Made by a program: the position numbers and the translations under genes
Source of the DNA: Calothrix sp. FI2-JRJ7
GTDB lineage: Bacteria; Cyanobacteriota; Cyanobacteriia; Cyanobacteriales; Nostocaceae
Assembly (NCBI GenBank): GCA_019359675.1
Contig: JAHHGX010000064.1
Span: forward strand, 1 to 64,000
Direction of reading: 5' to 3'
DNA: 64,000 nt
Notes under the pieces: generated by a model
Told to the model about the DNA's origin: nothing
Database searches by the model: none
The model's input: only the letters and a program-made list of their open reading frames with translations
Part shown: positions 1 to 64,000 of the stretch, piece after piece
Position numbering within the stretch: position 1 is the first letter of the stretch
Layout of the letters: every line of letters starts with the position of its first letter

Positions 1-160
1 TCAGGTGCCCCTCGTAATGGTATTTCTGCCAAAACTGGATGCTCCTAGTTTTTCGCTCTGCTCAATAACTCCCTGGCATCCGAAGCTCCCCTGCCCCCTT
101 TCGCACGACTTGTGTGTACACCGTAGCTGCTCTGGAGGGGGCTTTAAATGCATAAATTTA

Positions 161-181
161 CCCCCCCGAATTTCGGGGGGG
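161..181. repeat. C/G-rich perfect inverted repeat
   Basis: Seven C followed by GAA, a single central T, then TTC and seven G form a perfect 10-bp stem with a one-base centre. It lies just downstream of the leftward coiled-coil gene and could help terminate its transcript. No T-run follows on that strand, so it may simply be a dispersed palindrome. The remainder of bases 1-209 holds no convincing gene. Confidence 0.5.
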
Positions 182-209
182 CAGGGGGGGATTCTATCTA
201 GAATTTAAT

Positions 210-1013
210 TTACTTGCGAATTGCAGGTTCCTTACCGTGGTCTACAGTGTCTTTGTCTTTAAATAAGCTTGTCGCTGCTACAAGTAAGTCTTTTAATACT
301 TGTTTTACTTGATGTTCACGACGTGCAATGGCGCCTCCAGCTTCACCCAATTTATCATCGAGTTGCCCATGCTTTTCTTTGACTTGTCCAATCATCGATT
401 CAGCTTGTGGGCGCGAATCATTGTACCATTTTTTGGCTTCTTCAAGGTAATTAGTTACTTCTTCGCCACGTCCACCATAACGCGCGGCTAAGTTTGCTCT
501 GACAATTGCCAGTTGTGCTTGTAACTGAGCGTAGCGTTTTCTTAATAATGCTGCTTCGTCACTATTTTGAATTGCGTTTACAGCAGATTCAATAGAGGTT
601 TTGACGTGTGAAGACTTTTCTGTGCTTGTGTCTTTGATTTCTGCCAAGATTCCGTCTACTTCTTGTTGAATTTTTTCTTCTTCTTCGTCTACCTGCGCTT
701 GCAATTGCTTAACTTGAGCTTGTGTTTGTGCAATTGCTTCGTGTCTTTTGGCGTTTACAGCTTCGAGGGCGCCTTCAATTGATGCAGTAACTTCTTCTTT
801 GATTTCAGTACCGCGTTCAGTTAGGTTTTCAGTTACCGCAGAAACGGCTTCACGTACTAGTATACGTAAATCTCTTGAACCTTCTTTAAATTCTCCAACT
901 ACCCCTGAAACGGCAGATTTGACGATTTCTCTAACTCGTTCAACTCGCAGTTGTCCAGTTTGTTTCGCTAAATCTAAGTCAGCTTTAATTTGTTCTTTTA
1001 TGTTATCAGCCAT
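210..1013 (-). CDS. Conserved coiled-coil protein of unknown function
   Basis: This 267-residue protein is highly charged and almost entirely helical by inspection. It has long heptad-like stretches rich in Glu, Lys, Ala and Gln, especially around residues 85-180. It has no signal peptide or membrane segment, and I see no catalytic motif. The N-terminal 80 residues contain repeated amphipathic helices (VKSAVSGVVGEF, VREAVSAVTENL), reminiscent of apolipoprotein- or phasin-like surface-binding helices; that comparison is inference only. It is a single gene transcribed away from the petJ-like gene. The ATG start fits the onset of the charged helix. Function is unknown. Confidence 0.8.
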   Translation of the reverse strand: MADNIKEQIKADLDLAKQTGQLRVERVREIVKSAVSGVVGEFKEGSRDLRILVREAVSAVTENLTERGTEIKEEVTASIEGALEAVNAKRHEAIAQTQAQVKQLQAQVDEEEEKIQQEVDGILAEIKDTSTEKSSHVKTSIESAVNAIQNSDEAALLRKRYAQLQAQLAIVRANLAARYGGRGEEVTNYLEEAKKWYNDSRPQAESMIGQVKEKHGQLDDKLGEAGGAIARREHQVKQVLKDLLVAATSLFKDKDTVDHGKEPAIRK

Positions 1014-1211
1014 ATGCTACTACGGTTCTTACCGCACTAATTAATTGACATGTCATATTATTTTTATATTGCCGCAATAACTTAAAATTCGTTACTTCCT
1101 TTAGGTAGATAATCAGTAGATTTTTAATAGCATCTATCTTTAGATATACTTCTTAAGTAGAGTATAATTATAGATACCAATATTTTGCTTAAATATAAAG
1201 GAGAAAATAAG

Positions 1212-1541
1212 TTGAAGAGATTAATAATTTTACTATTATTATTGATAGTTATTACTGTTCAACCAGCATATGCCTCGGATATAGGCGCCGGGAGTAAGAT
1301 ATTTGAAGCCAATTGTGCAGGTTGCCATATTAATGGCGGCAATATAGTACGGCGTGGTAAAAATCTGTTTAAAAAAGCTTTGAAACGTAACCAGATGGAT
1401 TCTATTGAGGCTATTACTGGGATAGTAACTAATGGCAAAAATAATATGCCTGCTTATAAAGACCGATTAGCGGCGCCGGAAATTGATGCTGTTGCAACTT
1501 ATGTACTACAACAGGCTGAAAATAACTGGCGCCCTCAATAA
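1212..1541 (+). CDS. petJ: Cytochrome c6 (soluble cytochrome c-553), precursor
   Basis: A small lumenal haem protein that carries electrons from cytochrome b6f to photosystem I or to the terminal oxidase. I place the start at a TTG because AAGGAG lies 8 bases upstream and the product then begins MKRLIILLLLL, a clean signal peptide ending PAYA before SDIGAG. An in-frame TTG at 1185 exists but only adds a charged leader. The mature part is about 85 residues, as in the family. It carries the c-type haem motif CAGCH near its N-terminus and a Met axial ligand in KNNMPAY. It is a single gene followed by a long non-coding stretch. Confidence 0.9.
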   Translation: MKRLIILLLLLIVITVQPAYASDIGAGSKIFEANCAGCHINGGNIVRRGKNLFKKALKRNQMDSIEAITGIVTNGKNNMPAYKDRLAAPEIDAVATYVLQQAENNWRPQ

Positions 1542-2300
1542 AGTTATGAGTTACGAGTTATGAGTTATGGGTAAAATCATGTAATCCTAACTCTCACTCC
1601 TAACTCTTACATATTGTAGAGAACAATATGGGTATCTGCTATCAACGTTAAAGCAAGTTGCTGAAAAAAAGTAGTTTTTATTACCTTACTATTGTATTTA
1701 AGTACATTTACGCATAAGATACTTAATACTGGGTCTAATACTCAGCAGCAACCGTATATATACTATACTGTTATAAAAAGTTAAGAGCTATACATTGAGA
1801 ATTCTTCAAGGTTGACTACTTATACTAAATTGTAAGTATTTTTTTATACATACCTAATACTTAAGTTCATTCCACAAACTTCATAAAACTAAGTGTAACG
1901 GTTACTGGTACAGAGAAAATTCAGATTTGACGTATTAAAGAATGACTTAAAGGTTTAAATGCTTTCTGCGTAAGGGTTTCATCTTCTCGATCAGATTTTT
2001 AATTTGAAAGTTCGATGGCTAAAATGCTACCCCAATAGGTGATAATTTCACTGATAATGATTGTAAAGATTTTACAAATTTGTTTTTTAGTGGTAAAAGA
2101 AAAAGAATAGTTTATTATGCTTAATCTAAACCAACTTGTGCCTGTAGTTACACAAGAAGCACTAAGGGTACAGTACTTCTTGGGTTAATAGGGCTACAGG
2201 AAATATGGTTACAGATGTATTAATCTATTTAATCGCATCTACCACTAGGCGCTGTATCGACCATTGTTTATATATATTAAATTTGTGCATGTGAGTTGCT
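1542..2300. other. Long non-coding region before the exopolysaccharide locus
   Basis: About 760 bases without a supportable gene. The first 70 bases carry short direct repeats of the type GAGTTATG and CCTAACTC. The rest is AT-rich leader DNA that should contain the promoter or promoters for the rightward exopolysaccharide genes. I cannot assign a -10/-35 pair with confidence. It contains no GGCGCC, unlike most of the window. Confidence 0.5.
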
Positions 2301-4523
2301 ATGGAATCTTTACCAACCTTTGAAGAGGTAGATTTTCAGAAATACTTACAGGTTCTGCAACGACGTTGGCTGCCTTTAGTGGGAATACTTGGAGTATGCG
2401 TTAGTTCAGGGACTCTGTATGCGTTATCGCTAAAACCTTCGTACAAAGCAGAAGGAAGTTTGATGGTTAAGTCAAATCGAACTTCTTCCTTGACTGGGTT
2501 GACGCAAGAATTGGGACGTTTGGAAGCTTTGGGTCAAAATGAAAACCCATTAGAAACTCAGGTAAAAGTTATTGCCTCGAACCCTGTAATTCAAGAAACG
2601 ATTAGCTCGCTAAAACTCGAAGATGGCAAAGGCAAACCGCTAGCAGTTCCAGACTTTGCTGCCAATCTAAAAGTGGAAGGTCTTAAAGGTAGCGATGTTA
2701 TTCAAGTTTCTTATAAGCACGGTAAACCTGAAGTTGCGGCAAAAGTCGTTAACACAGTCATTGATACCTATATCAGGTTGAATGTAGACGCAAATCGCAG
2801 TGAGGCAACGAGCGCTAAAGCGTTTATTGTACAGCAATTACCTGTATCAGAAGAAAAAGTTAGAAAAGCCGAATTTAACCTGCGAGTTTTTAAAGAAAGA
2901 AATAAGGTTGTTGTACTTCAACAAGAAGCTGCTGCTGCTGTAGACACAATTACTAAGTTGGAAAGTCAAATTTCTCAAGCTCAAGCTCAACTTGTTGATG
3001 TCGAAGGTCGTTTACAAGAGTTAAACAATCAAGCTAAAGTTGACTCCTCACAAGCTGTGATTGCTTCTGATTTAAGTCAAACACCTGGTATTCAAACAGC
3101 ACTGGCAAAACTTCAGGAAACTGAGACCCAACTAGCACTTGAGCGTACTCGTTTTTCGTCCGGACATCCCACTGTTATTAACTTGGAGGAAAAAGTAGCT
3201 AGTCTTAGAAAGATTGTTCAAGAACGTACACAAGAGGTTTCTGGTGGACAGCAGGTAGCTCAGGGAAATTTGCAGATTGGACAATTACGACAAAGCTTAA
3301 TTGCAGATATTACCCGTGCTAAAGCGCAGCGTGTTGGTTTAAAAATGCAAATCGCCACTCTGACACAACAGTGGAAAGACTATAAACAGCAAGCGAAGTC
3401 TTTACCAAGACTTGAGCAGATGCAGAGAGATTTAGAGCGAAACCTCAAAGCTGCTCAAACAACTTACGAAACTCTTTTGACCAAAGTTCAAGAAATTGGT
3501 GTTGCTGAAAATCAGAAGATTGCAAATGCTCGTGTTGTTTCATATGCTTTAGAACCTGCTAGACCAGAAGGACCAAAGAAAACTCTATTTGTGATTGGTT
3601 CCGGCGCCGCTGGTCTGCTGTTAGGATTAATTGGTGCGTTTGGTTTAGACTTAATAGACCGTTCAGTCAAGACCGTTAAAGAAGCGAAAGAAGTAATGAA
3701 GTACACTCTTTTGGGTGTAATTCCGAGTATGAGCAGAAGCAAGGTTCATTCTTCTGCTGGTATAGACCGAAATATTCCGAAAATTATTGGTAGAGACTTA
3801 CCTCACTTTCCTTTAGGTGATGCCTATCAAATACTGCAAGCTAACTTAAAGTTCCTTTGTTCCGACAAACCACTCAAAAGTATTGTAGTTACTAGTGCGG
3901 TTGCTAAAGAAGGTAAATCTGAAGTAGCTGCTAATTTAGCTGTGGCAATGGCTGAAGTTGGGCGCCGCGTGTTACTAGTTGATGCGGATATGCGCCAACC
4001 AATACAGCATCATATTTGGAACTTAACAAATGCAATCGGACTAACAAACGTAATAGTAGATCAGATTGCTTTAAGTGCAGCAGCACAAGAAGTATTGCCG
4101 AATTTAGATGTTCTCCCCTGCGGAGTTTTACCTCCAAATCCAATGGCACTGCTTGATTCTCAGCGTATGGCTTCATTAGTTGATGAGTTTAATCAAAAGT
4201 ATGATTTTGTCATATTTGATACTCCTTCTATGTCGGGAACCGCTGATGCTGGAGTTTTAAGTAAGCTTGCTGACGGGATGCTATTAGTTGTTCGTCCTGG
4301 AGTGGTTGATTTGAATAGTGCAAATGCTACTAAAGAGTTTTTAACTCAGTCAGGTCAAAAAGTTTTGGGTATAGTTATCAACGGTGTGAACGTAAAAAAT
4401 GAACCTGATAGCTACTTCTATTACACTAAAGCTAGACAAATTGAAACAACTTCCACATCTGGTAGTTTAACAAGAATAAACGAAAAGCTATCAGCGTCAC
4501 GTTCGAGTAATAAAGAGTATTAG
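2301..4523 (+). CDS. Polysaccharide co-polymerase / bacterial tyrosine autokinase (Wzc/GumC-like)
   Basis: Controls chain length and export of exopolysaccharide at the inner membrane. The 740-residue protein has an N-terminal Wzz domain with a first membrane segment near residues 28-45, a long periplasmic coiled coil (about 170-400), and a second membrane segment near 430-450 (FVIGSGAAGLLLGLIGAFGL). A cytoplasmic BY-kinase domain follows. Its Walker A region reads SAVAKEGKSE, the A' motif VLLVDADMRQP and the B motif FVIFDTP. Walker A has Glu where most relatives have Ser/Thr after GKS. The tail has a short tyrosine cluster (YFYYTK), the usual autophosphorylation zone. It is the first gene of the exopolysaccharide locus. 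Confidence 0.92.
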   Translation: MESLPTFEEVDFQKYLQVLQRRWLPLVGILGVCVSSGTLYALSLKPSYKAEGSLMVKSNRTSSLTGLTQELGRLEALGQNENPLETQVKVIASNPVIQETISSLKLEDGKGKPLAVPDFAANLKVEGLKGSDVIQVSYKHGKPEVAAKVVNTVIDTYIRLNVDANRSEATSAKAFIVQQLPVSEEKVRKAEFNLRVFKERNKVVVLQQEAAAAVDTITKLESQISQAQAQLVDVEGRLQELNNQAKVDSSQAVIASDLSQTPGIQTALAKLQETETQLALERTRFSSGHPTVINLEEKVASLRKIVQERTQEVSGGQQVAQGNLQIGQLRQSLIADITRAKAQRVGLKMQIATLTQQWKDYKQQAKSLPRLEQMQRDLERNLKAAQTTYETLLTKVQEIGVAENQKIANARVVSYALEPARPEGPKKTLFVIGSGAAGLLLGLIGAFGLDLIDRSVKTVKEAKEVMKYTLLGVIPSMSRSKVHSSAGIDRNIPKIIGRDLPHFPLGDAYQILQANLKFLCSDKPLKSIVVTSAVAKEGKSEVAANLAVAMAEVGRRVLLVDADMRQPIQHHIWNLTNAIGLTNVIVDQIALSAAAQEVLPNLDVLPCGVLPPNPMALLDSQRMASLVDEFNQKYDFVIFDTPSMSGTADAGVLSKLADGMLLVVRPGVVDLNSANATKEFLTQSGQKVLGIVINGVNVKNEPDSYFYYTKARQIETTSTSGSLTRINEKLSASRSSNKEY

Positions 4524-4540
4524 TAGTTAAGCATTCATAG

Positions 4541-4565
4541 AAACCGGGACTCTAAACCCGGTTTT
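4541..4565 (+). terminator. Hairpin after the autokinase gene
   Basis: AAACCGGG and CCCGGTTT form an 8-bp stem with an 8-base loop, ending in four T residues. It lies 17 bases after the autokinase stop. It resembles a weak intrinsic terminator or attenuator, and also belongs to the dispersed AGAAACC-GGTTT palindrome family seen elsewhere in the window. Confidence 0.45.
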
Positions 4566-4598
4566 AATGTGAAAAATTTATATATAGGAGTATAAGCT

Positions 4599-5543
4599 AT
4601 GAAGACATCTTGTTTGATTAGTAACTATAACTATGCAAAATATCTAGAAGAGGCTATTTCTAGCGCAGTAAATCAAACAGTAAAATTTGACGAAATTATT
4701 ATTGTAGATGACGCTTCTACTGATAATTCATCTGAAATAATATCTAAGTTTGCCCACGAAGCAAATGTAAGATGTATTTTTAAAACTCAAAATCAAGGGC
4801 AATTATCATCTTTCAATGACGCTTTTTTAGCTGCGACCGGAGATATTATATTCTTCCTCGATGCAGATGATATCTACCATCAGGAATATATTGAAGAAGC
4901 CTTAATTTTTTATAAGCGACATATTGAATGTGACTTTATGTTTTGTGCATATGAAAAATTTGGCGCCGAGTCTGGAATATTTAAAGCTTACGAAGTTGAT
5001 TTAGACTTGGGTTATTCTGTAATTAAAACTTTATGCACTCGTGAATGGATTGGCTCTATTACTTCAACTTTATCTGTACGTAAAAATGTACTAAATAAGG
5101 TTTTGCCGATACCGCAAACTGAAGACTGGCGTGTTAGAGCTGATGATTGCTTAGTATGGGGCGCCTCTTTAGTAGGAGCTAAGAAATTTTATTTATCAAA
5201 ACCTTTAGTAAAGTATCGTATCCATCTAAGTAATAACTATCATAACAGTCAAAGCAAAATTCTTGACATAGATAAAAGTTATGAGTATAAAAGATTTTGG
5301 AAGTGTAACTCTTTGTTTAATTACATTTGCACAAAAAATAATATTGCCTTTCCTTTATTATTTTCTTACACAACTTTATCTGAATTAAAAACTATTCCAT
5401 GTCCGGAATATAAGGATTTCACGTTGTATCTAAAAATAATTTTATTGTTTGAGCAAAATATGTACTGGAAAATTAAAGGAATCGCCGTTTTATTCAGTTA
5501 TTTAATTAGATTACTAATTAGCGGCAAGCTAAAATCCACCTAA
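4599..5543 (+). CDS. Glycosyltransferase family 2
   Basis: A GT-A fold sugar transferase predicted to extend the lipid-linked repeat unit on the cytoplasmic face of the membrane. The N-terminus reads SCLISNYNYAKYLEEAISSAVNQT, a typical GT2 opening. IIIVDDASTDNS gives the nucleotide-binding Asp residues and FFLDADD the metal-binding DxD near residues 88-94. The C-terminal half is divergent, with a hydrophobic stretch near 290-310 that may associate with the membrane. TAGGAG precedes the ATG by about 9 bases. The acceptor and donor cannot be told from sequence. Codon use is AT-rich like its neighbours. Confidence 0.9.
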   Translation: MKTSCLISNYNYAKYLEEAISSAVNQTVKFDEIIIVDDASTDNSSEIISKFAHEANVRCIFKTQNQGQLSSFNDAFLAATGDIIFFLDADDIYHQEYIEEALIFYKRHIECDFMFCAYEKFGAESGIFKAYEVDLDLGYSVIKTLCTREWIGSITSTLSVRKNVLNKVLPIPQTEDWRVRADDCLVWGASLVGAKKFYLSKPLVKYRIHLSNNYHNSQSKILDIDKSYEYKRFWKCNSLFNYICTKNNIAFPLLFSYTTLSELKTIPCPEYKDFTLYLKIILLFEQNMYWKIKGIAVLFSYLIRLLISGKLKST

Positions 5544-5593
5544 ATATTCATCCCAAGTAAAGTAATAGATTAAAAAGGTAAATACGCTCGTCT

Positions 5594-6904
5594 ATGAAAA
5601 TTCAAAACTTGTCACGATTTAAATCTCACACTAAGCTTCGTGCTGCTGTTGCCAATACAAGTTGGCTTTTTGGCGACCGCATTCTGCGTATGGGTACAAG
5701 CTTAGTTGTAGGAGTATGGGTTGCACGTTACTTGCAAGTTGAGCAGTACGGTCTTTTTAACTATGCTTTGGCTTTTGTAACTTTATTTACACCTGTTTTC
5801 ACCCTTGGTTTAGATGATGTAGTAGTTCGCTATCTTGTACGTGAGTCATCAAACAAGGACGAAATTTTAGGAACTACTTTTTGGTTAAAGTTACTAGGTG
5901 GAGTTGCATCGCTACTACTAGCAGTTGGTTTTATGCTGTTTTCAGGTAAAACTGATGTGTCAAGAATATGGTTAGTGGCAATTTTAGCATTAAGTGGAAT
6001 TTTTAGGGCTAGCGATACCGTAGAACTATGGTTTCAGTCGCAAGTAAAATCAAAGTACACTGTAGTTGCTAAAAATGTTGCATATGTAATCAGTACCGCA
6101 ATTAAAATCGCACTAATTTTATATAAGGCGCCCTTAATAGCTTTTGCCTGGATAACAGTAGCAGAATTGGCGATGAGCGCAATAGGTTTGGCGGTGGTAT
6201 ACCAAAAGAAAGCATCTTCTCTGTGGTTATGGAAATGGAATTCTTCTACTGCTAAAATTCTTTTAAAAGATAGTTTACCACTGATGTTTTCGGGGTTTGC
6301 TATTATGATTTTCATGAAAATTGACCAGTTAATGTTAGGTCAAATCATAAATGAAGCTGAAGTTGGTATTTACTCTGCTGCTGTAAGGATTTCTGAGGTT
6401 TGGTATTTTATTCCAACAACTATTGTTGCTTCGGTTGCTCCTTCGATTTATGCAGCTAAGGAAAAATCAGAAGCGCATTATTATAAGCGGATAGGACAGC
6501 TACTTCGGTTAATGGCTGGTATATCTATAGCGATAGCTCTGCCAATGACGTTTTTATCAGGTTACATAATTACAACGATGTTTGGAAGTGGGTATGCGGA
6601 AGCTGGGCCTGTATTAGCAGTACATATCTGGACTTCGTTGTTTGTGTTTATGGGTGTAGCGACATCTCCCTGGTTTATAGCTGAAGGTTTGAACAATGTT
6701 TCTTTAGGAAAGACAGTACTAGGAGCGATTTTAAATATTATCCTTAACTATTTACTTATCCCTGAATATAAAGGACTTGGCGCCGCTATTGCAACAATTG
6801 CATCTCAAGCAGTTGCTGCATTTTTAAGTAATGCGTTTGATGGCAGAACTCGAAAACTATTTATGATTCAGCTTAAATCAATCTTTCTTCTTCCAATAAA
6901 ATAG
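5594..6904 (+). CDS. Oligosaccharide flippase (Wzx-like, MATE/PST superfamily)
   Basis: Predicted to flip undecaprenyl-linked repeat units across the inner membrane. The 436-residue protein has about twelve hydrophobic segments spread over its whole length, and the N-terminal LFGDRILRMGTSLVVGVWVARYLQVEQYGLFNYALAF pattern typical of polysaccharide-export flippases (stretch described from residues 25-60). A large central GWF/W-rich loop is followed by the second half-repeat starting near residue 225. The position between two glycosyltransferase genes and upstream of a Wzy-like polymerase supports the role. Confidence 0.9.
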   Translation: MKIQNLSRFKSHTKLRAAVANTSWLFGDRILRMGTSLVVGVWVARYLQVEQYGLFNYALAFVTLFTPVFTLGLDDVVVRYLVRESSNKDEILGTTFWLKLLGGVASLLLAVGFMLFSGKTDVSRIWLVAILALSGIFRASDTVELWFQSQVKSKYTVVAKNVAYVISTAIKIALILYKAPLIAFAWITVAELAMSAIGLAVVYQKKASSLWLWKWNSSTAKILLKDSLPLMFSGFAIMIFMKIDQLMLGQIINEAEVGIYSAAVRISEVWYFIPTTIVASVAPSIYAAKEKSEAHYYKRIGQLLRLMAGISIAIALPMTFLSGYIITTMFGSGYAEAGPVLAVHIWTSLFVFMGVATSPWFIAEGLNNVSLGKTVLGAILNIILNYLLIPEYKGLGAAIATIASQAVAAFLSNAFDGRTRKLFMIQLKSIFLLPIK

Positions 6905-6916
6905 CTTGCACAACCT

Positions 6917-6983
6917 AGAAACCTGGAATATACGTTGATAGCATATAATAAAAATGACGATTTTGTGTAGAAACCAGGTTTCT
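6917..6983. repeat. Dispersed AGAAACC...GGTTTCT inverted repeat
   Basis: AGAAACCTGG at 6917-6926 pairs perfectly with CCAGGTTTCT at 6974-6983 across a 47-base loop. The loop contains ATAATAAAAATGACGATTTT, which is almost the same as the loop of the copy at 50959-51024. It fills the gap between the flippase and the next glycosyltransferase. Confidence 0.75.
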
Positions 6984-7014
6984 TTGCATAAAACAGTATT
7001 CTAAGTGACTAAAC

Positions 7015-7977
7015 ATGAAAACAGCAGTAACCTTTATTATTTTTAAACGACCAGAAACGACTCAGAAGGTTTTTGAGGCTATTCGTCAAGCCAAACCCAA
7101 AAAACTGTTTGTTGTAGCAGATGGACCTCGCTCTGACCGTGATGGTGAAGCCGAAAAGTGTGAAGCCACTCGCGCAATTATTGAAAAAGTTGATTGGGAT
7201 TGTGAAGTCATCAAAAATTACTCTGATGTAAATTTAGGATGCGCTAAACGGGTCTCTAGCGGTATTAGTTGGGTTTTTGATAATGTCGAAGAAAGCATTA
7301 TTTTAGAAGATGATTGTATTCCACATCCAACTTTTTTTCGGTTTGCAGAAGAATTACTCGAAAAATATAGACATGATACTAGAATCACGTCGATTACAGC
7401 ACAAAATGCTCAGTTAGGACGCAAACGTACAAATTACAGTTATTATTACTCTCGTTACAGTCACTGTTGGGGGTGGGCAACTTGGAAACGCGCGTGGCAA
7501 AATTATGATTTGTATATCAAACTTTGGAAAGAAGTCAAAGCAGATAATATCTTGAGCGATATTTTACAAAACCCGAAAGCAGTAGGTTATTGGACTAAAG
7601 TATTTGACTCTATTTACGAAAACCCTATAGGTATAACCTGGGACTATCAATGGACATTTGTTTGTTGGATGCAGGGGGGTCTAAATATTATTCCTGATGT
7701 AAATTTAGTCTCTAATGTTGGTGTTGGCGCCGACTCTACGCATTTTACATCAGGTCAAGAATACTCATATATAAACATACCAACACAGGCAATGGAATTT
7801 CCATTAAAGCATCCACCCTTTATAGTTCGTAATACAAAAGCGGATAACTTCATCCAAAACACAGTATATACAAACAACCAAATTCAAATGATGCAGCAAA
7901 GACTCAAAAAACTGCGAGAACTCGTCGTATTAAGCACTTCAGTGCTTCCCAACCCAAAAAAACCGCAAAGCATCTAA
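7015..7977 (+). CDS. Glycosyltransferase (GT2-like, HlpA-type annotation group)
   Basis: The 320-residue protein opens MKTAVTFIIFKRPETTQKVFEAIRQ, then KKLFVVADGPR, and has ESIILEDDCIPHPTFFRF, where EDD sits at the metal-binding position. A tryptophan-rich region follows (HCWGWATWKRAW near residues 155-166). Relatives are often annotated as GT2 or hemolytic protein HlpA-like, but this architecture is that of a sugar transferase. Its neighbours (flippase upstream, polymerase 9 bases downstream) place it in repeat-unit assembly. The sugar specificity is unknown. Confidence 0.8.
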   Translation: MKTAVTFIIFKRPETTQKVFEAIRQAKPKKLFVVADGPRSDRDGEAEKCEATRAIIEKVDWDCEVIKNYSDVNLGCAKRVSSGISWVFDNVEESIILEDDCIPHPTFFRFAEELLEKYRHDTRITSITAQNAQLGRKRTNYSYYYSRYSHCWGWATWKRAWQNYDLYIKLWKEVKADNILSDILQNPKAVGYWTKVFDSIYENPIGITWDYQWTFVCWMQGGLNIIPDVNLVSNVGVGADSTHFTSGQEYSYINIPTQAMEFPLKHPPFIVRNTKADNFIQNTVYTNNQIQMMQQRLKKLRELVVLSTSVLPNPKKPQSI

Positions 7978-7986
7978 GGCAAAAAA

Positions 7987-9252
7987 GTGAAAGTTCAGTT
8001 ACCCGAAAAAATCCTAACCATCATACTATTGCTAATCACAGTCGGAGCATTAGCAATCAAACCAGCACAGGAAATATCCTCCGTACCACTAGGAGGCGCC
8101 ATAGTAGACACCTTATTAAACGCCGTATCCTATGCAATATTATTTTATTTAATACTTCGTCATTGGAAAGGCTTTTTTTTTGTAGGTAGTAAAGGAGTAC
8201 TCCAACTACTATTACTGGGAGTAATCTTATTCTCAGTATTTTGGTCAGCTGATGTTGGTTCGAGTTTAACCTATTTAAGAGGTTTGATAAGAATATATTT
8301 GTTAGCAATTTACCTCGCAATGCGTTACACAATTAGAGAGCAAATGAGGTTTATCGCTATTGCACTAGGGACATCGGCAATTTTATCAATTATTTTTCCA
8401 TTAATACCTGGTTTTGGTGGAATTCATGTAGCACCCGAACTTGCAGGAATGTGGAGTGGAATTTTTGGTCATAAAAACGAAATGGGATACATGATGGCTT
8501 GGAGTGCGGGAGTTTGTATGCACCTTGCTCTAAGCATGAATCGATACCAATGGTTGTTATGGTTAGTATTTGGCATATCTGTATGCTTAATTACTTTGTC
8601 TCGTTCCACAACCTCATTAACGATTTTGCTTGCAATGACATTACTTTTACCTTTTTACAGGAGTCTGAAAAAAACTAACTATAAATTGCAAGTTGTCATG
8701 ATTGCTTCGGCAATAATATCACTAGTTACGATTTCGGTATTAATTGCAAATAATATTGATAGCTTAGTTGGTGCGTCAGGAAAAGATTTAACTTTGAGTG
8801 GACGTACTGATTTATGGGATTTTATATTTGCCAAAATAGTTGAAAGACCTTGGTTTGGTTATGGATTTTATGGTTTTTGGGATAGCGAAGTCGCAGCGAG
8901 CTTACGAAGACAACATCCGTGGGCAAGTAATGCTCATAATGGTTTTTTAGAAATGATTTTAGAGTTAGGATTTGTCGGATTTTCTCTTTTTATCGCTGGA
9001 TTAGTTCGCTTTATTCTCATGGCACTCCAGCGAATTAACTCGATAGCAAAAAAACCAGAAGATTATTGGTGTATGCAGATGCTGGTGATTATTATTATTA
9101 TTAACTTTTCCGAAGCGAGGTTATTAGGACCGAGTTGGAATTGGTTAATGTATATAACAATGTCGCTGTCTTTAACAGTTAGTGAATATATGAATAAAAA
9201 GCAAGCGATTATAGATAAGCAAATTCAGTTAATAGCTCAAACAAATACTTAA
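7987..9252 (+). CDS. O-antigen polymerase/ligase-family membrane protein (Wzy-like)
   Basis: Predicted to polymerise flipped repeat units in the periplasm. The start is GTG, 9 bases after the previous stop. The 421-residue protein has about ten to eleven membrane segments. A central Wzy_C-type periplasmic loop contains LSGRTDLWDF (about residues 270-280) and the conserved HNGFLEMILELGF motif near 319-331, both seen in the O-antigen ligase superfamily. Located in the same operon-like run as the flippase and autokinase, it is more likely the polymerase than a ligase. Sequence alone cannot separate these. Confidence 0.85.
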   Translation: MKVQLPEKILTIILLLITVGALAIKPAQEISSVPLGGAIVDTLLNAVSYAILFYLILRHWKGFFFVGSKGVLQLLLLGVILFSVFWSADVGSSLTYLRGLIRIYLLAIYLAMRYTIREQMRFIAIALGTSAILSIIFPLIPGFGGIHVAPELAGMWSGIFGHKNEMGYMMAWSAGVCMHLALSMNRYQWLLWLVFGISVCLITLSRSTTSLTILLAMTLLLPFYRSLKKTNYKLQVVMIASAIISLVTISVLIANNIDSLVGASGKDLTLSGRTDLWDFIFAKIVERPWFGYGFYGFWDSEVAASLRRQHPWASNAHNGFLEMILELGFVGFSLFIAGLVRFILMALQRINSIAKKPEDYWCMQMLVIIIIINFSEARLLGPSWNWLMYITMSLSLTVSEYMNKKQAIIDKQIQLIAQTNT

Positions 9253-9268
9253 AATAGAGGTTAAGAAC

Positions 9269-10582
9269 ATGAAGGTATTGCATTTAAGTACACATGATAC
9301 TAGTGGCGGCGCCGCACGGGCAACATACCGTCTGCATAAAGGTTTGCAGAATATTGGTTTACAGTCGCAGATGTTGGTACAAGAAAAACATAGTAGCGAT
9401 GAAACAGTAATTGCACCTAAAATGAGACTGTTTCAAGGTATTGCAAAAACAAAGCTGACATTTGAGGTTTTGCCATTAAAGTTTTATACTCAAAAACCTA
9501 AAACTACTTTTTATACACAATGGTTGCCAGATAGAGTAGTTTCCCAAATTGGAAAAATCAATCCAGATATTATTAACTTACATTGGGTTAGTGCCGCTTT
9601 TATGCAAATCGAAACTTTTGCAAAACTAAAGCGTCCCCTTGTTTGGACTCTTCATGATATGTGGGGATTTACTGGAGGTTGTCATGTAACTGGAGAGTGT
9701 ACACGATACAAAGATTCTTGCGGCGCCTGTCCTCAACTAAGCAGTAATAATGATAATGATTTATCTCGTTGGGTATGGCAACGTAAAGTTAAAGCTTGGA
9801 AAAAATTAAATTGGACTCTAATATCACCAAGCACCTGGTTAGCTTCTACAGCGAAGTCTAGTTCACTCTTTCGTGACTCACGAATTGAAGTAATTCCACA
9901 CGGATTGGACACTTCATCCTTTCGTCCAGTTAATCAACGTATCGCACGCGAGTTACTCAACTTACCTCAAGACAAGAAGTTAATTGTGTTCGGAGCTATC
10001 GAAGCAACGAGTGATAGAAACAAAGGATTTCATTTGTTATTGCCAGCGCTGCATAAGTTAAGTAAGTCTGGATATAGTAATGACTGGGAGGTTGTGATAT
10101 TCGGTGCATCTAGACCAGATAACCCTCCTGACTTAGGTTTCAAGACACATTATTTAGGGCATTTATACGATGATATTTCTCTTGTGAGTGTTTATTCAGC
10201 AGCTTCGGTAATGCTAGTTCCATCGCTTCAAGAGTCTTTTGGACAAACAGCTTCTGAGTCTTTGGCTTGTGGAACTCCAGTTGTTGCTTTTAACTCGACA
10301 GGGTTAAAAGATATCGTTGACCACCAAGAAAATGGTTATTTAGCTAAACCATACGAAGTTGAAGACTTTGCTAAAGGCATTTATTGGGTACTCGAAGATA
10401 AAGATAGACTTGAAAAACTTGGTTTTTACGCACGTGAGAAGGCAGAGCGAGAATTTACATTAGAACTCCAAGCACGTCGCTATTATTCTCTCTTCCAAGA
10501 AATTATTGAAACTAAAAATCATTCACTTTTACCTGGATATGTTGATTCAAAACAACCTACTGTAATTGGCGCCACTCGATAA
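9269..10582 (+). CDS. Glycosyltransferase family 4
   Basis: A GT-B retaining glycosyltransferase. It opens MKVLHLSTHDTSGGAARATYRLHKGL, where the GGAA loop is the usual acceptor-side glycine-rich loop. The C-terminal donor-binding domain shows VIFGA, the PSLQESFGQTASESLACGTPVVAF segment (about residues 320-346) with the conserved E-x7-E pattern, and a terminal helix. A Cys-rich insert (CHVTGECTRYKDSCGACP) near residues 138-155 is typical of a subset of these enzymes. GAGG precedes the ATG. Confidence 0.9.
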   Translation: MKVLHLSTHDTSGGAARATYRLHKGLQNIGLQSQMLVQEKHSSDETVIAPKMRLFQGIAKTKLTFEVLPLKFYTQKPKTTFYTQWLPDRVVSQIGKINPDIINLHWVSAAFMQIETFAKLKRPLVWTLHDMWGFTGGCHVTGECTRYKDSCGACPQLSSNNDNDLSRWVWQRKVKAWKKLNWTLISPSTWLASTAKSSSLFRDSRIEVIPHGLDTSSFRPVNQRIARELLNLPQDKKLIVFGAIEATSDRNKGFHLLLPALHKLSKSGYSNDWEVVIFGASRPDNPPDLGFKTHYLGHLYDDISLVSVYSAASVMLVPSLQESFGQTASESLACGTPVVAFNSTGLKDIVDHQENGYLAKPYEVEDFAKGIYWVLEDKDRLEKLGFYAREKAEREFTLELQARRYYSLFQEIIETKNHSLLPGYVDSKQPTVIGATR

Positions 10583-10688
10583 ACTCAAAATATTTATCTT
10601 ATTGAAAAGTTTACACTCAGCACTCAGTACGAGCGCACTCAGCACTACATAGAGTAAAGATTTTACAAAGAAAGGAGAAAAATATTAC

Positions 10689-11705
10689 ATGTCAGTACCT
10701 ATTGCCTTTATAATTTGTACAGAACCAGGACGGTTAGAAGCACAATCTTTGATGCTTGCTGAAAGTATTCGCAAGTTCTGCGGCAACCTCAAAGATACAC
10801 CAATATACAGCTTTCATCCGAGAGTCGGTGAACCGATTGCTCTCGAAACTAGAAAAGCTTTCGAGACTTTAAATGTCATTCACCAGCAACTACCCATAAA
10901 TCAAGAGTTTCATAATTATTATCTAGCTAATAAGCCATTAGTCTGTGCTTACGCAGAACAAAACATTGATGCTGAGATTTTAGTTTTTTTAGATAGCGAC
11001 AAATGTTTTTTCTCCGAGCCAGAAGAGTTTTTACTTCCAGCAGATTGCAATGTTCGGATGCGTCCCGAATACGGTCAAGGAATTGGCTCTGTTGGTACTA
11101 AAGACCCAAATGAATGGTATTGGCAGAAACTGTATGACGTTTTGGGGGTGAAGCGCGAAGTGTTTGTAAATACGCCTATCGGCAATAAAAAAATTAGAGC
11201 TTACTGGAATTCTGGTTTGGTTGCTGTCAGAAGAAGTGCTGGCATTTTTACCGCATGGAAGGAAAATTTTACGAAAGTAATGCATCTAAATATTAATCCT
11301 CCCCAAGGTATTTATTTTGTCGAACAGTCGGTACTGTCTATAACTTTGTGCGCGCTAGAACAAAACGTCTCACATTTCTCTTCGAGATATAGCTATCCAT
11401 TACCATTACACAACCGACTAGTCAAAGAAGCGCGTGTTAAGCAATGGAATGATTTTGTGTCTATTCACTATTTCAATTTGTTCTTTTATGAGGATTGGAA
11501 GGCACAAATTAGCAAATTGAATAACCTTAATCGCAATTCCGAAAACTACCAGTGGTTATGTGAAGCAGTAACAAGACATCAGATGCCACGTACACCCGTT
11601 ATACATCGTCATATGTTGACTGTGAGAAAAATTGAGCAAAAACTAAGTGCTTTTAATTTAAACATTCGCTTTAGTTCTTGGATAGAAAAAGTTGCTGGTC
11701 TGTAA
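10689..11705 (+). CDS. Putative GT-A fold sugar transferase
   Basis: Not assigned to a named family with certainty. The 338-residue protein begins VPIAFIICTEPGRLEAQSLMLAESIRKFCG, and has EILVFLDSDKCFF near residues 97-109, where DSD is a probable metal-binding DxD. YWNSGLVAVRRSAGIF around 173-188 resembles nucleotide-sugar transferases of the glycogenin/GT8-like superfamily. No membrane segment is seen. An AGGAG site lies 11 bases before the ATG. Context in the exopolysaccharide operon supports a role in repeat-unit synthesis or decoration. Confidence 0.7.
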   Translation: MSVPIAFIICTEPGRLEAQSLMLAESIRKFCGNLKDTPIYSFHPRVGEPIALETRKAFETLNVIHQQLPINQEFHNYYLANKPLVCAYAEQNIDAEILVFLDSDKCFFSEPEEFLLPADCNVRMRPEYGQGIGSVGTKDPNEWYWQKLYDVLGVKREVFVNTPIGNKKIRAYWNSGLVAVRRSAGIFTAWKENFTKVMHLNINPPQGIYFVEQSVLSITLCALEQNVSHFSSRYSYPLPLHNRLVKEARVKQWNDFVSIHYFNLFFYEDWKAQISKLNNLNRNSENYQWLCEAVTRHQMPRTPVIHRHMLTVRKIEQKLSAFNLNIRFSSWIEKVAGL

Positions 11706-11757
11706 ATGAGTGAATTATTGAATAAGTGAATTTTTAGTTTTTACTGGATTTAAATTT

Positions 11758-12642
11758 ATGAATTTATCGCGTGTAGCAGTAATTATGACCTGTTTTAACA
11801 GACGCGAGACAACACTTAACTGTCTACGCGCGTTATCTCAGCAAACAAAAAAAGCAGATGTTTATTTGACTGATGATGGAAGTTCTGATGGAACCAGCGA
11901 TGCAGTTAGTAAGCAGTACCCAGAAGTCAAAATTTTACAAGGAAACGGTAATCTGTTCTGGGTAGGAGGTATGAGACTTGCATTTGAGTCAGGAATGCAA
12001 GGAAATTATGATTATTATCTTTGGTTGAATGACGACACGATATTAGAATCGGATACTCTTGAGCGTTTACTGACTATTCATCAACAGTTGAAACTACAAG
12101 GATCCTTTGACTCCATTGTCGTTGGTTCCACTAAAGACCCCATAACAGGACAAGCTTCTTACGGAGGCGCCGTCAAATCGAGTAAATGGTACTCGAATAA
12201 GTATAATTTTGTAGGCGCCAGTCAGAATCTTCAAGAATGTGACACCATGTTTGGCAACTGCGTTCTGATTCCTAACAGCGTTGCTTCTAAAGTCGGAAAT
12301 ATTGATAAAGCATTTATTCATAGTTTAGGTGACTTAGATTATGGGTTGAGGGCAAAAAATAAAGGTTGCTCAATATGGGTTGCACCCGGTTATGTAGGTA
12401 CCTGTAGTAAGAACTCGATTAAAAATAGTTGGGTAGATACCAAATTATCTACTTTAGAGAGGTTAAAAAAAGTAACACACATTAAAGCCTTTCCTCTCAA
12501 ACCTTGGACTGTATTTTGCAGTCGTCACTCTGGATTTATGTGGTTAATTTATTGGTTCTTACCTTATCTACGCGCAATGATTGGTTACAAGAACTTAGCT
12601 AACTCTCCTACATTTACAGAAATACCTGCTTCACAGAAATGA
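11758..12642 (+). CDS. Glycosyltransferase family 2 (rhamnosyltransferase-like)
   Basis: The N-terminus NLSRVAVIMTCFNRRETTLNCLRAL and DVYLTDDGSSDGTSDAV give the GT2 nucleotide-binding region. YYLWLNDDTILES near residues 85-97 has the NDD metal site common in rhamnosyl- and related transferases. LGDLDYGLRAKNKG near 190-203 is the ED/LD-Y-x-R catalytic region. The last four bases overlap the next gene as ATGA, which suggests translational coupling. Confidence 0.88.
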   Translation: MNLSRVAVIMTCFNRRETTLNCLRALSQQTKKADVYLTDDGSSDGTSDAVSKQYPEVKILQGNGNLFWVGGMRLAFESGMQGNYDYYLWLNDDTILESDTLERLLTIHQQLKLQGSFDSIVVGSTKDPITGQASYGGAVKSSKWYSNKYNFVGASQNLQECDTMFGNCVLIPNSVASKVGNIDKAFIHSLGDLDYGLRAKNKGCSIWVAPGYVGTCSKNSIKNSWVDTKLSTLERLKKVTHIKAFPLKPWTVFCSRHSGFMWLIYWFLPYLRAMIGYKNLANSPTFTEIPASQK

Positions 12643-13823
12643 ATAAACGTTTACTAATTGTCTCAACGCTTGATTCTGACCAACCTTTTGGTGCTTTTAC
12701 TCGACCTTATTATCTTGGACAATATCTAACAAAATATTTTGATGTATTTCAGCTTGGCTTAAATTGTTCTGCTGTTGACTATGCACCATCTAAATCGATT
12801 GGTTCAAGAAGTCTTGGTTCGTATATCAAAGCAATACAGAACAGTATCGATGAATTTCAGCCCGATATTGTTTATGCCCAAGAAACTCTGCCTGGTTTAG
12901 CAGCTTTGATTTCTCTGAAGACAAAAAAAAGAAGTAATTGCTCTTTAGCACTAGATTTCCATACATTCTCAGCGTATGAATACTGGAGTCGTTTGTTTTC
13001 TGTTGACAATTCCCTGAATGAATTTATACAACTGATAAAGACGTATATTGCTCAGGGTGTATTAATTCTTTCTGGTAATCCAATTATTGCCGCAGGAGAA
13101 TCTACACCTAAGCTAATCAAGCAGTGGTACGGATTCAATCATAGTAATATTCACTGCATCGGTAACGGAGTTACTCAAGACTTTTTAGATGCAGATGTTT
13201 CAACTGCTTGCGACCCCTTTGAAAAACTCCGACCTGCTAAAGTAGTGGTTCTTGTAGCTCCTAAAACTTTTCAGTTTCCGAGTAATGATATGTCTGTGTC
13301 TATGGCAATTGATGTTGCCAAACATTTGGAAAGCTACAGCGATAAAGTTCAATTTGCTGTAATTGGTCGTGACGCCGAAAATACTCAGCAACCACTACCG
13401 TCAAATATACATTTTCTTGGTTTTTTACCTAGCCGAAAAGATTTTGTTACTCATTTACACTATGCTGATATCGGGTTTTTACCATTTCCAAAACAAGCGG
13501 TTGCAGGAGGCGCCCGCAATAAAACGTTAGATTACTTTGCTTCTAACAAATTAGTTATATCTACACCTGAAGGATTGAGAGGTGTGGAAGAGTTTCAAGA
13601 TTCAAAACATTTGTTAGTAACAGGGTATGGAATTGAAGATGTTGCTGAAAAAGTGCTTGATGCGGCTTTTAATTTAGAAAAATATCAACATTTGGCTTCA
13701 TCAGCACATGCACTAATTCGTAAAAAGTACTCGTGGAGTGCAAAAGCACAAAATGTTGCAAAAGTGCTGATGTCATTACAAGATTCCCAATTTGTAAACA
13801 ACATAAGTGATGCACGAATATGA
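12639..13823 (+). CDS. Glycosyltransferase (GT-B, family 1/4-like)
   Basis: The 394-residue protein overlaps both neighbours by 4 bases (ATGA). The N-terminal half is divergent: RLLIVSTLDSDQPFGAFTRPYYLGQYL, with IVYAQETLPGLAALI near residue 90. The C-terminal half shows the donor-binding fold with IHFLGFLPSRKDFVTHLHYADIGFLPF (about 250-276), then NKTLDYFASNKLVISTPEGLRGVEEF. This is the usual second Rossmann domain of GT4-type enzymes. Predicted to add a sugar to the repeat unit. Confidence 0.85.
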   Translation: MNKRLLIVSTLDSDQPFGAFTRPYYLGQYLTKYFDVFQLGLNCSAVDYAPSKSIGSRSLGSYIKAIQNSIDEFQPDIVYAQETLPGLAALISLKTKKRSNCSLALDFHTFSAYEYWSRLFSVDNSLNEFIQLIKTYIAQGVLILSGNPIIAAGESTPKLIKQWYGFNHSNIHCIGNGVTQDFLDADVSTACDPFEKLRPAKVVVLVAPKTFQFPSNDMSVSMAIDVAKHLESYSDKVQFAVIGRDAENTQQPLPSNIHFLGFLPSRKDFVTHLHYADIGFLPFPKQAVAGGARNKTLDYFASNKLVISTPEGLRGVEEFQDSKHLLVTGYGIEDVAEKVLDAAFNLEKYQHLASSAHALIRKKYSWSAKAQNVAKVLMSLQDSQFVNNISDARI

Positions 13824-14617
13824 ACAAAAAACCCTATAAATTTCTCGGTGTCCAACTAGATGCTCTCAGTATCCCTGAATTAAATTCCTTGATTCAAGAA
13901 TCTGTTGAACAGAATAAAAAGCGGATTATTGCCAATCACAACTTGCATAGTCTTTACATATACCACAATGACCCAAAAATGCAAGCTTTTTATGCGAAGG
14001 CAGAATATACGCACATTGACAGTATGCCTTTAGTTTTGGTTGGTAAACTTTTAGGCTTTCCACTCAAACGCGAACAAAGAGTTACATATGCTGACTGGGT
14101 ATGGCCTCTAATGGAAGAAGCTTCTCGCAAAAACTGGCGAGTCTTTTACTTGGGTTCCAAACCTGGAGTTGCAGAAAAAGGCGCCGATATACTGCGTCAA
14201 AAATATCCTGGATTACAGATAGCTTGTACAGATGGCTATATCGACGTTCGCAAAAACAGTAAAGAGAATCTTGCCACCATCGACGCTATTAACACTTACC
14301 AACCTCATATCCTAATGGTCGGAATGAGTATGCCACGTCAAGAGCATTGGATTCTTGATAATTTAGACCGTCTGAGTGTCAACTCGATTCTGACTAGTGG
14401 AGCTTGTCTTGACTATGTAGCTGGCGCCGTTCCTACTCCTCCTCGTTGGATGGGCAAGATTGGCTTGGAATGGTTATACCGTTTATCAAGTGAACCAAAA
14501 AGGCTTTGGAAACGCTATTTAGTAGAGCCTTGGTTCTTAAGCAAGTTATTACTGCTGGAAATTTTAAATATCCCAAATCAAGCGCAGCAAAATGCTGTTT
14601 CTAAAGGTCGTTATTAG
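13820..14617 (+). CDS. WecG/TagA/CpsF family glycosyltransferase (GT26)
   Basis: GT26 enzymes add ManNAc(A)-type or glucosyl residues to undecaprenyl-linked acceptors. At 265 residues the protein is of normal length. It contains RIIANHNLHSLYIYHNDPKMQAFYAKAEYTHIDSMPLV near 34-72 with the conserved Asp, the glycine-rich RVFYLGSKPGVAEKGADIL near 112-130, and ILMVGMSMPRQEHWI near 167-181, which is the MG-x-P-x-QE signature. The C-terminal RAPxW/GLEWLYRL motif reads PPRWMGKIGLEWLYRL. Translationally coupled to the gene before it. Probably an early step after the initiating phosphotransferase encoded next. Confidence 0.93.
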   Translation: MNKKPYKFLGVQLDALSIPELNSLIQESVEQNKKRIIANHNLHSLYIYHNDPKMQAFYAKAEYTHIDSMPLVLVGKLLGFPLKREQRVTYADWVWPLMEEASRKNWRVFYLGSKPGVAEKGADILRQKYPGLQIACTDGYIDVRKNSKENLATIDAINTYQPHILMVGMSMPRQEHWILDNLDRLSVNSILTSGACLDYVAGAVPTPPRWMGKIGLEWLYRLSSEPKRLWKRYLVEPWFLSKLLLLEILNIPNQAQQNAVSKGRY

Positions 14618-14650
14618 AGTACTAAATTATATTAAGGAGAACACAAAATT

Positions 14651-16078
14651 GTGGTTGGTAAAAATATAGCCTTGGGAAGTTATGATTGTGACTTACGCTC
14701 GGCTAAAAGCACATCGATACAGAAAGGATTACTGATAAAGATAGCACGAGTATTTACATTGTTTTTTATAGATACTCTTTCTTCAATAGCAGCGTGGATT
14801 TTAGCACTTGCATATGGTACTCCGATTGACTCTCCTTGGGTGCAAAATCCATCTTTTATACTATTGAATATCAGTGTAGAACTTGTGATTTTTAGTACAA
14901 TTGGGCTTTACAGACCAGGTTTTCATCGCCGTAATAATTGGGGTATTATTCAAGCAGTATCTATATCTGTACTACTATTGTCATTTATCGCATTTCTTTA
15001 CGAACCAAACCGCTATATTTCGCGCTCTTCTCTACTGCTGTATTGGTCGTTGTCTATTGTTTTCGTCTGCACGTCTCGTTTGATATTTGATTTATCCACC
15101 AGATTTGTACGTCGAAAAGGGATGGTTCGTCATCCTATTTTTATAATTACTCCTCCTGAAGAAAGAGACTATCATTTAAGGCTAGTCAAAAAGGAGGATT
15201 GCTACAATATACAAGGTATTGCAGATTCTAGTTGTTTAGATTTAGCTTCGCGAGATAAGACTTTTGAATATCTCCGCTCGCAAGGTATTACAGAAGCTTT
15301 TGTTTCTTGGAGTGCGATTAAAAACCGTCTATATATTTCCTGGCATTTCTCGACTGCTGGAATTACGCTCAAAATGCTTCCATCTGAGTATGAATCTCGC
15401 CATCCTAATTCAACGTTATGCATGGTTGGTGATATTCACTGTCCAACTATTTCGGCGCCAATCATTGTTGGCAGTGATTTTTGGATGAAGCGACTTTTGG
15501 ACATAGTGTTTTCAACGATTTTAGTGTGCTTACTTTCACCCGTATATCTTTTAATTGCCATCTTAATCAAATTAGACTCTCCTGGACCTGTGTTCTTTAG
15601 ACAAAAGCGAGTTGGTCTAAACAGCAAGGAGTTCAAAATTTGGAAATTCCGAACAATGGTAACAAATGCTGAGAAGTTGCAAAAAGAACTAGAGGCAAAG
15701 AATGAAGTTAAAGATGGTGTATTGTTCAAGCTCAAAGATGACCCACGTGTAACCAAGATTGGTAAGTTTTTACGTGCGTATAGTTTAGATGAGTTACCGC
15801 AAATCTTTAATGTACTAGCTGGAGAAATGAGCCTTGTTGGTCCTCGTCCTTTACCTCTTCGCGATGTAGAGAAGTTCACAAACCGTCACTTTATTCGTCA
15901 AGATGTGCTTCCTGGAATTACTGGTTTATGGCAGGTTTCTGGACGCTCTAATATTGATAACTTTGAAGATGCTGTAAAATTGGATTTATATTACATCGAA
16001 AATTGGTCTATATGGCTCGATTTTAGAATCTTACTGCTAACTGTAAAAGTTGTTTTACGTAAAACAGGTGCTTATTAA
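14651..16078 (+). CDS. Exopolysaccharide polyprenyl glycosylphosphotransferase (initiating sugar transferase)
   Basis: Transfers the first sugar-1-phosphate to undecaprenyl phosphate and so starts repeat-unit synthesis. The 475-residue protein starts with GTG after AAGGAGA. It has about four N-terminal membrane segments (residues 35-150), a soluble CoA-binding-like middle domain, a fifth membrane helix near 285-305, and the C-terminal bacterial sugar transferase domain. Signature stretches are DSPGPVFFRQKRVG, FKIWKFRTM, TKIGKFLRAYSLDELPQ, NVLAGEMSLVGPRP and PGITGLWQVSGRS. It is the last gene of the locus. Confidence 0.94.
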   Translation: MVGKNIALGSYDCDLRSAKSTSIQKGLLIKIARVFTLFFIDTLSSIAAWILALAYGTPIDSPWVQNPSFILLNISVELVIFSTIGLYRPGFHRRNNWGIIQAVSISVLLLSFIAFLYEPNRYISRSSLLLYWSLSIVFVCTSRLIFDLSTRFVRRKGMVRHPIFIITPPEERDYHLRLVKKEDCYNIQGIADSSCLDLASRDKTFEYLRSQGITEAFVSWSAIKNRLYISWHFSTAGITLKMLPSEYESRHPNSTLCMVGDIHCPTISAPIIVGSDFWMKRLLDIVFSTILVCLLSPVYLLIAILIKLDSPGPVFFRQKRVGLNSKEFKIWKFRTMVTNAEKLQKELEAKNEVKDGVLFKLKDDPRVTKIGKFLRAYSLDELPQIFNVLAGEMSLVGPRPLPLRDVEKFTNRHFIRQDVLPGITGLWQVSGRSNIDNFEDAVKLDLYYIENWSIWLDFRILLLTVKVVLRKTGAY

Positions 16079-16099
16079 CGCCTCCCTTATAGAAACCCT

Positions 16100-16133
16100 T
16101 GTAGAGACGTTACACGTAACGTCTATACAAGGT
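16100..16133. terminator. 16-bp hairpin at the end of the exopolysaccharide locus
   Basis: A 16-base arm at 16100-16115 (CTTGTAGAGACGTTAC) pairs with 16118-16133 with one mismatch and a 2-base loop, 21 bases after the sugar transferase stop. It belongs to the dispersed GTAGAGACG...CGTCTCTAC family (other copies near 18131, 38805, 40790 and 60584) and probably blocks readthrough here. Confidence 0.6.
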
Positions 16134-16220
16134 AAAATTATTTAAGTTAATGTTCTGGTTTTTAACCTGATACTCGTGATAGTTCAAAATTACTAGACTC
16201 ACTCAACTCCATGCAGCAAG

Positions 16221-16946
16221 TTGAAATTTTTTTTTGCAATCGTAGTTATCTTTATATGTAGCTTGTTAATTTACCCTGGTACGGTGAATGCTAGCACTAC
16301 CACAAGCACTAAATACGAACAGCGTACAATCCATAACCCTGACGGGATTGGTAAATTCTATATGGGTCGTGAAATTGCCCATGTAATGGGACATACAGGC
16401 GCCATGTGGTTAGAGCGTCCAAGTAGAGAAGCTGAAGAACAACCTAGTAAAATAGTCAATGCACTGGAACTAAAACCCAATAATGTAGTTGCCGACATAG
16501 GCGCCGGAACAGGTTATCTGAGTTTTTTGATGGCGCCGACCCTTACACAGGGTAAAGTTTTAGCCGTGGATATTCAACCAGAAATGCTCGACATCATTAA
16601 TTTTTTCAAAGAAGAAAAGCACATTGATAACGTAGAACCCATCTTAGCAACTCTCAATAGTCCAAATTTACCACCAGAAAGTATTGATTTAGCTGTAATG
16701 GTCGATGCATATCATGAATTTGAATATCCTTATGAAGTGATGGAAGGCATCGCCAAAGCATTAAAACCAGGTGGTAGGGTTGCACTTGTTGAATATCGAG
16801 GTGAAAACCCTTTTATTATGATTAAAGGGCTGCATAAAATGACACAAAAGCAAGTAAAAAAAGAAATGCAAACCGTAGGTTTAACGTGGCAAGAAACAAA
16901 AAATTTACTACCACAACAGCATTTAATGTTATTCATAAAAGCCTAG
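16221..16946 (+). CDS. Exported class I SAM-dependent methyltransferase
   Basis: The TTG start gives a typical signal peptide (MKFFFAIVVIFICSLLIYPGTVNAS), so the enzyme is probably periplasmic or lumenal. The mature part has motif I VVADIGAGTGYLSFLMA at about residues 92-108, then LAVDIQPEMLDI, LAVMVDAYHEF and a post-motif RVALVEYRG. These belong to the UbiE-like methyltransferase fold. An upstream ATG at 16211 is out of frame. An exported SAM methyltransferase is unusual because SAM is cytosolic, but cyanobacterial relatives with leader peptides exist. The substrate is unknown. Confidence 0.8.
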   Translation: MKFFFAIVVIFICSLLIYPGTVNASTTTSTKYEQRTIHNPDGIGKFYMGREIAHVMGHTGAMWLERPSREAEEQPSKIVNALELKPNNVVADIGAGTGYLSFLMAPTLTQGKVLAVDIQPEMLDIINFFKEEKHIDNVEPILATLNSPNLPPESIDLAVMVDAYHEFEYPYEVMEGIAKALKPGGRVALVEYRGENPFIMIKGLHKMTQKQVKKEMQTVGLTWQETKNLLPQQHLMLFIKA

Positions 16947-16980
16947 ATTTACTTAAATAGCATTAAAATATCTTGTGGAA

Positions 16981-17029
16981 CAGGGCATCCTTGCCTGTGT
17001 CAGATTCTGGGCGGGCAAGGATGCCCACC
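16981..17029. repeat. GGGCATCCTTGCC inverted repeat
   Basis: GGGCATCCTTGCC near 16982-16995 pairs with GGCAAGGATGCCC near 17011-17025 between two convergent genes. The same core recurs after tex near 23627-23645. It is a likely bidirectional transcription barrier or a small dispersed repeat. Confidence 0.6.
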
Positions 17030-17053
17030 CCACTAGAGGTAAATTTGAGTATT

Positions 17054-17359
17054 TTAATTTGGCGCTTTTGAGTCAGTGTTTTTAGGAATCACGCGGAGAG
17101 TTTTAGTCGCACTATCCCACACAACCCATCCAAACTTTCCATCTAACTCATGGTCGGTATCAGAAACATTAAAGTAAAGCTTTTCACCACCTCTTTCAAT
17201 TGCAAAATCTGCATTTTGTGCATACACAACTTTAAACCCCCTATCACGTAAGACAAACATTGTCCACTGTTTTAAAGACTGTCGTGTAGGGTCATAAGGA
17301 ATTAAAGGTCTTCTGATGGCATCTTCGATAACACTATACAACTTAGCTTGTTCTGACAT
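17054..17359 (-). CDS. Conserved hypothetical protein, 101 aa
   Basis: A small soluble protein with no signal peptide, membrane segment or metal motif. It has a mixed alpha/beta pattern: AKLYSVIEDAIRRPLIPYDPTRQSLKQWTMFVLRDRGFKV (residues 5-44), then strands around AIERGGEKLYFNVSD and GWVVWDSATKTLRVIPK. I do not recognise the family. It is convergent with the methyltransferase and stands alone. Confidence 0.65.
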   Translation of the reverse strand: MSEQAKLYSVIEDAIRRPLIPYDPTRQSLKQWTMFVLRDRGFKVVYAQNADFAIERGGEKLYFNVSDTDHELDGKFGWVVWDSATKTLRVIPKNTDSKAPN

Positions 17360-17591
17360 TTTTTTACACTAAAACGCTTTTTACTTATTTTAAATAATTA
17401 GTGCCTTTAATTTTAACTTCCGGCGCCATTGTTAGAAAAAATAGTTATCATTATCTTCAGCCTCAAAAGAGATTTATTGTATAAAATCATACTATAAATC
17501 TCTTGAACTCAGTTATTATTAATTTTTATTGAGTATTTTGTATCAAAAATGAATCGTATTGTACGATAAGATTTAAGTGTCGGGTGGGAAT

Positions 17592-18116
17592 ATGATTAAA
17601 AGTGAATTAGAATACAAAGTTTCTTAAGAATGGGTTTTAAAGTTTAAAAAATCTTTAGCTGCAATGGAGCAACATAAAGAAAAAAAAATAATTACTTTGA
17701 ACGCTGGGAATTAAACCGAAGTGCATTGCAATGTCATTTGGATAAATTACATGAAGAAATAGCTGAATACGAACAATTAACTAATTGTGATAAAAAGCAA
17801 AAAATTAAAATCAAAGTTGAAAATTTTAATAAATTACCAGATGTATTAATAAAAGCTCGCATTGCGGCAAAAATGAGCCAGAAGGAATTGGCGGATATTT
17901 TAGGTATCTCGGAAGAACGAATGCTTATAGTGTGAAAATAAAGATTACCAATGCGCAACTTTTTTAGAAGTTCTTTCAGTTAGCGAAGCGTTAGGTGTAG
18001 AGTTTAGAAATGCGTTTGTGGAAATTGATTTTGATGAGATAGAAGAATTTAAAAAAGTTGCCTTTGAATGGCAGAGTAAACAACAAAAAAACAGTCTCAA
18101 AAGTTCAACCTATTGA
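17592..18116 (+). pseudogene. Decayed XRE-family HTH regulator/antitoxin
   Basis: Reading across frames restores one protein: MIKSELEYKVS, an in-frame TAA, then EWVLKFKKSLAAMEQ. A frameshift in an A-run leads to ERWELNRSALQCHLDKLHEEIAEYEQL, which continues to LIKARIAAKMSQKELADILGISEE, a clear helix-turn-helix of the Cro/CI type. A second frameshift near 17925-17940 leads to KDYQCATFLEVLSVSEALGVEF and a tail ending KSSTY. At least one nonsense mutation and two frameshifts are present, so it is dead. Such proteins usually serve as antitoxins or partners of a toxin, but none remains beside it. Confidence 0.75.
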
Positions 18117-18130
18117 TGCTAATTCGACAT

Positions 18131-18158
18131 GTAGAGACTATACATGTTTAGTCTCTAC
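18131..18158. repeat. GTAGAGACTA...TAGTCTCTAC hairpin
   Basis: A perfect 10-bp inverted repeat with an 8-base loop just after the stop of the leftward VOC gene and after the dead XRE gene. It belongs to the GTAGAGAC dispersed palindrome family and may end both transcripts. Confidence 0.6.
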
Positions 18159-18167
18159 GTGCATTAT

Positions 18168-18629
18168 TTACACTGGGTCACAGCGAATTTCTACCATAAA
18201 CCCGTCAGGGTCATAGAAATATACACCTCTACCTGTAGGACGACTGACTGGGCCATGTGCGATTGTTATACTATTTTCTTGTAAAACCTCTACCGCGCGG
18301 TCGAATGATTCGGGTGATATGTCGAATGCTAAATGATAAGCTCTTGTAAAGGTATGTTCTGGATTTGGGTCGGGTGGTTGTAAATCGGGTTCCCAGAATA
18401 AATCAATTATAGTACCGTCAGGTGTTTCAAAGTTAGCCACTTTTCCTTCTGCTACCAATTTTGCTAAAGTTTCGGGTATTTCATTACCTATTAGTTCATG
18501 TAACCCCAAAAGATTACCGTAAAACTTCCGCGAAGCTTGCATATCTTTAACATTTAGCGCAATATGGTGAACTCGTCGCAAATCACCGCGCGTAAGAGTA
18601 CTGTTTAAATGAGGAGAACTTAATAGCAT
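18168..18629 (-). CDS. VOC superfamily (glyoxalase/dioxygenase-like) protein
   Basis: A single-domain vicinal oxygen chelate protein of 153 residues. VHHIALNVKDMQASRKFYGNLLGL (about residues 20-43) gives the first beta-alpha-beta module with a His metal ligand. A second half follows with AYHLAFDISPESFDRAVEVL and a terminal GRGVYFYDPDGFMVEIRCDP, where DPDG-x-x-x-E supplies the last ligand. All three usual ligand positions are present. The substrate is unknown; the family includes glyoxalases, ring-cleavage enzymes and resistance proteins. Confidence 0.85.
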   Translation of the reverse strand: MLLSSPHLNSTLTRGDLRRVHHIALNVKDMQASRKFYGNLLGLHELIGNEIPETLAKLVAEGKVANFETPDGTIIDLFWEPDLQPPDPNPEHTFTRAYHLAFDISPESFDRAVEVLQENSITIAHGPVSRPTGRGVYFYDPDGFMVEIRCDPV

Positions 18630-18706
18630 AACTGCACCAAAGTTATTTACTAAGACAGAAGCGAGACTTTACCCTTAAATATTAAGATGAAAAATAAACT
18701 TCTGCT

Positions 18707-19213
18707 ATGGCATTTGATTATTCTTTAGATTTTAAAAATATAGACTTCCGCGCACATCCTGAACTTTACCGCGTTGGCAAGGGCGAACAAGGTGTATTAT
18801 TGGTTGAGCCATATAAATCTGAGATTTTGCCCTATTGGCGATTTAAGTCTCCAGAAATAGCCAGAGAATCAAGCGAAAAAATATACGAGATGTTTCTTGC
18901 TTATTTAGAGCAGGATGATTTTGTGGGTGCAGATATGGCAAGAAAATTCCTGCAAATGGGATACACCCGTGCGCGTCGCTATGCAAATCACAAAAGCGGT
19001 AGGAAATATAAAAGCAATCCCCAAAAAGAACTGTCACTTGAAGCGCAGCAACAAGCAAGGCAATTAATTTTACCTTATGAAGAAGACCCTATCAAAGCTG
19101 AGTCGGCGGCAATTTTTAAACAAAAGTGGCAAATTGCAAAAACCGACCCTAAGTATCTTCACCTTTTGAATCAACATAAAAGTAGGGTGCGTGATGCCAC
19201 CAACAACTCCTAA
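18707..19213 (+). CDS. DUF4385-like protein
   Basis: A 168-residue soluble protein. It contains DFRAHPELYRVGKGEQGVLLVEPYKSEILPYWRFKSPEIA (residues 13-53), which I recognise as the DUF4385 core, then a basic helix GYTRARRYANHKSGRKY and a C-terminal IFKQKWQIAKTDPKYLHLLNQHK. The family has no established function. Its stop is followed at once by GTGCGTGATGCC/GGCATCACGCACC palindromic DNA. Confidence 0.8.
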   Translation: MAFDYSLDFKNIDFRAHPELYRVGKGEQGVLLVEPYKSEILPYWRFKSPEIARESSEKIYEMFLAYLEQDDFVGADMARKFLQMGYTRARRYANHKSGRKYKSNPQKELSLEAQQQARQLILPYEEDPIKAESAAIFKQKWQIAKTDPKYLHLLNQHKSRVRDATNNS

Positions 19214-19345
19214 ACGGAGCGCGAGTAATCTAGAGGCATCACGCACCTTACCCAACATTATGAACAAACATTAAAAATAGGTGCGTGGCGCCTTTAAACT
19301 CGCGCTTCGTTTAAAAGTTGTTCTAGGCGCCACGCACCCTACGTT
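19185..19345. repeat. Palindromic GGTGCGTG repeats
   Basis: Two nested inverted repeats: AGGGTGCGTGATGCC (from 19183) with GGCATCACGCACCTT (near 19227), and GGTGCGTGGCGCC (near 19280) with GGCGCCACGCACC (near 19325). Similar GTGCGTAACGCTAC/GTAGCGTTACGCACC arms occur near 30624-30680. They are dispersed intergenic palindromes, the first overlapping the end of the DUF4385-like gene. Confidence 0.6.
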
Positions 19346-19443
19346 AAGGAATATTAAGTTTTGTAAAACTTTTAAGTGAAATACCTCTGAAGATAGATGA
19401 AGTATGCCAATCTGTTCAAAACATCTATCGGGAGTTAGAAATA

Positions 19444-19947
19444 ATGCAACCAGTAAACGTAGGGCAATACCATTTAGCTCAAGTGAATACAGCAAAAATG
19501 CGCTATTCGCTCGATGCTCCAGAAATGGCTGATTTTGTTGCACAAATTAATAGTGTTAATGCAGTTGCTGATGATGACCCTGGTTTTGTTTGGCGATTAC
19601 GTGGTGAAGGTGCTGAAGATGCTACCAGTATTCGAGTTTTTGATGATGAGAGTATTTTGATTACTTTGACTGTATGGAAATCGCTTGAAGCTTTGTCTAA
19701 TTATGTTTATCACGGCGCCCATAGTGATATCATGCGTTCTCGGCGCCGTTGGTTTGAAAAGGTAGAACAGCCAATTTTAGCAATGTGGTGGATATGTGCA
19801 GGTTACACACCAACGGTTAACGAAGCGAAGAAAAGACTGGAACATTTACAGCAATATGGCTCTACACCTTATGCTTTCTCGTTTCGTAAACCATTTTCAC
19901 CGCTTGATGCACTTGAATACGAACAGCTAAATCTGGCACTGGCCTAA
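19444..19947 (+). CDS. DUF3291 domain protein
   Basis: A 167-residue protein matching DUF3291: it opens with YHLAQVNTAKMRYSLDAPEMADFVAQINSVNAVADDDPGFVWRL (residues 9-52). It contains ITLTVWKSLEALSNYVYHGAHSDIM near residues 77-97 and ends in a WWICAGYTPTVNEAKKRLEHL region. The fold resembles dimeric alpha-beta barrel monooxygenases of the ABM type, which fits the short F/Y-x-S pattern. The biochemical role is not established. No SD is obvious, but the ATG is well placed. Confidence 0.85.
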   Translation: MQPVNVGQYHLAQVNTAKMRYSLDAPEMADFVAQINSVNAVADDDPGFVWRLRGEGAEDATSIRVFDDESILITLTVWKSLEALSNYVYHGAHSDIMRSRRRWFEKVEQPILAMWWICAGYTPTVNEAKKRLEHLQQYGSTPYAFSFRKPFSPLDALEYEQLNLALA

Positions 19948-20065
19948 AATCAATATAAAAATGATTATGATTATATGGCCCTAAACTGAAGTATCTGTAT
20001 CGCTAGAACGATGTTGTAGATATTAGTTGTTGCGACGATGAAGCAAAAACCGAACAACTATATAA

Positions 20066-20599
20066 ATGACTAGCTCAACCTTACCCAATACATTAAACAG
20101 CGTTTTTGAAGAACACTCCCAACCAGAAGCACTTTTCGATGCTTTAATGCCAGCACTTGGAGAAATTTTAAAATGTGAGCGCGTATTTCTATACGTGCGA
20201 AATCCTAATACCAAAATTGGTATAGTTCCCGTTTGCTGGCGGCTTCATAGTGAAATTCCAGAGGTGCTAGACTCTGATTGGAAACAAGAACCAGCATCTT
20301 TAACTTCAGAAGACCCAATGTTTGCTGCTGCTGTGCGAACTGAACCCTCAATTTATATAGAAGATGTTGAAACTGCAAGTCCAAATGTTCTATCTGTTGA
20401 ATTTGAGCGTTCATCGTTTGGACACCGGGCACTAGTTCACGCGCACTTATGTCATGAAAATCAACTTTGGGGAATTCTACAACCCTGTATGTTTAATACT
20501 CCAAGAGTTTGGTCGCAGTTCGACCATGAAGTAATATCCTCGGTTGAAACTTTACTTACACCTGTTGTAGTTAAATATGTCAAACAATTTACAGCTTAA
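20066..20599 (+). CDS. GAF-domain protein
   Basis: The whole 177-residue protein is one GAF domain. Helix ALFDALMPALGEILKCERVFLYVRNP (residues 23-48) is followed by MFAAAVRTEPSIYIEDVE and a central SSFGHRALVHAHLCHENQLWGILQPCM (about 120-146). It ends with the long helix SQFDHEVISSVETLLTPVVVKYV. It contains Cys residues, including CH in AHLCHEN, reminiscent of the Cys-His of phycobilin-binding GAF domains. The rest of the bilin pocket cannot be confirmed by eye. No output domain is fused. Confidence 0.8.
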   Translation: MTSSTLPNTLNSVFEEHSQPEALFDALMPALGEILKCERVFLYVRNPNTKIGIVPVCWRLHSEIPEVLDSDWKQEPASLTSEDPMFAAAVRTEPSIYIEDVETASPNVLSVEFERSSFGHRALVHAHLCHENQLWGILQPCMFNTPRVWSQFDHEVISSVETLLTPVVVKYVKQFTA

Positions 20600-20669
20600 T
20601 CTTGCTCAAAACGCTTAACCATTGGGGGTAAAGGAAACTTTTTACCCTTTACCCTTTACCCTTTATTCC

Positions 20670-20906
20670 TTAGCCTTTACCCCTCCTGTCAAACTTGTAG
20701 TCGTTCTGCTGGAGCAGCTTTTGGGTAGAAACCAAAACAACCACTAGTAGCAAAAGCTGGATTTCCCAAGGCGCCAGTACCAAGCTTATAACGAAACTAA
20801 TAATAGCAATACCACCAGCGAGATAACCTATCTCGTCAGTGCTTTTTTGAAATAAGTAGCCGCTAACTAAAGCAGTCAGAAGCGGTAATAAAAATGCTAA
20901 GACCAT
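20670..20906 (-). CDS. Small two- to three-helix membrane protein
   Basis: A 78-residue protein with hydrophobic segments around residues 2-18 and 27-60 (YLAGGIAIISFVISLVLAPWEIQLLLLVVVLV), then a basic tail KFDRRGKG. Similar small unnamed membrane proteins are widespread in cyanobacteria. GAGG lies about 9 bases before the ATG. The function is unknown. Confidence 0.65.
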   Translation of the reverse strand: MVLAFLLPLLTALVSGYLFQKSTDEIGYLAGGIAIISFVISLVLAPWEIQLLLLVVVLVSTQKLLQQNDYKFDRRGKG

Positions 20907-21445
20907 CTCTTTAAAACCTCTGAATTCACAAGCAGAAGCGCATAGATATAAATCTTGCGACCTTCTAATATAGCAAAAGTAGTAAATTTTACACTTACTT
21001 TCAACTTTCGTTAATACACCCTACTTAAGATAACAAGGATGGGGAGTTAAATTCCGAATCCAGTTGGTATGTTATCTTAACATCTGATTATAAGAATATT
21101 AATACTTATAAAGGTATAAAAAATAAAGAAGCCGGAAGCCACGTGAAATCGTTATTCTATTATGAGTCATAGGTATAAATGCGTTAATATTTCTTAACAT
21201 ATGACATAATTTTATATTTTGATAAGATTTCAAAGTATATAAGTATATTTAACTAACAATTTTGGATTAGTTTTAACTGTACCCAAGGTAAGAAAAATTT
21301 GTTACTTACAACTCAAGAAACCGGGCTTCTTCACGATAAACTAGAGTTTCTATGGAAAATTTTGACCAGAAGCCCGGTTTCTCTTGTGAAAGTAGGTTAT
21401 AGTAACTTCGGTTTGAATAGCAGCTTTTTCGATTTAAAACATCCG
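20907..21445. other. Non-coding region before tex, with an inverted repeat
   Basis: About 540 bases. The only clear structure is AGAAACCGGGCTTCT at 21316-21330 pairing perfectly with AGAAGCCCGGTTTCT at 21368-21382. An open frame runs through this repeat into tex, but it encodes the repeat itself and is not part of the protein. Confidence 0.7.
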
Positions 21446-23605
21446 ATGCTTAATATTCCACAGCTTTTAGCAACAGAACTTAACCTTAAACCCTTTCAAA
21501 TTGAAAGCGCACTTGAACTTTTCCGTGAGGGTGCGACGATTCCCTTTATTGCACGCTACCGTAAAGAACGCACTGGTGAGATGGACGAAGTGCAGTTACG
21601 GGACTTATCAGATAGATATAGTTATTTAACAGAGTTAGAAGAGCGAAAAGCGGCGATACTTAATTCAATTAACGAGCAAGGTAAGCTAACCCCTGAGTTA
21701 AAAGCGAAAATAGAGACTTGTTTGCAAAAAAATGAGTTAGAAGATTTATATTTACCATATCGTCCCAAGCGTCGTACACGTGCGACTATTGCCCGTGAGA
21801 AAGGTCTAGAAGCTTTGGCTGAGTTTATTAAGTGTTTAAACGTCAAAAATGGGCCGCTTGTTCCTCTTGAACTTGAAGCAGTTAAATATGTTTCAGAAGA
21901 AAAAGGTGTAAAGAGTGGTGACGATGCACTCAAAGGCGCCGCAGATATTTTAGCAGAGGAAGTTGCCGAATTAGCAGAATTGCGGGCATATTTACGCGAT
22001 TATTTGTTAGACGAAGGTACGTTTGTCTCGCACATCAAAGACGAACACCCCGAAGGAACGACAAAGTTTGAGATGTATCGTACCTTTAGCGCAAAAGTTA
22101 GAAATATTGCACCTCACAATTTATTAGCGCTGTGTCGCGGTGAAAATGAGGGGATATTGAGTTTTGAAATATCTTACGACGAAGATACAGTACTTTCGTA
22201 CATAGAATCTCAAGTTTGCAAGACAAAGCACCGTCCAATACGAGTGTTTTATCAAGAAATGGTCAAAGATGCATTTAACCGCTTGATGAAAACTTCGCTG
22301 ATAAATGAAGTTATTGCCGAGAAAAAGCTTTATGCTGATATTGAGTCGATAAAAACCTTTGAAACAAACTTACGCGAGTTGTTATTATCGGCGCCTGCGG
22401 GTATGAAACCAACAATGGCGGTAGACCCAGGTTTTAGAACTGGTTGTAAAGTGGCGATTCTTGACCAAACGGGAAAATTTTTAGAATATCAGGCTATTTT
22501 CCCCCATACTGGTGCCGATGGACGTGTAAAAGCTGTCCAGTCAGTCAAAAATTTGATTGAGAAATACAAAATAGAGTTAATAGCTATTGGTAACGGTACA
22601 GCATCACGGGAAACCGACGAATTTATTGGTGATGTACTAAAAACAATTGACCGTAAACCCGTCAAAGTTATAGTAAACGAATCGGGAGCATCAATATATT
22701 CGGCGAGTAAACTAGCTGGGCAAGAGTTAAGCGACCTTGATGTTACCGTGCGCGGCGCCATTAGTATAGGTCGGCGCCTGCAAGACCCACTCGCAGAACT
22801 TGTAAAAATTGACCCCAAGTCGATAGGGGTGGGACAATATCAGCACGACGTAGACCAGAAACTATTAAAGAAAAAGCTCGAAGAAACTGTAGAAAGCTGT
22901 GTAAACTACGTTGGTGTAGACTTAAATACGGCTTCGAGTCAACTATTAACTTTTGTTTCGGGCATTACATCAGCAGTAGCTAATAATATAGTCGCTTATC
23001 GTGATGCTAACGGTACATTTAAAAATCGGCGCCAGTTGTTAAAAGTTCCTAAACTCGGACCAAAAGCTTTTGAGCAAGCAGCGGGTTTTTTGCGAATAAG
23101 GGGTGGTGAAAATCCTTTAGATAATACTGCCGTACACCCAGAAAGTTACAAATTGGTAGAAAATATCGCTTCTGACCTGAAGGTACCATTAAACCAAGTA
23201 ACACAAATTGCCGAAAACCTGAAAAAAACTGGTTTGAAAAAATACGTTACTGATACCATTGGGGAACCAACGCTGCGTGATATCCTTAGCGAACTAGAGA
23301 AACCAGGACGTGACCCACGTGCTGAATTTAAATATGCCACCTTTAAAGAAGGTATCAAAGAAATTACCGACCTCAAAGTTGGAATGGAATTAGAAGGTGT
23401 TGTTACTAATGTCGCTAACTTTGGCGCCTTTGTCGATGTCGGTGTTCACCAAGACGGGTTAGTACATATATCCCAACTAGCCGACAGATTTGTAGACGAC
23501 CCCAAGAAAATAGTCAAAGTCGGACAAGTCGTCAAAGTCCGAGTCATGGAAGTCAACGAAAAACTCAAACGCATCGGTTTATCAATGAAAGCCGTAAAAC
23601 AATAA
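21446..23605 (+). CDS. tex: Tex-family RNA-binding transcription accessory protein
   Basis: The 719-residue length is normal for Tex. The start at 21446 gives MLNIPQLLATELNLKPFQIESALELFREGATIPFIARYRKE, the standard N-terminus. An in-frame TTG at 21299 would add 49 residues encoded by a dispersed repeat. The order is an HTH-rich N-domain, a YqgF/RNase H-like domain (MAVDPGFRTGCKVAILDQ near residue 330), tandem helix-hairpin-helix (TASSQLLTFVSGITSAVANNIVAYR near 500) and a C-terminal S1 domain (GMELEGVVTNVANFGAFVDVGVHQDGLVHIS near 645-675). It associates with RNA polymerase and RNA. Confidence 0.95.
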   Translation: MLNIPQLLATELNLKPFQIESALELFREGATIPFIARYRKERTGEMDEVQLRDLSDRYSYLTELEERKAAILNSINEQGKLTPELKAKIETCLQKNELEDLYLPYRPKRRTRATIAREKGLEALAEFIKCLNVKNGPLVPLELEAVKYVSEEKGVKSGDDALKGAADILAEEVAELAELRAYLRDYLLDEGTFVSHIKDEHPEGTTKFEMYRTFSAKVRNIAPHNLLALCRGENEGILSFEISYDEDTVLSYIESQVCKTKHRPIRVFYQEMVKDAFNRLMKTSLINEVIAEKKLYADIESIKTFETNLRELLLSAPAGMKPTMAVDPGFRTGCKVAILDQTGKFLEYQAIFPHTGADGRVKAVQSVKNLIEKYKIELIAIGNGTASRETDEFIGDVLKTIDRKPVKVIVNESGASIYSASKLAGQELSDLDVTVRGAISIGRRLQDPLAELVKIDPKSIGVGQYQHDVDQKLLKKKLEETVESCVNYVGVDLNTASSQLLTFVSGITSAVANNIVAYRDANGTFKNRRQLLKVPKLGPKAFEQAAGFLRIRGGENPLDNTAVHPESYKLVENIASDLKVPLNQVTQIAENLKKTGLKKYVTDTIGEPTLRDILSELEKPGRDPRAEFKYATFKEGIKEITDLKVGMELEGVVTNVANFGAFVDVGVHQDGLVHISQLADRFVDDPKKIVKVGQVVKVRVMEVNEKLKRIGLSMKAVKQ

Positions 23606-23652
23606 AATCTTGTTATAAGAGTGGAATGGGCATCCTTGCCCGTTCCAGTGTG

Positions 23653-24345
23653 TCAACTCTCATCTCTTGAAGTAATATCAAACTTTTGCTTGAGCCTATT
23701 TTGCTCATCTATCAACCATTGTTTAAGCATATCTTCAGAAGGAAGCGCGACCATATAACGCGAGACAAACAATTGATTATCAAGTCCTGCCGTAGCGTAA
23801 TGGACAGCTTCCGCATCCTTTTCTGCACAAAGAAGAATACCAACAGGGGGATTTTCATGAGGATATGCGACATTCTCTTTCAAATAATTTAGATAAAAGT
23901 TCATTTGCCCAGCATAATCATGTTTAAACTTTCCTAGTTTTAAATCGATAGCAATCAGGCATTGCAAAGAACGATGATAGAATAACAGGTCAAGAAAATA
24001 ATGCTCGGCGCCAACTGTTACTCTAAATTGACGGTCAACAAAGCAAAAATCTCGCCCTAACTCGCGCATAAAGTCTTGCAAATGGTTTATTAAAGCTTCT
24101 TCAAGGTCAGACTCTGAGTAGCTTGCTCGTTCCTCTAGCCTCAAAAACTCTAAAATATAAGGGTCGCGTAATATGCTTTGGGGAGTATCAATAATCTGTC
24201 CTTCATTTGCAAGTGTCAGAACAGCTTCTTTATCCTTAGATAACCCTACCCGCTCATAAAGCATACTACTGATTTGACGCATTAATTCCCGTTTAGACCA
24301 GTTGCTTTTGATACACTCTAACTCGTAAAAAGCTCGTTTCGTTGA
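23653..24345 (-). pseudogene. 5'-truncated DUF1016/YhcG-type PDDEXK nuclease
   Basis: The open frame from the internal ATG at 24282 encodes 209 residues that match only the C-terminal nuclease half of YhcG proteins. Visible are GRDFCFVDRQFRVTVGAEHYFLDLLFYHRSLQCLIAIDLKLGKF with the PD...D-x-K catalytic pattern, then NPPVGILLCAEKDAEAVHYA. Upstream of that ATG the frame continues as RAFYELECIKSNWSKREL, typical YhcG sequence, until a stop codon near 24345. The normal N-terminal winged-helix domain (about 130 residues) is absent. The remnant might still be expressed but lacks its DNA-recognition half. Confidence 0.8.
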
Positions 24346-24501
24346 TTATAAATAGTAAAACATATATAGAACACTTGTATATAGACATATAAAATATTCA
24401 TATTTTGAAATATTTCAAGGTCATACACTATCCAAAAATCAATAATAACTACTTTGATGTTGACAGTATTAAAATATAATAAAGTGGAGAGGTAAACACA
24501 A

Positions 24502-24848
24502 ATGATAATCAATATTTGTGATATTGTTGGAGAATTTGCAATGGCAGCAGATGCAGGAGAAAAGCTGTATGATAAAATTTATACACAATTGCAGCAAAGT
24601 AAAAGTATCTGCCTAGATTTCACAGTGTAAATATTTTTACATCTTGCTTTTTAAATATTGCAATAGGGCAGCTTTTAAAAGATATTGCGCGTGAAAAACT
24701 GCATGAACTTGTGAAATTTGCAGAATTGTCACAAGATGATCAAAAGCTTCTTGCTCATGTGATAACAAACGCTGAACGTTATTACTCTGACGAGGAATAT
24801 CGTAATGCTGTTGATATTGTTATGTCACAACGAGCTTCAGAATTATAA
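24502..24848 (+). pseudogene. DUF4325 STAS-like gene, copy 1 (frameshifted)
   Basis: The copy is 347 bases long, one less than the intact paralogue at 26201. Reading gives MIINICDIVGEFAMAADAGEKLYDKIY up to LDFT, then a single missing G turns the GGT-GTA-AAT of its relatives into an early TAA. The downstream frame continues VNIFTSCFLNIAIGQLLKDIAREKLHELVKFAELS to the normal end. The upstream GAGGTAAA-(A/C)A-CAAATG context is kept. It is dead by one-base deletion. Confidence 0.85.
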
Positions 24849-25057
24849 TTTATAAGAATACCTGTCGCATAAGCAGCAGAACAAATCTATCGATATTTAT
24901 AAATTTATTTTATCCGAAAAAATTATCTTCAAAACCAGGATATTAAGTTTTTAAGCTGGTTCGTACATATTTGTATTCACAACTGATAATAAAAATGTTA
25001 AATTTATGTATATACTTGTTTTTAAATACGCTATCAGTAATTTGAGGTAGTTGTCAA

Positions 25058-25303
25058 ATGACTAACAAAGACTTACTAATCCAAGAAATTGAGTCTCTGC
25101 CATCAGAATTATTAACTGAGGCATTAAATTCAATTCGTAACATAAAAGCAACCCATGTACAAAAAGAGTTAAAACCTGATACAAATTTAAATAGCGCACA
25201 GAAAGTAGAGACAAATCGTTATCCCCTGCATAACACACAACCGTATCGATACGATGACCCAACCGAACCTGTTGCTCTTGAAGATTGGGAATTCTTACAA
25301 TGA
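25058..25303 (+). CDS. Antitoxin-like partner of a PIN toxin (VapB/DUF2281-like)
   Basis: An 81-residue acidic protein: TNKDLLIQEIESLPSELLTEALNSIRNI forms an N-terminal helical module like DUF2281-type antitoxins. A polar linker and a C-terminal segment YRYDDPTEPVALEDWEFLQ follow, which could occupy the PIN active site. Its stop overlaps the start of the PIN gene (ATGA). It lies between copies 1 and 2 of the DUF4325 gene, which suggests insertion or shuffling of modules. Confidence 0.75.
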   Translation: MTNKDLLIQEIESLPSELLTEALNSIRNIKATHVQKELKPDTNLNSAQKVETNRYPLHNTQPYRYDDPTEPVALEDWEFLQ

Positions 25304-25689
25304 TAGTAATTGATACGCATATCTGGGTATGGTGGGTGCAAAACGATACATCTTTAACTAGACAACATCAGCAGTGGTTACAAGAAAATGAAACTGATGG
25401 TATAGGGGTAAGTATAGTTTCTTGTTGGGAAGTTGCTAAGTTAGTAGAAAAAAATCGACTGATATTGCCTTTATCAATTAAAGATTGGTTAGATACAGCT
25501 TTAGCTTACCCAGGTGTAAGACTATTAGACTTAACACTACCAATAATTATTAATTCAACACAGTTAAGTGGATTCCATAGCGACCCATTTGATCAAATGA
25601 TTGTCGCTACAGCTAGAATTTACGATTCATATTTGTTGACTGTAGATAGAAAAATTCTTGATTATCCGGGTGTTAAAACACTTAAATAG
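25300..25689 (+). CDS. PIN-domain toxin (VapC family)
   Basis: A predicted Mg-dependent ribonuclease, 129 residues. I start at the ATG at 25300 (MIVIDTHIWVWW), which overlaps the antitoxin stop as ATGA, rather than at an upstream TTG. The acidic residues of PIN domains are present: D5 in VIDTH, E in SCWEVAKL near residue 45, D in SDPFDQMIVATA near 95-100 and D in LTVDRKIL near 113. The variant with THIWVWW is the PilT-N/VapC type common in cyanobacteria. The pair looks intact. Confidence 0.88.
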   Translation: MIVIDTHIWVWWVQNDTSLTRQHQQWLQENETDGIGVSIVSCWEVAKLVEKNRLILPLSIKDWLDTALAYPGVRLLDLTLPIIINSTQLSGFHSDPFDQMIVATARIYDSYLLTVDRKILDYPGVKTLK

Positions 25690-25727
25690 TCGTGCGTTCT
25701 CAATAATGGGTAAAGAGGTAAATCCAG

Positions 25728-26075
25728 ATGGTAATCAAGGTTTATGATATTGTCGGATAATTTGCAATCGGAGCGGATAGAGGAAAAAAAGTTGATGAAT
25801 AAATATATCCAAAATTACTGGAAGGTAAAAATATAAGTTTAGATTTTACAGGTGTAAATATTTTTATATCTTCATTTTTAAGTGTTGCAATAGGTCAGCT
25901 ATTGAAAGATATTGGACGTGAAAAACTTTATGAGCTTATAGAATTTACAGGACTGTCACAAGATCATCAAAAGCTTCTTGCTCATGTGATGAAAAATGCT
26001 GAACGTTATTACTCTGACGAGGAATATCGTAATGCTGTTGATACTGTTATCTTACAAAGAGCATTAGAATTATAA
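25728..26075 (+). pseudogene. DUF4325 STAS-like gene, copy 2 (two nonsense codons)
   Basis: The 348 bases have the same length as the intact copy, and the frame is kept from start to end. It carries two TAA codons where the intact paralogue has GAA: after DIVG and after KVDE. Otherwise it reads VIKVYDIVG, FAIGADRGKK, then IYPKLLEGKNISLDFTGVNIF with ISSFLSVAIGQLLKDIGREKLYEL. Both lesions are G-to-T changes at the first position of Glu codons. The GAGGTAAATCCAGATG leader is conserved. Confidence 0.88.
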
Positions 26076-26200
26076 TATTATAATTGATAGTAGTACTAAG
26101 CAACGCGCGACTATGTTAAAATTATTGTGTCGATGGAAGAGTAAATTGCGCCGTAGAGCAAGTGCTAATTTTTGTAAATCATTGGAAGAGGTAAACTCAA

Positions 26201-26548
26201 ATGGTAGTGAAAGTCTATGATCTTGTCGGAGAATATGCAATGGGAGCGGATAGAGGAGAAAAACTGTATGAAGAAATATATCCAAAATTACTGGAAGGCA
26301 AGAATATAAGTTTAGATTTTACAGGTATAAAAATTTTTACATCTTCATTTTTAAGTGTTGCAATAGGTCAGCTATTGAAAGATATTGCACGTGAAAAACT
26401 TTATGAGCTTGCGGAATTTACAGGACTGTCACAAAAACATCAAAAACTTATCGCTTATGTGATAGATAATGCTGAACATTATTATTCTGATGAGGAATAT
26501 CGTAATGCAGTAAATACTGTTATGTCAGAAAAAGCATCAGCATTATAA
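26201..26548 (+). CDS. STAS-like DUF4325 protein, copy 3 (intact)
   Basis: A 115-residue protein with the DUF4325 pattern: an N-terminal strand-helix VVKVYDLVGEYAMGADRGEKLYEEIY, the core ISLDFTGIKIFTSSFLSVAIGQLLKDI (about residues 40-66), and a C-terminal helix DNAEHYYSDEEYRNAVNTVMSEKA. DUF4325 is described as a STAS-like domain, often associated with signalling ATPases. Here the gene ends 3 bases before a PIN-domain gene, so the two form a compact operon. It is the only intact member of three tandem copies. It could act as antitoxin or specificity factor; that is inference. Confidence 0.85.
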   Translation: MVVKVYDLVGEYAMGADRGEKLYEEIYPKLLEGKNISLDFTGIKIFTSSFLSVAIGQLLKDIAREKLYELAEFTGLSQKHQKLIAYVIDNAEHYYSDEEYRNAVNTVMSEKASAL

Positions 26549-26551
26549 TTT

Positions 26552-27181
26552 ATGCCAGTAAATCTTAATTTTCAAGCAAGCGTTATTGATATTCAAAATG
26601 ATATTCCACAAAAACAAGATATTTTCATTGTTGATACAAACGTTTGGTTTTGGGAAACGTATAATGATGCCGCTTTTAGTATTAAAAGCCGAGACCGCTA
26701 CAAACTAATTGATTACTCTAATTATCTTATACAAGCTTTTAGAAATGAAGCAACGTTAGCCTATTCAGGATTAACTTTGGCAGAGCTAGCCCATATCATT
26801 GAAAAAAACGAGTACGAAATTTACAGACAATCTAATTCTAATATCACACTAAAAGAATATCGTCATAATTATCCTAGAGAACGACTGAAGGTTGTTGCGG
26901 CAGTTGAATCTTCCTGGGAGCAAGTTAAGGATACCGCTGTTCCTGTAAATTTGAATGTTAATGATGAGACAACTGACTCTGCTTTGAACAGATTTAAAAC
27001 TCAAGCTATTGATGGATACGATTTATTAATACTTGAAGCAATTAGTCGAGCAGGCGCCGGAGACATAAAAATAATTACAGATGATATTGATTATGTTGTA
27101 GTTCCAGGTATTGAAGTTTTTACAAGCAGACGATACATTATTCAAGAAGCTGCAAGACAGGGAAAGTTACTAGTACGATAA
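26552..27181 (+). CDS. PIN-domain protein coupled to the DUF4325 gene
   Basis: A 209-residue protein, longer than ordinary VapC toxins (about 130). The PIN acidic set is visible: D in DIFIVDTNVWFWE (near residue 28), E in LTLAELAHIIEKN (near 72), D in QAIDGYDLLILEAI (near 157) and DD in IKIITDDIDYV (near 175). An insert between residues 80 and 130 (EYEIYRQSNSN..YRHNYPRERLKVV) accounts for the extra length. The start lies 3 bases after the DUF4325 stop with no separate SD, implying coupling. The predicted activity is RNA cleavage. Confidence 0.82.
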   Translation: MPVNLNFQASVIDIQNDIPQKQDIFIVDTNVWFWETYNDAAFSIKSRDRYKLIDYSNYLIQAFRNEATLAYSGLTLAELAHIIEKNEYEIYRQSNSNITLKEYRHNYPRERLKVVAAVESSWEQVKDTAVPVNLNVNDETTDSALNRFKTQAIDGYDLLILEAISRAGAGDIKIITDDIDYVVVPGIEVFTSRRYIIQEAARQGKLLVR

Positions 27182-27343
27182 AACAGCACATCCATCACTC
27201 TCCAAGTACTAAAGTAAGCGTGTTATGGGCGCCAACAACCCAGGTTTACAGCTTTTTAATTTATAATATGACGTAATTATGGCAACGAGGCGCCCAGTTG
27301 AACGCGCGCTATACTGTAAGCTCAACAACTAGGAGTAACAGTC

Positions 27344-27985
27344 ATGCTCTTAAACATTAAACGTATCAACGTTCCACCTGGACAACATGTATTGTTGCGT
27401 GATGTTACATGGGAAGAGTTTGAGACAATTTTAGATGAACTAGGAGAACATCGGGCAACGCGAATTGCCTATGATGAGGGAGTACTGGAAATTATGGCGC
27501 CGTTGCCAGAACATGAATTTAGTAAAGAAATTATTAGTGATTTAGTCAAAGCGCTTTTAGAAGAATTAGATATTGAATTTATAAGTCTTGGCTCTACAAC
27601 ATTTAAAAATCTGGCTATGGCTCAAGGTATAGAACCTGACCAATGCTTTTATATTCAAAACGAAATTTTGATTCGTGGTAAAGCAAGAATTGATTTACAA
27701 AAAGACCCTCCACCAGATTTAGCGCTAGAGATTGATGTCACTTCACGAACTCACCCAAATATTTACGAAGCCTTAAAAGTCCCTGAACTTTGGCGCTTTG
27801 AAAAAGGTATACTGCAAATTAATTTACTACAAGCAGGTTCTTACGTCGAATCTCAGCAAAGCTTGAATTTTCCAAACCTACCTTTAACTGATATTATTCC
27901 TCAGTACCTTAAGCAAAGTAAAACTGCTGGTAGGAATGCAACACTTAAAGCGTTTCGCCGTTGGGTACAAGAACAGATGAACTGA
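27344..27985 (+). CDS. Uma2 family (DUF820) PDDEXK endonuclease-like protein
   Basis: The 213-residue protein is a typical cyanobacterial Uma2 member. It has VTWEEFETILDELGEHRATRIAYDEGVLEIMAPLPEHEF (residues 22-60), then the nuclease core with DQCFYIQNE, PPDLALEIDVTSRTH (D and E-x-D of the PDDEXK site) and YEALKVPELWRFEKGILQI. TAGGAG lies about 9 bases before the ATG. Uma2 genes occur in large, fast-changing families in filamentous cyanobacteria, and their cellular role is unsettled. Confidence 0.88.
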   Translation: MLLNIKRINVPPGQHVLLRDVTWEEFETILDELGEHRATRIAYDEGVLEIMAPLPEHEFSKEIISDLVKALLEELDIEFISLGSTTFKNLAMAQGIEPDQCFYIQNEILIRGKARIDLQKDPPPDLALEIDVTSRTHPNIYEALKVPELWRFEKGILQINLLQAGSYVESQQSLNFPNLPLTDIIPQYLKQSKTAGRNATLKAFRRWVQEQMN

Positions 27986-28314
27986 TAAAATATATAGTCG
28001 ATTTCGATGTAACGCACCATAGAGCTGAATGTCGCTATTTCACGCATTTGGAGGCGCCAATAAAATTAGGTAGGGTGCGATCTGCGCTATTACAACCAAT
28101 CAATGTAACGTATATTAAAGTGCTTTCACGCACCATAATATCGTAAAGGCGCGTGCCATTCCACCATAGAGCTTAATCAAAACTTTAAATTTCATCTGCA
28201 AGTAAATAGTAATTATTTTTTATTTACGGGAAGTATATATGTAAGGTTATACCTCAGTAGCTGAGATATATACGAAACAGATGTTTTTTATGCTTTGAGA
28301 GTAAGGGGTTATTA

Positions 28315-29379
28315 ATGATTCCATTAATTTTAGGCGCCGCAGCTTTGGCAACTGGTGCTGTTGGGGTAACTAAAGGAGCAGAAGGTATAGGCAAGATAAA
28401 GCAAGCTCAGGCAATTGGTGAAGATGCTCAAGTCAGGTATGAAAGGCATCTTCGAGAATTGGAAGTAGTTTGGGAAAATACTAATAAGTCAGCAGAAACT
28501 TACGGTCAAATTCAGCTTCGGATTAAGCAATCAACCATTTCGCGCTTCATTACTTTTATTGAACGTATTGGTCAAAGAGCTTCTCAAAACGAAATGGAAT
28601 TTCTAGCAGGGCTAAATATTTCTACCCAGCAAATAAAAGAGTATAAAAACACTGTTATAGAAGCTCAAGAGTTTGCTCGTGGTGGTATTTCAGCTGCGAT
28701 AGCAGGAGCAGCAGCAGGTTCTAGTGCCATTACACTTGCTAGAAGTTTTGGAACAGTCACCGTCACTAAATTTTTTGGATTGTGGACTGCGGAAGTTGCT
28801 ATTTCACAGCTAGGAGGTGCAGCAGCTAGAGGTGCAGCTTTAAGTTGGTTTGCAGGAGGTGGTAGTACATTAGCTGGTGGTGCTGTTCTTGGTGGTGTTA
28901 CACTTGGCCCTGCTCTCATGGTGGGAGGTTTTCAACTTGCTGGCAAAGGTGAGGAAGCCTTGACAAAAGCGCGAGAATATGAAGCAAAAGTAAATGTCGA
29001 AATTACCAACATTGAGACAGGTAAAGATTTTTTACTACAAGTAAAGCAACGAATTAAAGAGCTTGCAGAACTGCTTTGCAATTTAAATACTAGAGCAGAT
29101 TTATTTATCAAAGAGCTTGAAGCTTTACCATCATTTGATAAAAACGAAGATGCTTTAAAGTTTCAGCAAGCTGCTTTACTTGTAAAAGCACTAGCAGAAA
29201 TCATGAAAACTCACATTTTAGATTCTGAAGGCTATTTAAATTCTGAGACTTTAAGCATTCAAGCAAGATACGCTACTTTAGGAGAACTTCAAGCAAAAAA
29301 GGCAAATAAAGTTTCTAATATCTCGGAATCGCATCTGCCGCAAGTTAATACACAAAAATTAGATGATTTTTTACTTTAA
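28315..29379 (+). CDS. Unrecognised protein with glycine-zipper membrane region and flanking coiled coils
   Basis: A 354-residue protein. It starts with a hydrophobic segment (residues 1-20, PLILGAAALATGAVGVTKGA), then a charged helical region to about 115. A long Gly/Ala-rich hydrophobic stretch (about 122-205; ISAAIAGAAAGSSAITLA and GGGSTLAGGAVLGGVTLGPALMVGG) has G-x3-G spacing, and a C-terminal helical domain (210-340) follows. This layout is like pore-forming or membrane-inserting proteins with glycine zippers. I do not recognise the family. AAGGGG precedes the ATG. It is followed after 15 bases by a second unrecognised gene, probably co-transcribed. Confidence 0.75.
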   Translation: MIPLILGAAALATGAVGVTKGAEGIGKIKQAQAIGEDAQVRYERHLRELEVVWENTNKSAETYGQIQLRIKQSTISRFITFIERIGQRASQNEMEFLAGLNISTQQIKEYKNTVIEAQEFARGGISAAIAGAAAGSSAITLARSFGTVTVTKFFGLWTAEVAISQLGGAAARGAALSWFAGGGSTLAGGAVLGGVTLGPALMVGGFQLAGKGEEALTKAREYEAKVNVEITNIETGKDFLLQVKQRIKELAELLCNLNTRADLFIKELEALPSFDKNEDALKFQQAALLVKALAEIMKTHILDSEGYLNSETLSIQARYATLGELQAKKANKVSNISESHLPQVNTQKLDDFLL

Positions 29380-29394
29380 AGCCTATAGGAGTTA

Positions 29395-29892
29395 ATGAAA
29401 ATGGTAATACAACATATTGGTCAAGTGGCAACAGTTGCTAGTGCAACACAAACATTATTTTCAGTTCTCGCTGGATATCAACAAGTTGCACAAAAAGAAA
29501 GAACTAAGCGCCGTGAAATTGCGGCTTGGGAGACAACACAATGTCTTGACACTGTTTCTTCAGCGTATACAGAATATAAGACTATTGCCGAACAAGAGCA
29601 AACAAAGCGCCGTGAGATTGAAGCTTGGGAAAAAGATAATATTGCTAGAATCAATGCACAGCGCGATTTATTAATGACATATTTAGAGCGTTCGTTCGAT
29701 GAACGAGCAGCTAATTTTCGTGCTTTGTTTGCAGTAGTTGATAGTGCTTTGGCATCAGGCAATAATGAGCAGCTAGCCTCAACTTTAAATTCGATTACAG
29801 AAATAGCAAAATCTAGCCCATTTAAGGAACTTGCTAGTTTATCATCTGTTCGTACTGCGCTTAATGACCCAAACCACGAATGGACATTTTAA
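29395..29892 (+). CDS. Unrecognised coiled-coil partner of the glycine-zipper protein
   Basis: The 165-residue protein begins with a short hydrophobic segment and then has an internal duplication: KERTKRREIAAWETT and QEQTKRREIEAWEKD, about 38 residues apart. A long helix (INAQRDLLMTYLERSFDERAANFRALFAVVDSALASG) and a C-terminal segment SPFKELASLSSVRTAL follow. AGGAG precedes the ATG by 5 bases. The tight spacing to the upstream gene implies a two-gene operon. No known motif was found. Confidence 0.72.
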   Translation: MKMVIQHIGQVATVASATQTLFSVLAGYQQVAQKERTKRREIAAWETTQCLDTVSSAYTEYKTIAEQEQTKRREIEAWEKDNIARINAQRDLLMTYLERSFDERAANFRALFAVVDSALASGNNEQLASTLNSITEIAKSSPFKELASLSSVRTALNDPNHEWTF

Positions 29893-29967
29893 TCATAAGT
29901 GGAAAAAATAATTCAAATAATGCAATTCCAGTCACTAAGCCAATTAAAAACCCTATCCCTGATAATA

Positions 29968-30210
29968 CTAGCATTGGCGCCCAAGATAAAGTTCGTAATA
30001 ACAATTAATACGTATAGTATGGTCAGAACTACCACTTGCAATAATAGTACCATCGCAGCTAAAAGTAACCGACCTTACCTCACTTGTATGTCCTTGTAAA
30101 GTTTTGATTAGATGACCATCCTCAAGGCGCCACAAACAGATAGTATGGTCAGAGCTACCACTGGCAAATATACTACCATCACACCTAAAAGCAACCGACT
30201 CAATATGGTT
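29968..30210 (-). pseudogene. WD40-repeat fragment
   Basis: The minus strand reads HIESVAFRCDGSIFASGSSDHTICLWRLEDGHLIKTLQGHTSEVRSV (described from the 30205 end leftwards). A second repeat, TFSCDGTIIASGSSDHTIRI, follows, then unrelated sequence to a stop at 29968. These are about two WD40 blades with the GH and SD-H-TI-W landmarks. There is no start codon and no complete propeller, so it is a remnant of a larger WD-repeat protein. Confidence 0.82.
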
Positions 30211-30215
30211 TATTC

Positions 30216-30440
30216 TTAAAAAATGGCTCTAAAAGTTAGGTTAATTCTTGGCTGAACTTGTTTTGATGTCTTAGGTATCTGGTGTTGCCAAAAGCGCTGT
30301 GTATCTCCTCTCATGAGTAAAAGGCTTCCATGTGTCAGCTCAATCTCAGTTTTTTCTGTTCTTTTTCTTTTTTATGCCTAAATGCAAAACGGCGCGCGTT
30401 AGATATAACTTTCATAGGCTGTCCATACCCAATTCTTGAA
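30216..30440 (-). pseudogene. AlkB-like 2OG-Fe(II) dioxygenase, C-terminal remnant
   Basis: Minus-strand frames give NARRFAFRHKKEKEQ, a frameshift inside the A-rich tract, then TEIELTHGSLLLMRGDTQRFWQHQIPKTSK followed by VQPRINLTFRAIF and a stop. The GSLLLM...TQRFWQH...RINLTFR series is diagnostic of AlkB-type DNA/RNA dealkylases, including the 2-oxoglutarate-binding Arg. The N-terminal half with the H-x-D iron ligands is missing or unrecognisable. The remnant abuts the WD40 fragment. Confidence 0.78.
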
Positions 30441-30851
30441 TGTTTCAAAACATACATCAAATACTGAAAGGAGAATATGTACTGAAGTCCAAACCTTATG
30501 GCTTCAACGCTCATGAAGTAAATAGGTGTAAATATTCGATTATAAAATTAAAAACGTATAGGATTCCTCGGCAGATTTTTGAACGTAATTAAGCACCCTA
30601 CAAGAATTGTAACAAATACTTATGGTGCGTAACGCTACAAAATTATTTGCTTCGTTGAAATATTGTTGTAGCGTTACGCACCCTACGTAAATTTTCAAAA
30701 ATCAAATGGATTTCTATAGATAATTCTATAGGTGTAGATAAAAGCAGTACACTTATTCCAAACGGGAAATATTGCATTATACCTAAAGCCACTAGCGAAT
30801 AGTTACCTATAATGTGACAATAGTTTTACTTAATTGCTATACACAAGAACC
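30441..30851. other. Non-coding gap with a GCGTAACGCTAC palindrome
   Basis: No gene is supportable. TGGTGCGTAACGCTACAA (from about 30623) and TTGTAGCGTTACGCACCCTA (near 30663) form inverted arms about 20 bases apart, one of the dispersed intergenic palindromes. The rest is AT-rich and should hold the promoter of the Ycf23 gene. Confidence 0.5.
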
Positions 30852-31613
30852 ATGACGATGCATTCTACTCTTCAACGTGCGTTCGCTATTCGCCGCGCTT
30901 TAAAAGTTATTAGCGGTTTGAATAATTTCGACAAGGATAATGTCGCTGCGGTTGTAAGAGCTGCGGAACTCGGAGGCGCCACTTTTGTTGACATCGCCGC
31001 TGACCCAGAACTGGTAAAATTAGCTAAAAGATTGACAAAATTGCCTGTTTGCGTATCTGCTGTTGAACCAGAAAAGTTCAGAAAAGCAGTAGCAGCAGGT
31101 GCAGATTTAATCGAAATCGGTAACTTTGATGCGTTTTATGCTCAAGGACGAAGATTTGAAGCAGAAGAAGTATTGGCACTAACATACCAAACTCGTGAGT
31201 TGCTTCCCGAAGTTACTCTGTCGGTTACAGTTCCACATATTCTGACGCTCGACAAACAAGTTCAGCTTGCAGAAGAACTTGTACAAGCAGGTGCTGATAT
31301 TATTCAAACCGAAGGTGGCATCAATACTAAGCCAGCACATGGTGGTACGGTTGGTTTAATCGAAAAAGCTGCTCCAACTTTAGCCGCAGCTTACGAAATT
31401 TCACGCGCGGTTGCTATGCCTGTACTCTGTGCTTCTGGTATTTCTAATGTTACCGCACCACTTGCTACAGCAGCAGGCGCCGCAGGTGTTGGTGTTGGTT
31501 CTGCGATTAATCAACTTAACAGCGAAATCGCCATGATTGCTGCGGTACGCGGTATTGTAGAAGCGCTAGCAACTACTAGCACTTCCGCTCATAGCTTTAG
31601 TCCTGAGTATTAA
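30852..31613 (+). CDS. Ycf23/DUF561 family TIM-barrel-like protein
   Basis: A 253-residue protein conserved in cyanobacteria and red-algal plastids (ycf23). It has a TIM-barrel-like succession: ALKVISGLNNFDKDNVAAVVRAAELGGATFVDIAADPELV, LPVCVSAVEPEKFRKAVAAGADLIEIGNFDAFYAQG, ADIIQTEGGINTKPAHGGTVG, and AMPVLCASGISNVTAPLATAAGAAGVGVGSAIN. I start at ATG 30852 rather than the in-frame TTG at 30834. The biochemical function is not established; proposals link it to nitrogen-related regulation. The stop overlaps the convergent aminotransferase by 4 bases. Confidence 0.9.
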   Translation: MTMHSTLQRAFAIRRALKVISGLNNFDKDNVAAVVRAAELGGATFVDIAADPELVKLAKRLTKLPVCVSAVEPEKFRKAVAAGADLIEIGNFDAFYAQGRRFEAEEVLALTYQTRELLPEVTLSVTVPHILTLDKQVQLAEELVQAGADIIQTEGGINTKPAHGGTVGLIEKAAPTLAAAYEISRAVAMPVLCASGISNVTAPLATAAGAAGVGVGSAINQLNSEIAMIAAVRGIVEALATTSTSAHSFSPEY

Positions 31614-32734
31614 CTCATTACTTCTTTTATTGAGTAAATTACTTGGTCTTGCTGTTCAGATGAAAGTTCGGGAAACATCGGTAATGATGTGACTTCCTTA
31701 CTTAGTTGCTCACAAACGGGTAATTGTCCTTCTTTATACCCTAAATCTTTATATACAGGTTGTAAGTGCAAAGGCATGGGATAGTAAATCATTGTATTTA
31801 CTCCCATGTCTTGTAGCTTTTTACGCACTATTTCACGTTGATTGTCGAGAATCCGAATTGTATATTGGTTCCAAACGCTGGCGCCACCTGGCAGTTCTTG
31901 AGGAATAATAATACCGGGTACTTTAGAAAGAAGCTGATGGTAACGAGATGCTATAGCTTTTCGGTTAGTGTTCCAATCATCTAAATATTTGAGCTTAATT
32001 TGCAGAATAACCGCTTGGATACTGTCCAAACGGCTATTTACACCAACTTCGTTGTAATAATATTGATTTGTTTGCCCGTGATTTTTAATGACTCGCATTC
32101 TTTGGGCAATTTCGGGGTCATTTGTCGTTATTGCTCCTCCATCACCACAACCACCTAAATTTTTTGTCGGATAGAAGCTAAAGGCACCTATATGTCCAAT
32201 GCTACCAACTTTTCGGTCATTCCAAGTCGCTCCCGTTGATTGAGCGCAATCTTCAATTACTGCGATTTTATGAGCATCGGCAATTTCCATCAACCCAGTC
32301 ATATCTACAGGTTGACCAAACAAATGTACCGGAATAATTGCTTTTGTATTGGGAGTAATTGCGGCTTCTACTTGTTGTAAATTGAGATTATATGTATTCG
32401 CATCTATATCGACAAATACAGGTTTGGCGCCAACAGCACTGACAACTTCAGAAGTAGCGATAAAAGTAAACGCAGTGGTAATGACTTCATCACCTGCACC
32501 AATATCCAACGCACGCAAAGCTAAATAAAGAGCATCAGTACCAGAATTACACGCTATACAGTTAGATACACCGTGGTATGCAGCAAACGCTTGCTCAAAC
32601 CCATCAATAACGGGTCCACCAATATAACGTCCTGATGATAAAACTTCGAGGACAGCAGTACTAACTTCTGCCTCAATTGCAGCGTATTGTTGTTTATTGT
32701 CAAATGCAGGAACAGATTTTACACTCTGTATCAT
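31610..32734 (-). CDS. DegT/DnrJ/EryC1/StrS family PLP aminotransferase
   Basis: A sugar aminotransferase of the class used for amino-sugar synthesis on nucleotide or lipid carriers. The 374 residues include CIACNSGTDALYLALRAL (cofactor phosphate site), EVITTAFTFIATSEVVSAVGAKPVFVDID, and VIEDCAQSTGATWNDRKVGSIGHIGAFSFYPTKNLGGCGDGGAI. In the last stretch the Lys of PTKN is the Schiff-base lysine. NSRLDSIQAVIL is also typical. It sits outside the exopolysaccharide locus but may supply an amino sugar to it. It ends overlapping the convergent Ycf23 gene. Confidence 0.92.
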   Translation of the reverse strand: MIQSVKSVPAFDNKQQYAAIEAEVSTAVLEVLSSGRYIGGPVIDGFEQAFAAYHGVSNCIACNSGTDALYLALRALDIGAGDEVITTAFTFIATSEVVSAVGAKPVFVDIDANTYNLNLQQVEAAITPNTKAIIPVHLFGQPVDMTGLMEIADAHKIAVIEDCAQSTGATWNDRKVGSIGHIGAFSFYPTKNLGGCGDGGAITTNDPEIAQRMRVIKNHGQTNQYYYNEVGVNSRLDSIQAVILQIKLKYLDDWNTNRKAIASRYHQLLSKVPGIIIPQELPGGASVWNQYTIRILDNQREIVRKKLQDMGVNTMIYYPMPLHLQPVYKDLGYKEGQLPVCEQLSKEVTSLPMFPELSSEQQDQVIYSIKEVMS

Positions 32735-32771
32735 AGTTTGTATGAAGGTTTATGGAACTATAATTTGGACG

Positions 32772-32795
32772 AGAAACCGTAGAAACCCGGTTTCT
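32772..32795. repeat. AGAAACCCGGTTTCT palindrome
   Basis: The 15-mer at 32781-32795 is a perfect odd palindrome of the dispersed family, preceded by a partial arm AGAAACCG at 32772. It lies in the divergent gap between the aminotransferase and fetB-like genes. Confidence 0.75.
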
Positions 32796-32917
32796 GAATT
32801 TTTAAGCATTCTTACTTATTGGTCAATTGATTAGATTATCATTAGCGATAAATGTACATATATATATAGATATCCATACTGAATAAATCGTTACAATCAA
32901 AGTTCCCACTCCTGCTT

Positions 32918-33694
32918 ATGCCAGAAATCATCAAGTTAGATTTTACAGACTTAGGTATTGCCGTCGCGCTAATGGCTATAACCATTGGGTTGTCAGCTTG
33001 GGAAAAACTAGGAATTGAGATTAAGTTGCTTATGGCAACTGGCAGGACTATTCTTCAACTGATGGTTTTGGGATATGTACTAGATTTTATCTTCGCCATT
33101 GATAATGCAATTGCAGTTTTGGCGATTTTAGCAGTAATAATCACGATTGCGGCAATTATTACAAGAAATCGTATCAGTCAAAAAATTCCCCTTGTTTTAC
33201 CATTGGTGTGGGGAGCAATGTTTATTAGTACTTCAGTATCTATGATTTATACAAATTATTTAATAATTCAGCCTCAACGTTGGTTTGAGCCACGTTATGT
33301 GATACCTTTAGCGCTTATGGTAATAGCAGGCGCCATGAATGCGGCAGTGATAGCGGGGGAGAGGTTAGTTAAAACCATAGATACGAGTCACTTGGAAATT
33401 GAAACCCACTTAAGTTTAGGCGCCACACCGACTCAAGCAGTGGCAGAATATCGTAAAGAGGCAATACGTGCGGGAATAATACCTACTATCAACCAAATGA
33501 CGTTAGTAGGTATGGTAACAATACCTAGTTTTTTCACAGGACAGTTACTCGGTGGTGTAAAAGCTGACGAAGCAATTTCATATCAAATTGTGGTTTTATT
33601 TATGATTGCCTTTGCCAACCTAGTCACAACAATATTAGTCACACGGGGATTATCAAGGCAGTTTTTCAACTCCAATGCACAACTAATTCGTTAA
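32918..33694 (+). CDS. fetB: FetB/UPF0014 family ABC transporter permease
   Basis: The 258-residue protein has about seven membrane helices. It carries the family signature WEKLGIEIKLLMATGRTILQLMVLGYVL (residues 28-55), the RNRI segment near 87, and the cytoplasmic coupling loop LSLGATPTQAVAEYRKEAIRAGIIPTINQMTLVGMVTIPSFFTGQLLGG (described from residues 167-215). In E. coli FetAB exports iron. The partner ATPase FetA is not in this window, so the substrate is inferred from the family only. Confidence 0.88.
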   Translation: MPEIIKLDFTDLGIAVALMAITIGLSAWEKLGIEIKLLMATGRTILQLMVLGYVLDFIFAIDNAIAVLAILAVIITIAAIITRNRISQKIPLVLPLVWGAMFISTSVSMIYTNYLIIQPQRWFEPRYVIPLALMVIAGAMNAAVIAGERLVKTIDTSHLEIETHLSLGATPTQAVAEYRKEAIRAGIIPTINQMTLVGMVTIPSFFTGQLLGGVKADEAISYQIVVLFMIAFANLVTTILVTRGLSRQFFNSNAQLIR

Positions 33695-33713
33695 CTCCGC
33701 GCCTCCGCGCCTC

Positions 33714-35534
33714 CTAACTTTGTTGTCGTGGAATGTGCGTAAAAATTTGCTGTCCTTGTGCGTCAAATACCAAGACTGCTGTATTGGCATTATCACCAAT
33801 TACTTCTAGTGCTTTTTGTAAAGCTTCTAGATGCTGTTGAACACTCTTGACATTTTGGGGTGCGTTGCTTTCTAAAGTTTTTTCATATTCTGGGGTAATG
33901 CGGACTGTTATAAATCTCTCATCGACAGTGAAATTACAAATCTGAACGCTGCCTTTACAAGTTTTTTCTAAATCAGCACGAGTTGAAGTTGTACTAGCTG
34001 TCGCACCAGTCACCATCATTGTTTGTGATTTAGTTTGAGCTTGTTCAAATGCAACTGCATACGCTTGTAATAAAGGCTGTGCTTGATTATATAGTGGGCT
34101 TTCAGGTGGAATTTGCTTAATTGTGTTTATCGCTTGTTGCCAGCGAACAGTTGCTGCTTGCCACTGGTTTTGCTGTTCGTATTGTTCAGCTTGTTTCGCA
34201 GTAGCTACTGCTTGGGCTAAACTTGTTGCCGCTTGTTCTTGTTTTGAAACGCGGTCGCGAAGTGTTAATAGTCTTGGTTGGTAATCGTTCAAAAGTGTCC
34301 GTGCTTCGGCATAAGCTGGACTGGTTTGCGGTACTGCAATTAAGGCATTGACGACTATTTGCCAAGTTGAGAGTGCGCGTTGTAAATCTGGTAGTGATTT
34401 TGCGGTTGTTTCGCGCTCACGTGCCACTTTTGCAGCAGCTTGAGCATCGTTTACTTTTTTCTGCCATCTGCTTTGAGCTAATGCTTGGACATTAACCGAC
34501 TGTAAACCGCTACGAAATAGTGATAATTTTGACTGGGCAAATCCGTAAAATTTACTATCTGTACGAATTGCTTCTAATGGGGCAATTGCTTGGCGCCATA
34601 ATTTTGAACGTGCTTGTAACTCGTTAATATCATTTGTTAAGCTTTGTGAAGAACGCAAAGCTGTGGCACCTAATTGCAAAGCTTGTGTCAACAGTTTAAT
34701 TTGTTGCGACTCGCTCGACAAAGCAGTTGCCGCTTGTACAGCATTTTGATGATTTGGCGACCAACCAGGTATTCTTTGTAGTGATGCAATTGTTACATCT
34801 AACTGTTGTTGCAGCTTTGATAAATCTTCTTCGGTTTTGACATTGTTAGCTAATTGGAGAAATGAATTTTGTAATTGTTTTGCCGTTTGTAATTCTTTAC
34901 ATGTAGATAATATACAGGGACTCATTAGGAAGTAACCACTGGCACCGAATATTGTCGCAACAGCTAGAACACATGCTCCAATTAATAATGGCTTGAAGTT
35001 GCGCTGGCTTTTTTTAGTTTGACTGTTGGGAGGCGCCGACTCAAAGGGGTCAAATTTCTCTTCTTCAACAACTGATGCATTTATAGTCAATAGTGAAGCA
35101 GAAGAGTCAAACATTCCTTCAGAGGATGATGACTGAGGTAAAGGTTCTTGATTGAGTTCGGGAAGAACAAAATCTGAAAAAACATCATAATCTGACAAAT
35201 CTGATGAATTTAAAGCTTGCTCGCTATTCATCGAGATATTTGGGACAATATACAGCGTTTTTTGAGCATACGGGAGCTTGATTCCTGTATGACGCACAAA
35301 CATCTGTACTTCTTGCGTTTGATATGCGGTATCTGATTGGAGGGTTTTTGCTACGACTGCAAAAACATGCTCGGTATCGACGGTGATAGTTTTAGGGTGT
35401 TGTATTAAAACCATTAGCTGGTCTTTAACAGCACACTTAACTTCAAAGGTATTGCGCTGACCAATTTCGAGCAAGCTTTCTTCCAAAATGGACGATAGAA
35501 AATCTAAGTCTTCCTGCTGTGCTGCTGATTTCAT
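33714..35534 (-). CDS. Large single-pass membrane protein with coiled-coil C-terminal region
   Basis: I start at ATG 35534 (MKSAAQQEDLDFLSSILEESLLEI), giving 606 residues. A TTG 66 bases upstream is also in frame, and neither has a good SD. An N-terminal cytoplasmic domain (1-100) contains strands FEVKCAVKDQLMVLIQHP. An acidic, Ser-rich linker follows, then one membrane helix near residues 181-204 (LLIGACVLAVATIFGASGYFLM). Long Ala/Gln-rich helices (205-500) come next, with Trp spaced regularly as in tetratricopeptide-like repeats, and a C-terminal domain ending in VLVFDAQGQQIFTHIP. The function is unknown. It probably scaffolds in the periplasm. Confidence 0.75.
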   Translation of the reverse strand: MKSAAQQEDLDFLSSILEESLLEIGQRNTFEVKCAVKDQLMVLIQHPKTITVDTEHVFAVVAKTLQSDTAYQTQEVQMFVRHTGIKLPYAQKTLYIVPNISMNSEQALNSSDLSDYDVFSDFVLPELNQEPLPQSSSSEGMFDSSASLLTINASVVEEEKFDPFESAPPNSQTKKSQRNFKPLLIGACVLAVATIFGASGYFLMSPCILSTCKELQTAKQLQNSFLQLANNVKTEEDLSKLQQQLDVTIASLQRIPGWSPNHQNAVQAATALSSESQQIKLLTQALQLGATALRSSQSLTNDINELQARSKLWRQAIAPLEAIRTDSKFYGFAQSKLSLFRSGLQSVNVQALAQSRWQKKVNDAQAAAKVARERETTAKSLPDLQRALSTWQIVVNALIAVPQTSPAYAEARTLLNDYQPRLLTLRDRVSKQEQAATSLAQAVATAKQAEQYEQQNQWQAATVRWQQAINTIKQIPPESPLYNQAQPLLQAYAVAFEQAQTKSQTMMVTGATASTTSTRADLEKTCKGSVQICNFTVDERFITVRITPEYEKTLESNAPQNVKSVQQHLEALQKALEVIGDNANTAVLVFDAQGQQIFTHIPRQQS

Positions 35535-35600
35535 TGGCGATGACAGGCTGGGGTTTGTTAACAAAGACACAGTATGACCAGTTACTATTTTCCTATACAA

Positions 35601-36176
35601 CCAGCCAAATGTTGTAGCACAGATTTAGAAAAAACGGTAATAAAGCACTAAATTTACAATCACAGAATCTTATTATGACTCTTTCTCACGAATTTCATCT
35701 ATCTAAAGATAGTTGAGCAGATGGCAAAAACTTCTGAATTAGGTTACAAATGTAACTACCATGTTGTTGGAATACGAACAATAAGATTTTTGTATAGTTT
35801 GGATGATGTTCCACTTATACTAGAAAGCGGGTTTCTTAGTATACTAAACCTGACATATCTCTATGCCAATTTTACATATCTAAATACTTGAGGAGTTAGA
35901 AAATATATACATTGTAGAAATACTAATTGAATTGTTAAAAAAAATGCCTGTTATTAATGACGTAAGCGGTTTTACTGAAATTAGATGCCAATTTTGATGT
36001 ATGTAAGTAAATTAAAATCGCATGTTATTTACCGCATCAACCGAATTGGATAGAATTAATGACAGACAAAGAAATTATAGTTAATTAAAAGCCGACTTTT
36101 GCTTTGGGGATGCAGCAACTTAAAAATTTGACGGCAACTCCAACAAGCGTGAAGTAGTATTTCAAAGGTGCGTGGT
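35601..36176. other. AT-rich non-coding region
   Basis: About 575 bases between divergent genes. I found no gene, only a short imperfect palindrome around GAAAGCGGGTTTCTTAGTATAC near 35823. It contains no GGCGCC. It presumably holds promoters for both flanking genes. Confidence 0.5.
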
Positions 36177-37403
36177 ATGGATTTACTAGAGTATCAGGTT
36201 AAAGAATGGTTCGGGCAGATTGGCATTCCAGTACTGCCATCGCAGCGAATAGACCATCCAACGGACTTAAAGAGGTTAAAAATACCTTATCCAATTGTTC
36301 TAAAGTCGCAAGTCAGTGGGGGAGCAAGGTTAAAAGTTGGTGGAGTTAGGTTTGTAGAGACAACAATTGATGCCATAGCAGCAGCCCAAAATATCTTTAA
36401 TTTACCAATAATGGGTGAACTACCAGAAGTGTTGCTAGCAGAAGCAAAATATGATGCTGAACAGGAATTATATTTAGCTGTTGTAATTGATACAGCCGTT
36501 TGTCGTCCAATTTTACTGGGTTGTCAAGAACCAGATATAGATTTGGACTCGTATGGAGATAAGATGCAACACGTCGTTGTCGAGCATGAATTTTCATCGT
36601 TTTATGCTCGACGGTTAGCGTTGAAAATGGGATTGCAGGGAAAGCGAATGCAAACTGTTAGCAGCGTTATTGAAAAAATGTACTATCTACTAATCGAGAA
36701 AGATTTAGATTTAGTTGAAATTAATCCGCTTGGTATAAATTCGCAAGGTGAAGCGATGGCGTTGAACGGTAGCATTAGTGTCAATGAACGTGCAATCTCG
36801 CGTCATCCTGACATTGCTCTAATGGCGACTAAAATGCATAATCGCTATAACGGCAATGGTAAAAATCAAGATTTTAAAGAATGGGAGGGATTGGAACTGC
36901 ACGGCAAAATCGGTATTATGGGTAATGGGGCCGGTTCGGTATTAACCACGATGGACTTAGTTACTTTAGCAGGTGGAAAACCCGGATTTTGTCTGAACTT
37001 GCGTCATGCATCTCCCCTTGATGCTTCTCCGACGACATTTAAAACTCGTTTAGAAAAAGCTTTGAGAGTAATGAGCGCTGACAAAAGTATTCAGGTAATT
37101 CTGATAAATCTTTTGGGCAGTATACCTCAAGCGATTGAAATTGCAGAAGTTATTACTGAATTTGTGCATCATTATAACAGCGAACATAAATCAAACGGTA
37201 TACGTAACGGTAACAAACACAAACGTGATAATAACTTCCCACGTTTAGTTGTGAGACTCGCTGGTTCAGACTTAGATGGCACCAAAAAAGAGCTAACAGC
37301 GTTAAAACACGAAAGCGATATATCTATAGTCATGACAGAAAGCTTAGATGAAGCAGCAAGTGAAGCAGTACGCCTTGCTCAACCGATTGTGTATAAAAAG
37401 TAA
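36177..37403 (+). CDS. SucC-like ATP-grasp acyl-CoA synthetase beta subunit
   Basis: Related to succinate-CoA ligase beta subunits. At 408 residues it is slightly longer than SucC (about 390). The start at ATG 36177 follows AAGG at 8 bases and gives the typical MDLLEYQVKEWFGQIGIPVLPSQ. ATP-grasp landmarks are IVLKSQVSGGARLKVGGVRF, LAEAKYDAEQELYLAVVID and DLVEINPLGINSQGEAMALNGSISVNERAISRHPD (metal-binding region near residues 180-213). The C-terminal ligase domain has KIGIMGNGAGSVLTTMDLVTLAGGKPGFCLNLRHAS. A basic, Asn-rich insert (HKSNGIRNGNKHKRDNN near 340-358) is unusual. It is paired with the alpha-like gene downstream. Confidence 0.85.
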   Translation: MDLLEYQVKEWFGQIGIPVLPSQRIDHPTDLKRLKIPYPIVLKSQVSGGARLKVGGVRFVETTIDAIAAAQNIFNLPIMGELPEVLLAEAKYDAEQELYLAVVIDTAVCRPILLGCQEPDIDLDSYGDKMQHVVVEHEFSSFYARRLALKMGLQGKRMQTVSSVIEKMYYLLIEKDLDLVEINPLGINSQGEAMALNGSISVNERAISRHPDIALMATKMHNRYNGNGKNQDFKEWEGLELHGKIGIMGNGAGSVLTTMDLVTLAGGKPGFCLNLRHASPLDASPTTFKTRLEKALRVMSADKSIQVILINLLGSIPQAIEIAEVITEFVHHYNSEHKSNGIRNGNKHKRDNNFPRLVVRLAGSDLDGTKKELTALKHESDISIVMTESLDEAASEAVRLAQPIVYKK

Positions 37404-37691
37404 TAACTTATCAGCCTGCACTAGAAGTTATATTATCCAGCAGATGTAACAGGAGGTATTGACGAAATCTAATTCAATTTTAAAACAAATCCGAAAAAAG
37501 TTTATGATTTATTTATAGGTTAATTGTCTTTATAGGCAATTTCTAGATATGAACAATATGATTCGGTAAAAGTGAGTGTTTAGTAAAAACTAAGCACAAA
37601 ATTGAATAACAATCAAATAAATCGGACACTTTATAAAGTGTCACATCTCAGTCATGGTTACATGCTGAGTGGAAAATTTACTACGTATTTT

Positions 37692-38582
37692 ATGAACTTA
37701 ACGCCTAATAGCAAAGTTATAATTCAAGGCTTTTGCGAATTCATATCGCCAATGCAAATCGCGCAAATGAAAGCGTATGGCACCAATTTAATTGCTGGGG
37801 TGAATCCTGGATGTGGTGGCAATACGTTACACGATTTGCCGATATTTGATTTGGTAGAAGAAGCTACAGAGCAATATGGAATAATAGACACAACGATTTT
37901 AAATGTATATCCTTACGAAGTTTTGGATGCAGCATTAGAAGCAATTACATCTGGTATTCGTCAAATCGTGATAATTTCACCTGGGGTTCCACCTTTGGAC
38001 ATGGTGCAGTTATTGCGTACAGCAGAAGCCACAGAAACTTTAGTTATTGGACCAAACAGTCCTGGTATTATCGTTCCAGGAAAAATATTACTAGGTACAC
38101 AGCCGAGTGAATTTTATACTCCAGGTTCAGTAGCGATATTGAGTCGAAGCACAACTCTGACTTATGAAATAGCGAGAGAATTAACGCAAGCAGGTATAGG
38201 TCAATCTATAAGTGTAAGCATTGGTAGTGATGCAATAGTTGGTTCGTCGTTTATGCAGTGGTTACAAATTCTTGACGAAGACGAAGCAACCGAAGCAATA
38301 GTGCTAGTTGGCCAACCTGGTGGAGGTAGTGAAGAAGCAGCAGCGCGTTATATTACAGAAATTATAGATACACCTGTAATAGGTTATATAGCAGGAAAAG
38401 AGGCGCCGCGTGGTAAACACTGGCGCCAAACAGGAACACTAGCTGCTGTAATTGGACGTGACTCCGACTTTGGCACAGCAAAAAATAAACTAGCAGCATT
38501 TACCGAAGCTGAAATTCCAATTGCCGAACGTCCATCTAAAATACCAGAGCTACTCAAAAAAGTTATAAAAAAGAGCCATTAA
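37692..38582 (+). CDS. SucD-like CoA-binding acyl-CoA synthetase alpha subunit
   Basis: A 296-residue protein beginning MNLTPNSKVIIQGFCEF, the normal SucD N-terminus. A TTG 90 bases upstream is in frame but adds an unrelated leader. CoA-binding and ligase landmarks are AYGTNLIAGVNPGCGGNTLHDLPIFDLVEEA, PGVPPLDMVQLLRTAEATETLVIGPNSPGIIVPG and SISVSIGSDAIVGSSFMQWLQILDEDEATEAIVLVGQPGGGSEEAAA. In place of the usual GHAGA with the phosphorylated His, it reads GKHWRQTGTLAAV, so the catalytic histidine motif is altered. With its partner it may be a divergent or regulatory CoA ligase. Confidence 0.82.
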   Translation: MNLTPNSKVIIQGFCEFISPMQIAQMKAYGTNLIAGVNPGCGGNTLHDLPIFDLVEEATEQYGIIDTTILNVYPYEVLDAALEAITSGIRQIVIISPGVPPLDMVQLLRTAEATETLVIGPNSPGIIVPGKILLGTQPSEFYTPGSVAILSRSTTLTYEIARELTQAGIGQSISVSIGSDAIVGSSFMQWLQILDEDEATEAIVLVGQPGGGSEEAAARYITEIIDTPVIGYIAGKEAPRGKHWRQTGTLAAVIGRDSDFGTAKNKLAAFTEAEIPIAERPSKIPELLKKVIKKSH

Positions 38583-38587
38583 TCCGT

Positions 38588-38610
38588 AGCACAGGCATCC
38601 TGCCTGTGCA
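38588..38610. terminator. GCACAGGCATCCTGCCTGTGC hairpin
   Basis: Inverted arms GCACAGGCA and TGCCTGTGC enclose three bases immediately after the SucD-like stop. Similar CACAGGC...GCCTGTG palindromes follow accD (near 46705) and the alpha/beta-hydrolase fragment (near 60538). It probably ends the rightward transcript. Confidence 0.55.
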
Positions 38611-38626
38611 GTTATTGAGAATTAGC

Positions 38627-38781
38627 GTTAGCAATGCTCCTAGTTGAGCGAGGAAAACCACAGCTTGAACAACTAAAGATATTGCGCTGGTAACTAAAAT
38701 TGGAAAGAGTTTTAGGCGCCCTTTTATTTCACGTGTGAATTGTGGATTCCATTCACCGATTTTTTCAAGAAATTGAAGCAT
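38627..38781 (-). pseudogene. Partial duplicate of the 5' end of the adjacent ABC permease gene
   Basis: The minus strand encodes MLQFLEKIGEWNPQFTREI then KGRLKLFPILVTSAISLVVQAVVFLAQLGA, matching the first 48 residues of the permease at 38857-40764 with only a few substitutions (IVQS to VVQA, KIF to KLF). Similarity stops after AQLG, where the true gene continues QIPGKDY. The leader CATATATTTATT is duplicated too. It lies directly downstream of the full gene. It is a fossil of a local duplication followed by deletion. Confidence 0.85.
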
Positions 38782-38804
38782 ATATTTATTTAACAAAAAA
38801 ATAT

Positions 38805-38832
38805 GTAGAGACATTACATGTAACGTCTCCAC
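38805..38832. repeat. GTAGAGACATTACATGTAACGTCTCCAC hairpin
   Basis: An imperfect palindrome of the GTAGAGAC family between the permease stop and the duplicated fragment. It may terminate the leftward ABC transporter transcript. Confidence 0.55.
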
Positions 38833-38856
38833 ACATGTAGCGTCAGGACAAGGGTT

Positions 38857-40764
38857 TTATTTTAACGCTTGGGTTGCAGATTCACCCGCTAGCTTAATTT
38901 GTTTAGCCAAACGAATATTTAAGAAGCCCAATACCATCACCTGAGTAAATAGTGCCATAAATACAATTGGTAAGCTTGCTTCTGCTAAACCTGCCCAAGG
39001 GTAACTTGAAAAAAGCCAGAGAGCAGAGTTTCTTGCAATTGTATTATTAAGTATTGATAATATTAACGCTGGTGCAAACAATAACGCGCTAGTAGTACCA
39101 AGTGCCCACAAATAACGTTTCGATGTTTTTAACAGTAGCATTCGCTGGGCAACAGTGGCGCCAATACCCCATAAAACAACCAATAAAACAATACCCAAGA
39201 TAGCTCTGAATCTGCCAATATCTTGAATTAACCAGTTTATTGCGTAGTTATTACGAACATTAAGTTGTTGGGAAATGATTATCCAAATGCTAATAGGAAT
39301 AGTTATTATTAGCGAGTGAAATGCCAACGTAAGTAGTGCAGGGCTTTTTTCACCAAAAATTAAATCTCTAAGCAGAGAATTATGCCACCAACCTTTACGG
39401 GTAGAAGTGCCTTTATAACGATAACGCGCCCAATCTTGAATTGTTTGGCGTTCGTGCGAGAGAATAAATGTCAAGCCAAAGATTAGCACAAAGTTGAATA
39501 GTGCAAATATTGGCAAGTTTTGTAAGATTTGAGTATTTATGTCATAGTAAGAAGGTTGTGGCTTACCACCGACATGTGGGTAGAAATTTTTGACGTTTTG
39601 TAGCGTAAATCCCCATGACAATACCTGTACAAAACTGACAAGGAAGTAACTTTGTAATTTACTAATTACTGGTGTGTTTGGGTTGCGGAAACGTCGTAGA
39701 AGTCCTTGCCAAATTCCATAAGTCCAAAGACCATAATTAGCTAAATGCATCCCGATGAAGCTTGCAACATTGGCGCCAATTGGAATATAGAAAAACTCTA
39801 GTTCTTTATATCTCTCCCAAGCTCTGTTATGACGAGGGTTAAAGAAATTAGGAAATAGATAGCTAGTTGCATCTATTGGGCTAAACATTCTAAACCAAGC
39901 GGCGCCATTATTTAGATAATTACTGTATTGAGCAGTTGAGAAAACAAGAGTCAAAAACATTAAAACTGCACCAGCGCCTAACCAAGGTTGAAAACCACCT
40001 AAAAATTGCGTGACTAAGCTAAACAGACACGCTGCACTATAAAAGAAAATACAACTGCCTACTAAAACAATGTAATAACTGAAAATATGACTGAAAGCAA
40101 TACCAGCAAGCTTTCCTGAAAAAATATGAAAAGGAATCGCAAGCGCTACAAACAAGTAAAGTAAAATTGGTACACCTAGTATTTTACCAGTTAAAACGCT
40201 AACCTCAGACTGCGGACTAAGGCGAATAAAATTGAGTGTACCTTTACGTTCTTCTTGTGCTAAATTATTAATTAGTAAATAAGTACTTGCAACTAGTAAC
40301 GTGAAAATGAAAATTATACTTAATGACTGAAATATATACCCCCAATGGTCGTGCCACCATTCAACCATATCAATTTGACCGCGCGGACATGGTTGTTTAT
40401 ACAAAATATCTTGTAGATGAGCGCGTGTATTTTTAACTTCTTGTAATTGTGTTCGGATATTTTCTAGTTTCTCAGCGTCAAAATATTGTTTGCTACTGTA
40501 ATGGAAAAAATCCTTTTGTAGCTTGCTAAGAACTTGACTCAGGTCAGAAATTTGCTCTTGATAAGACTTGCCAATACCGCAGTATTGTTCATTCATCCGA
40601 TAGTCTTTACCAGGGATTTGTCCGAGTTGAGCTAGGAAAACAACAGATTGAACGATTAAAGATATTGCACTGGTAACTAAAATTGGAAAGATTTTGAGGC
40701 GCCCTTTTATTTCCCTAGTAAATTGTGGATTCCATTCACCGATTTTCTCAAGAAATTGAAGCAT
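38857..40764 (-). CDS. ABC-2 type transporter permease
   Basis: A 635-residue membrane protein with about ten to twelve hydrophobic segments. The first lies near residues 27-48, followed by a periplasmic region (50-150) with Cys residues. The second region contains LINNLAQEERKGTLNFIRLSPQSEVSVLTGKILGVPILLY (described from residues 168-207), the coupling segment typical of ABC-2 exporters. It lies about 60 bases downstream of the ATPase gene in the same direction, so the two form one exporter. The substrate is unknown. A truncated copy of its 5' end lies just downstream. Confidence 0.88.
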   Translation of the reverse strand: MLQFLEKIGEWNPQFTREIKGRLKIFPILVTSAISLIVQSVVFLAQLGQIPGKDYRMNEQYCGIGKSYQEQISDLSQVLSKLQKDFFHYSSKQYFDAEKLENIRTQLQEVKNTRAHLQDILYKQPCPRGQIDMVEWWHDHWGYIFQSLSIIFIFTLLVASTYLLINNLAQEERKGTLNFIRLSPQSEVSVLTGKILGVPILLYLFVALAIPFHIFSGKLAGIAFSHIFSYYIVLVGSCIFFYSAACLFSLVTQFLGGFQPWLGAGAVLMFLTLVFSTAQYSNYLNNGAAWFRMFSPIDATSYLFPNFFNPRHNRAWERYKELEFFYIPIGANVASFIGMHLANYGLWTYGIWQGLLRRFRNPNTPVISKLQSYFLVSFVQVLSWGFTLQNVKNFYPHVGGKPQPSYYDINTQILQNLPIFALFNFVLIFGLTFILSHERQTIQDWARYRYKGTSTRKGWWHNSLLRDLIFGEKSPALLTLAFHSLIITIPISIWIIISQQLNVRNNYAINWLIQDIGRFRAILGIVLLVVLWGIGATVAQRMLLLKTSKRYLWALGTTSALLFAPALILSILNNTIARNSALWLFSSYPWAGLAEASLPIVFMALFTQVMVLGFLNIRLAKQIKLAGESATQALK

Positions 40765-40789
40765 ATATTTATTCCTAACTCCTAACTCC

Positions 40790-40816
40790 GTACAGACGCG
40801 ATTAATCGCGTTTCTA
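40790..40816. repeat. GTACAGACGCGATTAATCGCGTTTCTAC palindrome
   Basis: An imperfect inverted repeat between the ATPase and permease genes. It shares the ACGCGATTAATCGCGT core with the element at 60584-60614. It could attenuate permease expression relative to the ATPase. Confidence 0.55.
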
Positions 40817-40826
40817 CTCCTAACTT

Positions 40827-41777
40827 TTATGAAGCTTGTTTATGACCCATTTTCAAGAAAATTGTTTCTAAATCTTCTTGAGTACAATGAAAATTAGTTA
40901 GAGGAACCCTTGCATCAATTAAAGAACGCAGCAAATTGGCGCAGTCTTGTTGTTGACCAGAAAAATTTACCCGTACTTTGTCTTTAGTAGGCATAACTTC
41001 CCACTCATGTACAAATGGGTTATTTTTCAATTCCCCTAGTAACTCATCAATTTTTCCAAGAGTAGAAATTTCTATTTGCTGACGAGACAGACGTTTATAA
41101 AGTTCCGTAAGCGATGTGCTTTCTACCAAACAGCCCAACTCCATAATTCCTACAGATGTGCAAAGTTCAGCTAAATCACTAAGAACATGTGAAGAAATTA
41201 ATATAGTCATTCCAGCTTCTTGCAGTGCTTTAATAATTTCGCGGAACTGCAATCGTGCAATAGGGTCTAGTCCAGAAACAGGTTCATCAAGTAGCAACAC
41301 TATTGGTTCATGAATAATAGTGCGTGCTAAACTTAAGCGCTGTTTCATCCCACGTGACAACGTAGAAATTAAACTATTACGTTTATTTCCTAATTGAATC
41401 AGTTCTAGCACCTCGTGTAGTCGTTGGGTACGACGTGGTTCACGCAGTTTATATAATCTGGCGAAATATTCTAGATAATCCCAAACAGTAAGTTCATCGT
41501 ATAAAGGGTAATCATCGGGTAGATATCCTAAACGACGCTTAAGAGTTGGGTTACTTCTGTCACGTGTCAGTCGGTTCCCATCAATATAAATTTCGCCTTG
41601 TGTAGGTTCCTCAACTGCTGCCAACATTCTAATTAAGGTGGTTTTACCAGCACCGTTTGGGCCGATTAAACCATAGACTTCCCCGGCGCCTATTTCCAAT
41701 TCGACCTCGTTAACAGCAATGTGTCGGTCAAACTGCTTAGTTAAACCAATAGTATGTATTGATAATTCTGTCACCAT
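40827..41777 (-). CDS. ABC transporter ATP-binding protein
   Basis: The 316-residue ATPase partners the ABC-2 permease. Walker A is GPNGAGKTT (about residues 38-46), followed by the Q-loop region. The signature is LSRGMKQRLSLAR near 143-155, Walker B LLLDEPVSGLD near 161-171, and the switch His lies in ILISSHVLSDLAELC. A C-terminal extension (about 220-316) with strands is typical of drug- or lipid-type ABC-2 ATPases (DUF4162-like). It is the first gene of the leftward pair. Confidence 0.93.
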   Translation of the reverse strand: MVTELSIHTIGLTKQFDRHIAVNEVELEIGAGEVYGLIGPNGAGKTTLIRMLAAVEEPTQGEIYIDGNRLTRDRSNPTLKRRLGYLPDDYPLYDELTVWDYLEYFARLYKLREPRRTQRLHEVLELIQLGNKRNSLISTLSRGMKQRLSLARTIIHEPIVLLLDEPVSGLDPIARLQFREIIKALQEAGMTILISSHVLSDLAELCTSVGIMELGCLVESTSLTELYKRLSRQQIEISTLGKIDELLGELKNNPFVHEWEVMPTKDKVRVNFSGQQQDCANLLRSLIDARVPLTNFHCTQEDLETIFLKMGHKQAS

Positions 41778-42131
41778 AGCTATACCAGAAAGCCACGTAA
41801 GTAAATACTAACTTAGCTTCTATTTACAGGCTTTGTTACACCTGTTACGGAAAATGCAACGGTATTCATTGAAACTTTATATATGTATTATCAAAACAAT
41901 AAAGATTCATTTAAGCATTACATTCTGTAGTTAGTTTGATAATAATAGTGGGAACTATGGAACTGTAGGCTTTAAAAAATTCGTTTCAGTACCAAATATT
42001 TTATGCTTTTCGACATCTCTGGAATCAGGTTGCACGTGATTGGACAAACGGTTGCCCTAGCAATAGAGCATGGTAGGGAGTGGGGGCAACTGTTCGTAAA
42101 TGACCTGTCTTGGAAAGGTAATAAAACTAAA

Positions 42132-42575
42132 ATGGCTAAACACGCTATTAGCGAGTCAGCAGTTTATACCTTGCGAAACAATATTAATGAACAATATTGT
42201 GGTGATTTTTTTAACACAGCAGGAATACCATCAGAAATTGCAGCATTGCTGTACTCACATATTAAACTTACGTCAACACTCTTTACTATTTATGGAATTG
42301 ATACAATACGTGCAACCGCACATCCGCTTGTATTAGCAGCAGCTTCAGGTGTCAGCGTTACAGAACTGGCAAATCAACTAGAAACATCCGAGGCGCCGCA
42401 AGCTATACAAAAAGCCTTACAATCGGTATCAAGAAATCAATTTACAGAAATTAATAAATTATTGGGCGCCAAATTAATCGCCAAATTCAAAGAACAAGAG
42501 AGTGTAAATTACACAACACTAAGCGACTGTGGAGATTGCGTAAAAGCATTTATCACAGCATATCGAAGCGCATAA
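42132..42575 (+). CDS. Hypothetical helical protein, about 147 aa
   Basis: I use ATG 42132 (MAKHAISESAVYTLRNNINEQYCGDFF). The frame is open from an ATG at 42003, but the extra 43 residues look like untranslated leader. The body is helical: IPSEIAALLYSHIKLTSTLFTIYGIDTIRATAHPLVLAAASG, then SVTELANQLETSEAPQAIQKALQSVSRNQFTEINKLLGAKLI, ending DCGDCVKAFITAYRSA with a CxxC-like DCGDC. There is no signal peptide and the family is not recognised. The start is uncertain. Confidence 0.6.
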   Translation: MAKHAISESAVYTLRNNINEQYCGDFFNTAGIPSEIAALLYSHIKLTSTLFTIYGIDTIRATAHPLVLAAASGVSVTELANQLETSEAPQAIQKALQSVSRNQFTEINKLLGAKLIAKFKEQESVNYTTLSDCGDCVKAFITAYRSA

Positions 42576-42581
42576 ACCCGT

Positions 42582-42608
42582 AGGTTAGGCTTCTAGCCTG
42601 ACCTACTT
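42582..42608. repeat. GTAGGTTAGGCTTCTAGCCTGACCTAC hairpin
   Basis: Arms GTAGGT(T)AGGCT and AGCCT(G)ACCTAC pair with one mismatch right after the hypothetical gene. It is a likely terminator-like dispersed palindrome. The next 430 bases up to leuB hold only a possible 38-codon minus-strand frame at 42625-42741. Confidence 0.55.
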
Positions 42609-42624
42609 ATAATTTAAATTACCA

Positions 42625-42741
42625 CTATTGCTGGCACCGCTTCTCAATACGTGAGAAAATCTCATCAACCGTAGAATTCCCTAATATTTTATCTCTATCA
42701 CGTGTACAATCTTGACGTAACTTTTTTATTTCTGTAAGCAT
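42625..42741 (-). CDS. Possible very small protein (38 aa)
   Basis: The minus strand encodes MLTEIKKLRQDCTRDRDKIL then GNSTVDEIFSRIEKRCQQ, a charged helical peptide. It looks composition-wise like real protein, but no family is recognised and no clear SD is visible. It may be a remnant. Confidence 0.3.
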   Translation of the reverse strand: MLTEIKKLRQDCTRDRDKILGNSTVDEIFSRIEKRCQQ

Positions 42742-43045
42742 AATCAGAAGTTTACTCAGATTCCGCATAAAAAGTTTGTGGACATGCTGATATACAAAGG
42801 TGCCATCAATGGGATAAAAGTCTATACAAGAGAGGAATCCTACACTTCCAAGGCTTCGTTCCTTGACCTTGATAGTATTCCTGATTATGGGAATAAGCCT
42901 CTTAACTGGAAACCTTCGTGCTTGTGTAATAATACTGATTCAAATTGAGTAGATAGTTAGAGTAATAGAAATATATGTTTGACTATGCGAAAGGAAGCTA
43001 TGATATTAAATTTATTGGCACTATAAAAATATTTCCATAACCTTT

Positions 43046-44131
43046 ATGACACAGCAATTCCGCATAACCCTTCTACCAGGCGATGGCATCGGTCCCGAAA
43101 TCATGAACGTTGCTGTGGATGTACTCAAGGTTGTAGGAAAAAAGTTTGATATTGAGTTTCATTTTCAAGAAGTGCCTATTGGTGGCGCCGCTATTGACCT
43201 AACTGGGGAACCTTTACCACAAGAAAGTTTAGAAAAATGTCGTAATAGTGATGCAGTGTTACTTGCTGCAATCGGCGGTTATAAATGGGACTCATTACCA
43301 CCCTCGCAACGTCCTGAAGGAGGTTTGTTAGGACTGCGTGCGGGTTTAGAGTTATTTGCTAATTTGCGACCAGCAAAAATTATTCCTGAGTTAATTGATG
43401 CTTCGACGTTGAAAAAAGAAGTTGTCGAAGGTGTTGATATTATGGTGGTGCGCGAGTTGACGGGAGGTATTTACTTTGGCAAACCTAGAGGAGTTTTTAC
43501 CACAGAGACAGGTGAAAAGCGTGGTGTGAATACAATGGTTTATACAGAGTCGGAAATAAATCGTATTGGCAGAGTTGCTTTTGAAGCAGCACAGAAACGT
43601 AGTGGTAAATTATGTTCTGTAGATAAAGCTAATGTTTTGGATGTGTCACAGCTATGGCGCGAAAATATTACTAAACTCGCAGCAGAGTATCCTAATGTGG
43701 AACTAGAGCATCTTTATGTAGATAATGCCGCGATGCAACTTGTACGGGCGCCTAAACAGTTCGACACAATTGTAACGGGTAACTTGTTTGGTGATATCCT
43801 GTCGGATGCCGCAGCCATGTTGACAGGCAGTATAGGTATGCTACCATCTGCTAGTCTGGGTGCAACCGGACCAGGAGTGTTTGAGCCAGTTCATGGTTCT
43901 GCACCTGATATTGCAGGACAAGACAAAGCTAATCCTTTGGCACAGGTCTTAAGTGCTGCAATGATGTTACGATACGGCTTAAATCAACCCACAGCCGCTG
44001 ACCATATTGAAAAAAGTGTGTCGCTGATTTTACAGCGGGGGTTGCGTACAGGAGATATAATGTCTCCGGGTATGAAGCAATTAGGCTGTCGTGCAATAGG
44101 CGACGCATTAATTCAAGCCTTGGAAGAATAA
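43046..44131 (+). CDS. leuB: 3-isopropylmalate dehydrogenase
   Basis: Oxidatively decarboxylates 3-isopropylmalate in leucine synthesis, using NAD. The 361-residue length is normal. Landmarks are [13 protein letters not shown] at the N-terminus, [36 protein letters not shown], and the metal-binding [10 protein letters not shown] and [39 protein letters not shown]. The cofactor loop is [22 protein letters not shown]. It is a single gene and no leucine leader was seen. A GAAAATTTAGG hairpin follows. Confidence 0.96.
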
Positions 44132-44149
44132 TAGTTTGGTTCAATCTGT

Positions 44150-44182
44150 GAAAATTTAGGGAGTTTCGGCGCCTAAATTTTC
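44150..44182 (+). terminator. Hairpin after leuB
   Basis: GAAAATTTAGG at 44150-44160 pairs perfectly with CCTAAATTTTC at 44172-44182 across an 11-base loop. It lies 18 bases after the leuB stop. There is no long T-run, so termination strength is uncertain. Confidence 0.6.
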
Positions 44183-44227
44183 GGATAAACTAAAAGTAAA
44201 CCTAGACACAAATCATTAGTATAAGCA

Positions 44228-44488
44228 GTGTACGCTTTAAAACAAGAACCCGATAATTACACGAATAATAGAAACCAGCCAGCTTTGATTGACCCTGCCC
44301 TCATTAGAGCCGCTGGACAGATATATCATATATATTGCGAAGTTCATCCTGAAATTACAGGACATGCTTCGGGTGTAGCGATTAATCGTTCTAACCACCG
44401 AGGTAAAGTTATTTTTACGCAGCATCCGGTATTGTTACCAGATGAGTGCTTTGTACCTATAAGTCAAATTGAATCGTATATGTATTAG
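44228..44488 (+). CDS. Conserved hypothetical protein, 86 aa
   Basis: GTG start. A small protein with a central hydrophobic/aromatic helix DPALIRAAGQIYHIYCEVHPEI, then a polar segment and KVIFTQHPVLLPDECFVPISQIESYMY. The family is not recognised and there is no signal peptide. It lies between leuB and prepilin peptidase, in the same direction. Confidence 0.55.
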   Translation: MYALKQEPDNYTNNRNQPALIDPALIRAAGQIYHIYCEVHPEITGHASGVAINRSNHRGKVIFTQHPVLLPDECFVPISQIESYMY

Positions 44489-44599
44489 TCATTGTTCCAT
44501 GCGTTCTTTGAATTTGTGATTCAGTAAAGAAAAATAACAAGTGACAAATGAGACTTGTACAAAGTACAAATGACAAAGGACAAATGGCTTAAATGATAT

Positions 44600-45409
44600 A
44601 TGGATGTTTTGATGTTAGTCCCAGCAAGTCTTATTGTCTTCGCTTTGGGTGCATCGATTGGCAGTTTTATAAATGTAGTGGTCTACCGTCTCCCTGCTGG
44701 GTTATCGGTTGTTTATCCACCTTCACGGTGTCCACGTTGTTTGAATGAGTTAAAAGCTTATGACAATGTTCCTGTGTTGGGGTGGTTATGGTTGAAAGGG
44801 CGTTGTCGTTACTGTAAGAGTAAAATTTCGATGCGTTACCCTGTGGTTGAGACTATTACAGGGTTGTTGTATTTGTTGGTATTTTGGGTATTTCAATATT
44901 CGCCCCAAACTATAGGATATTGGATTTTTTGTAGTTGGTTACTCGCTTTATCGCTAATTGACTTCGATACAATGACTCTACCAAACCCACTAACTAAATC
45001 TGGTTTAGTGTTGGGGGTTGTGTTTCAAACGGTTTTGGGTTTTATGCAGTCTAATAGTTCTACTGGTATCAACCATCTAATAGGCGCCATATTTGGTGCA
45101 GTTGTAGGGATATGGCTTTTTGACGCTATTTCCTTTATTGGCTCGATAATTTTCCAAAAAGAGGCAATGGGTGCAGGAGATGCCAAACTTGCTGCGATGA
45201 TGGGCGCCTGGTTAGGGTGGAAACATTTATTACTAGCTGTTTTTATTAGCTGTATAGTTGGTGTAGTAGCTGGTGGAAGTGGTGTAGTACTTACGAGTAG
45301 AAAATGGGGAAAAAAAATGCCATTTGGTCCATGTCTTGCTTTGGGTTCGCTGATTACCCTGTTGGGAGGCGAGATGATTATATCAAGCTATTTACGATTA
45401 TTTCCCTAA
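44600..45409 (+). CDS. pilD: Prepilin peptidase (type IV leader peptidase/N-methyltransferase)
   Basis: Cleaves and N-methylates type IV prepilins in the membrane. The 269-residue protein has the N-terminal ASIGSFINVVVYRLP with the following zinc-type CPRC and CRYC pairs (methyltransferase domain, residues 48-75). It has about seven membrane helices, with catalytic Asp residues in LSLIDFDTMTLPNPLT and GAGDAKLAAMMGAWLG. All key residues are present. In cyanobacteria it serves motility, hormogonium pili and natural competence. Confidence 0.95.
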   Translation: MDVLMLVPASLIVFALGASIGSFINVVVYRLPAGLSVVYPPSRCPRCLNELKAYDNVPVLGWLWLKGRCRYCKSKISMRYPVVETITGLLYLLVFWVFQYSPQTIGYWIFCSWLLALSLIDFDTMTLPNPLTKSGLVLGVVFQTVLGFMQSNSSTGINHLIGAIFGAVVGIWLFDAISFIGSIIFQKEAMGAGDAKLAAMMGAWLGWKHLLLAVFISCIVGVVAGGSGVVLTSRKWGKKMPFGPCLALGSLITLLGGEMIISSYLRLFP

Positions 45410-45698
45410 CCACATTTTTCCTCACACCGCAACTGTCAATTTGATTACCTCAACTATTCTTTATATTTTGGTAATATTATTTTGTGGCTTAAATCCTCTT
45501 CAAGACAGGCGCCGTGCCAGCATTTACAAGATGCATACCAACGAATATTGGTAGTCTAGGGTGGTATTCGAGCAAAATACTTGAATTGGTATACATATTT
45601 TCGTTAAGCTGGCAACCAAAGATGCTGTTAAAATGTCAGTCTTGCTAACAAGATGACTTTTCATAACGACATACTACCTACGACGCATAAGAAAAAAA

Positions 45699-46691
45699 AT
45701 GGCAAACAATGAAGAAACACGCGGTTTAAAATCTCTATTAGATTGGTTTGCAAACCGCCGAAAATCAGGGTCAACAACACCAGAACGTCAAGAGCGTGAA
45801 ATAGCTGATGGACTCTGGCACAAATGTTCTAAATGTGGAGTATTAAGCTATACAAAAGATTTAATGGCAAACCAAATGGTTTGCACCGAGTGTGGATATC
45901 ACAACCGGGTAGATAGCGATGAACGCATTAAACAATTAATAGACGCGAATACATGGAAACCATTAGATGAGCATTTGCGTCCAGCAGACCCATTACAGTT
46001 TCGCGACCGTAAACCGTATATTGACCGTTTGCGAGAAATGCAGCAAAAAACAGGTTTGACCGATGCTGTAAGAACAGGTTTAGGAGAAATAGACGCTTTA
46101 CCAGTTGCATTAGGTGTAATGGACTTTCGTTTTATTGGCGCCAGTATGGGGTCGGTAGTAGGAGAAAAATTAACTCGTTTAATAGAAATCGCCACACAAA
46201 AACGCTGCGCCGTGGTAATTGTGTGTACATCAGGTGGCGCCAGAATGCAAGAAGGAATGCTATCGCTAATGCAGATGGCAAAAATATCAGGAGCATTACA
46301 ACGTCATCAAGACGAGCGACTATTATATATACCCGTATTAACAAACCCAACAACAGGGGGAGTAACGGCAAGCTTCGCAATGTTAGGAGATATAATAATA
46401 GCGGAACCAAAAGCAACAATAGGCTTTGCTGGTCGGCGCGTGATAGAGCAAACCCTGCGAGAAAAATTACCCGAAGATTTCCAAACGGCAGAAGATTTAC
46501 TCAAGCACGGGTTTATCGACGAAATAGTCCCCCGCACCCAAATGAAGAAAACCCTAGCACAGTTAATCGCTCTGCATCAACCCTCATCACCAATACTCCT
46601 AAGTCACGTTAACAGTCAGCCTGTTACACATAGCAATCACAACGTTGTAATGTGGGATACTCGAAGCTTAAGCTCTACAGTGGCTGAGTAA
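45699..46691 (+). CDS. accD: Acetyl-CoA carboxylase carboxyltransferase subunit beta
   Basis: Transfers the carboxyl group from biotin to acetyl-CoA for fatty-acid synthesis, together with AccA. The 330-residue protein has an N-terminal four-Cys zinc finger (CSKCG...CTECG, near residues 43-66). The carboxyltransferase core includes [48 protein letters not shown] and [40 protein letters not shown]. All conserved Gly-rich oxyanion segments are present. It is a single gene. Confidence 0.97.
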
Positions 46692-46701
46692 ATACAAATT
46701 C

Positions 46702-46725
46702 TTGTGGCACAGGCGCCTCGCCTGT
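46702..46725. terminator. GCACAGGCGCCTCGCCTGTGC hairpin after accD
   Basis: GCACAGGCG pairs with CGCCTGTGC around a short loop just after the accD stop. It belongs to the CACAGGC family and includes a GGCGCC site in the loop region. Confidence 0.55.
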
Positions 46726-46744
46726 GCAGTCATACTAATCATTA

Positions 46745-46815
46745 TTTTTACCACAGAGTCACAGAGAATAAGAAGATTAGCAACGGATGGTAAACGGATG
46801 TAACGGATGTGTTAT
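46745..46815. repeat. Dispersed CCACAGAGTCACAGAG / AACGGATG repeat
   Basis: TTACCACAGAGTCACAGAG followed by GCAACGGATGGTAAACGGATGTAACGGATG. A near copy of the same composite stands at 55130-55200, before the VWA remnant. Related CCACAGAG pieces lie near 60572 and 61380-61425. Confidence 0.65.
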
Positions 46816-46856
46816 TTTAAATAGTTCAGTATTGTTTATAACATTAATTTTGCTGA

Positions 46857-47640
46857 TAAAGATGTAGCGGCGCCTTCTGAACGCTTACTAATATTTTACT
46901 GGGGGATATAAGAAACAAACCCCAGTAAAAAGAGATAGAAATCATAACCACCAGTAAAAACAGCCCCAGTAATTTAAATAAACAGCGATTTGAATAAAGT
47001 GGTAAAAATTATCATATTTATAACTTGAGCAGCGAATTCCAGCACGAACAATGTATAAAAAATGAGCTTGTTATACAGATTAATTCTATTAAACAGCGCT
47101 TTTTTTGCAATTAACACGTAATTAATCCTAAAAACAAGTACTAATATTTACGTAAATCTGATGATTTGAAGATAGGATTTACAAAACTTTGAACTATTAA
47201 ATCAGCACCCTTTCTCGGTACTACTGGTTAAGTAAACAAGTAGTACTCTTGGGCACCTACGCAGTTGCTCACTGTTCCTTATGGTGTGTGGGCGCCGATA
47301 ATGTTTTACTGGGGGATATAGTAAATAAGCCCCAGTAATTGAAATTAATATCACCCAATGTCTGTGGGGTTATCTGTATAAAAAATTTATTATTTATATC
47401 TATTCATTCTGTAAAACAACGCTTTTTTTGCGATTAACACGTAGTTAATTTCAAAAGCGAGTAGTGATATTTACGTTAATCTGATTGTTTAGAGATTAGT
47501 ATTAACAAGATTATCAACTTTTAAATCAGCACCCTTTCTCGGTACTACTGGTTAACTAAACAAGTAGTACTGTGAACGGCACCTACCCAGTTGCTCACTG
47601 TTCCTTATGGTGTGCGGGCGCCGATAATGTTTTAAGACGG
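46857..47640. repeat. Tandemly duplicated structured non-coding element
   Basis: Two units, about 47094-47306 and 47417-47630 (offset about 324), share long identical stretches: CGCTTTTTTTGC-ATTAACACGTA, AAATCAGCACCCTTTCTC, GTACTACTGGTTAA, CAGTTGCTCACTGTTCCTTATGG and GGGCGCCGATAATGTTTTA. Each unit folds into hairpin 1 (GTACTACT with AGTAGTAC; 47218-47246 and 47542-47570) and a longer hairpin 2 (47252-47296 in unit A). TTACTGGGG...CCCCAGTAA stems at 46894-46930 and 47306-47338 flank the units. No open frame is conserved between units, so this looks like RNA or DNA structure rather than protein. Confidence 0.75.
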
Positions 47641-47736
47641 ACAGGCTCCAAGCCTATCCTACAAGATTAAAAACGGATATTTTTCAATTGGGGGTACTCT
47701 TATCAAGATAATGAATTTTTAAGTCACAACTGTGAA

Positions 47737-47766
47737 GTACTACTGGTTAAGTAAACAAGTACTACT
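47737..47766. repeat. Degenerate third copy of the GTACTACTGGTTAAGTAAAC hairpin
   Basis: GTACTACTGGTTAAGTAAACAAG is identical to hairpin 1 of unit A, but the right arm is altered (TACTACT). A further related inverted repeat lies inside the Dam-like gene at 50695-50723. Confidence 0.7.
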
Positions 47767-47888
47767 GTTAGTAAATTTAGCTTGCTCGGCGCCACGAATA
47801 TACGTTCTCAGTATAAATTAGTACTTGTTTATTGTTTACAAATGTAACACCCCAGTGATAGCATGACCTGCGTCGCATTTATTGGGGA

Positions 47889-48467
47889 TTGCCATTGGAG
47901 ACAAATCAACTTGACTTGTTCTCACCAACTGATATAGTAAGGGCGCCACTTAATAGAAGCCCTGTGTTATTGATGGATGACATAGCACTTTCCAAATGGA
48001 AAAAACAAATTGCCATCCATCAACAACAGGTAAGAACAAACGAACCAATAGAAGAAGTAAGTTTATTCGACGTGCCCAAGTCGCACGTTGACCCAAATGT
48101 TATTGACCCATTTACCCTACATTTATCAGGGTTATCTTTTTATCGACTACCTGTAGATAGTCCTGGACAAGCTTGTCTATATTTCGTAATTGATTCAACA
48201 GCAAATCTACTTTTATACATTGGAGAAACTTGTAAATCCAACAAACGTTGGAAAGGAGTACATGACTGCAAGCGGTACATCGAAAACTACCAAGACCTGC
48301 ATCATAAATATAAATTAGAAACAGCAGTAAACATCGGCTTTTGGTGGGATGCACCCGTACCAACAAGACCGCGACAGCGATTAGAATTAGAGTTAATTAA
48401 GAAATGGAAATCTCCATTCAACAAAGAAAACTGGAAATATTGGGGGCAACCCTTTGGTAAAGAGTAG
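47889..48467 (+). CDS. GIY-YIG nuclease family protein
   Basis: The 192-residue protein has an N-terminal LDLFSPTDIV-type segment and a C-terminal GIY-YIG-like domain. ACLYFVIDSTANLLLYIGET (residues 94-113) is the first two strands, followed by RWKGVHDCKRYIENYQ. A basic/aromatic tail RQRLELELIKKWKSPFNKENWKYWGQPF supplies the conserved Glu (LELELI) and Asn of the active site. The start is TTG; another TTG two codons later fits the GGGGA site better. It sits next to the duplicated structured element. Confidence 0.8.
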   Translation: MPLETNQLDLFSPTDIVRAPLNRSPVLLMDDIALSKWKKQIAIHQQQVRTNEPIEEVSLFDVPKSHVDPNVIDPFTLHLSGLSFYRLPVDSPGQACLYFVIDSTANLLLYIGETCKSNKRWKGVHDCKRYIENYQDLHHKYKLETAVNIGFWWDAPVPTRPRQRLELELIKKWKSPFNKENWKYWGQPFGKE

Positions 48468-48497
48468 GCGCCACAAGTAGGACAAACATTATTCAAC

Positions 48498-48858
48498 TTA
48501 AAAATCAAGTACTACATTTAATGCGACACGAATTGATTCCCAATATTCTTCTTCCAATACTCCTACTAAGTCAAAAACTCGGCTGTTATCAATACTGCGA
48601 ATTTGTCCAACATCAATATAACAGTCTTGATCTAAACCGTTTACAGAAGATGCAATAACATTAACAATATAAAATATAAGGAGCATTTTTACTTCCTGGT
48701 CTAAATGGCATCACAATAGTTAACGAACCATACTGATTCATTATATTGTTTTGAACAATTACACAAGGGCGTGTCTTTCTTATTTCTGTACCTACCGTTG
48801 GGTCAAGCTTACAATAGCGTATTTCTCCATGTTGGTAAGTTAAATTACCTTTAGGCAT
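48498..48858 (-). pseudogene. MazF/PemK-type toxin, frameshifted by a 7-base duplication
   Basis: The start at 48858 overlaps the antitoxin stop (TAATG). The first part reads MPKGNLTYQHGEIRYCKLDP, TEIRKTRPCVIVQNN and GSLTIVMPFRPGSKNAPY, a typical MazF fold with the G-E-I-x-x-x-x-x-DP and RP-V-I-V/Q motifs. Near 48670 a 7-base tandem duplication (TATATTT/TATATTG) shifts the frame to a premature TAA. The other frame continues VNVIASSVNGLDQDCYIDVGQIRSID to VLDF. Removing 7 bases restores 117 residues. The toxin is probably inactive unless slippage repairs it. Confidence 0.85.
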
Positions 48859-49097
48859 TAATCTATTCCATCTCCACCGACACAATCCCAAAGTGCAATT
48901 TCTTCTTGATACTCTGGGTCTGAAGCGTCTTCAATTAGTGCAGCAATCATCTCCGCTTTTAAAACTGCGCGACGATGCTGACTTAAGATGTCGTTAATAT
49001 AACCACTACGGTTGGGAGCATCTCCATTATTGGCAGCTTGCTTGTCTATGAAAGCCAAAATGTCTTCATCAAGTGTAATTGTTACTTTCTTAGCCAA
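48858..49097 (-). CDS. Ribbon-helix-helix antitoxin (MazE/CopG-like)
   Basis: A 79-residue protein: KKVTITLDEDILAFIDKQAANNG gives the RHH strand and first helix, and RSGYINDILSQHRRAV the second helix. The acidic C-terminus (IEDASDPEYQEEIALWDCVGGDGID) would bind the toxin. It is intact and preceded by AAGGAGAAAT before the ATG. Its stop overlaps the toxin start by one base. It probably still represses its own promoter. Confidence 0.88.
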   Translation of the reverse strand: MAKKVTITLDEDILAFIDKQAANNGDAPNRSGYINDILSQHRRAVLKAEMIAALIEDASDPEYQEEIALWDCVGGDGID

Positions 49098-49118
49098 GTT
49101 TATTTCTCCTTGGTCTTA

Positions 49119-49262
49119 CTATCTAGCCTTATTTATCATACCACATTGCTGCTTCACACGTTTAACCATGCCAGAATAACAGCGCCAAGATTTGTGAAAG
49201 GTTAAATCAAAGCGCTGCCGGAGTGCTTTATGGAAAAATCTGGTAGCAGAAAGTAATCGCAT
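49119..49262 (-). CDS. Possible small basic protein (47 aa)
   Basis: The minus strand encodes MRLLSATRFFHKALRQRFDL then TFHKSWRCYSGMVKRVKQQC and GMINKAR. It is very basic, with no recognised family. It lies upstream of the RHH antitoxin in the same direction. It may be spurious, or a fragment of a DNA-binding protein. Confidence 0.3.
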   Translation of the reverse strand: MRLLSATRFFHKALRQRFDLTFHKSWRCYSGMVKRVKQQCGMINKAR

Positions 49263-49437
49263 TTGATATTAATCTGCTTAATATTTAATATATAGATATT
49301 CTACTCTAACAATAGATTCAAAAAAATTTACAGTGATTGAGTCACTTTTACATAGCGTGTTTTATTACGGGCGCCAAAAGCTGAAGCCCAACGCTCACAG
49401 TCTAGTAAAATCCGCTCAATATGAGTGTTGATAAGAT

Positions 49438-49788
49438 TTATCTAATCTTGACTAATTCCGCGTTTTGTGCTATGTCTTCTTTGCTTAAAAGTACCCAATT
49501 AGCGAGTGTATTTAAAATTTCTGCTTTTTCGGTCGGTGATGCCGATAGCACCAACGAGCGTATATCTATTTTACCTGTATCAACTTCTCCTAATTGGCAT
49601 AACAGATAATTCTTAGCTTCCGAGGGTAATCCAGCTAATAGTCGCTCTAGACTATCAGAATAAATTCGCTGTTGCCCCCGCCGAAAGCCACTAATCATCT
49701 GCTGAGAAACACCTGTTTGCTCAGACAGCCACTTAGCACTAATCCCATACTTTTCGAGGGTTCTATCCAAAGCCTGTGAAAAATTCAT
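49438..49788 (-). CDS. XRE-family transcriptional regulator
   Basis: The 116-residue protein has an N-terminal Cro/CI helix-turn-helix: ALDRTLEKYGISAKWLSEQTGVSQQMISGFRRGQQRIYSDSLERLLAGL (residues 6-54). A C-terminal segment, ASPTEKAEILNTLANWVLLSKEDIAQNAEL, may mediate dimerisation. It is divergent from the Dam-like gene, so it could control that gene across the 300-base gap at 49789-50085. It resembles phage- or plasmid-type repressors. Confidence 0.85.
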   Translation of the reverse strand: MNFSQALDRTLEKYGISAKWLSEQTGVSQQMISGFRRGQQRIYSDSLERLLAGLPSEAKNYLLCQLGEVDTGKIDIRSLVLSASPTEKAEILNTLANWVLLSKEDIAQNAELVKIR

Positions 49789-50085
49789 AAGTTTGGTTAC
49801 GCCATGACTGAATTTAGCATATAATATTCAGTAGTGGCTTAATTTATAATAGCGAATTAACTTACTTCTCAATACTATCAAAATAATCGCGGAGGTAACA
49901 GTTTGTAAGTACTCAGACGCTATAGCTCTCGAAAGAGACAAAACTTAATACTGCAACCCGGTACACCATCTGACTGAATTCACAGAATTAATCATGGTTT
50001 TAGTAGCACACTTTGGTGGTGAAGCGGGAACGGTAACACACGTAAAAAGAGATTTCTGCGGAAAAATCAACAATGGCTGCTAAAA

Positions 50086-50955
50086 ATGGTTAATGTAATC
50101 AATCGGTACTCTTTGAAGTACCAAAACTTGGGAGCAACGCGCGTTGTGACTCAAGAGACTGCGAGTGCTTACTATTCAACGAATACACAACATTCTGATG
50201 AATGGTATACTCCACCAAATATTATCTCCCTAGTACTACAGGTTTTAAATGAGATTGACTTAGATCCTTGTGCAGAGGGTAATAAGAATATTCCAGCACA
50301 TTCCTATTACACCAGAATAGATGATGGATTAGAGCATGAGTGGAATGGGCGCCTTTTCCTGTACCCACCTTCTTCTCATCCAGACAAGTGGATAGCAAAA
50401 TTAACTGCCGAAGTATCAAGTGGTAGAGTCAGTGAAGCGATTGCTCTTTTACCAGCACAGACGGACACAGACTGGTTAAATTCAGTATTAAAGACTCAAC
50501 CAGTTTGTTTTTGGAAAGAACGAATTACATTTTTAGACGCAAATTCACAGCCCAATTTACCAGCAACACAGTCTTACTGTTTTGTTTACTGGGGGAATAA
50601 CCAGTATAGATTCAAAGAAGTATTTGAACAGCATGGTATAGTCTACCTTCCAATTTGGAAGTCAGATGAAGCGGAGCAATCATCAAACGATGAAGTACTA
50701 CTGGTTAACTCAACCAGTAGCACCAAAAGGAGAAGCAGAGGAAAAGGAACGGGAAGAATTCATTTTAGAACTGTAACTAAAAGAAATGGTAAGCAGTATG
50801 ACCAACCTTGGTATGACTGGGAATTGAATACGGGAAGCAAAACAATTTCTCGCAGTACATATATACCAAAGCATTTGTTCAATATAATTATGGAGCTAGA
50901 AATTAGCAAAGCTCCTGTGAATGAGATTTTGGGGATGTTGGGAATTATTTTGTAA
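50086..50955 (+). CDS. Dam-like adenine methyltransferase with altered catalytic motif, plus C-terminal domain
   Basis: The N-terminal 190 residues match phage-type DNA N6-adenine methyltransferases: SDEWYTPPNIISLVLQVLNEIDLDPCAEGN, then SYYTRIDDGLEHEWNGRLFLYPPSSHPDKWIAKLTAEVSSGRVSEAIALLPA (described from residues 37-125). The catalytic NPPY of relatives is YPPS here, so methylation may be lost or changed. A linker encoded by a GTACTACTGGTT inverted repeat (residues about 203-213) joins a basic domain, GRIHFRTVTKRNGKQYDQPWYDWEL, and a short helical tail. A substrate-recognition or DNA-binding role is likely. Confidence 0.8.
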   Translation: MVNVINRYSLKYQNLGATRVVTQETASAYYSTNTQHSDEWYTPPNIISLVLQVLNEIDLDPCAEGNKNIPAHSYYTRIDDGLEHEWNGRLFLYPPSSHPDKWIAKLTAEVSSGRVSEAIALLPAQTDTDWLNSVLKTQPVCFWKERITFLDANSQPNLPATQSYCFVYWGNNQYRFKEVFEQHGIVYLPIWKSDEAEQSSNDEVLLVNSTSSTKRRSRGKGTGRIHFRTVTKRNGKQYDQPWYDWELNTGSKTISRSTYIPKHLFNIIMELEISKAPVNEILGMLGIIL

Positions 50956-50958
50956 AAC

Positions 50959-51024
50959 AGAAACCGGGTTTCTTTGTTGAGATATCGTAATAAAATGACA
51001 ATTTTGCGTAGAAACCCGGTTTCT
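50959..51024. repeat. Dispersed AGAAACC(G/C)GGTTTCT inverted repeat
   Basis: AGAAACCGGGTTTCT at 50959-50973 pairs perfectly with AGAAACCCGGTTTCT at 51010-51024. The loop carries ATAATAAAATGACAATTTTG, nearly identical to the copy near 6917-6983. It starts 4 bases after the Dam-like gene stop. Confidence 0.8.
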
Positions 51025-51036
51025 TAATGTGATGGG

Positions 51037-51192
51037 TTAATTGAAATACTGCATTTCAGCTTCAATTTGACGGATTAAGTTCTCATCACCTTTGGTTCTA
51101 GCAACTTCTAGACGATGCTCTAAATTCTTCTTAATGCTTTGTTTGTGTGCTTCGCGCGCTTTTTCAGCAGCCTCAAACTTATTACGAATCAT
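51037..51192 (-). CDS. Small charged helical protein (51 aa)
   Basis: The minus strand encodes MIRNKFEAAEKAREAHKQSI then KKNLEHRLEVARTKGDENLI and RQIEAEMQYFN. It is a single amphipathic charged helix. AGAGG lies 9 bases upstream of the ATG, and codon use looks genuine. It could be a small regulator or remnant. No family is recognised. Confidence 0.55.
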   Translation of the reverse strand: MIRNKFEAAEKAREAHKQSIKKNLEHRLEVARTKGDENLIRQIEAEMQYFN

Positions 51193-51326
51193 AGTAATTT
51201 GCCTCTACTCATCTATAAATATCTATGTCTTGTAATCATAATATAGCATAAATTCGGTAACTGTTGTTACAGAAATGAAATTATTTCTAATGTAGCAAGC
51301 AAGATAAGTGTCTATGTGATAACACG

Positions 51327-52115
51327 ATGATTTCTCCACAACTGCTTACCTTGTTAAGCGATTTTGGTTTAAGTGATATTTATGTCGGTGTAATGAAGGG
51401 TGTAATAGCTCGAATTAACCCAGAAATCAGGGTGATAGACTTAACGCACCAAATTCCACGGCAAAATATAGCTGCTGCGCGGTTTTGTTTAATGAGTGCT
51501 TGTCCCTATTTTCCCGATGGAACAGTACACATGGCAGTGGTTGACCCAGGTGTTGGAGGTACGCGACGTGCCGTTGCCGTAGAATTTGCACATGGGTTTT
51601 TGGTGGCGCCGGATAATGGCATAATTAGTGGGGTATTAAGTCAAAGTCGAGCGATTCGAGCAGTAGAACTAACAAACCCACAATATTGGAGAGTTCCAAA
51701 CCCTAGCCATACCTTTCACGGTCGAGACATCTTTGCTCCGTGTGCTGCACATCTTGCCAGTGGTGTTCCAATAAAAACTTTAGGTACGGAAATAGATATA
51801 GATAGTTTGGTAGAACTTGACTTGCCCAAATGCTGTTACATTACCACAGGCGCCGTAGGTTGCATTCAATATATAGACATATTCGGAAATCTAATCACCA
51901 ACATACCCGGAAGCTACGTTGAAACTGAAACCTGGTATATCACAGTCGGTGACATAAAGATAAAAGGAGGAGAAACATATAATAGTGTACCCGTAGGCAG
52001 TGCAGTTGCACTAATCGGTAGTGAAGGTTGGGTAGAAATAGCAATCAACAGAGGCAACGCTCAACAACAGTTAAATATACAATTAGCACAAACAGTAGAA
52101 GTAAGGGCGGGTTAA
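51327..52115 (+). CDS. SAM hydroxide adenosyltransferase (DUF62) family protein
   Basis: DUF62 enzymes split S-adenosylmethionine to adenosine and methionine using hydroxide and are related to fluorinase/chlorinase. The 262-residue protein has LTLLSDFGLSDIYVGVMKGVIARINPEIRVIDLTHQIP, MAVVDPGVGGTRRAVAVEF and FLVAPDNGIISGVL. HTFHGRDIFAPCAAHLASG carries the conserved D and H residues. The C-terminal beta domain starts GCIQYIDIFGNLITNI. It heads a possible rightward operon with the DUF2301 and YdcF-like genes. Confidence 0.93.
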   Translation: MISPQLLTLLSDFGLSDIYVGVMKGVIARINPEIRVIDLTHQIPRQNIAAARFCLMSACPYFPDGTVHMAVVDPGVGGTRRAVAVEFAHGFLVAPDNGIISGVLSQSRAIRAVELTNPQYWRVPNPSHTFHGRDIFAPCAAHLASGVPIKTLGTEIDIDSLVELDLPKCCYITTGAVGCIQYIDIFGNLITNIPGSYVETETWYITVGDIKIKGGETYNSVPVGSAVALIGSEGWVEIAINRGNAQQQLNIQLAQTVEVRAG

Positions 52116-52192
52116 CCCAAAATCTTCATTATTATTAGGATATACATAAACCCGCCCTGACCAACCCCAACCCACCCACACAGGAATAATAT

Positions 52193-52831
52193 ATGGAAAT
52201 ATATCAAGGACAATTTGGCGAATTCACAGTAGATAAAGACGACCGTCGAGGAGTAATAATCTACCGTACAGGTTTAGCAGTTGCCGCATCATGCTTCGGA
52301 ACAGGCGCCTTCTTAGTATTATTCAATAACAACCCCAATATCTACCCATTCCTAACACCCCTATATACATGTTTTAGTATAGCCCTAGGTGTCAGCTTAC
52401 TATTCATCCATATATACATGGCAGCACTGCATCGAGCGTTACAAGCATTCTGGGTAATTGGTAGTATCGCAGCTTTATTTGTGGCACATACAGACCCCCA
52501 ACCCTTTGCAGTAACCGTATACACCCATCCATTAACCATACTAGGAATAGGTTTTACATTTGCAGCGCTCACAGGTATTTTTTTTAAAGAAGCATTCTGT
52601 TTTAATCGTCTAGAAACAAAAATCTTAACTCCTATAGTACCCACACTACTACTAGGACACATGCTAGGAATTTTACCATTACAGTGGGAGCGCGCATTAT
52701 TAGGCATTTGGGCTATTTTCTTTGTAGTCTTCGCAACACGCAAATTAATCCAAGCAATTCCTCCGGATATTGGAGACAAATCAGTGTTTGCTTACTTGAA
52801 AGCACAACAAAAGGAACAACCTTCAACATAA
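52193..52831 (+). CDS. DUF2301 integral membrane protein
   Basis: The 212-residue protein has about six membrane segments after a short soluble N-terminus (MEIYQGQFGEFTVDKDDRRGVIIYRTG). The arrangement, including FIHIYMAALHRALQAFWVIG and EAFCFNRLETKILTPIVPTLLLGHMLG, is that of the DUF2301 family, common in cyanobacteria. The function is not known. It lies 77 bases downstream of the DUF62 gene and 4 bases before the YdcF-like gene. Confidence 0.88.
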   Translation: MEIYQGQFGEFTVDKDDRRGVIIYRTGLAVAASCFGTGAFLVLFNNNPNIYPFLTPLYTCFSIALGVSLLFIHIYMAALHRALQAFWVIGSIAALFVAHTDPQPFAVTVYTHPLTILGIGFTFAALTGIFFKEAFCFNRLETKILTPIVPTLLLGHMLGILPLQWERALLGIWAIFFVVFATRKLIQAIPPDIGDKSVFAYLKAQQKEQPST

Positions 52832-52835
52832 CTAA

Positions 52836-53513
52836 ATGCGTAGTAAAGTTCGTAAAAGGAAAAAACCTTTTGATATTAAATTAGTAAAACGGCAAGAAAT
52901 GTTGACTCTAACACTCCAAGGCTGGATAGTAGCAAGTACGTTAATTCTAGCTTTAATCACAATCGGAATTACGCAAGTTCAACCATTTCTCGCCGTTACC
53001 TCTCCTATCAAAGCTGATATACTGGTAGTCGAAGGATGGCTTGCTGATGAAGCATTAAAACAAGCATTAAATGAATTTGAAATGGGTTCATATACTCATA
53101 TAATAACTACAGGCATTCCTCTACAACGCGGATATTATTTATCTGAATATAAAGACTTTGCAAACCTTGCCGCAGCCACACTAAAAGCAATGGGCGCCGA
53201 CGATGAGAAAATAATACCAATACCAACACCAGACGTAAGAAAAGATAGAACCTATGCTTCAGTTATTGCATTAAAAGAAAAACTAGCAACATCGCAACTC
53301 AAACTAGAATCAATGAACCTATTCAGCGATGACGTACACGCACGACGTAGCTGGATGCTATATAAAAAAGTACTACCTAATACAAAAATAGGTGTAATTG
53401 CCGCTGCAACTCGCAGTTACGACGCGAAAAGGTGGTGGAGTTCCAGCGAAGGAATACGGACAGTAATTCCAGAAGCCATAGCCTATATTTACGCACTATT
53501 TAAAACCTATTAA
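52836..53513 (+). CDS. YdcF/ElyC-like (DUF218) membrane-anchored protein
   Basis: The 225-residue protein has a basic N-terminus, one membrane anchor (about 27-50, GWIVASTLILALITIGITQV) and a Rossmann-like outer domain. ADILVVEGWLADEALKQALNEFEMGSYTHIITTG is followed by KDRTYASVIALKEKLA and DVHARRSWMLYKKVLP. DUF218 proteins act at the cell envelope, some in peptidoglycan or carrier-lipid metabolism. It starts 4 bases after the DUF2301 stop, so the two are likely co-transcribed. Confidence 0.8.
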   Translation: MRSKVRKRKKPFDIKLVKRQEMLTLTLQGWIVASTLILALITIGITQVQPFLAVTSPIKADILVVEGWLADEALKQALNEFEMGSYTHIITTGIPLQRGYYLSEYKDFANLAAATLKAMGADDEKIIPIPTPDVRKDRTYASVIALKEKLATSQLKLESMNLFSDDVHARRSWMLYKKVLPNTKIGVIAAATRSYDAKRWWSSSEGIRTVIPEAIAYIYALFKTY

Positions 53514-53576
53514 AACCTATGAAAACCCTGAAACCACTTATAATAAGCGCTTTAGCGCTTTCCCACATACTTACTC

Positions 53577-54330
53577 TTATATATCTTGAGATAATCTAAC
53601 CAAAACACAGATTTGAAGCACCAACTGACTCACAAAGACATTAAATTCTTTATCTATACCTACTTCACACATAACGGCGCCATTTTTCCGCTCTAATTCC
53701 TGTTCAAAAATCTTTACCAATTTACTTATAGGTTCCAGCAAACAACTAAACCCTACGCTCTGACCATAACTATAAACTCTTTGCCACTCATGTAGAACTT
53801 GTGCATCAACTCTTTCCAATCCCATAATAAACAAATCGCTCAAAACTTCTTGTAACTGTTCTAAAAGAAAATTTATTGGATGCTGATTAGATAATTCTAT
53901 CTGAGAATCATCAAGCAATAATTTACCATCGTACTTAACTCGTTCAAAATCGGCGCCGCAAATCCAAGGTTGAAGCATAACGTGCTTATTATCCACCTCA
54001 AAAATCAAAGAAACAGGTGTAATTACCAAACCTTCGGTAGTTAAATGAGCATGACCTGCAACAAACAACAATGGTTTTGTAATATATTTTAATAAAGCTT
54101 CAGTACCAATTCTACTTCTATATAAATATGGAAATTTTAGAATAGCTTGATTATTACTTTGGTCAAAAAGCCTAGCTTTAACTGCTTGCTCAACATTACA
54201 AAACTCAACACTTTGTAGCTGATAAACTTTCCGCCTCTTCGAGTTCTTTGAGCGCACGTTTAACTAATCCTCTATTACTAAGGACAGCCAAATCATCTGT
54301 TGTAAGTGCAATTAAATCTTGACGTAGCAT
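53577..54330 (-). pseudogene. Remnant of a SWIM-operon protein (N-terminus plus C-terminal region, frameshifted)
   Basis: From 54330 the minus strand reads MLRQDLIALTTDDLAVLSNRG then LVKRALKELEEAESLSATKC and a stop at 54205. This resembles the N-terminus of cyanobacterial SWIM zinc-finger proteins. A second frame (54257 to 53577) encodes 226 residues starting around KVYQLQSVEFCNVEQAVKARLF, with FVAGHAHLTTEGLVITPVSLIFEVDNKHVMLQPWICG and a helical C-terminus. The zinc-binding C-x-C...C-x2-H segment is missing. The reading is an internal deletion plus frameshift. The 226-residue part may still be translated. Family assignment rests on recall and context. Confidence 0.5.
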
Positions 54331-54392
54331 ATCACTTACGTGCTTTTCATAATTTTTCTTCTAATCTTGCCATTAATATTTTCAAGAGTGCA

Positions 54393-55037
54393 TCACCCAT
54401 TGTTTTTTAAACCTTGTTCAAATTCATCAATACATTCAACCAAGTCTGTAATTACAGCACATCGTTCTAATAATGAAATGTCTAAATCTGGTAAGAACTC
54501 ACTTTTTGTAATACGTTCGTAACCATATGTATCTATAAAACGTAATGGTGTTTCTTCTCGTAGATGGTATAGACTAAAACCATTAATTTTCCACATCCAA
54601 ACTTCTGTTACCCCCAAACGTCGATATACTTCTAGCTTCTCAACGTTACCGCTTGTAATATTTATTTCAATAACAAGGTCTGGGATACTTTTTTCATCTC
54701 CTATACAATAGCACTCATCTGGTTCAGCACCTGCTTTTTTAGCTTTATTTTTAAAAGTAGAACTACCCATAGGTACACAACGAATGCGCTTGCTGTAGAA
54801 GAAGCGTTCCAGCAGCATACCTGTATTTGATTTTACTTTTTCATGTCTAATTGACGGTGACACAATTTCTAATACTCCATCCAAGTAAGTAACGCGATAG
54901 TGTAAATTATCTTCTAATTTTGCTATAAGCGCTTCATAACTTTCCCAACTAACGCCACTGGTAATAAACCTTTGCTCTGGGTCATCTATATAGCCTATCT
55001 CTGAGTCAGAAATGATTTCTTTAAGGCTAACTACCAT
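54393..55037 (-). CDS. Uma2 family (DUF820) PDDEXK endonuclease-like protein
   Basis: A 214-residue intact Uma2 member: ISDSEIGYIDDPEQRFITSGVSWESYEALIAKL, YRVTYLDGVLEIVSPSIRHE, then DECYCIGDEKSIPDLVIEINITSGNVEKLEVYRRLGVTEVWMW with the nuclease D, E-x-N/D residues. It differs from the copy at 27344, so it is a separate lineage. It is embedded between decayed fragments and is the only intact gene in the 53.6-57.0 kb graveyard. Confidence 0.88.
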   Translation of the reverse strand: MVVSLKEIISDSEIGYIDDPEQRFITSGVSWESYEALIAKLEDNLHYRVTYLDGVLEIVSPSIRHEKVKSNTGMLLERFFYSKRIRCVPMGSSTFKNKAKKAGAEPDECYCIGDEKSIPDLVIEINITSGNVEKLEVYRRLGVTEVWMWKINGFSLYHLREETPLRFIDTYGYERITKSEFLPDLDISLLERCAVITDLVECIDEFEQGLKNNG

Positions 55038-55129
55038 AAATTTTTCCTTATTTTATACTATCTAAGTATATCTATTTTAATGTGCAAAGTAAAAACATAA
55101 CAGCTTAACACAGTATATCAAGAAAGATA

Positions 55130-55268
55130 TTTACCACAGAGTCATAGAGGACACAGAGGGAAGATTGGCAACGGATGATGAACAGATGTAACGAATGAGT
55201 GATTGGTTACAAAAAAGTTTGGTTATCTAAAAATAAGCTATCCGTTACATCCGTTGTATCCGTTGCAA
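55130..55268. repeat. CCACAGAG / CAACGGATG composite repeat with inverted partner
   Basis: TTACCACAGAGTCATAGAGG and GCAACGGATGATGAACAGATGTAACG near 55130-55195 match the repeat after accD. CCGTTACATCCGTTGTATCCGTTGC near 55241-55265 is the inverse arm. It lies just downstream of the leftward VWA remnant. Confidence 0.65.
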
Positions 55269-55270
55269 AT

Positions 55271-55770
55271 TTACCGTATCTTCTGTGCTACCCATTCAGC
55301 TAATTCTCCTGGAGTCATTGCCCCAACACTGGCGCCAAGGTTAACCATTTGTTGCGCTATATCACGGTCATAATTGGGTTTAGCTTGTTCATCTAAAGCA
55401 GCAAGTCCCAGCAATGTTACACCACTTTCGATTAAGTTTTTAGTGGTGGTTAGTAATTGCTGCACTGGCGCCCCTTCAAAGAAGTCTGTAATTAATATAA
55501 CAATAGTGTTGCGGGGATTCTCAACTAAAGTAGCAGCGTAGGCAAGTGCTTTACCAATATCTGTACCACCACCTAGCTGTACTTTCATGATTGTTTCTAC
55601 TGGGTCTGAACAATCTTCAGTAACGTCTACTATTGAAGTGTCGAATAAACAAAGGTGAGTGCGTACTTGTTTTAAGCCAAAGAATATTGCCGCAGTTACT
55701 GCTGCATGAATTACACTATCGAGCATACTGCCTGACTCATCAACCAAAATAATAATTTGCCAACGGTCGA
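55271..55770 (-). pseudogene. VWA-domain protein, C-terminal fragment
   Basis: The minus strand encodes WQIIILVDESGSMLDSVIHAAVTAAIFFGL, VRTHLCLFDTSIVDVTED, VQLGGGTDIGKALAYAATLV and VILITDFFEG. These give a complete MIDAS set (DxSGS, T in GGGTD, and D). The usual long N-terminal region of the MoxR-associated VWA protein is missing. The fragment begins at a junction near 55770, where it meets an AlbA_2-type fragment in another frame. It could be expressed as a free VWA domain but lacks a proper start. Confidence 0.75.
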
Positions 55771-56090
55771 GATGGCACCGTGCGGTCGCCACCGTAACGT
55801 TCTATAAGCTGACGTAGGCGTTCCCGTTCCAAAGGGCCAAAGTCAGCTACCGATGAACCCGTTACTGGTAATGACGAGTAATCTATAATACCTAAATCTG
55901 ACTGACGACTAGCGAATTCGTGGGGATAGAAGGGCGCACATTGAGGAGTTCCATCAGATTGAAGGCGCCGCCGTTGTAACAAACCGTCAGAAGTTGCAAC
56001 TAAGCGAGAAGATTTAGGAACTTCAATCCGGGCAACAGTATGACCTTCTTCTTGAAGTGCTGTAATATCATGTCCGGGGGCACACCCATA
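55770..56090 (-). pseudogene. Fragment of an AlbA_2/RecG-like DNA-binding-domain protein
   Basis: The minus strand reads HDITALQEEGHTVARIEVPKSSRLVATSDGLLQRRRLQSDG, then FYPHEFASRQSDLGIIDYSSLP and GPLERERLRQLIERYGGD. I recognise the pattern of AlbA_2-type ATP-binding/HTH proteins (ATSDG-x5-RR, PF-x2-HE-x2-RQ-x2-LG). Both ends are lost: it joins the VWA fragment on one side and an IS630 stub on the other. The family call rests on motif memory. Confidence 0.55.
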
Positions 56091-56135
56091 GTAAAATGAA
56101 TTATGTACGCTTTGTTGCAAGCATCTACCGTACCA

Positions 56136-56263
56136 ATGCCAAAACGTATTAGTATAGAGTCGCATCTATCATTAACCGAGTTAGAACAGCGTTACCGTCA
56201 AGCATTCATATGGTGTGGAGAGAAGCCATTATCAAATTATCTGGCTACTAGCGTCTGGAAGGA
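56136..56263 (+). mobile_element. IS630-family transposase, N-terminal stub
   Basis: The plus strand encodes MPKRISIESHLSLTELEQRYRQA, then after a one-base frameshift GVERSHYQIIWLLASGR, the standard N-terminus of IS630-type transposases in cyanobacteria. The sequence stops there without the HTH continuation or DDE domain. I saw no flanking TA-bounded terminal repeats. It marks past transposition at the junction of the AlbA_2 and DUF5682-like fragments. Confidence 0.7.
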
Positions 56264-56439
56264 GTAGTATCAGTCGGCGCCGCATTTAAACTCCACAGTA
56301 CACCACAAGCGGTGCCGCGTAGTAAAGGAGTTTGTGTAGAATCTATATTGACTCGCTGTAATATACTAATAAATTCATCGCGGTAAGGCTGATGACAGCA
56401 ACAGAATTTTCTCAAACAGGTAGTACTTCGCTCATACAA
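56264..56439 (-). pseudogene. Short fragment, possibly of a DUF5682-like protein
   Basis: The minus strand reads CCCHQPYRDEFISILQRVNIDSTQTPLLRGTACGVLWSLNAAP before running into the IS630 stub. The LPLLRG-A-x-G-x-LW pattern recalls the C-terminal region of DUF5682 proteins, which sit in the same operons as the MoxR, SWIM and VWA proteins. This is a tentative match based on context. Confidence 0.35.
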
Positions 56440-57003
56440 TCCTATAAAGCATTGATTTTTGACTGTGATGGAACGCTTGCAAATACCTTACCCGTACACT
56501 TCCAAGCGTGGTCTGTGTCTATTGAACAACTTTGGCGCCAAGTTGACTGAAGAATGGTTTTATCAACACTGTGGAACTTCTGCATTAGAGATGATTGAGT
56601 TACTTAACAGCCAGTTTTACTATGAGCTTGATTCAGCTTTACTCAATGCCGAGCGAAAAAAATGTTATCAATCTATGATTCATACAGTCGAAGAAATCCA
56701 GGAAATTGCAGAAATAGCGCGCGCTAATTACGGTAAAGTACCGATTTTGTTGCATCTGGTAGTGAAGGTGCGATTGTGCAAGCAACTCTCGAGGTTTTGA
56801 AACTTCGTCATTTGTTTGACACAGTTGTTAGTGTTGATGATGTCAGCAGAGGCAAACCTGAACCAGATATTTTTCTGCTTGCAGCTAAACGTTTAGGAGT
56901 TGCTCCCGAAGATTGTATTGTCTACGAAGACAGCGATAGCGGGTTAGAAGCTGCACAAAGAGCCGGAATGCATTTTGTTGATGTGCGTACTTTAGCACAA
57001 TAG
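56392..57003 (+). pseudogene. HAD-superfamily phosphatase (beta-phosphoglucomutase-like), two frameshifts
   Basis: Frame one gives YKALIFDCDGTLANTLPVHFQAWSVSIEQ, with the HAD motif DxDGTL, then a stop. Frame two (from about 56530) reads FGAKLTEEWFYQHCGTSALEMIELL through EIAEIARANYGKVP. Frame three reads VASGSEGAIVQATLEVLKLRHLFDTVVSVDD, GKPEPDIFLLAAKRLGVAPEDCIVYEDSDSGLEAAQRAGM to a normal end. Two single-base lesions (near 56530 and 56748) break an otherwise complete 200-residue phosphatase. AAGG precedes the ATG. Confidence 0.88.
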
Positions 57004-57077
57004 TTGTAGAATTGTTGTGTAGAGGTTGAATTTATGAAACTTGGCGCTAACTTCACCCAAACGCGCGTTACTTCCAT

Positions 57078-57605
57078 TTACAACTTAAAATCTTCAAAGC
57101 TAACTGTAAAACCATTTCCTTGAGGAGAAGCGCACATAAATCCAACTTGTAATGTTTCAGTCTCTGTTAAATATGCCATACGCAGCATTGTATAATCATT
57201 GCCATCCAATGAGTAGTAAGCTTCTATAGCTTCTTTATGGCGTTTTAGTCTTAACCAAGTTGAAGTCGGGTTTTGAGGCAGTGGTACGACTGACCAGTCC
57301 GAATAGTCGCGCGTAACAACAACGCTTGCTTGTTGCACTTCATCAACAAACTCAATTCCACATTTAAGCCAAGTTTTTTCGTCTTGCCTAACCATTAGTC
57401 CAGCTTGGTCAAATAAGGATTCATACTCACCTATAATTTTTGTTTCGATGATAAAATCCCCTGTAATCTCTTTGTAGTAAAAATGACCATCGTCACGAAT
57501 GAAACCATAGTGAGTACGGCGCCAGAAATCTGTTTTGGCGCCAGTTGTGACTCGAATAAGACCATCGGTTGTAAAGAAAGCAGGGGGTTCATTATACCAT
57601 TGCAT
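57078..57605 (-). CDS. DUF1349 family protein
   Basis: The 175-residue protein begins MQWYNEPPAFFTTDGLIRVTTGAKTDFWRRTHYGF and continues with beta-rich sequence. FYYKEITGDFIIETKIIGEYESLFDQAGLMVRQDEKTWLKCGIEFVD and VGFMCASPQGNGFTVSFEDF are characteristic of DUF1349, a concanavalin-like jelly-roll. The fold suggests carbohydrate binding, with no enzymatic residue known. It stands alone in a leftward orientation. Confidence 0.9.
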   Translation of the reverse strand: MQWYNEPPAFFTTDGLIRVTTGAKTDFWRRTHYGFIRDDGHFYYKEITGDFIIETKIIGEYESLFDQAGLMVRQDEKTWLKCGIEFVDEVQQASVVVTRDYSDWSVVPLPQNPTSTWLRLKRHKEAIEAYYSLDGNDYTMLRMAYLTETETLQVGFMCASPQGNGFTVSFEDFKL

Positions 57606-57812
57606 ATTTGTACTAGTAAGGTTAAGTTCACAACTAAGACCATATTAAAAGGTTAATGTGAAAAAAGTAGAACTTCTTTGCAGTATTTTTGGGCTTTGCT
57701 GCGTTTTTACTTGAATCAACACAAAGAGCAAAAAGGCGCCGACTTTCTTGCACTATTGAGCAAGAGATTTTGTTGCTTCCACTAAATTTAAAATGATTCT
57801 GTGTATAGCAAA

Positions 57813-58730
57813 TTACTCCGAATCCAAAGCGCAAAGTGACTGCTTAGCCATCTGCTTGTATTCATCCAAGCCCGACTTCAACGCAAATTCTGCGATTGCG
57901 ATTGGATAAGAAGCAGTTAGTTCAATTACATGCTCTGCCATCTTTGGCCAAACGTGCCCACCAGCTTTGGCGTATGCCAAGATCACTTTATCAAGAGCGT
58001 CTTTACCGAACGTGCGGTAGTGGGCAACAAAATCAATCGCTCGGTCAGTGACAGCTGCTTCAGTCCAGTCAATAAAGCCGATAACTTGTGCCTGTACATC
58101 AATAAAAATATGCCCAGCATGTAAATCACCATGAGTCAACGCCGTATCTTCCGGCCAAAGCACATCACTTTCGAGCCAATTTTGCCAGCGGTTCCATAAT
58201 TTTTCATCAATGGTAAACTCGCACTTTACCGTATCCATTCTTTGCTTCATCCTCAGACGCGCGTCCTCGACGGTTTCAACCGGAAGACCAACCGCGCGTG
58301 CTTTCTCAATACTAACTTGATGAAGAGAAACCAAGCCCCTAGCCAGAGATTCATGGAATTGATTAGGCACGTTGGTTTCGTCAATTTCCCAAATATAGGC
58401 TTTTGCTTCGGAATCAATCGTGCCAGCAGGCACGCCATTTAATGCTTTATAAGCAATAAGTTCATCCGTAGAAACAACCCATCGCGGCACCTCCACAGCT
58501 AAAAGAGGAGCAATTAGCTCTAGCGTGCGTTTTTCCTTGTCTACCAATGGCAAAACATCTTCTCGCCTCGGAAAACGTAAAATCCAGCGTTCTCCCTGAC
58601 TATCTGTCGCCAACACGACTTGAAAATCAAGCCCCGATTCATTGAATTGTAGCGAATCTGGTTGTATCCTCAAACCGTGTTTATCGGCTAACTCAAGTAC
58701 TTCTTGCTGTGTTTTTATATTTTCGCTCAT
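57813..58730 (-). CDS. Macrolide 2'-phosphotransferase-like aminoglycoside/antibiotic kinase
   Basis: A 305-residue kinase of the APH superfamily, closest in pattern to Mph enzymes. It opens LELADKHGLRIQPDSLQFNESGLDFQVVLATDSQGERWILRFPRR. The catalytic loop is LTHGDLHAGHIFID and the metal-binding motif GFIDWTEAAVTDRAIDFVAHY. I choose ATG 58730 with AAGGTG about 10 bases upstream. A GTG at 58745 is in frame. Base composition is visibly richer in G+C than its neighbours, it has no GGCGCC and one of the rare GATC sites, which suggests transfer. Resistance activity is inferred only. Confidence 0.85.
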   Translation of the reverse strand: MSENIKTQQEVLELADKHGLRIQPDSLQFNESGLDFQVVLATDSQGERWILRFPRREDVLPLVDKEKRTLELIAPLLAVEVPRWVVSTDELIAYKALNGVPAGTIDSEAKAYIWEIDETNVPNQFHESLARGLVSLHQVSIEKARAVGLPVETVEDARLRMKQRMDTVKCEFTIDEKLWNRWQNWLESDVLWPEDTALTHGDLHAGHIFIDVQAQVIGFIDWTEAAVTDRAIDFVAHYRTFGKDALDKVILAYAKAGGHVWPKMAEHVIELTASYPIAIAEFALKSGLDEYKQMAKQSLCALDSE

Positions 58731-58753
58731 ATATTTAATTATCACACCTTTTT

Positions 58754-58783
58754 AATTATATACTACAAATGTAGTATATAATT
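58754..58783. promoter_or_regulatory. Perfect 14-bp inverted repeat, BlaI/MecI/CopY-like operator
   Basis: AATTATATACTACA and TGTAGTATATAATT flank a 2-base AA centre, midway between the divergent kinase and MFS genes. The core TACTACA-AA-TGTAGTA follows the TACAnnTGTA rule of BlaI/MecI/CopY repressors. TATAAT-like hexamers overlap the outer arms in both directions, so one bound repressor could close both promoters. No such repressor is encoded in this window. Confidence 0.7.
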
Positions 58784-58805
58784 TATCGAATCTAATGTTC
58801 GTTCA

Positions 58806-59969
58806 ATGTTAATAATTAGCTTAATCGTTGCGGAATCATTGTCACTATTAGGAAATCAAATTGCGGCTGTTGCAATTCCTATACTAGTATTACAATATAC
58901 TCACTCTCCCTTGGCTGCTGGAATTGCCAGTGTTGGCAACATCATCCCGATAGTATTGGCTGCTATTGTAGGTGGAGGTGCAATTGATAGATTTGGCGCC
59001 TGGAATACCAGCGTCACAGCAGATATACTGAGTTTTCTTTCTGTTCTCGCCTTGCCATTAGCTTTTATTTACTTTGATGAAGTTTCTCCATTATTGATTT
59101 TTCTATTAGTATTTTTAGGAGCGCTGTTTGACCCGACAGGAACATCAGCTAGACAAACATTAGTACCAAGTTTGGCTTCTTTATCAGGCAAGTCATTGGA
59201 AAAAATCAACTCATGGCGAGGGGGACTTGAAAATGGGGCTGATTTTCTTGGCCCAATTATCGGTGTTGGTTTGATTAGTGCTACTGGAATAATCAATACC
59301 TTTTTTATTAATGCCGCTACTTTTTTACTCAGTGCAGGTATATTTTTGATTGCAATACCAAGACGAGTTCAAGCGTCACGAGGCGCCGAAGATGTTGCAC
59401 TATCAGGTATAAAGTTTATCTTTAAACACCCTCAAATTAGAACTTTAGCAATTGTTGGTATGATTGCGAATTTTGTTATCCTGCCATTTTTGAGCTTGCT
59501 TTTACCTGTGTTGGCGACGAGTAAGTTTAGTAGCAATACATTACTTGGCATTAGCTTATCAGTGTTTGGGTTAGCTGCAACAATTGGTGCATCATCTTTC
59601 TCACTGCTTTCCAATAAATTTTCACGATTTCAAATTTACTATGGTGGGTTACTTTTAACAGGAGGTTCTATTATGCTTGGCGCCTTTGCCACTAATCAGT
59701 ACCAAGTCATATTATCCACAGGTTTAGCCGGCTTGTTGTTAGGAGCGGGTAATCCTTTGTCCCAAACTATTTTGCTTGAAGTAACACCAGAAATGATAGC
59801 GGGAAAAGTTTTTACCTCATTTAATGCTATTCACTTTATTGGTGGTCCTTTTGGCTTGTTATTGGCTGGCGTTATGACCGAGTTATTGAATGTTGAACAG
59901 GTGCTTGTACAGTTTGGTTGCTTGCTAATAGCATTAGCCATTTTTGGTTGTTACACAGACCATTACTAA
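58806..59969 (+). CDS. MFS-type exporter (macrolide-efflux-like)
   Basis: The 387-residue protein has about eleven to twelve hydrophobic segments. The N-terminus LIVAESLSLLGNQIAAVAIPILVLQYTHSPLAAGIASVGNIIPIVLAAIVGG (described from residues 6-57) and the loop DRFGAWNTSVTADILSF match Mef/enterobactin-exporter-like MFS proteins. FDPTGTSARQTLVPSLA and SWRGGLENGADFLGPIIGVGL are further family marks. It is divergent from the kinase gene across a shared operator. Drug export is inferred. Confidence 0.85.
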   Translation: MLIISLIVAESLSLLGNQIAAVAIPILVLQYTHSPLAAGIASVGNIIPIVLAAIVGGGAIDRFGAWNTSVTADILSFLSVLALPLAFIYFDEVSPLLIFLLVFLGALFDPTGTSARQTLVPSLASLSGKSLEKINSWRGGLENGADFLGPIIGVGLISATGIINTFFINAATFLLSAGIFLIAIPRRVQASRGAEDVALSGIKFIFKHPQIRTLAIVGMIANFVILPFLSLLLPVLATSKFSSNTLLGISLSVFGLAATIGASSFSLLSNKFSRFQIYYGGLLLTGGSIMLGAFATNQYQVILSTGLAGLLLGAGNPLSQTILLEVTPEMIAGKVFTSFNAIHFIGGPFGLLLAGVMTELLNVEQVLVQFGCLLIALAIFGCYTDHY

Positions 59970-59986
59970 GTTAATATTATTTTTCA

Positions 59987-60487
59987 TTGACTTATCGTTC
60001 AGTCATAAATTATAATACTTGTACTAAACTTGTATTAATAGCTCCTGGACTTTCTGGTTCTCAGCCTTCACAAGATGTAGAAGAGTGGTTTAAGCGGGTG
60101 AGAAAAGCGGCGCCAGATGCAGAAAAAATGACTCAGCTTGCATTAGACCATGCTGTTCACAATGTTGTGATGTCAAGTCCACAGCAAGAATTGGTAGTAG
60201 CAATGACCAAGCACAACATAGAGCGCTCATTTGAGTGGAAAACTTTTGAGATGCTTTGGGCACAACCCCCAACTATCGAACGTTTAGGTGAAATTCAAAC
60301 GAAAACCCTATTTATCATCGGTACGGAGGACATGAAAGACAACTTGCACACCGCAAAGTTGTTCAAGCAAGTTCCCAATATTTGCTTTGCCTGGATTGAT
60401 GGCGCCGACCATACACCAATATTGACTCACCCAGACGAAGTTTCTAGCCTAATTCTCAATTTTCGCGCGCAAGTAATAAAGCTGTAG
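59987..60487 (+). pseudogene. Alpha/beta hydrolase, N-terminally truncated
   Basis: The frame (nominal TTG start) encodes KLVLIAPGLSGSQPSQDVEEWFKRVRKAA, then a helical cap. IQTKTLFIIGTEDMKDNLHTAKLFKQVP carries the catalytic Asp position and FAWIDGADHTPILTHPDEVSSLI the catalytic His. The first half of the fold, including the G-x-S-x-G nucleophile, is missing; the sequence begins right after it. A remnant, or the result of a deletion at the MFS 3' end. Confidence 0.78.
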
Positions 60488-60560
60488 CACAGGCGCAAGT
60501 AATAAAGCTGTAGCACAGGCATGATAATACACCGTAGCACAGGTCGGAAAGCCTGTGCAG
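60468..60560. repeat. Tandem 26-base repeat plus CACAGGC palindromes
   Basis: GCAAGTAATAAAGCTGTAGCACAGGC occurs twice in direct tandem (from about 60468 and 60494), duplicating the 3' end of the hydrolase remnant. GTAGCACAGGTCGG and GCCTGTGCAG arms follow. It is a recent slippage or recombination product. Confidence 0.7.
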
Positions 60561-60583
60561 CAATTCTTTTTACCACAGAGGCA

Positions 60584-60614
60584 CGTAGAGACGGCGATTA
60601 ATCGCGTCTCTACA
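60584..60614. repeat. GTAGAGACGGCGATTAATCGCGTCTCTAC palindrome
   Basis: A near-perfect inverted repeat of the GTAGAGAC family with a central GATTAATC. It lies in the 430-base gap before the VOC gene. That gap also carries a short broken frame at 60781-60879 (MKITAHR, TAA, then LTQPGELIALIKNLESNNTE). Confidence 0.7.
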
Positions 60615-60919
60615 CAGAGATTTGAGATTAAGTATATATCAGCCCTAAGACTGATGTATAATCGTTGCCTTCTGATATATACTAGATATCTGGTGCTGCC
60701 CAAGTGTTTTTCGATATTTTTGACCGAATTTAATTTTTGTGTGTTACATTGTAATATAGATTTTTTTAGGTTGATAAAGTCATGAAAATTACCGCTCATC
60801 GCTAACTAACTCAACCAGGTGAGCTTATTGCTTTGATTAAAAATCTTGAAAGTAATAATACAGAAGTTTTGGAGGACTAACAACTTTTTTGTTCGCTGTC
60901 CCACACTCATGAGTTTAAA

Positions 60920-61318
60920 ATGCAAATTACTTCTTCACCTATCTCACTCAACGTGGATGATGTTACGGCATCAGGCGCCTTTGTCAAGAAACACTTCGGA
61001 TTCAATGAAGACATGTCAGCCGACGGGTTTGTATCTCTCTCTAGACAAGATGCTGGTTTCAACCTTATTTTCCTTCAAACTGGGCTAAAAACTTTTAAAC
61101 CAACCCATATGCGCGGACATCAAGCAGATGGTTTGCTAATTGTCTTTGTGGTGGATGACATCGATAGCGAATATAGCCGATTACAAAAAGAAGGGGCGCC
61201 AATTATAACGCCAATAGAAACCGAACCTTGGGGTGAGAGATTTTTTCAGGTCAAAGACCCAAACGGTATAATCATTCAACTTGTTCAGTGGATTACCGAG
61301 CCAAACTCACAATCATAA
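60920..61318 (+). CDS. VOC superfamily protein (bleomycin-resistance/glyoxalase type)
   Basis: A 132-residue single-domain VOC protein: ISLNVDDVTASGAFVKKHFGFNEDMSADGFVSL gives the first module. LIVFVVDDIDSEYSRLQKEGAPIITPIETEPWGERFFQVKDPNGIIIQLVQW gives the second, with PWGER-F-V-DPNG-x-x-x-Q. The last metal ligand is Gln instead of Glu, as in binding (non-enzymatic) members. It lies in a cluster of detoxification-type genes. Confidence 0.88.
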   Translation: MQITSSPISLNVDDVTASGAFVKKHFGFNEDMSADGFVSLSRQDAGFNLIFLQTGLKTFKPTHMRGHQADGLLIVFVVDDIDSEYSRLQKEGAPIITPIETEPWGERFFQVKDPNGIIIQLVQWITEPNSQS

Positions 61319-61466
61319 TATTGTGTTATTAATTATTGGCGCCTATTTTAAATCTCTCTTCTCTGTGCCCTCTGCGCCTCTGTGGTAAATACAGGGTAAA
61401 GATTATTACCACAGAGACACAGAGTTAACAGAGATAAGAATTCAAGGAGTTAAAAAAGGATTAATA

Positions 61467-61955
61467 TGTGCGAACTGAAATATTTTGTAGCTTGTACGGT
61501 AGATAAATTCATTGCCTGTAAAGACGATTCATATGACTTCTTTCTTATGGAAGGAGAACAAGTCGCTTATTTACATGAAAATTTTCCTGAAACAATTCCA
61601 GCTTTAAGCGCGCGAAAAACTAGGGATAAATGCCGAGAATAAATGCTTTGATGTTGTTTTAATGGGACGCAAGACATACGAAGTAGGGTTAAAAGATGGA
61701 ATTAGCAACCCTTACCCGCAGATGAGGCAATACGTTTTCTCTCACACCCTAAAAGAAACTCCAGACAAAATAGATTTTTTTAGCAAACTAGGATTTAAAT
61801 TCAATACTCAATTTACTGACGATACTGCCACTAGCATGATTGTGGGGGAGGATATATTCGTTATGCTCTTGACTTACGATAAGTTAAAAACTTTTACTCC
61901 CAAAGAAATTGATACTTCTCTGAAGGAAAGGTTTGCTCGTAGGTTAGAAGGATAA
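61467..61955 (+). pseudogene. Chimeric remnant: DHFR-like reductase fused to a VOC fragment
   Basis: From 61467 the frame reads MCELKYFVACTVDKFIACKDDSYDFFL and [11 protein letters not shown], then stops after a frameshift near 61615. The other frame continues [49 protein letters not shown], clearly a RibD/DHFR-like reductase. Directly after, without a stop, comes [48 protein letters not shown], which is the first half of a VOC-family protein. Two neighbouring genes were fused by deletion, and the first is also frameshifted. Confidence 0.82.
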
Positions 61956-62011
61956 TATGGTATTAAATAGTACAAAAAAAACAAAAATATCTTGACTTTT
62001 GCCTTGCTGTA

Positions 62012-63571
62012 CTAGTGTTCGACAAACTCATTGAGGTAGGCTTTGAAATCTTCTAAGGAAACTTCCGTGGAGATAAATCCAATATAGTTGTCGGGTCTTA
62101 GCATCACCTGAAAAGGTTGGTTTGTAGCGAATATCTCTACAACGCGCGGGTAAAGTGGAATAACGTTGAAGTCAATTAAATCCCCATATTCTTTTTCAAG
62201 TTCCAACTTTAAACCTTGATAATTATGTTCCCCGTCTGAGAAAACAAGCAGGTGAAATTTGGGAGCGTGGAGTTTGTCATAAACACTGGCGCCATCAACT
62301 AAAAAATACGGCATTCTATCTCCGGCTTTTACCTTAAAATCTTTATGGCCATGATGTTGGCTTAAAGAACTCTCACGGTAGTTAATTCCAATTTGAGAAA
62401 CCATTGGAAACAGAAATTCTTTTGCGGCGCCGAACTTAGTCACAACACTAGCGAGACTGGGCAAAAGATTATCACGGAAAAATCTAAGATACCACTGGTC
62501 ACCTGCTGCAACTTCAAAAAACTGGTCAGTTGTATGCAACAGTCGTTTCGCATTTGCCAAGCGCTCCTCATCATAACTTTGGAGTAGCGACACACCAGCA
62601 TAACCTTTTAAAACAAATGCTAATTTCCAAGCTAAATTATAAGCGTCTTGGATACCCGTGTTCATTCCCTGTCCACCCGCAGGTGTATGGATATGTGCGG
62701 CATCGCCAGCTAGAAAGCATCTACCAATAGAGAATGTATCAGCGTGACGTGTATGTACTTTGTAAGTCGAAAACCAGCGCACGTTCGTGATGTCGAGTGG
62801 ACGCTGCACCAATTGTTTAACCTTGTTTTCGACTTCATCATATGTAACATCTTGATTAACTTGGTCGTTATATTCGGGCAGGTTGCCGACAAGTCTCCAG
62901 TGCTTCTCACCTTGCATGGGAAACATTAGTGCAAACGAGTCATGTCCCAAGGCGCCGTAAAATGTACCCTCTTCAACTTGAAAATCCATCTCCACGTCCG
63001 CAACGTAAAATAAACGTGGGTGAGTCGAACCTTCAAAAGCGAGACCGAGGAAATGCCGCGTTGGACTACTGGCACCATCACAGCCTACCAGATATCGGGC
63101 TTCAACTGTTTGTTTGCCGTTTGCTGCTGATAGAACTACCCTCACACCGTCCGCATCTTGCGTTAAACTTTCCATTTCGGTCTGCCAATGAACGTCTTTC
63201 CCGTTTTGCTGAAGATGCTCATAAAGAAGACGCTCGTTTTTGCTTTGTTCAAAAATGAGGAAAAACGGAAACGGGCTAAGGCGCCCACCAAAGTCAGAAA
63301 AATCTAAGCGAGCGCTAATTTTACCGTCGTGCATCAAAGCGCCTTTCTGAACTATCTCACCACCAGAGACGGCTTTTTGCGCTAAATTAACCTGGTCATA
63401 AATCTCCAACGTGCGCGCGTGAACTATCACAGCTTTACTAAGTTCCGTAACACTTTCTTTTTTATCAAAGATTACAAAGTCAATGCCGTAATGTATTAAT
63501 TGTACAGCTAAAGATAAACCCGTTGGACCAGCGCCAACTATTATTACATCGGTTTTAGTTACTGTTTCCAT
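62012..63571 (-). CDS. FAD-dependent aromatic/drug monooxygenase (PheA/TfdB family)
   Basis: The 519-residue flavoprotein has the N-terminal Rossmann motif DVIIVGAGPTGLSLAVQLIHYG (residues 8-29). The second FAD motif is YLVGCDGASSPTRHFLGL near 158-175, and the third CFLAGDAAHIHTPAGGQGMNTGIQDAYNLAWKL near 285-317. A C-terminal thioredoxin-like domain (about 390-519) is typical of phenol hydroxylase-type and rifampicin monooxygenase-like enzymes. AGGAGTTCAGGTT precedes the ATG. The substrate may be an aromatic compound or antibiotic. It lies in a resistance-like cluster. Confidence 0.9.
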   Translation of the reverse strand: METVTKTDVIIVGAGPTGLSLAVQLIHYGIDFVIFDKKESVTELSKAVIVHARTLEIYDQVNLAQKAVSGGEIVQKGALMHDGKISARLDFSDFGGRLSPFPFFLIFEQSKNERLLYEHLQQNGKDVHWQTEMESLTQDADGVRVVLSAANGKQTVEARYLVGCDGASSPTRHFLGLAFEGSTHPRLFYVADVEMDFQVEEGTFYGALGHDSFALMFPMQGEKHWRLVGNLPEYNDQVNQDVTYDEVENKVKQLVQRPLDITNVRWFSTYKVHTRHADTFSIGRCFLAGDAAHIHTPAGGQGMNTGIQDAYNLAWKLAFVLKGYAGVSLLQSYDEERLANAKRLLHTTDQFFEVAAGDQWYLRFFRDNLLPSLASVVTKFGAAKEFLFPMVSQIGINYRESSLSQHHGHKDFKVKAGDRMPYFLVDGASVYDKLHAPKFHLLVFSDGEHNYQGLKLELEKEYGDLIDFNVIPLYPRVVEIFATNQPFQVMLRPDNYIGFISTEVSLEDFKAYLNEFVEH

Positions 63572-63589
63572 AACCTGAACTCCTGTTAT

Positions 63590-64000
63590 TCAACTGTGGA
63601 TAAACTTGTGCGATACTTCTTCATCGGAAGCATTAATACTACCATCGCTAACTAAACGACCATCTTCCATATAAACGATGCGGTCGGCAATATCTAAAAT
63701 TCGGTTATCGTGAGTTACTAATAAAATTGTGCAACCTTGTTCTTTGGCTAGTTTTTGCATCATCTCTACTACATCGCGTCCAGATTTTTTATCCAGCGCA
63801 GCAGTTGGTTCGTCAGCAAGGACAATTTTTGGTTGACTGACTAACGCGCGAGCAATTGCAACCCGTTGTTTTTGACCTCCTGATAAATCATCTGGGTAAT
63901 AATTAACACGTTGTCCTAGACCAACAAATTCTAGCATTTCTTTAGAACGAGCATTCATTACCTCTGGAGAGAGTTTTTTATGAACTTCTAAACCCATCCG
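63590..64000 (-). CDS. DevA/MacB-type ABC exporter ATPase (C-terminal part, cut by window edge)
   Basis: Only the last 136 or so residues are present; the gene continues past 64000. It shows FVGLGQRVNYYPDDLSGGQKQRVAIARALVSQPKIVLADEPTAALDKKSG (signature motif and Walker B) and ILLVTHDNRILDIADRIVYMEDGRLV (switch His). This wording is very close to DevA, the ATPase of the DevBCA glycolipid exporter of heterocyst formers. Paralogous DevA-like transporters also exist, so the exact role is open. It ends 18 bases before the monooxygenase start, in the same direction, so the two may be co-transcribed. Confidence 0.85.
   Translation of the reverse strand, partial: RMGLEVHKKLSPEVMNARSKEMLEFVGLGQRVNYYPDDLSGGQKQRVAIARALVSQPKIVLADEPTAALDKKSGRDVVEMMQKLAKEQGCTILLVTHDNRILDIADRIVYMEDGRLVSDGSINASDEEVSHKFIHS

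Follow-up and report, generated by a model that had tools for sequence, protein, structure and literature searches.

HIP1 (GCGATCGC), the usual highly iterated palindrome (HIP) of cyanobacteria, which was described in 1995 and whose role is unsettled, pairs with a DmtC-type CGATCG methyltransferase. HindV has the specificity GRCGYC, and enterobacterial Dam is a solitary methyltransferase that marks a common palindrome, GATC, for genome-wide use. The conservation of HIP1 was reportedly addressed by Xu et al. in 2018.

In the available excerpts of Elhai 2015 (PMC4390886), GGCGCC is named as the alternate HIP of Calothrix PCC 7103 and Calothrix D253 and is tied to GRCGYC methyltransferases. The same excerpts describe alternate HIPs as sporadic and not found in clades, take their failure to last within clades as an argument for selection on HIP1 itself, and suggest that a second copy of the GRCGYC methyltransferase may have been critical. 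As far as these excerpts go, the replacement of HIP1 by GGCGCC had been reported before in a close relative. The genome analyzed here belongs to the same genus; the literature searched contained nothing beyond this paper on GGCGCC with Calothrix. New here are the inheritance of the trait across seven genomes, the shared chromosomal location of an orphan methyltransferase, the contrast with relatives that have the restriction partner, and analyses of how sites are conserved and how they break.

Abundance and placement of GGCGCC

The window, by which we mean the whole stretch of 64,000 nucleotides analyzed, contains 107 GGCGCC sites (about 105 in the original prediction), roughly one per 600 bases, in coding DNA in all frames and in other DNA (Table 1). 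Neither GCGATCGC, predicted to be missing, nor CGATCG occurs within these 64,000 nucleotides. The expected number, put at about four by the prediction, is 3.1 from base composition and 4.72 on average in dinucleotide-preserving shuffles (sd 2.08, maximum 12), and none of 100 shuffles reached 107. The excess extends to the whole genome of 8.66 Mb, with 14,889 GGCGCC vs 8 of the reversed word CCGCGG. The reversed word is itself depleted, so that composition is the fairer yardstick; on that basis, a 400 kb stretch holds 710 sites vs 23 expected, about 30-fold, and 464 kb hold 817 vs 33.4, 18.2 and 12.9 under Markov models of orders 1, 2 and 3 with the sites masked. HIP1 is not abundant outside the window either, as it counts 31 genome-wide vs 51 for its reversed word and is thus at chance. 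Extending the word by its flanking bases, a check that the prediction had proposed, revealed only a 5' G deficit; a longer motif was therefore rejected and the core remains six bases. That the abundance stems from chance, contamination or an assembly artefact is already refuted by the shuffles, by the agreement of seven separate genomes and by sibling genomes having sites aligned at the same positions, and its probability is negligible.

Table 1. Selected GGCGCC sites and intervals in the window
Feature	Position	Strand	Remark
First GGCGCC of the window	330..335	.	
Two close GGCGCC sites	16500-16505 and 16532-16537 (16500..16537)	.	
Two close GGCGCC sites	22754-22759 and 22773-22778 (22754..22778)	.	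19 bases, the smallest gap of the window
Longest GGCGCC-free stretch	35038..38401	.	3,370 bases between site starts
Last GGCGCC of the window	63280..63285	.	

The distribution over reading frames agrees with the prediction of mostly Gly-Ala codons, all frames and intergenic sites: when 49 open reading frames (ORFs) picked from the 64 in the window were used, 56 sites read as in-frame Gly-Ala, the two remaining frames had 14 and 10, and 27 lay outside the ORFs. The idea that codon usage, amino-acid content or GC bias produces the motif draws on the 337 of 710 sites in the 400 kb stretch that are in-frame Gly-Ala. However, of 622 Gly-Ala dicodons 337 are GGC-GCC, many more than other codon usage would predict (3.5 expected among the other 285), DNA outside ORFs contains 109 sites vs 5.9 expected, and the whole genome has only the 8 CCGCGG mentioned above, so that this explanation is refuted and keeps hardly any probability.

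The prediction had also argued for selection or a biased repair/methylation process from an even spread of the sites, and this part did not survive. The gaps have a coefficient of variation of 1.00 in the 400 kb stretch and 0.94 in the window, and the variance-to-mean ratio in 400 kb is 0.96 for counts in bins of 1 kb and 0.83 for bins of 5-10 kb. The spacing is random, near Poisson, or slightly tighter at large scale, and therefore lends nothing to that argument. A periodic arrangement was rejected because no period from 5 to 100 kb exceeded chance.

Genus-wide exchange of HIP1 for GGCGCC

All seven genomes examined from the Calothrix PCC 7103 / Dulcicalothrix genus are rich in GGCGCC (7,475-20,380 copies, 1.15-1.72 per kb), and the other genomes sampled from the family (113) have at most 1,053 copies, this maximum occurring in a genome where the control word counts 1,270. 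HIP1 shows the reverse: 31-163 copies in the seven genus genomes, whose reversed-word control counts 37-75, vs 1,973-7,721 in all 15 further genomes tested from the family. Within the genus, HIP1 is 2.8 and 4.0 times its own control in G005 and G001, and in G003 a 400 kb stretch contains 12 copies vs 2 expected. GGCGCC thus stands in place of HIP1, as predicted, and its abundance looks like an old, inherited trait of the whole genus. A candidate for a second independent case in the order, G032 (2,493 GGCGCC vs 38 of the control word), was rejected because its loci, at 47.9% G+C, have GGCGCC at expectation (8 vs 7.0) and HIP1 is present.

The genus as a whole, with a different word and a different methyltransferase in the place of HIP1 and its enzyme, amounts to a natural experiment: whatever job is left has to be independent of the sequence GCGATCGC. 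The 2015 case for selection on HIP1 itself, which as the excerpts give it rests on alternate HIPs not lasting in clades, is weakened by this. Perhaps the function of HIP1 is independent of the motif, the genus having swapped the DmtC/HIP1 pair for an orphan HindV-type methyltransferase and GGCGCC and actively keeping thousands of sites, through selection or restoration directed by methylation, to meet a need of the cell for a methylated GmCG about every kilobase; we advance this tentatively, as somewhat short of an even chance.

A HindV-type methyltransferase and its restriction partner

The search for a solitary methyltransferase recognizing GGCGCC, which the prediction had proposed, yielded a candidate without a restriction partner, the HindV-type (GRCGYC) m5C methyltransferase P0001 (G000:C79:135478-136434). 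Its homologues in the six siblings are 82-98% identical (for G006, the copy on contig C60), so that it is present in 7/7 genomes, and they form one clade with support 100/99 in a tree of the 27 of 39 wanted sequences that passed the motif filter, the 12 left out including three second-copy genus proteins. The gene lies at one chromosomal place in 7/7, flanked by a RuBisCO-like gene and a GHL10/SLH gene; in G000 only part of the downstream neighbor (L018) is covered, and the G006 copy at this place is broken into two pieces at the ends of contigs (L099 and L100, 96-97% identical). A PADLOC type II model matches the methyltransferase at 2.5e-140, and it is 54.6% identical to an E. coli plasmid homologue annotated hindVM beside hindVRP.

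A profile search for HindVP (PF09519) found it in 0/7 genus genomes and in 21 of 28 homologue-bearing relatives, where GGCGCC is rare (0-81 copies). This gives a clean comparison between GGCGCC-poor relatives with HindVP and a genus with the lone methyltransferase and one site per 600-900 bases. The remaining 7 of the 28 relatives lack HindVP and yet have only 0.5-43 GGCGCC per Mb, implying that the methyltransferase alone is insufficient. Near restriction-linked homologues at five non-cyanobacterial loci, GGCGCC (0 observed vs 23.4 expected), GACGCC+GGCGTC (0 vs 37.5) and GACGTC (0 vs 15.0) are all missing, and the control words GCCGAC+GTCGGC occur as expected (37 vs 37.5). This avoidance, together with the annotation, suggests that P0001 covers GRCGYC, including GGCGCC.

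A DmtC-like methyltransferase is present in 9/9 family relatives tested. Among the m5C candidates of the seven genus genomes there is none, the best match being 28-35%; the DmtC-like set scores 229-247 bits, and the clustering of PF00145 matches behind this absence left out short fragments and one near-full match (G005 C7:2457477, 82.6 bits). Two further methyltransferases, P0002, found in 7/7 genus genomes, and the P0004 cluster, found in 6/7 and in none of the nine relatives or G032, track the genus about as well as the HindV-type gene, and one of them might be the enzyme behind GGCGCC with the HindV-type gene a bystander. We consider this improbable, because the P0004 cluster was not found in G006 despite its 15,449 sites, the P0002 cluster also occurs in G007 and G015, which have few GGCGCC (32 and 17) and abundant HIP1, and neither has evidence of GRCGYC specificity. 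Dam-like PF02086 genes occur in 23/23 genomes, so the presence of that family does not set the genus apart.

From these sequence comparisons, we think it likely that an orphan HindV-type methyltransferase with about 15,000 maintained GGCGCC targets replaced the DmtC/HIP1 pair. GGCGCC would be the favored target form of this GRCGYC enzyme, which would methylate GGmCGCC in vivo. The ancestor of the genus would have had the methyltransferase without HindVP and lacked the DmtC-like one, both losses preceding the swap, after which GGCGCC may have taken over from HIP1 as the common methylated word. The sites would be kept, by purifying selection or by methylation-directed restoration of broken ones, since the methylated GmCG mark presumably does a genome-wide job such as strand marking for mismatch repair or nucleoid organization. 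Further points count against this explanation: the swap is one event, so the absence of HindVP and of DmtC may be coincident; gains are nearly unseen, that is, the creation of sites was not observed; and GATC is depleted in 7/7 genus genomes, which offers an alternative trigger for the swap.

Conservation of the sites and comparison with known systems

In alignments restricted to blocks above set length and identity limits, with gapped positions left out, GGCGCC sites are conserved well beyond GC-rich control hexamers: 394/433 are intact in G002 (control 63.7%), 272/361 in G003 (40.2%) and 51/106 in G001 (22.0%). The conservation holds at fourfold-degenerate third positions (665/691 in G002 vs 5,244/6,682 for the control) and at intergenic positions, supporting the selection that the prediction had proposed, or restoration. 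When sites break by a single change, it is at the inner CpG in 25/33 (G002), 18/33 (G003) and 13/14 (G001) cases, mostly by C-to-T and in excess over the outer positions, as expected if the inner C is 5-methylated. Compared with CpG elsewhere, inner C-to-T is less frequent in G002 (30/866, 3.5% vs 5.8%) and G003, and slightly more frequent only in G001. Together with the HindV-type gene, the excess over outer positions indirectly supports the predicted methylation process tied to GGCGCC.

Polarized single changes gave 1 gain vs 51 losses with G003 as the outgroup and 2 vs 15 with G001. A like imbalance, 28 to 1, was seen for CGCGCG, the sole one among 34 control words. Of the single-change losses, the two tips carry 51, the G003 branch carries 32, and 3 are stem or outgroup-gain cases; the GC-rich control words divide 701 : 1,385 : 1,606. 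The Fisher values of this comparison are exaggerated, as the control hexamers overlap and so lack independence. These counts omit words with at least two changes (45 cases only in G003, and 20 in both G000 and G002 while G003 has the site), among which older gains or losses may be concealed. A net decay of the sites, suggested by the 51 losses to 1 gain, was tentatively set aside, as restoration or purging probably fits better with losses mostly on terminal branches.

This tip bias, along with the conservation at fourfold-degenerate and intergenic positions, also speaks for purifying selection that acts on some role of the sites as such, for instance in chromosome organization, protein binding or recombination, with methylation incidental. 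We regard this as unlikely: the spacing is near random without periodicity in 400 kb, the tip bias fits rapid restoration or recently relaxed constraint as well, and the motif accompanies a methyltransferase without a restriction partner in the genomes tested.

Very-short-patch repair (Vsr) is the best-known m5C repair. A Vsr gene (PF03852) was found in 0/23 genomes, and the control search found Vsr in 5/14 well-known genomes; Vsr was therefore rejected as the driver.

The excerpts of Elhai 2015 (PMC4390886) propose, for GGCGCC in this very genus, an epiphenomenon: repair favoring G-methyl-C strands turns GRCGYC near-misses into GGCGCC, the sites only mark strands for mismatch repair, and creation halts at a set density. 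The inner C, whose methylation this model needs, is indeed the weak point of the sites, and GACGTC (7 vs 36.6 expected) and GACGCC+GGCGTC (33 vs 73.4) are scarce where GGCGCC is abundant. However, losses far outnumber gains, the scarcity of GACGTC is not special (GTCGAC, 1 vs 36.6), and the draining of one-off words into GGCGCC, seen under plain Markov models, is not clear after masking the sites, when the O/E of these words in a second-order model (0.47-1.61) stays inside the 5-95% range of comparable words (0.21-2.33). The absence of Vsr, the presence in 7/7 genomes of what the excerpts call sporadic and not clade-bound, and the failure to find a second GRCGYC methyltransferase copy in G001 and G004, which weakens the suggestion that it was critical, also speak against this account; we think it possible, with roughly a one-in-three standing at best.

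The maintained methyltransferase-GGCGCC pair that we favor resembles several known systems. As far as the excerpts describe it, the alternate HIP of Calothrix PCC 7103 and D253 shares the motif, the genus, the loss of HIP1 and the GRCGYC-type methyltransferases. HIP1 with DmtC is likewise a highly iterated GC-rich palindrome at about one per kb with an orphan methyltransferase, and both words contain GCG, but the motif and the methyltransferase are different ones and HIP1 is low here. The HindV restriction-modification system has a methyltransferase of the same family, whereas no HindVP was found in the seven genus genomes and GGCGCC is enriched rather than avoided. If our reading holds, the pair would work like Dam and GATC, where a solitary methyltransferase also marks a very common palindrome, with a predicted m5C here in contrast to the m6A of Dam.

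Abundance and placement of GGCGCC

The original prediction put about 105 GGCGCC hexamers in the window, where few are expected, and none of the usual cyanobacterial palindrome HIP1, GCGATCGC. Both statements held: we counted 107 copies of GGCGCC (mean 4.72, maximum 12 in 100 dinucleotide-preserving shuffles of the window) and no copy of GCGATCGC or of CGATCG. A genome-wide count and a Markov model had been proposed as checks. In the whole assembly (8,663,394 bases in 91 contigs, the window lying on contig C64), GGCGCC occurs 14,889 times and the reversed word CCGCGG 8 times, while GCGATCGC, with 31 copies versus 51 of its reversed word, is not abundant outside the window. Because CCGCGG is rare in the genus too, base composition is a fairer yardstick, and it predicts 23 copies in 400 kb of contig C65, where 710 are found. 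In this stretch and the window together (464 kb), there are 817 copies versus 33.4, 18.2 and 12.9 expected from Markov models of order 1, 2 and 3, computed with GGCGCC sites masked. The over-representation of GGCGCC is confirmed. CG-alternating words are common as well (CGCGCG, 22 in the window versus 8.7 expected from its 5-mers; GCGCGC, 113 versus 50.4 in the 400 kb).

As predicted, the sites lie within genes in all frames and between genes. Using 280 ORFs of 120 aa or more, read from ATG to stop, we placed the 710 sites at 337, 160 and 104 by frame and 109 outside ORFs; first-order expectations were 31.6 for the 601 sites inside (292.7 kb) and 5.9 for those outside (107.3 kb). The Gly-Ala dipeptide is only mildly frequent (622 versus 525.5), and 337 of the 622 dicodons are GGC-GCC, whereas off-site codon usage would give 3.5 GGC-GCC among the remaining 285. 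The claim of an even spread failed: with a coefficient of variation of 1.00 for inter-site gaps, a variance/mean of 0.83-0.96 for site counts and no periodicity found in the 400 kb, the scatter is near-random.

Two further features of the window are tabulated. The hairpin repeat has many diverged copies in sibling genomes (77-98% identity), and no Rfam match reached the gathering score in the window. The five ORFs scanned in the other region encode a Wzz/GNVR chain-length protein, a polysaccharide flippase, an O-antigen ligase (Wzy_C), a glycosyltransferase and a sugar transferase, so it looks like an exopolysaccharide gene cluster.

Coordinates of features in the window and at the methyltransferase locus
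Feature	Position	Remark
Short intergenic hairpin repeat, arms AGAAACCTGG / CCAGGTTTCT	window 6912-6992	better fold than shuffles, z -2.9
Exopolysaccharide-like gene cluster	window 2301-16078	5 ORFs scanned
RuBisCO-large-subunit-like protein (391 aa, PF00016)	L076:8748-9923 (example)	conserved immediately upstream of the orphan methyltransferase

Conservation and breakage of the sites

Aligned sites were compared with control hexamers having at least five G/C. GGCGCC was intact at 394 of 433 sites in Calothrix PCC 7716 (94.0% identity; controls 63.7%), 272 of 361 in Calothrix NIES-4105 (87.2%; 40.2%) and 51 of 106 in the MAG C42_A2020_038 (81.0%; 22.0%). In the same order, fourfold third positions were conserved at 665/691, 496/559 and 97/155 within sites versus 5,244/6,682, 3,028/5,229 and 618/1,541 at other G/C third positions, and non-ORF sites were intact at 36/42, 14/27 and 3/6 versus 637/1,048, 280/739 and 38/150 for controls. 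The window sites gave the same picture across six siblings, the contrast being weak in the Gly-Ala rows for PCC 7716 (31/36 versus 26/33).

Single changes were mostly to GGTGCC or GGCACC (25/33 in PCC 7716, 18/33 in NIES-4105, 13/14 in the MAG). In PCC 7716, 32 of 866 inner positions differ, 30 of them by C-to-T, versus 13 of 1,732 outer positions. In a site read in frame, bases 3 and 6 each fall at the third position of a codon; over all frames, C-to-T at base 3 versus base 6 numbered 19 versus 1, 26 versus 15 and 20 versus 13 in the three siblings. Inner C-to-T is below that at CpG elsewhere in PCC 7716 (3.5% versus 5.8%) and NIES-4105 (7.6% versus 10.4%) and slightly above it in the MAG (19.3% versus 15.9%), and outer-position changes are suppressed (0.75% in PCC 7716 versus about 7% at non-CpG C). 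In our reading, GGCGCC is under constraint and its inner C, putatively 5-methylated, is fragile, this evidence being relative only. The model proposed by Elhai 2015 (PMC4390886) requires a methyl group at just that C; the paper noted that the methylated position was unknown. A Vsr gene was found in none of 23 genomes.

Polarized by NIES-4105, single changes gave 51 losses, 1 gain and 15 ambiguous cases for GGCGCC versus 407 losses and 306 gains for control words, multi-change words being left out; with the MAG as outgroup there were 15 losses, 2 gains and 17 ambiguous cases. CGCGCG, one of 34 control words, likewise had 28 losses to 1 gain. By branch, GGCGCC showed 51 tip losses, 32 on the NIES-4105 branch and 3 stem or outgroup-gain cases, while GC-rich control words showed 701, 1,385 and 1,606. 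Older losses are therefore rare among single changes; it seems that broken sites are eliminated or rebuilt, or else that the constraint was relaxed recently. These data fit selection and restoration alike.

Candidate methyltransferase and its restriction partner

A solitary methyltransferase recognizing GGCGCC had been suggested, and a candidate was found. Among m5C methyltransferases gathered by a PF00145 search and clustered, P0001, a HindV-like protein (319 aa in FI2-JRJ7) that shows the usual m5C motifs, is represented in all seven genus genomes, at 82-98% identity in the six siblings, and the restriction partner HindVP (PF09519) was found in none of the seven. The seven proteins form one clade (support 100/99) among homologues that are mostly restriction-enzyme-linked. 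In all seven genomes the gene has a RuBisCO-like gene on one side and a GHL10/SLH gene on the other, the locus spanning two contig ends in Calothrix HK-06 and the downstream neighbour being only partly seen in FI2-JRJ7. Five genomes (FI2-JRJ7, PCC 7716, NIES-4105, PCC 7103 and HK-06) also carry a further, separate copy (about 59-63%); the same search and clustering did not find it in the MAG or Dulcicalothrix desertica PCC 7102, so it is seemingly not required. Two other m5C methyltransferases could be the enzyme instead of P0001: P0002 is likewise in all seven genomes, but its cluster extends to two others (G007 and G015), and the P0004 cluster is absent from ten other genomes, but was found in only six of the seven, HK-06 lacking a match.

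HindV recognizes GRCGYC, and an E. coli plasmid homologue of P0001 is annotated hindVM, adjoining hindVRP. Around restriction-linked homologues in five non-cyanobacterial loci (78 kb), GGCGCC (0 versus 23.4 expected), GACGCC+GGCGTC (0 versus 37.5) and GACGTC (0 versus 15.0) are missing, whereas the control GCCGAC+GTCGGC is at expectation (37 versus 37.5); some other palindromes are low as well (GTCGAC, 2 versus 15.0; GAGCTC, 2 versus 13.8). Six cyanobacterial loci also lack every GRCGYC form (12.9, 22.4 and 9.7 expected; control 32 versus 22.4), and are less telling because several other palindromes are at 0 there too. Seven loci without visible HindVP have 13 of 22.1, 34 of 41.6 and 15 of 19.6 expected for GGCGCC, GACGCC+GGCGTC and GACGTC. 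The avoidance reads as GRCGYC specificity, suggested by word counts.

An even draw of 118 Nostocaceae genomes took in 5 from the genus and 113 from elsewhere in the family, and 28 of these 113 bear the methyltransferase. Of the 28, 21 have HindVP and contain 0-81 GGCGCC copies each, a median of 0.66 per Mb; for the 7 that lack HindVP the median is 20.3. Genomes with no methyltransferase (85) stand at 4.5 per Mb, and the genus at 1,545. Mann-Whitney tests, not independent since genera repeat, gave p 0.0012 for HindVP-bearing versus no methyltransferase, 0.006 for with versus without HindVP and 0.066 for lone methyltransferase versus none. HindVP absence goes with less GGCGCC avoidance, and large enrichment was seen in the genus only. 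Four genomes of genus g38 (G043, G091, G116, G131) have the methyltransferase, no HindVP and 144-277 GGCGCC per genome, against 9-42 copies of control words; they may represent the beginnings of such a process. In G041, G042, G055, G061, G063, G107, G126 and G133 the HindVP genes are interrupted by in-frame stops or split into pieces, a pattern resembling decay of the restriction enzyme across several lineages; in G055, HindVP and the methyltransferase are on different contigs.

Genus-wide occurrence and comparison with HIP1

All seven genus genomes carry 7,475-20,380 GGCGCC (1.15-1.72 per kb from rounded genome sizes) versus 1-8 control words; the highest count among the 113 other family genomes is 1,053, with 1,270 control words. 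HIP1 numbers 31-163 in the genus (control 37-75), and each of the 15 other family genomes counted has 1,973-7,721 copies. All nine family relatives searched possess a DmtC-like m5C methyltransferase (query from G041; the other eight at 47-92%), as does G032 (54%), whereas best matches in the genus reach only 28-35%. We infer the name DmtC and its CGATCG specificity from this pattern and from the account in Elhai 2015 (PMC4390886).

Loci from each of the seven genomes show strong GATC depletion. Per 400 kb, FI2-JRJ7, PCC 7716, NIES-4105 and the MAG have 86, 119, 221 and 364 GATC and 710, 712, 584 and 492 GGCGCC; lower GATC thus accompanies higher GGCGCC among the four. In positions 1-400000 of contig C65 (L102-L121), GCATGC (0), GAGCTC (0), GTCGAC (1) and AGGCCT (2) are nearly absent (each ~54 expected from composition) and GGCC is at 93 of 587, much alike in 400 kb of the three siblings.

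We consider it fairly probable that an orphan HindV-type methyltransferase with maintained GGCGCC stands in place of DmtC with HIP1. The lone enzyme would methylate GGmCGCC genome-wide, both palindromes would present G-methyl-C-G, and the mark might serve strand marking or nucleoid organization. Two points lower our confidence: other methyltransferase clusters compete for the role, and the excess of inner C-to-T shows only in comparison with outer positions.

The GGCGCC phenomenon was already known, since Elhai 2015 (PMC4390886), the only report found in a search of the available literature for GGCGCC with Calothrix, describes it in a congener: among 97 genomes, GGCGCC in Calothrix PCC 7103 far exceeded every other 6-mer in over-representation besides the HIP1 core, and it was over-represented in Calothrix D253 as well. 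The paper connects the motif with a pair of GRCGYC methyltransferases, with a GATC restriction enzyme and with the replacement of the m5C CGATCG methyltransferase, which was lost, by an m4C enzyme; it proposes mismatch repair dependent on G-methyl-C. Its remark that exceptional HIPs are sporadic, not clade-bound, does not hold for GGCGCC, found in 7/7 genus genomes. FI2-JRJ7 is a new member of this phenomenon; the present analysis adds the motif's occurrence throughout the genus, the orphan methyltransferase at a conserved locus, the contrast tied to the restriction partner, and tests of maintenance and breakage. These cells may keep GGCGCC as their relatives keep HIP1 with DmtC.
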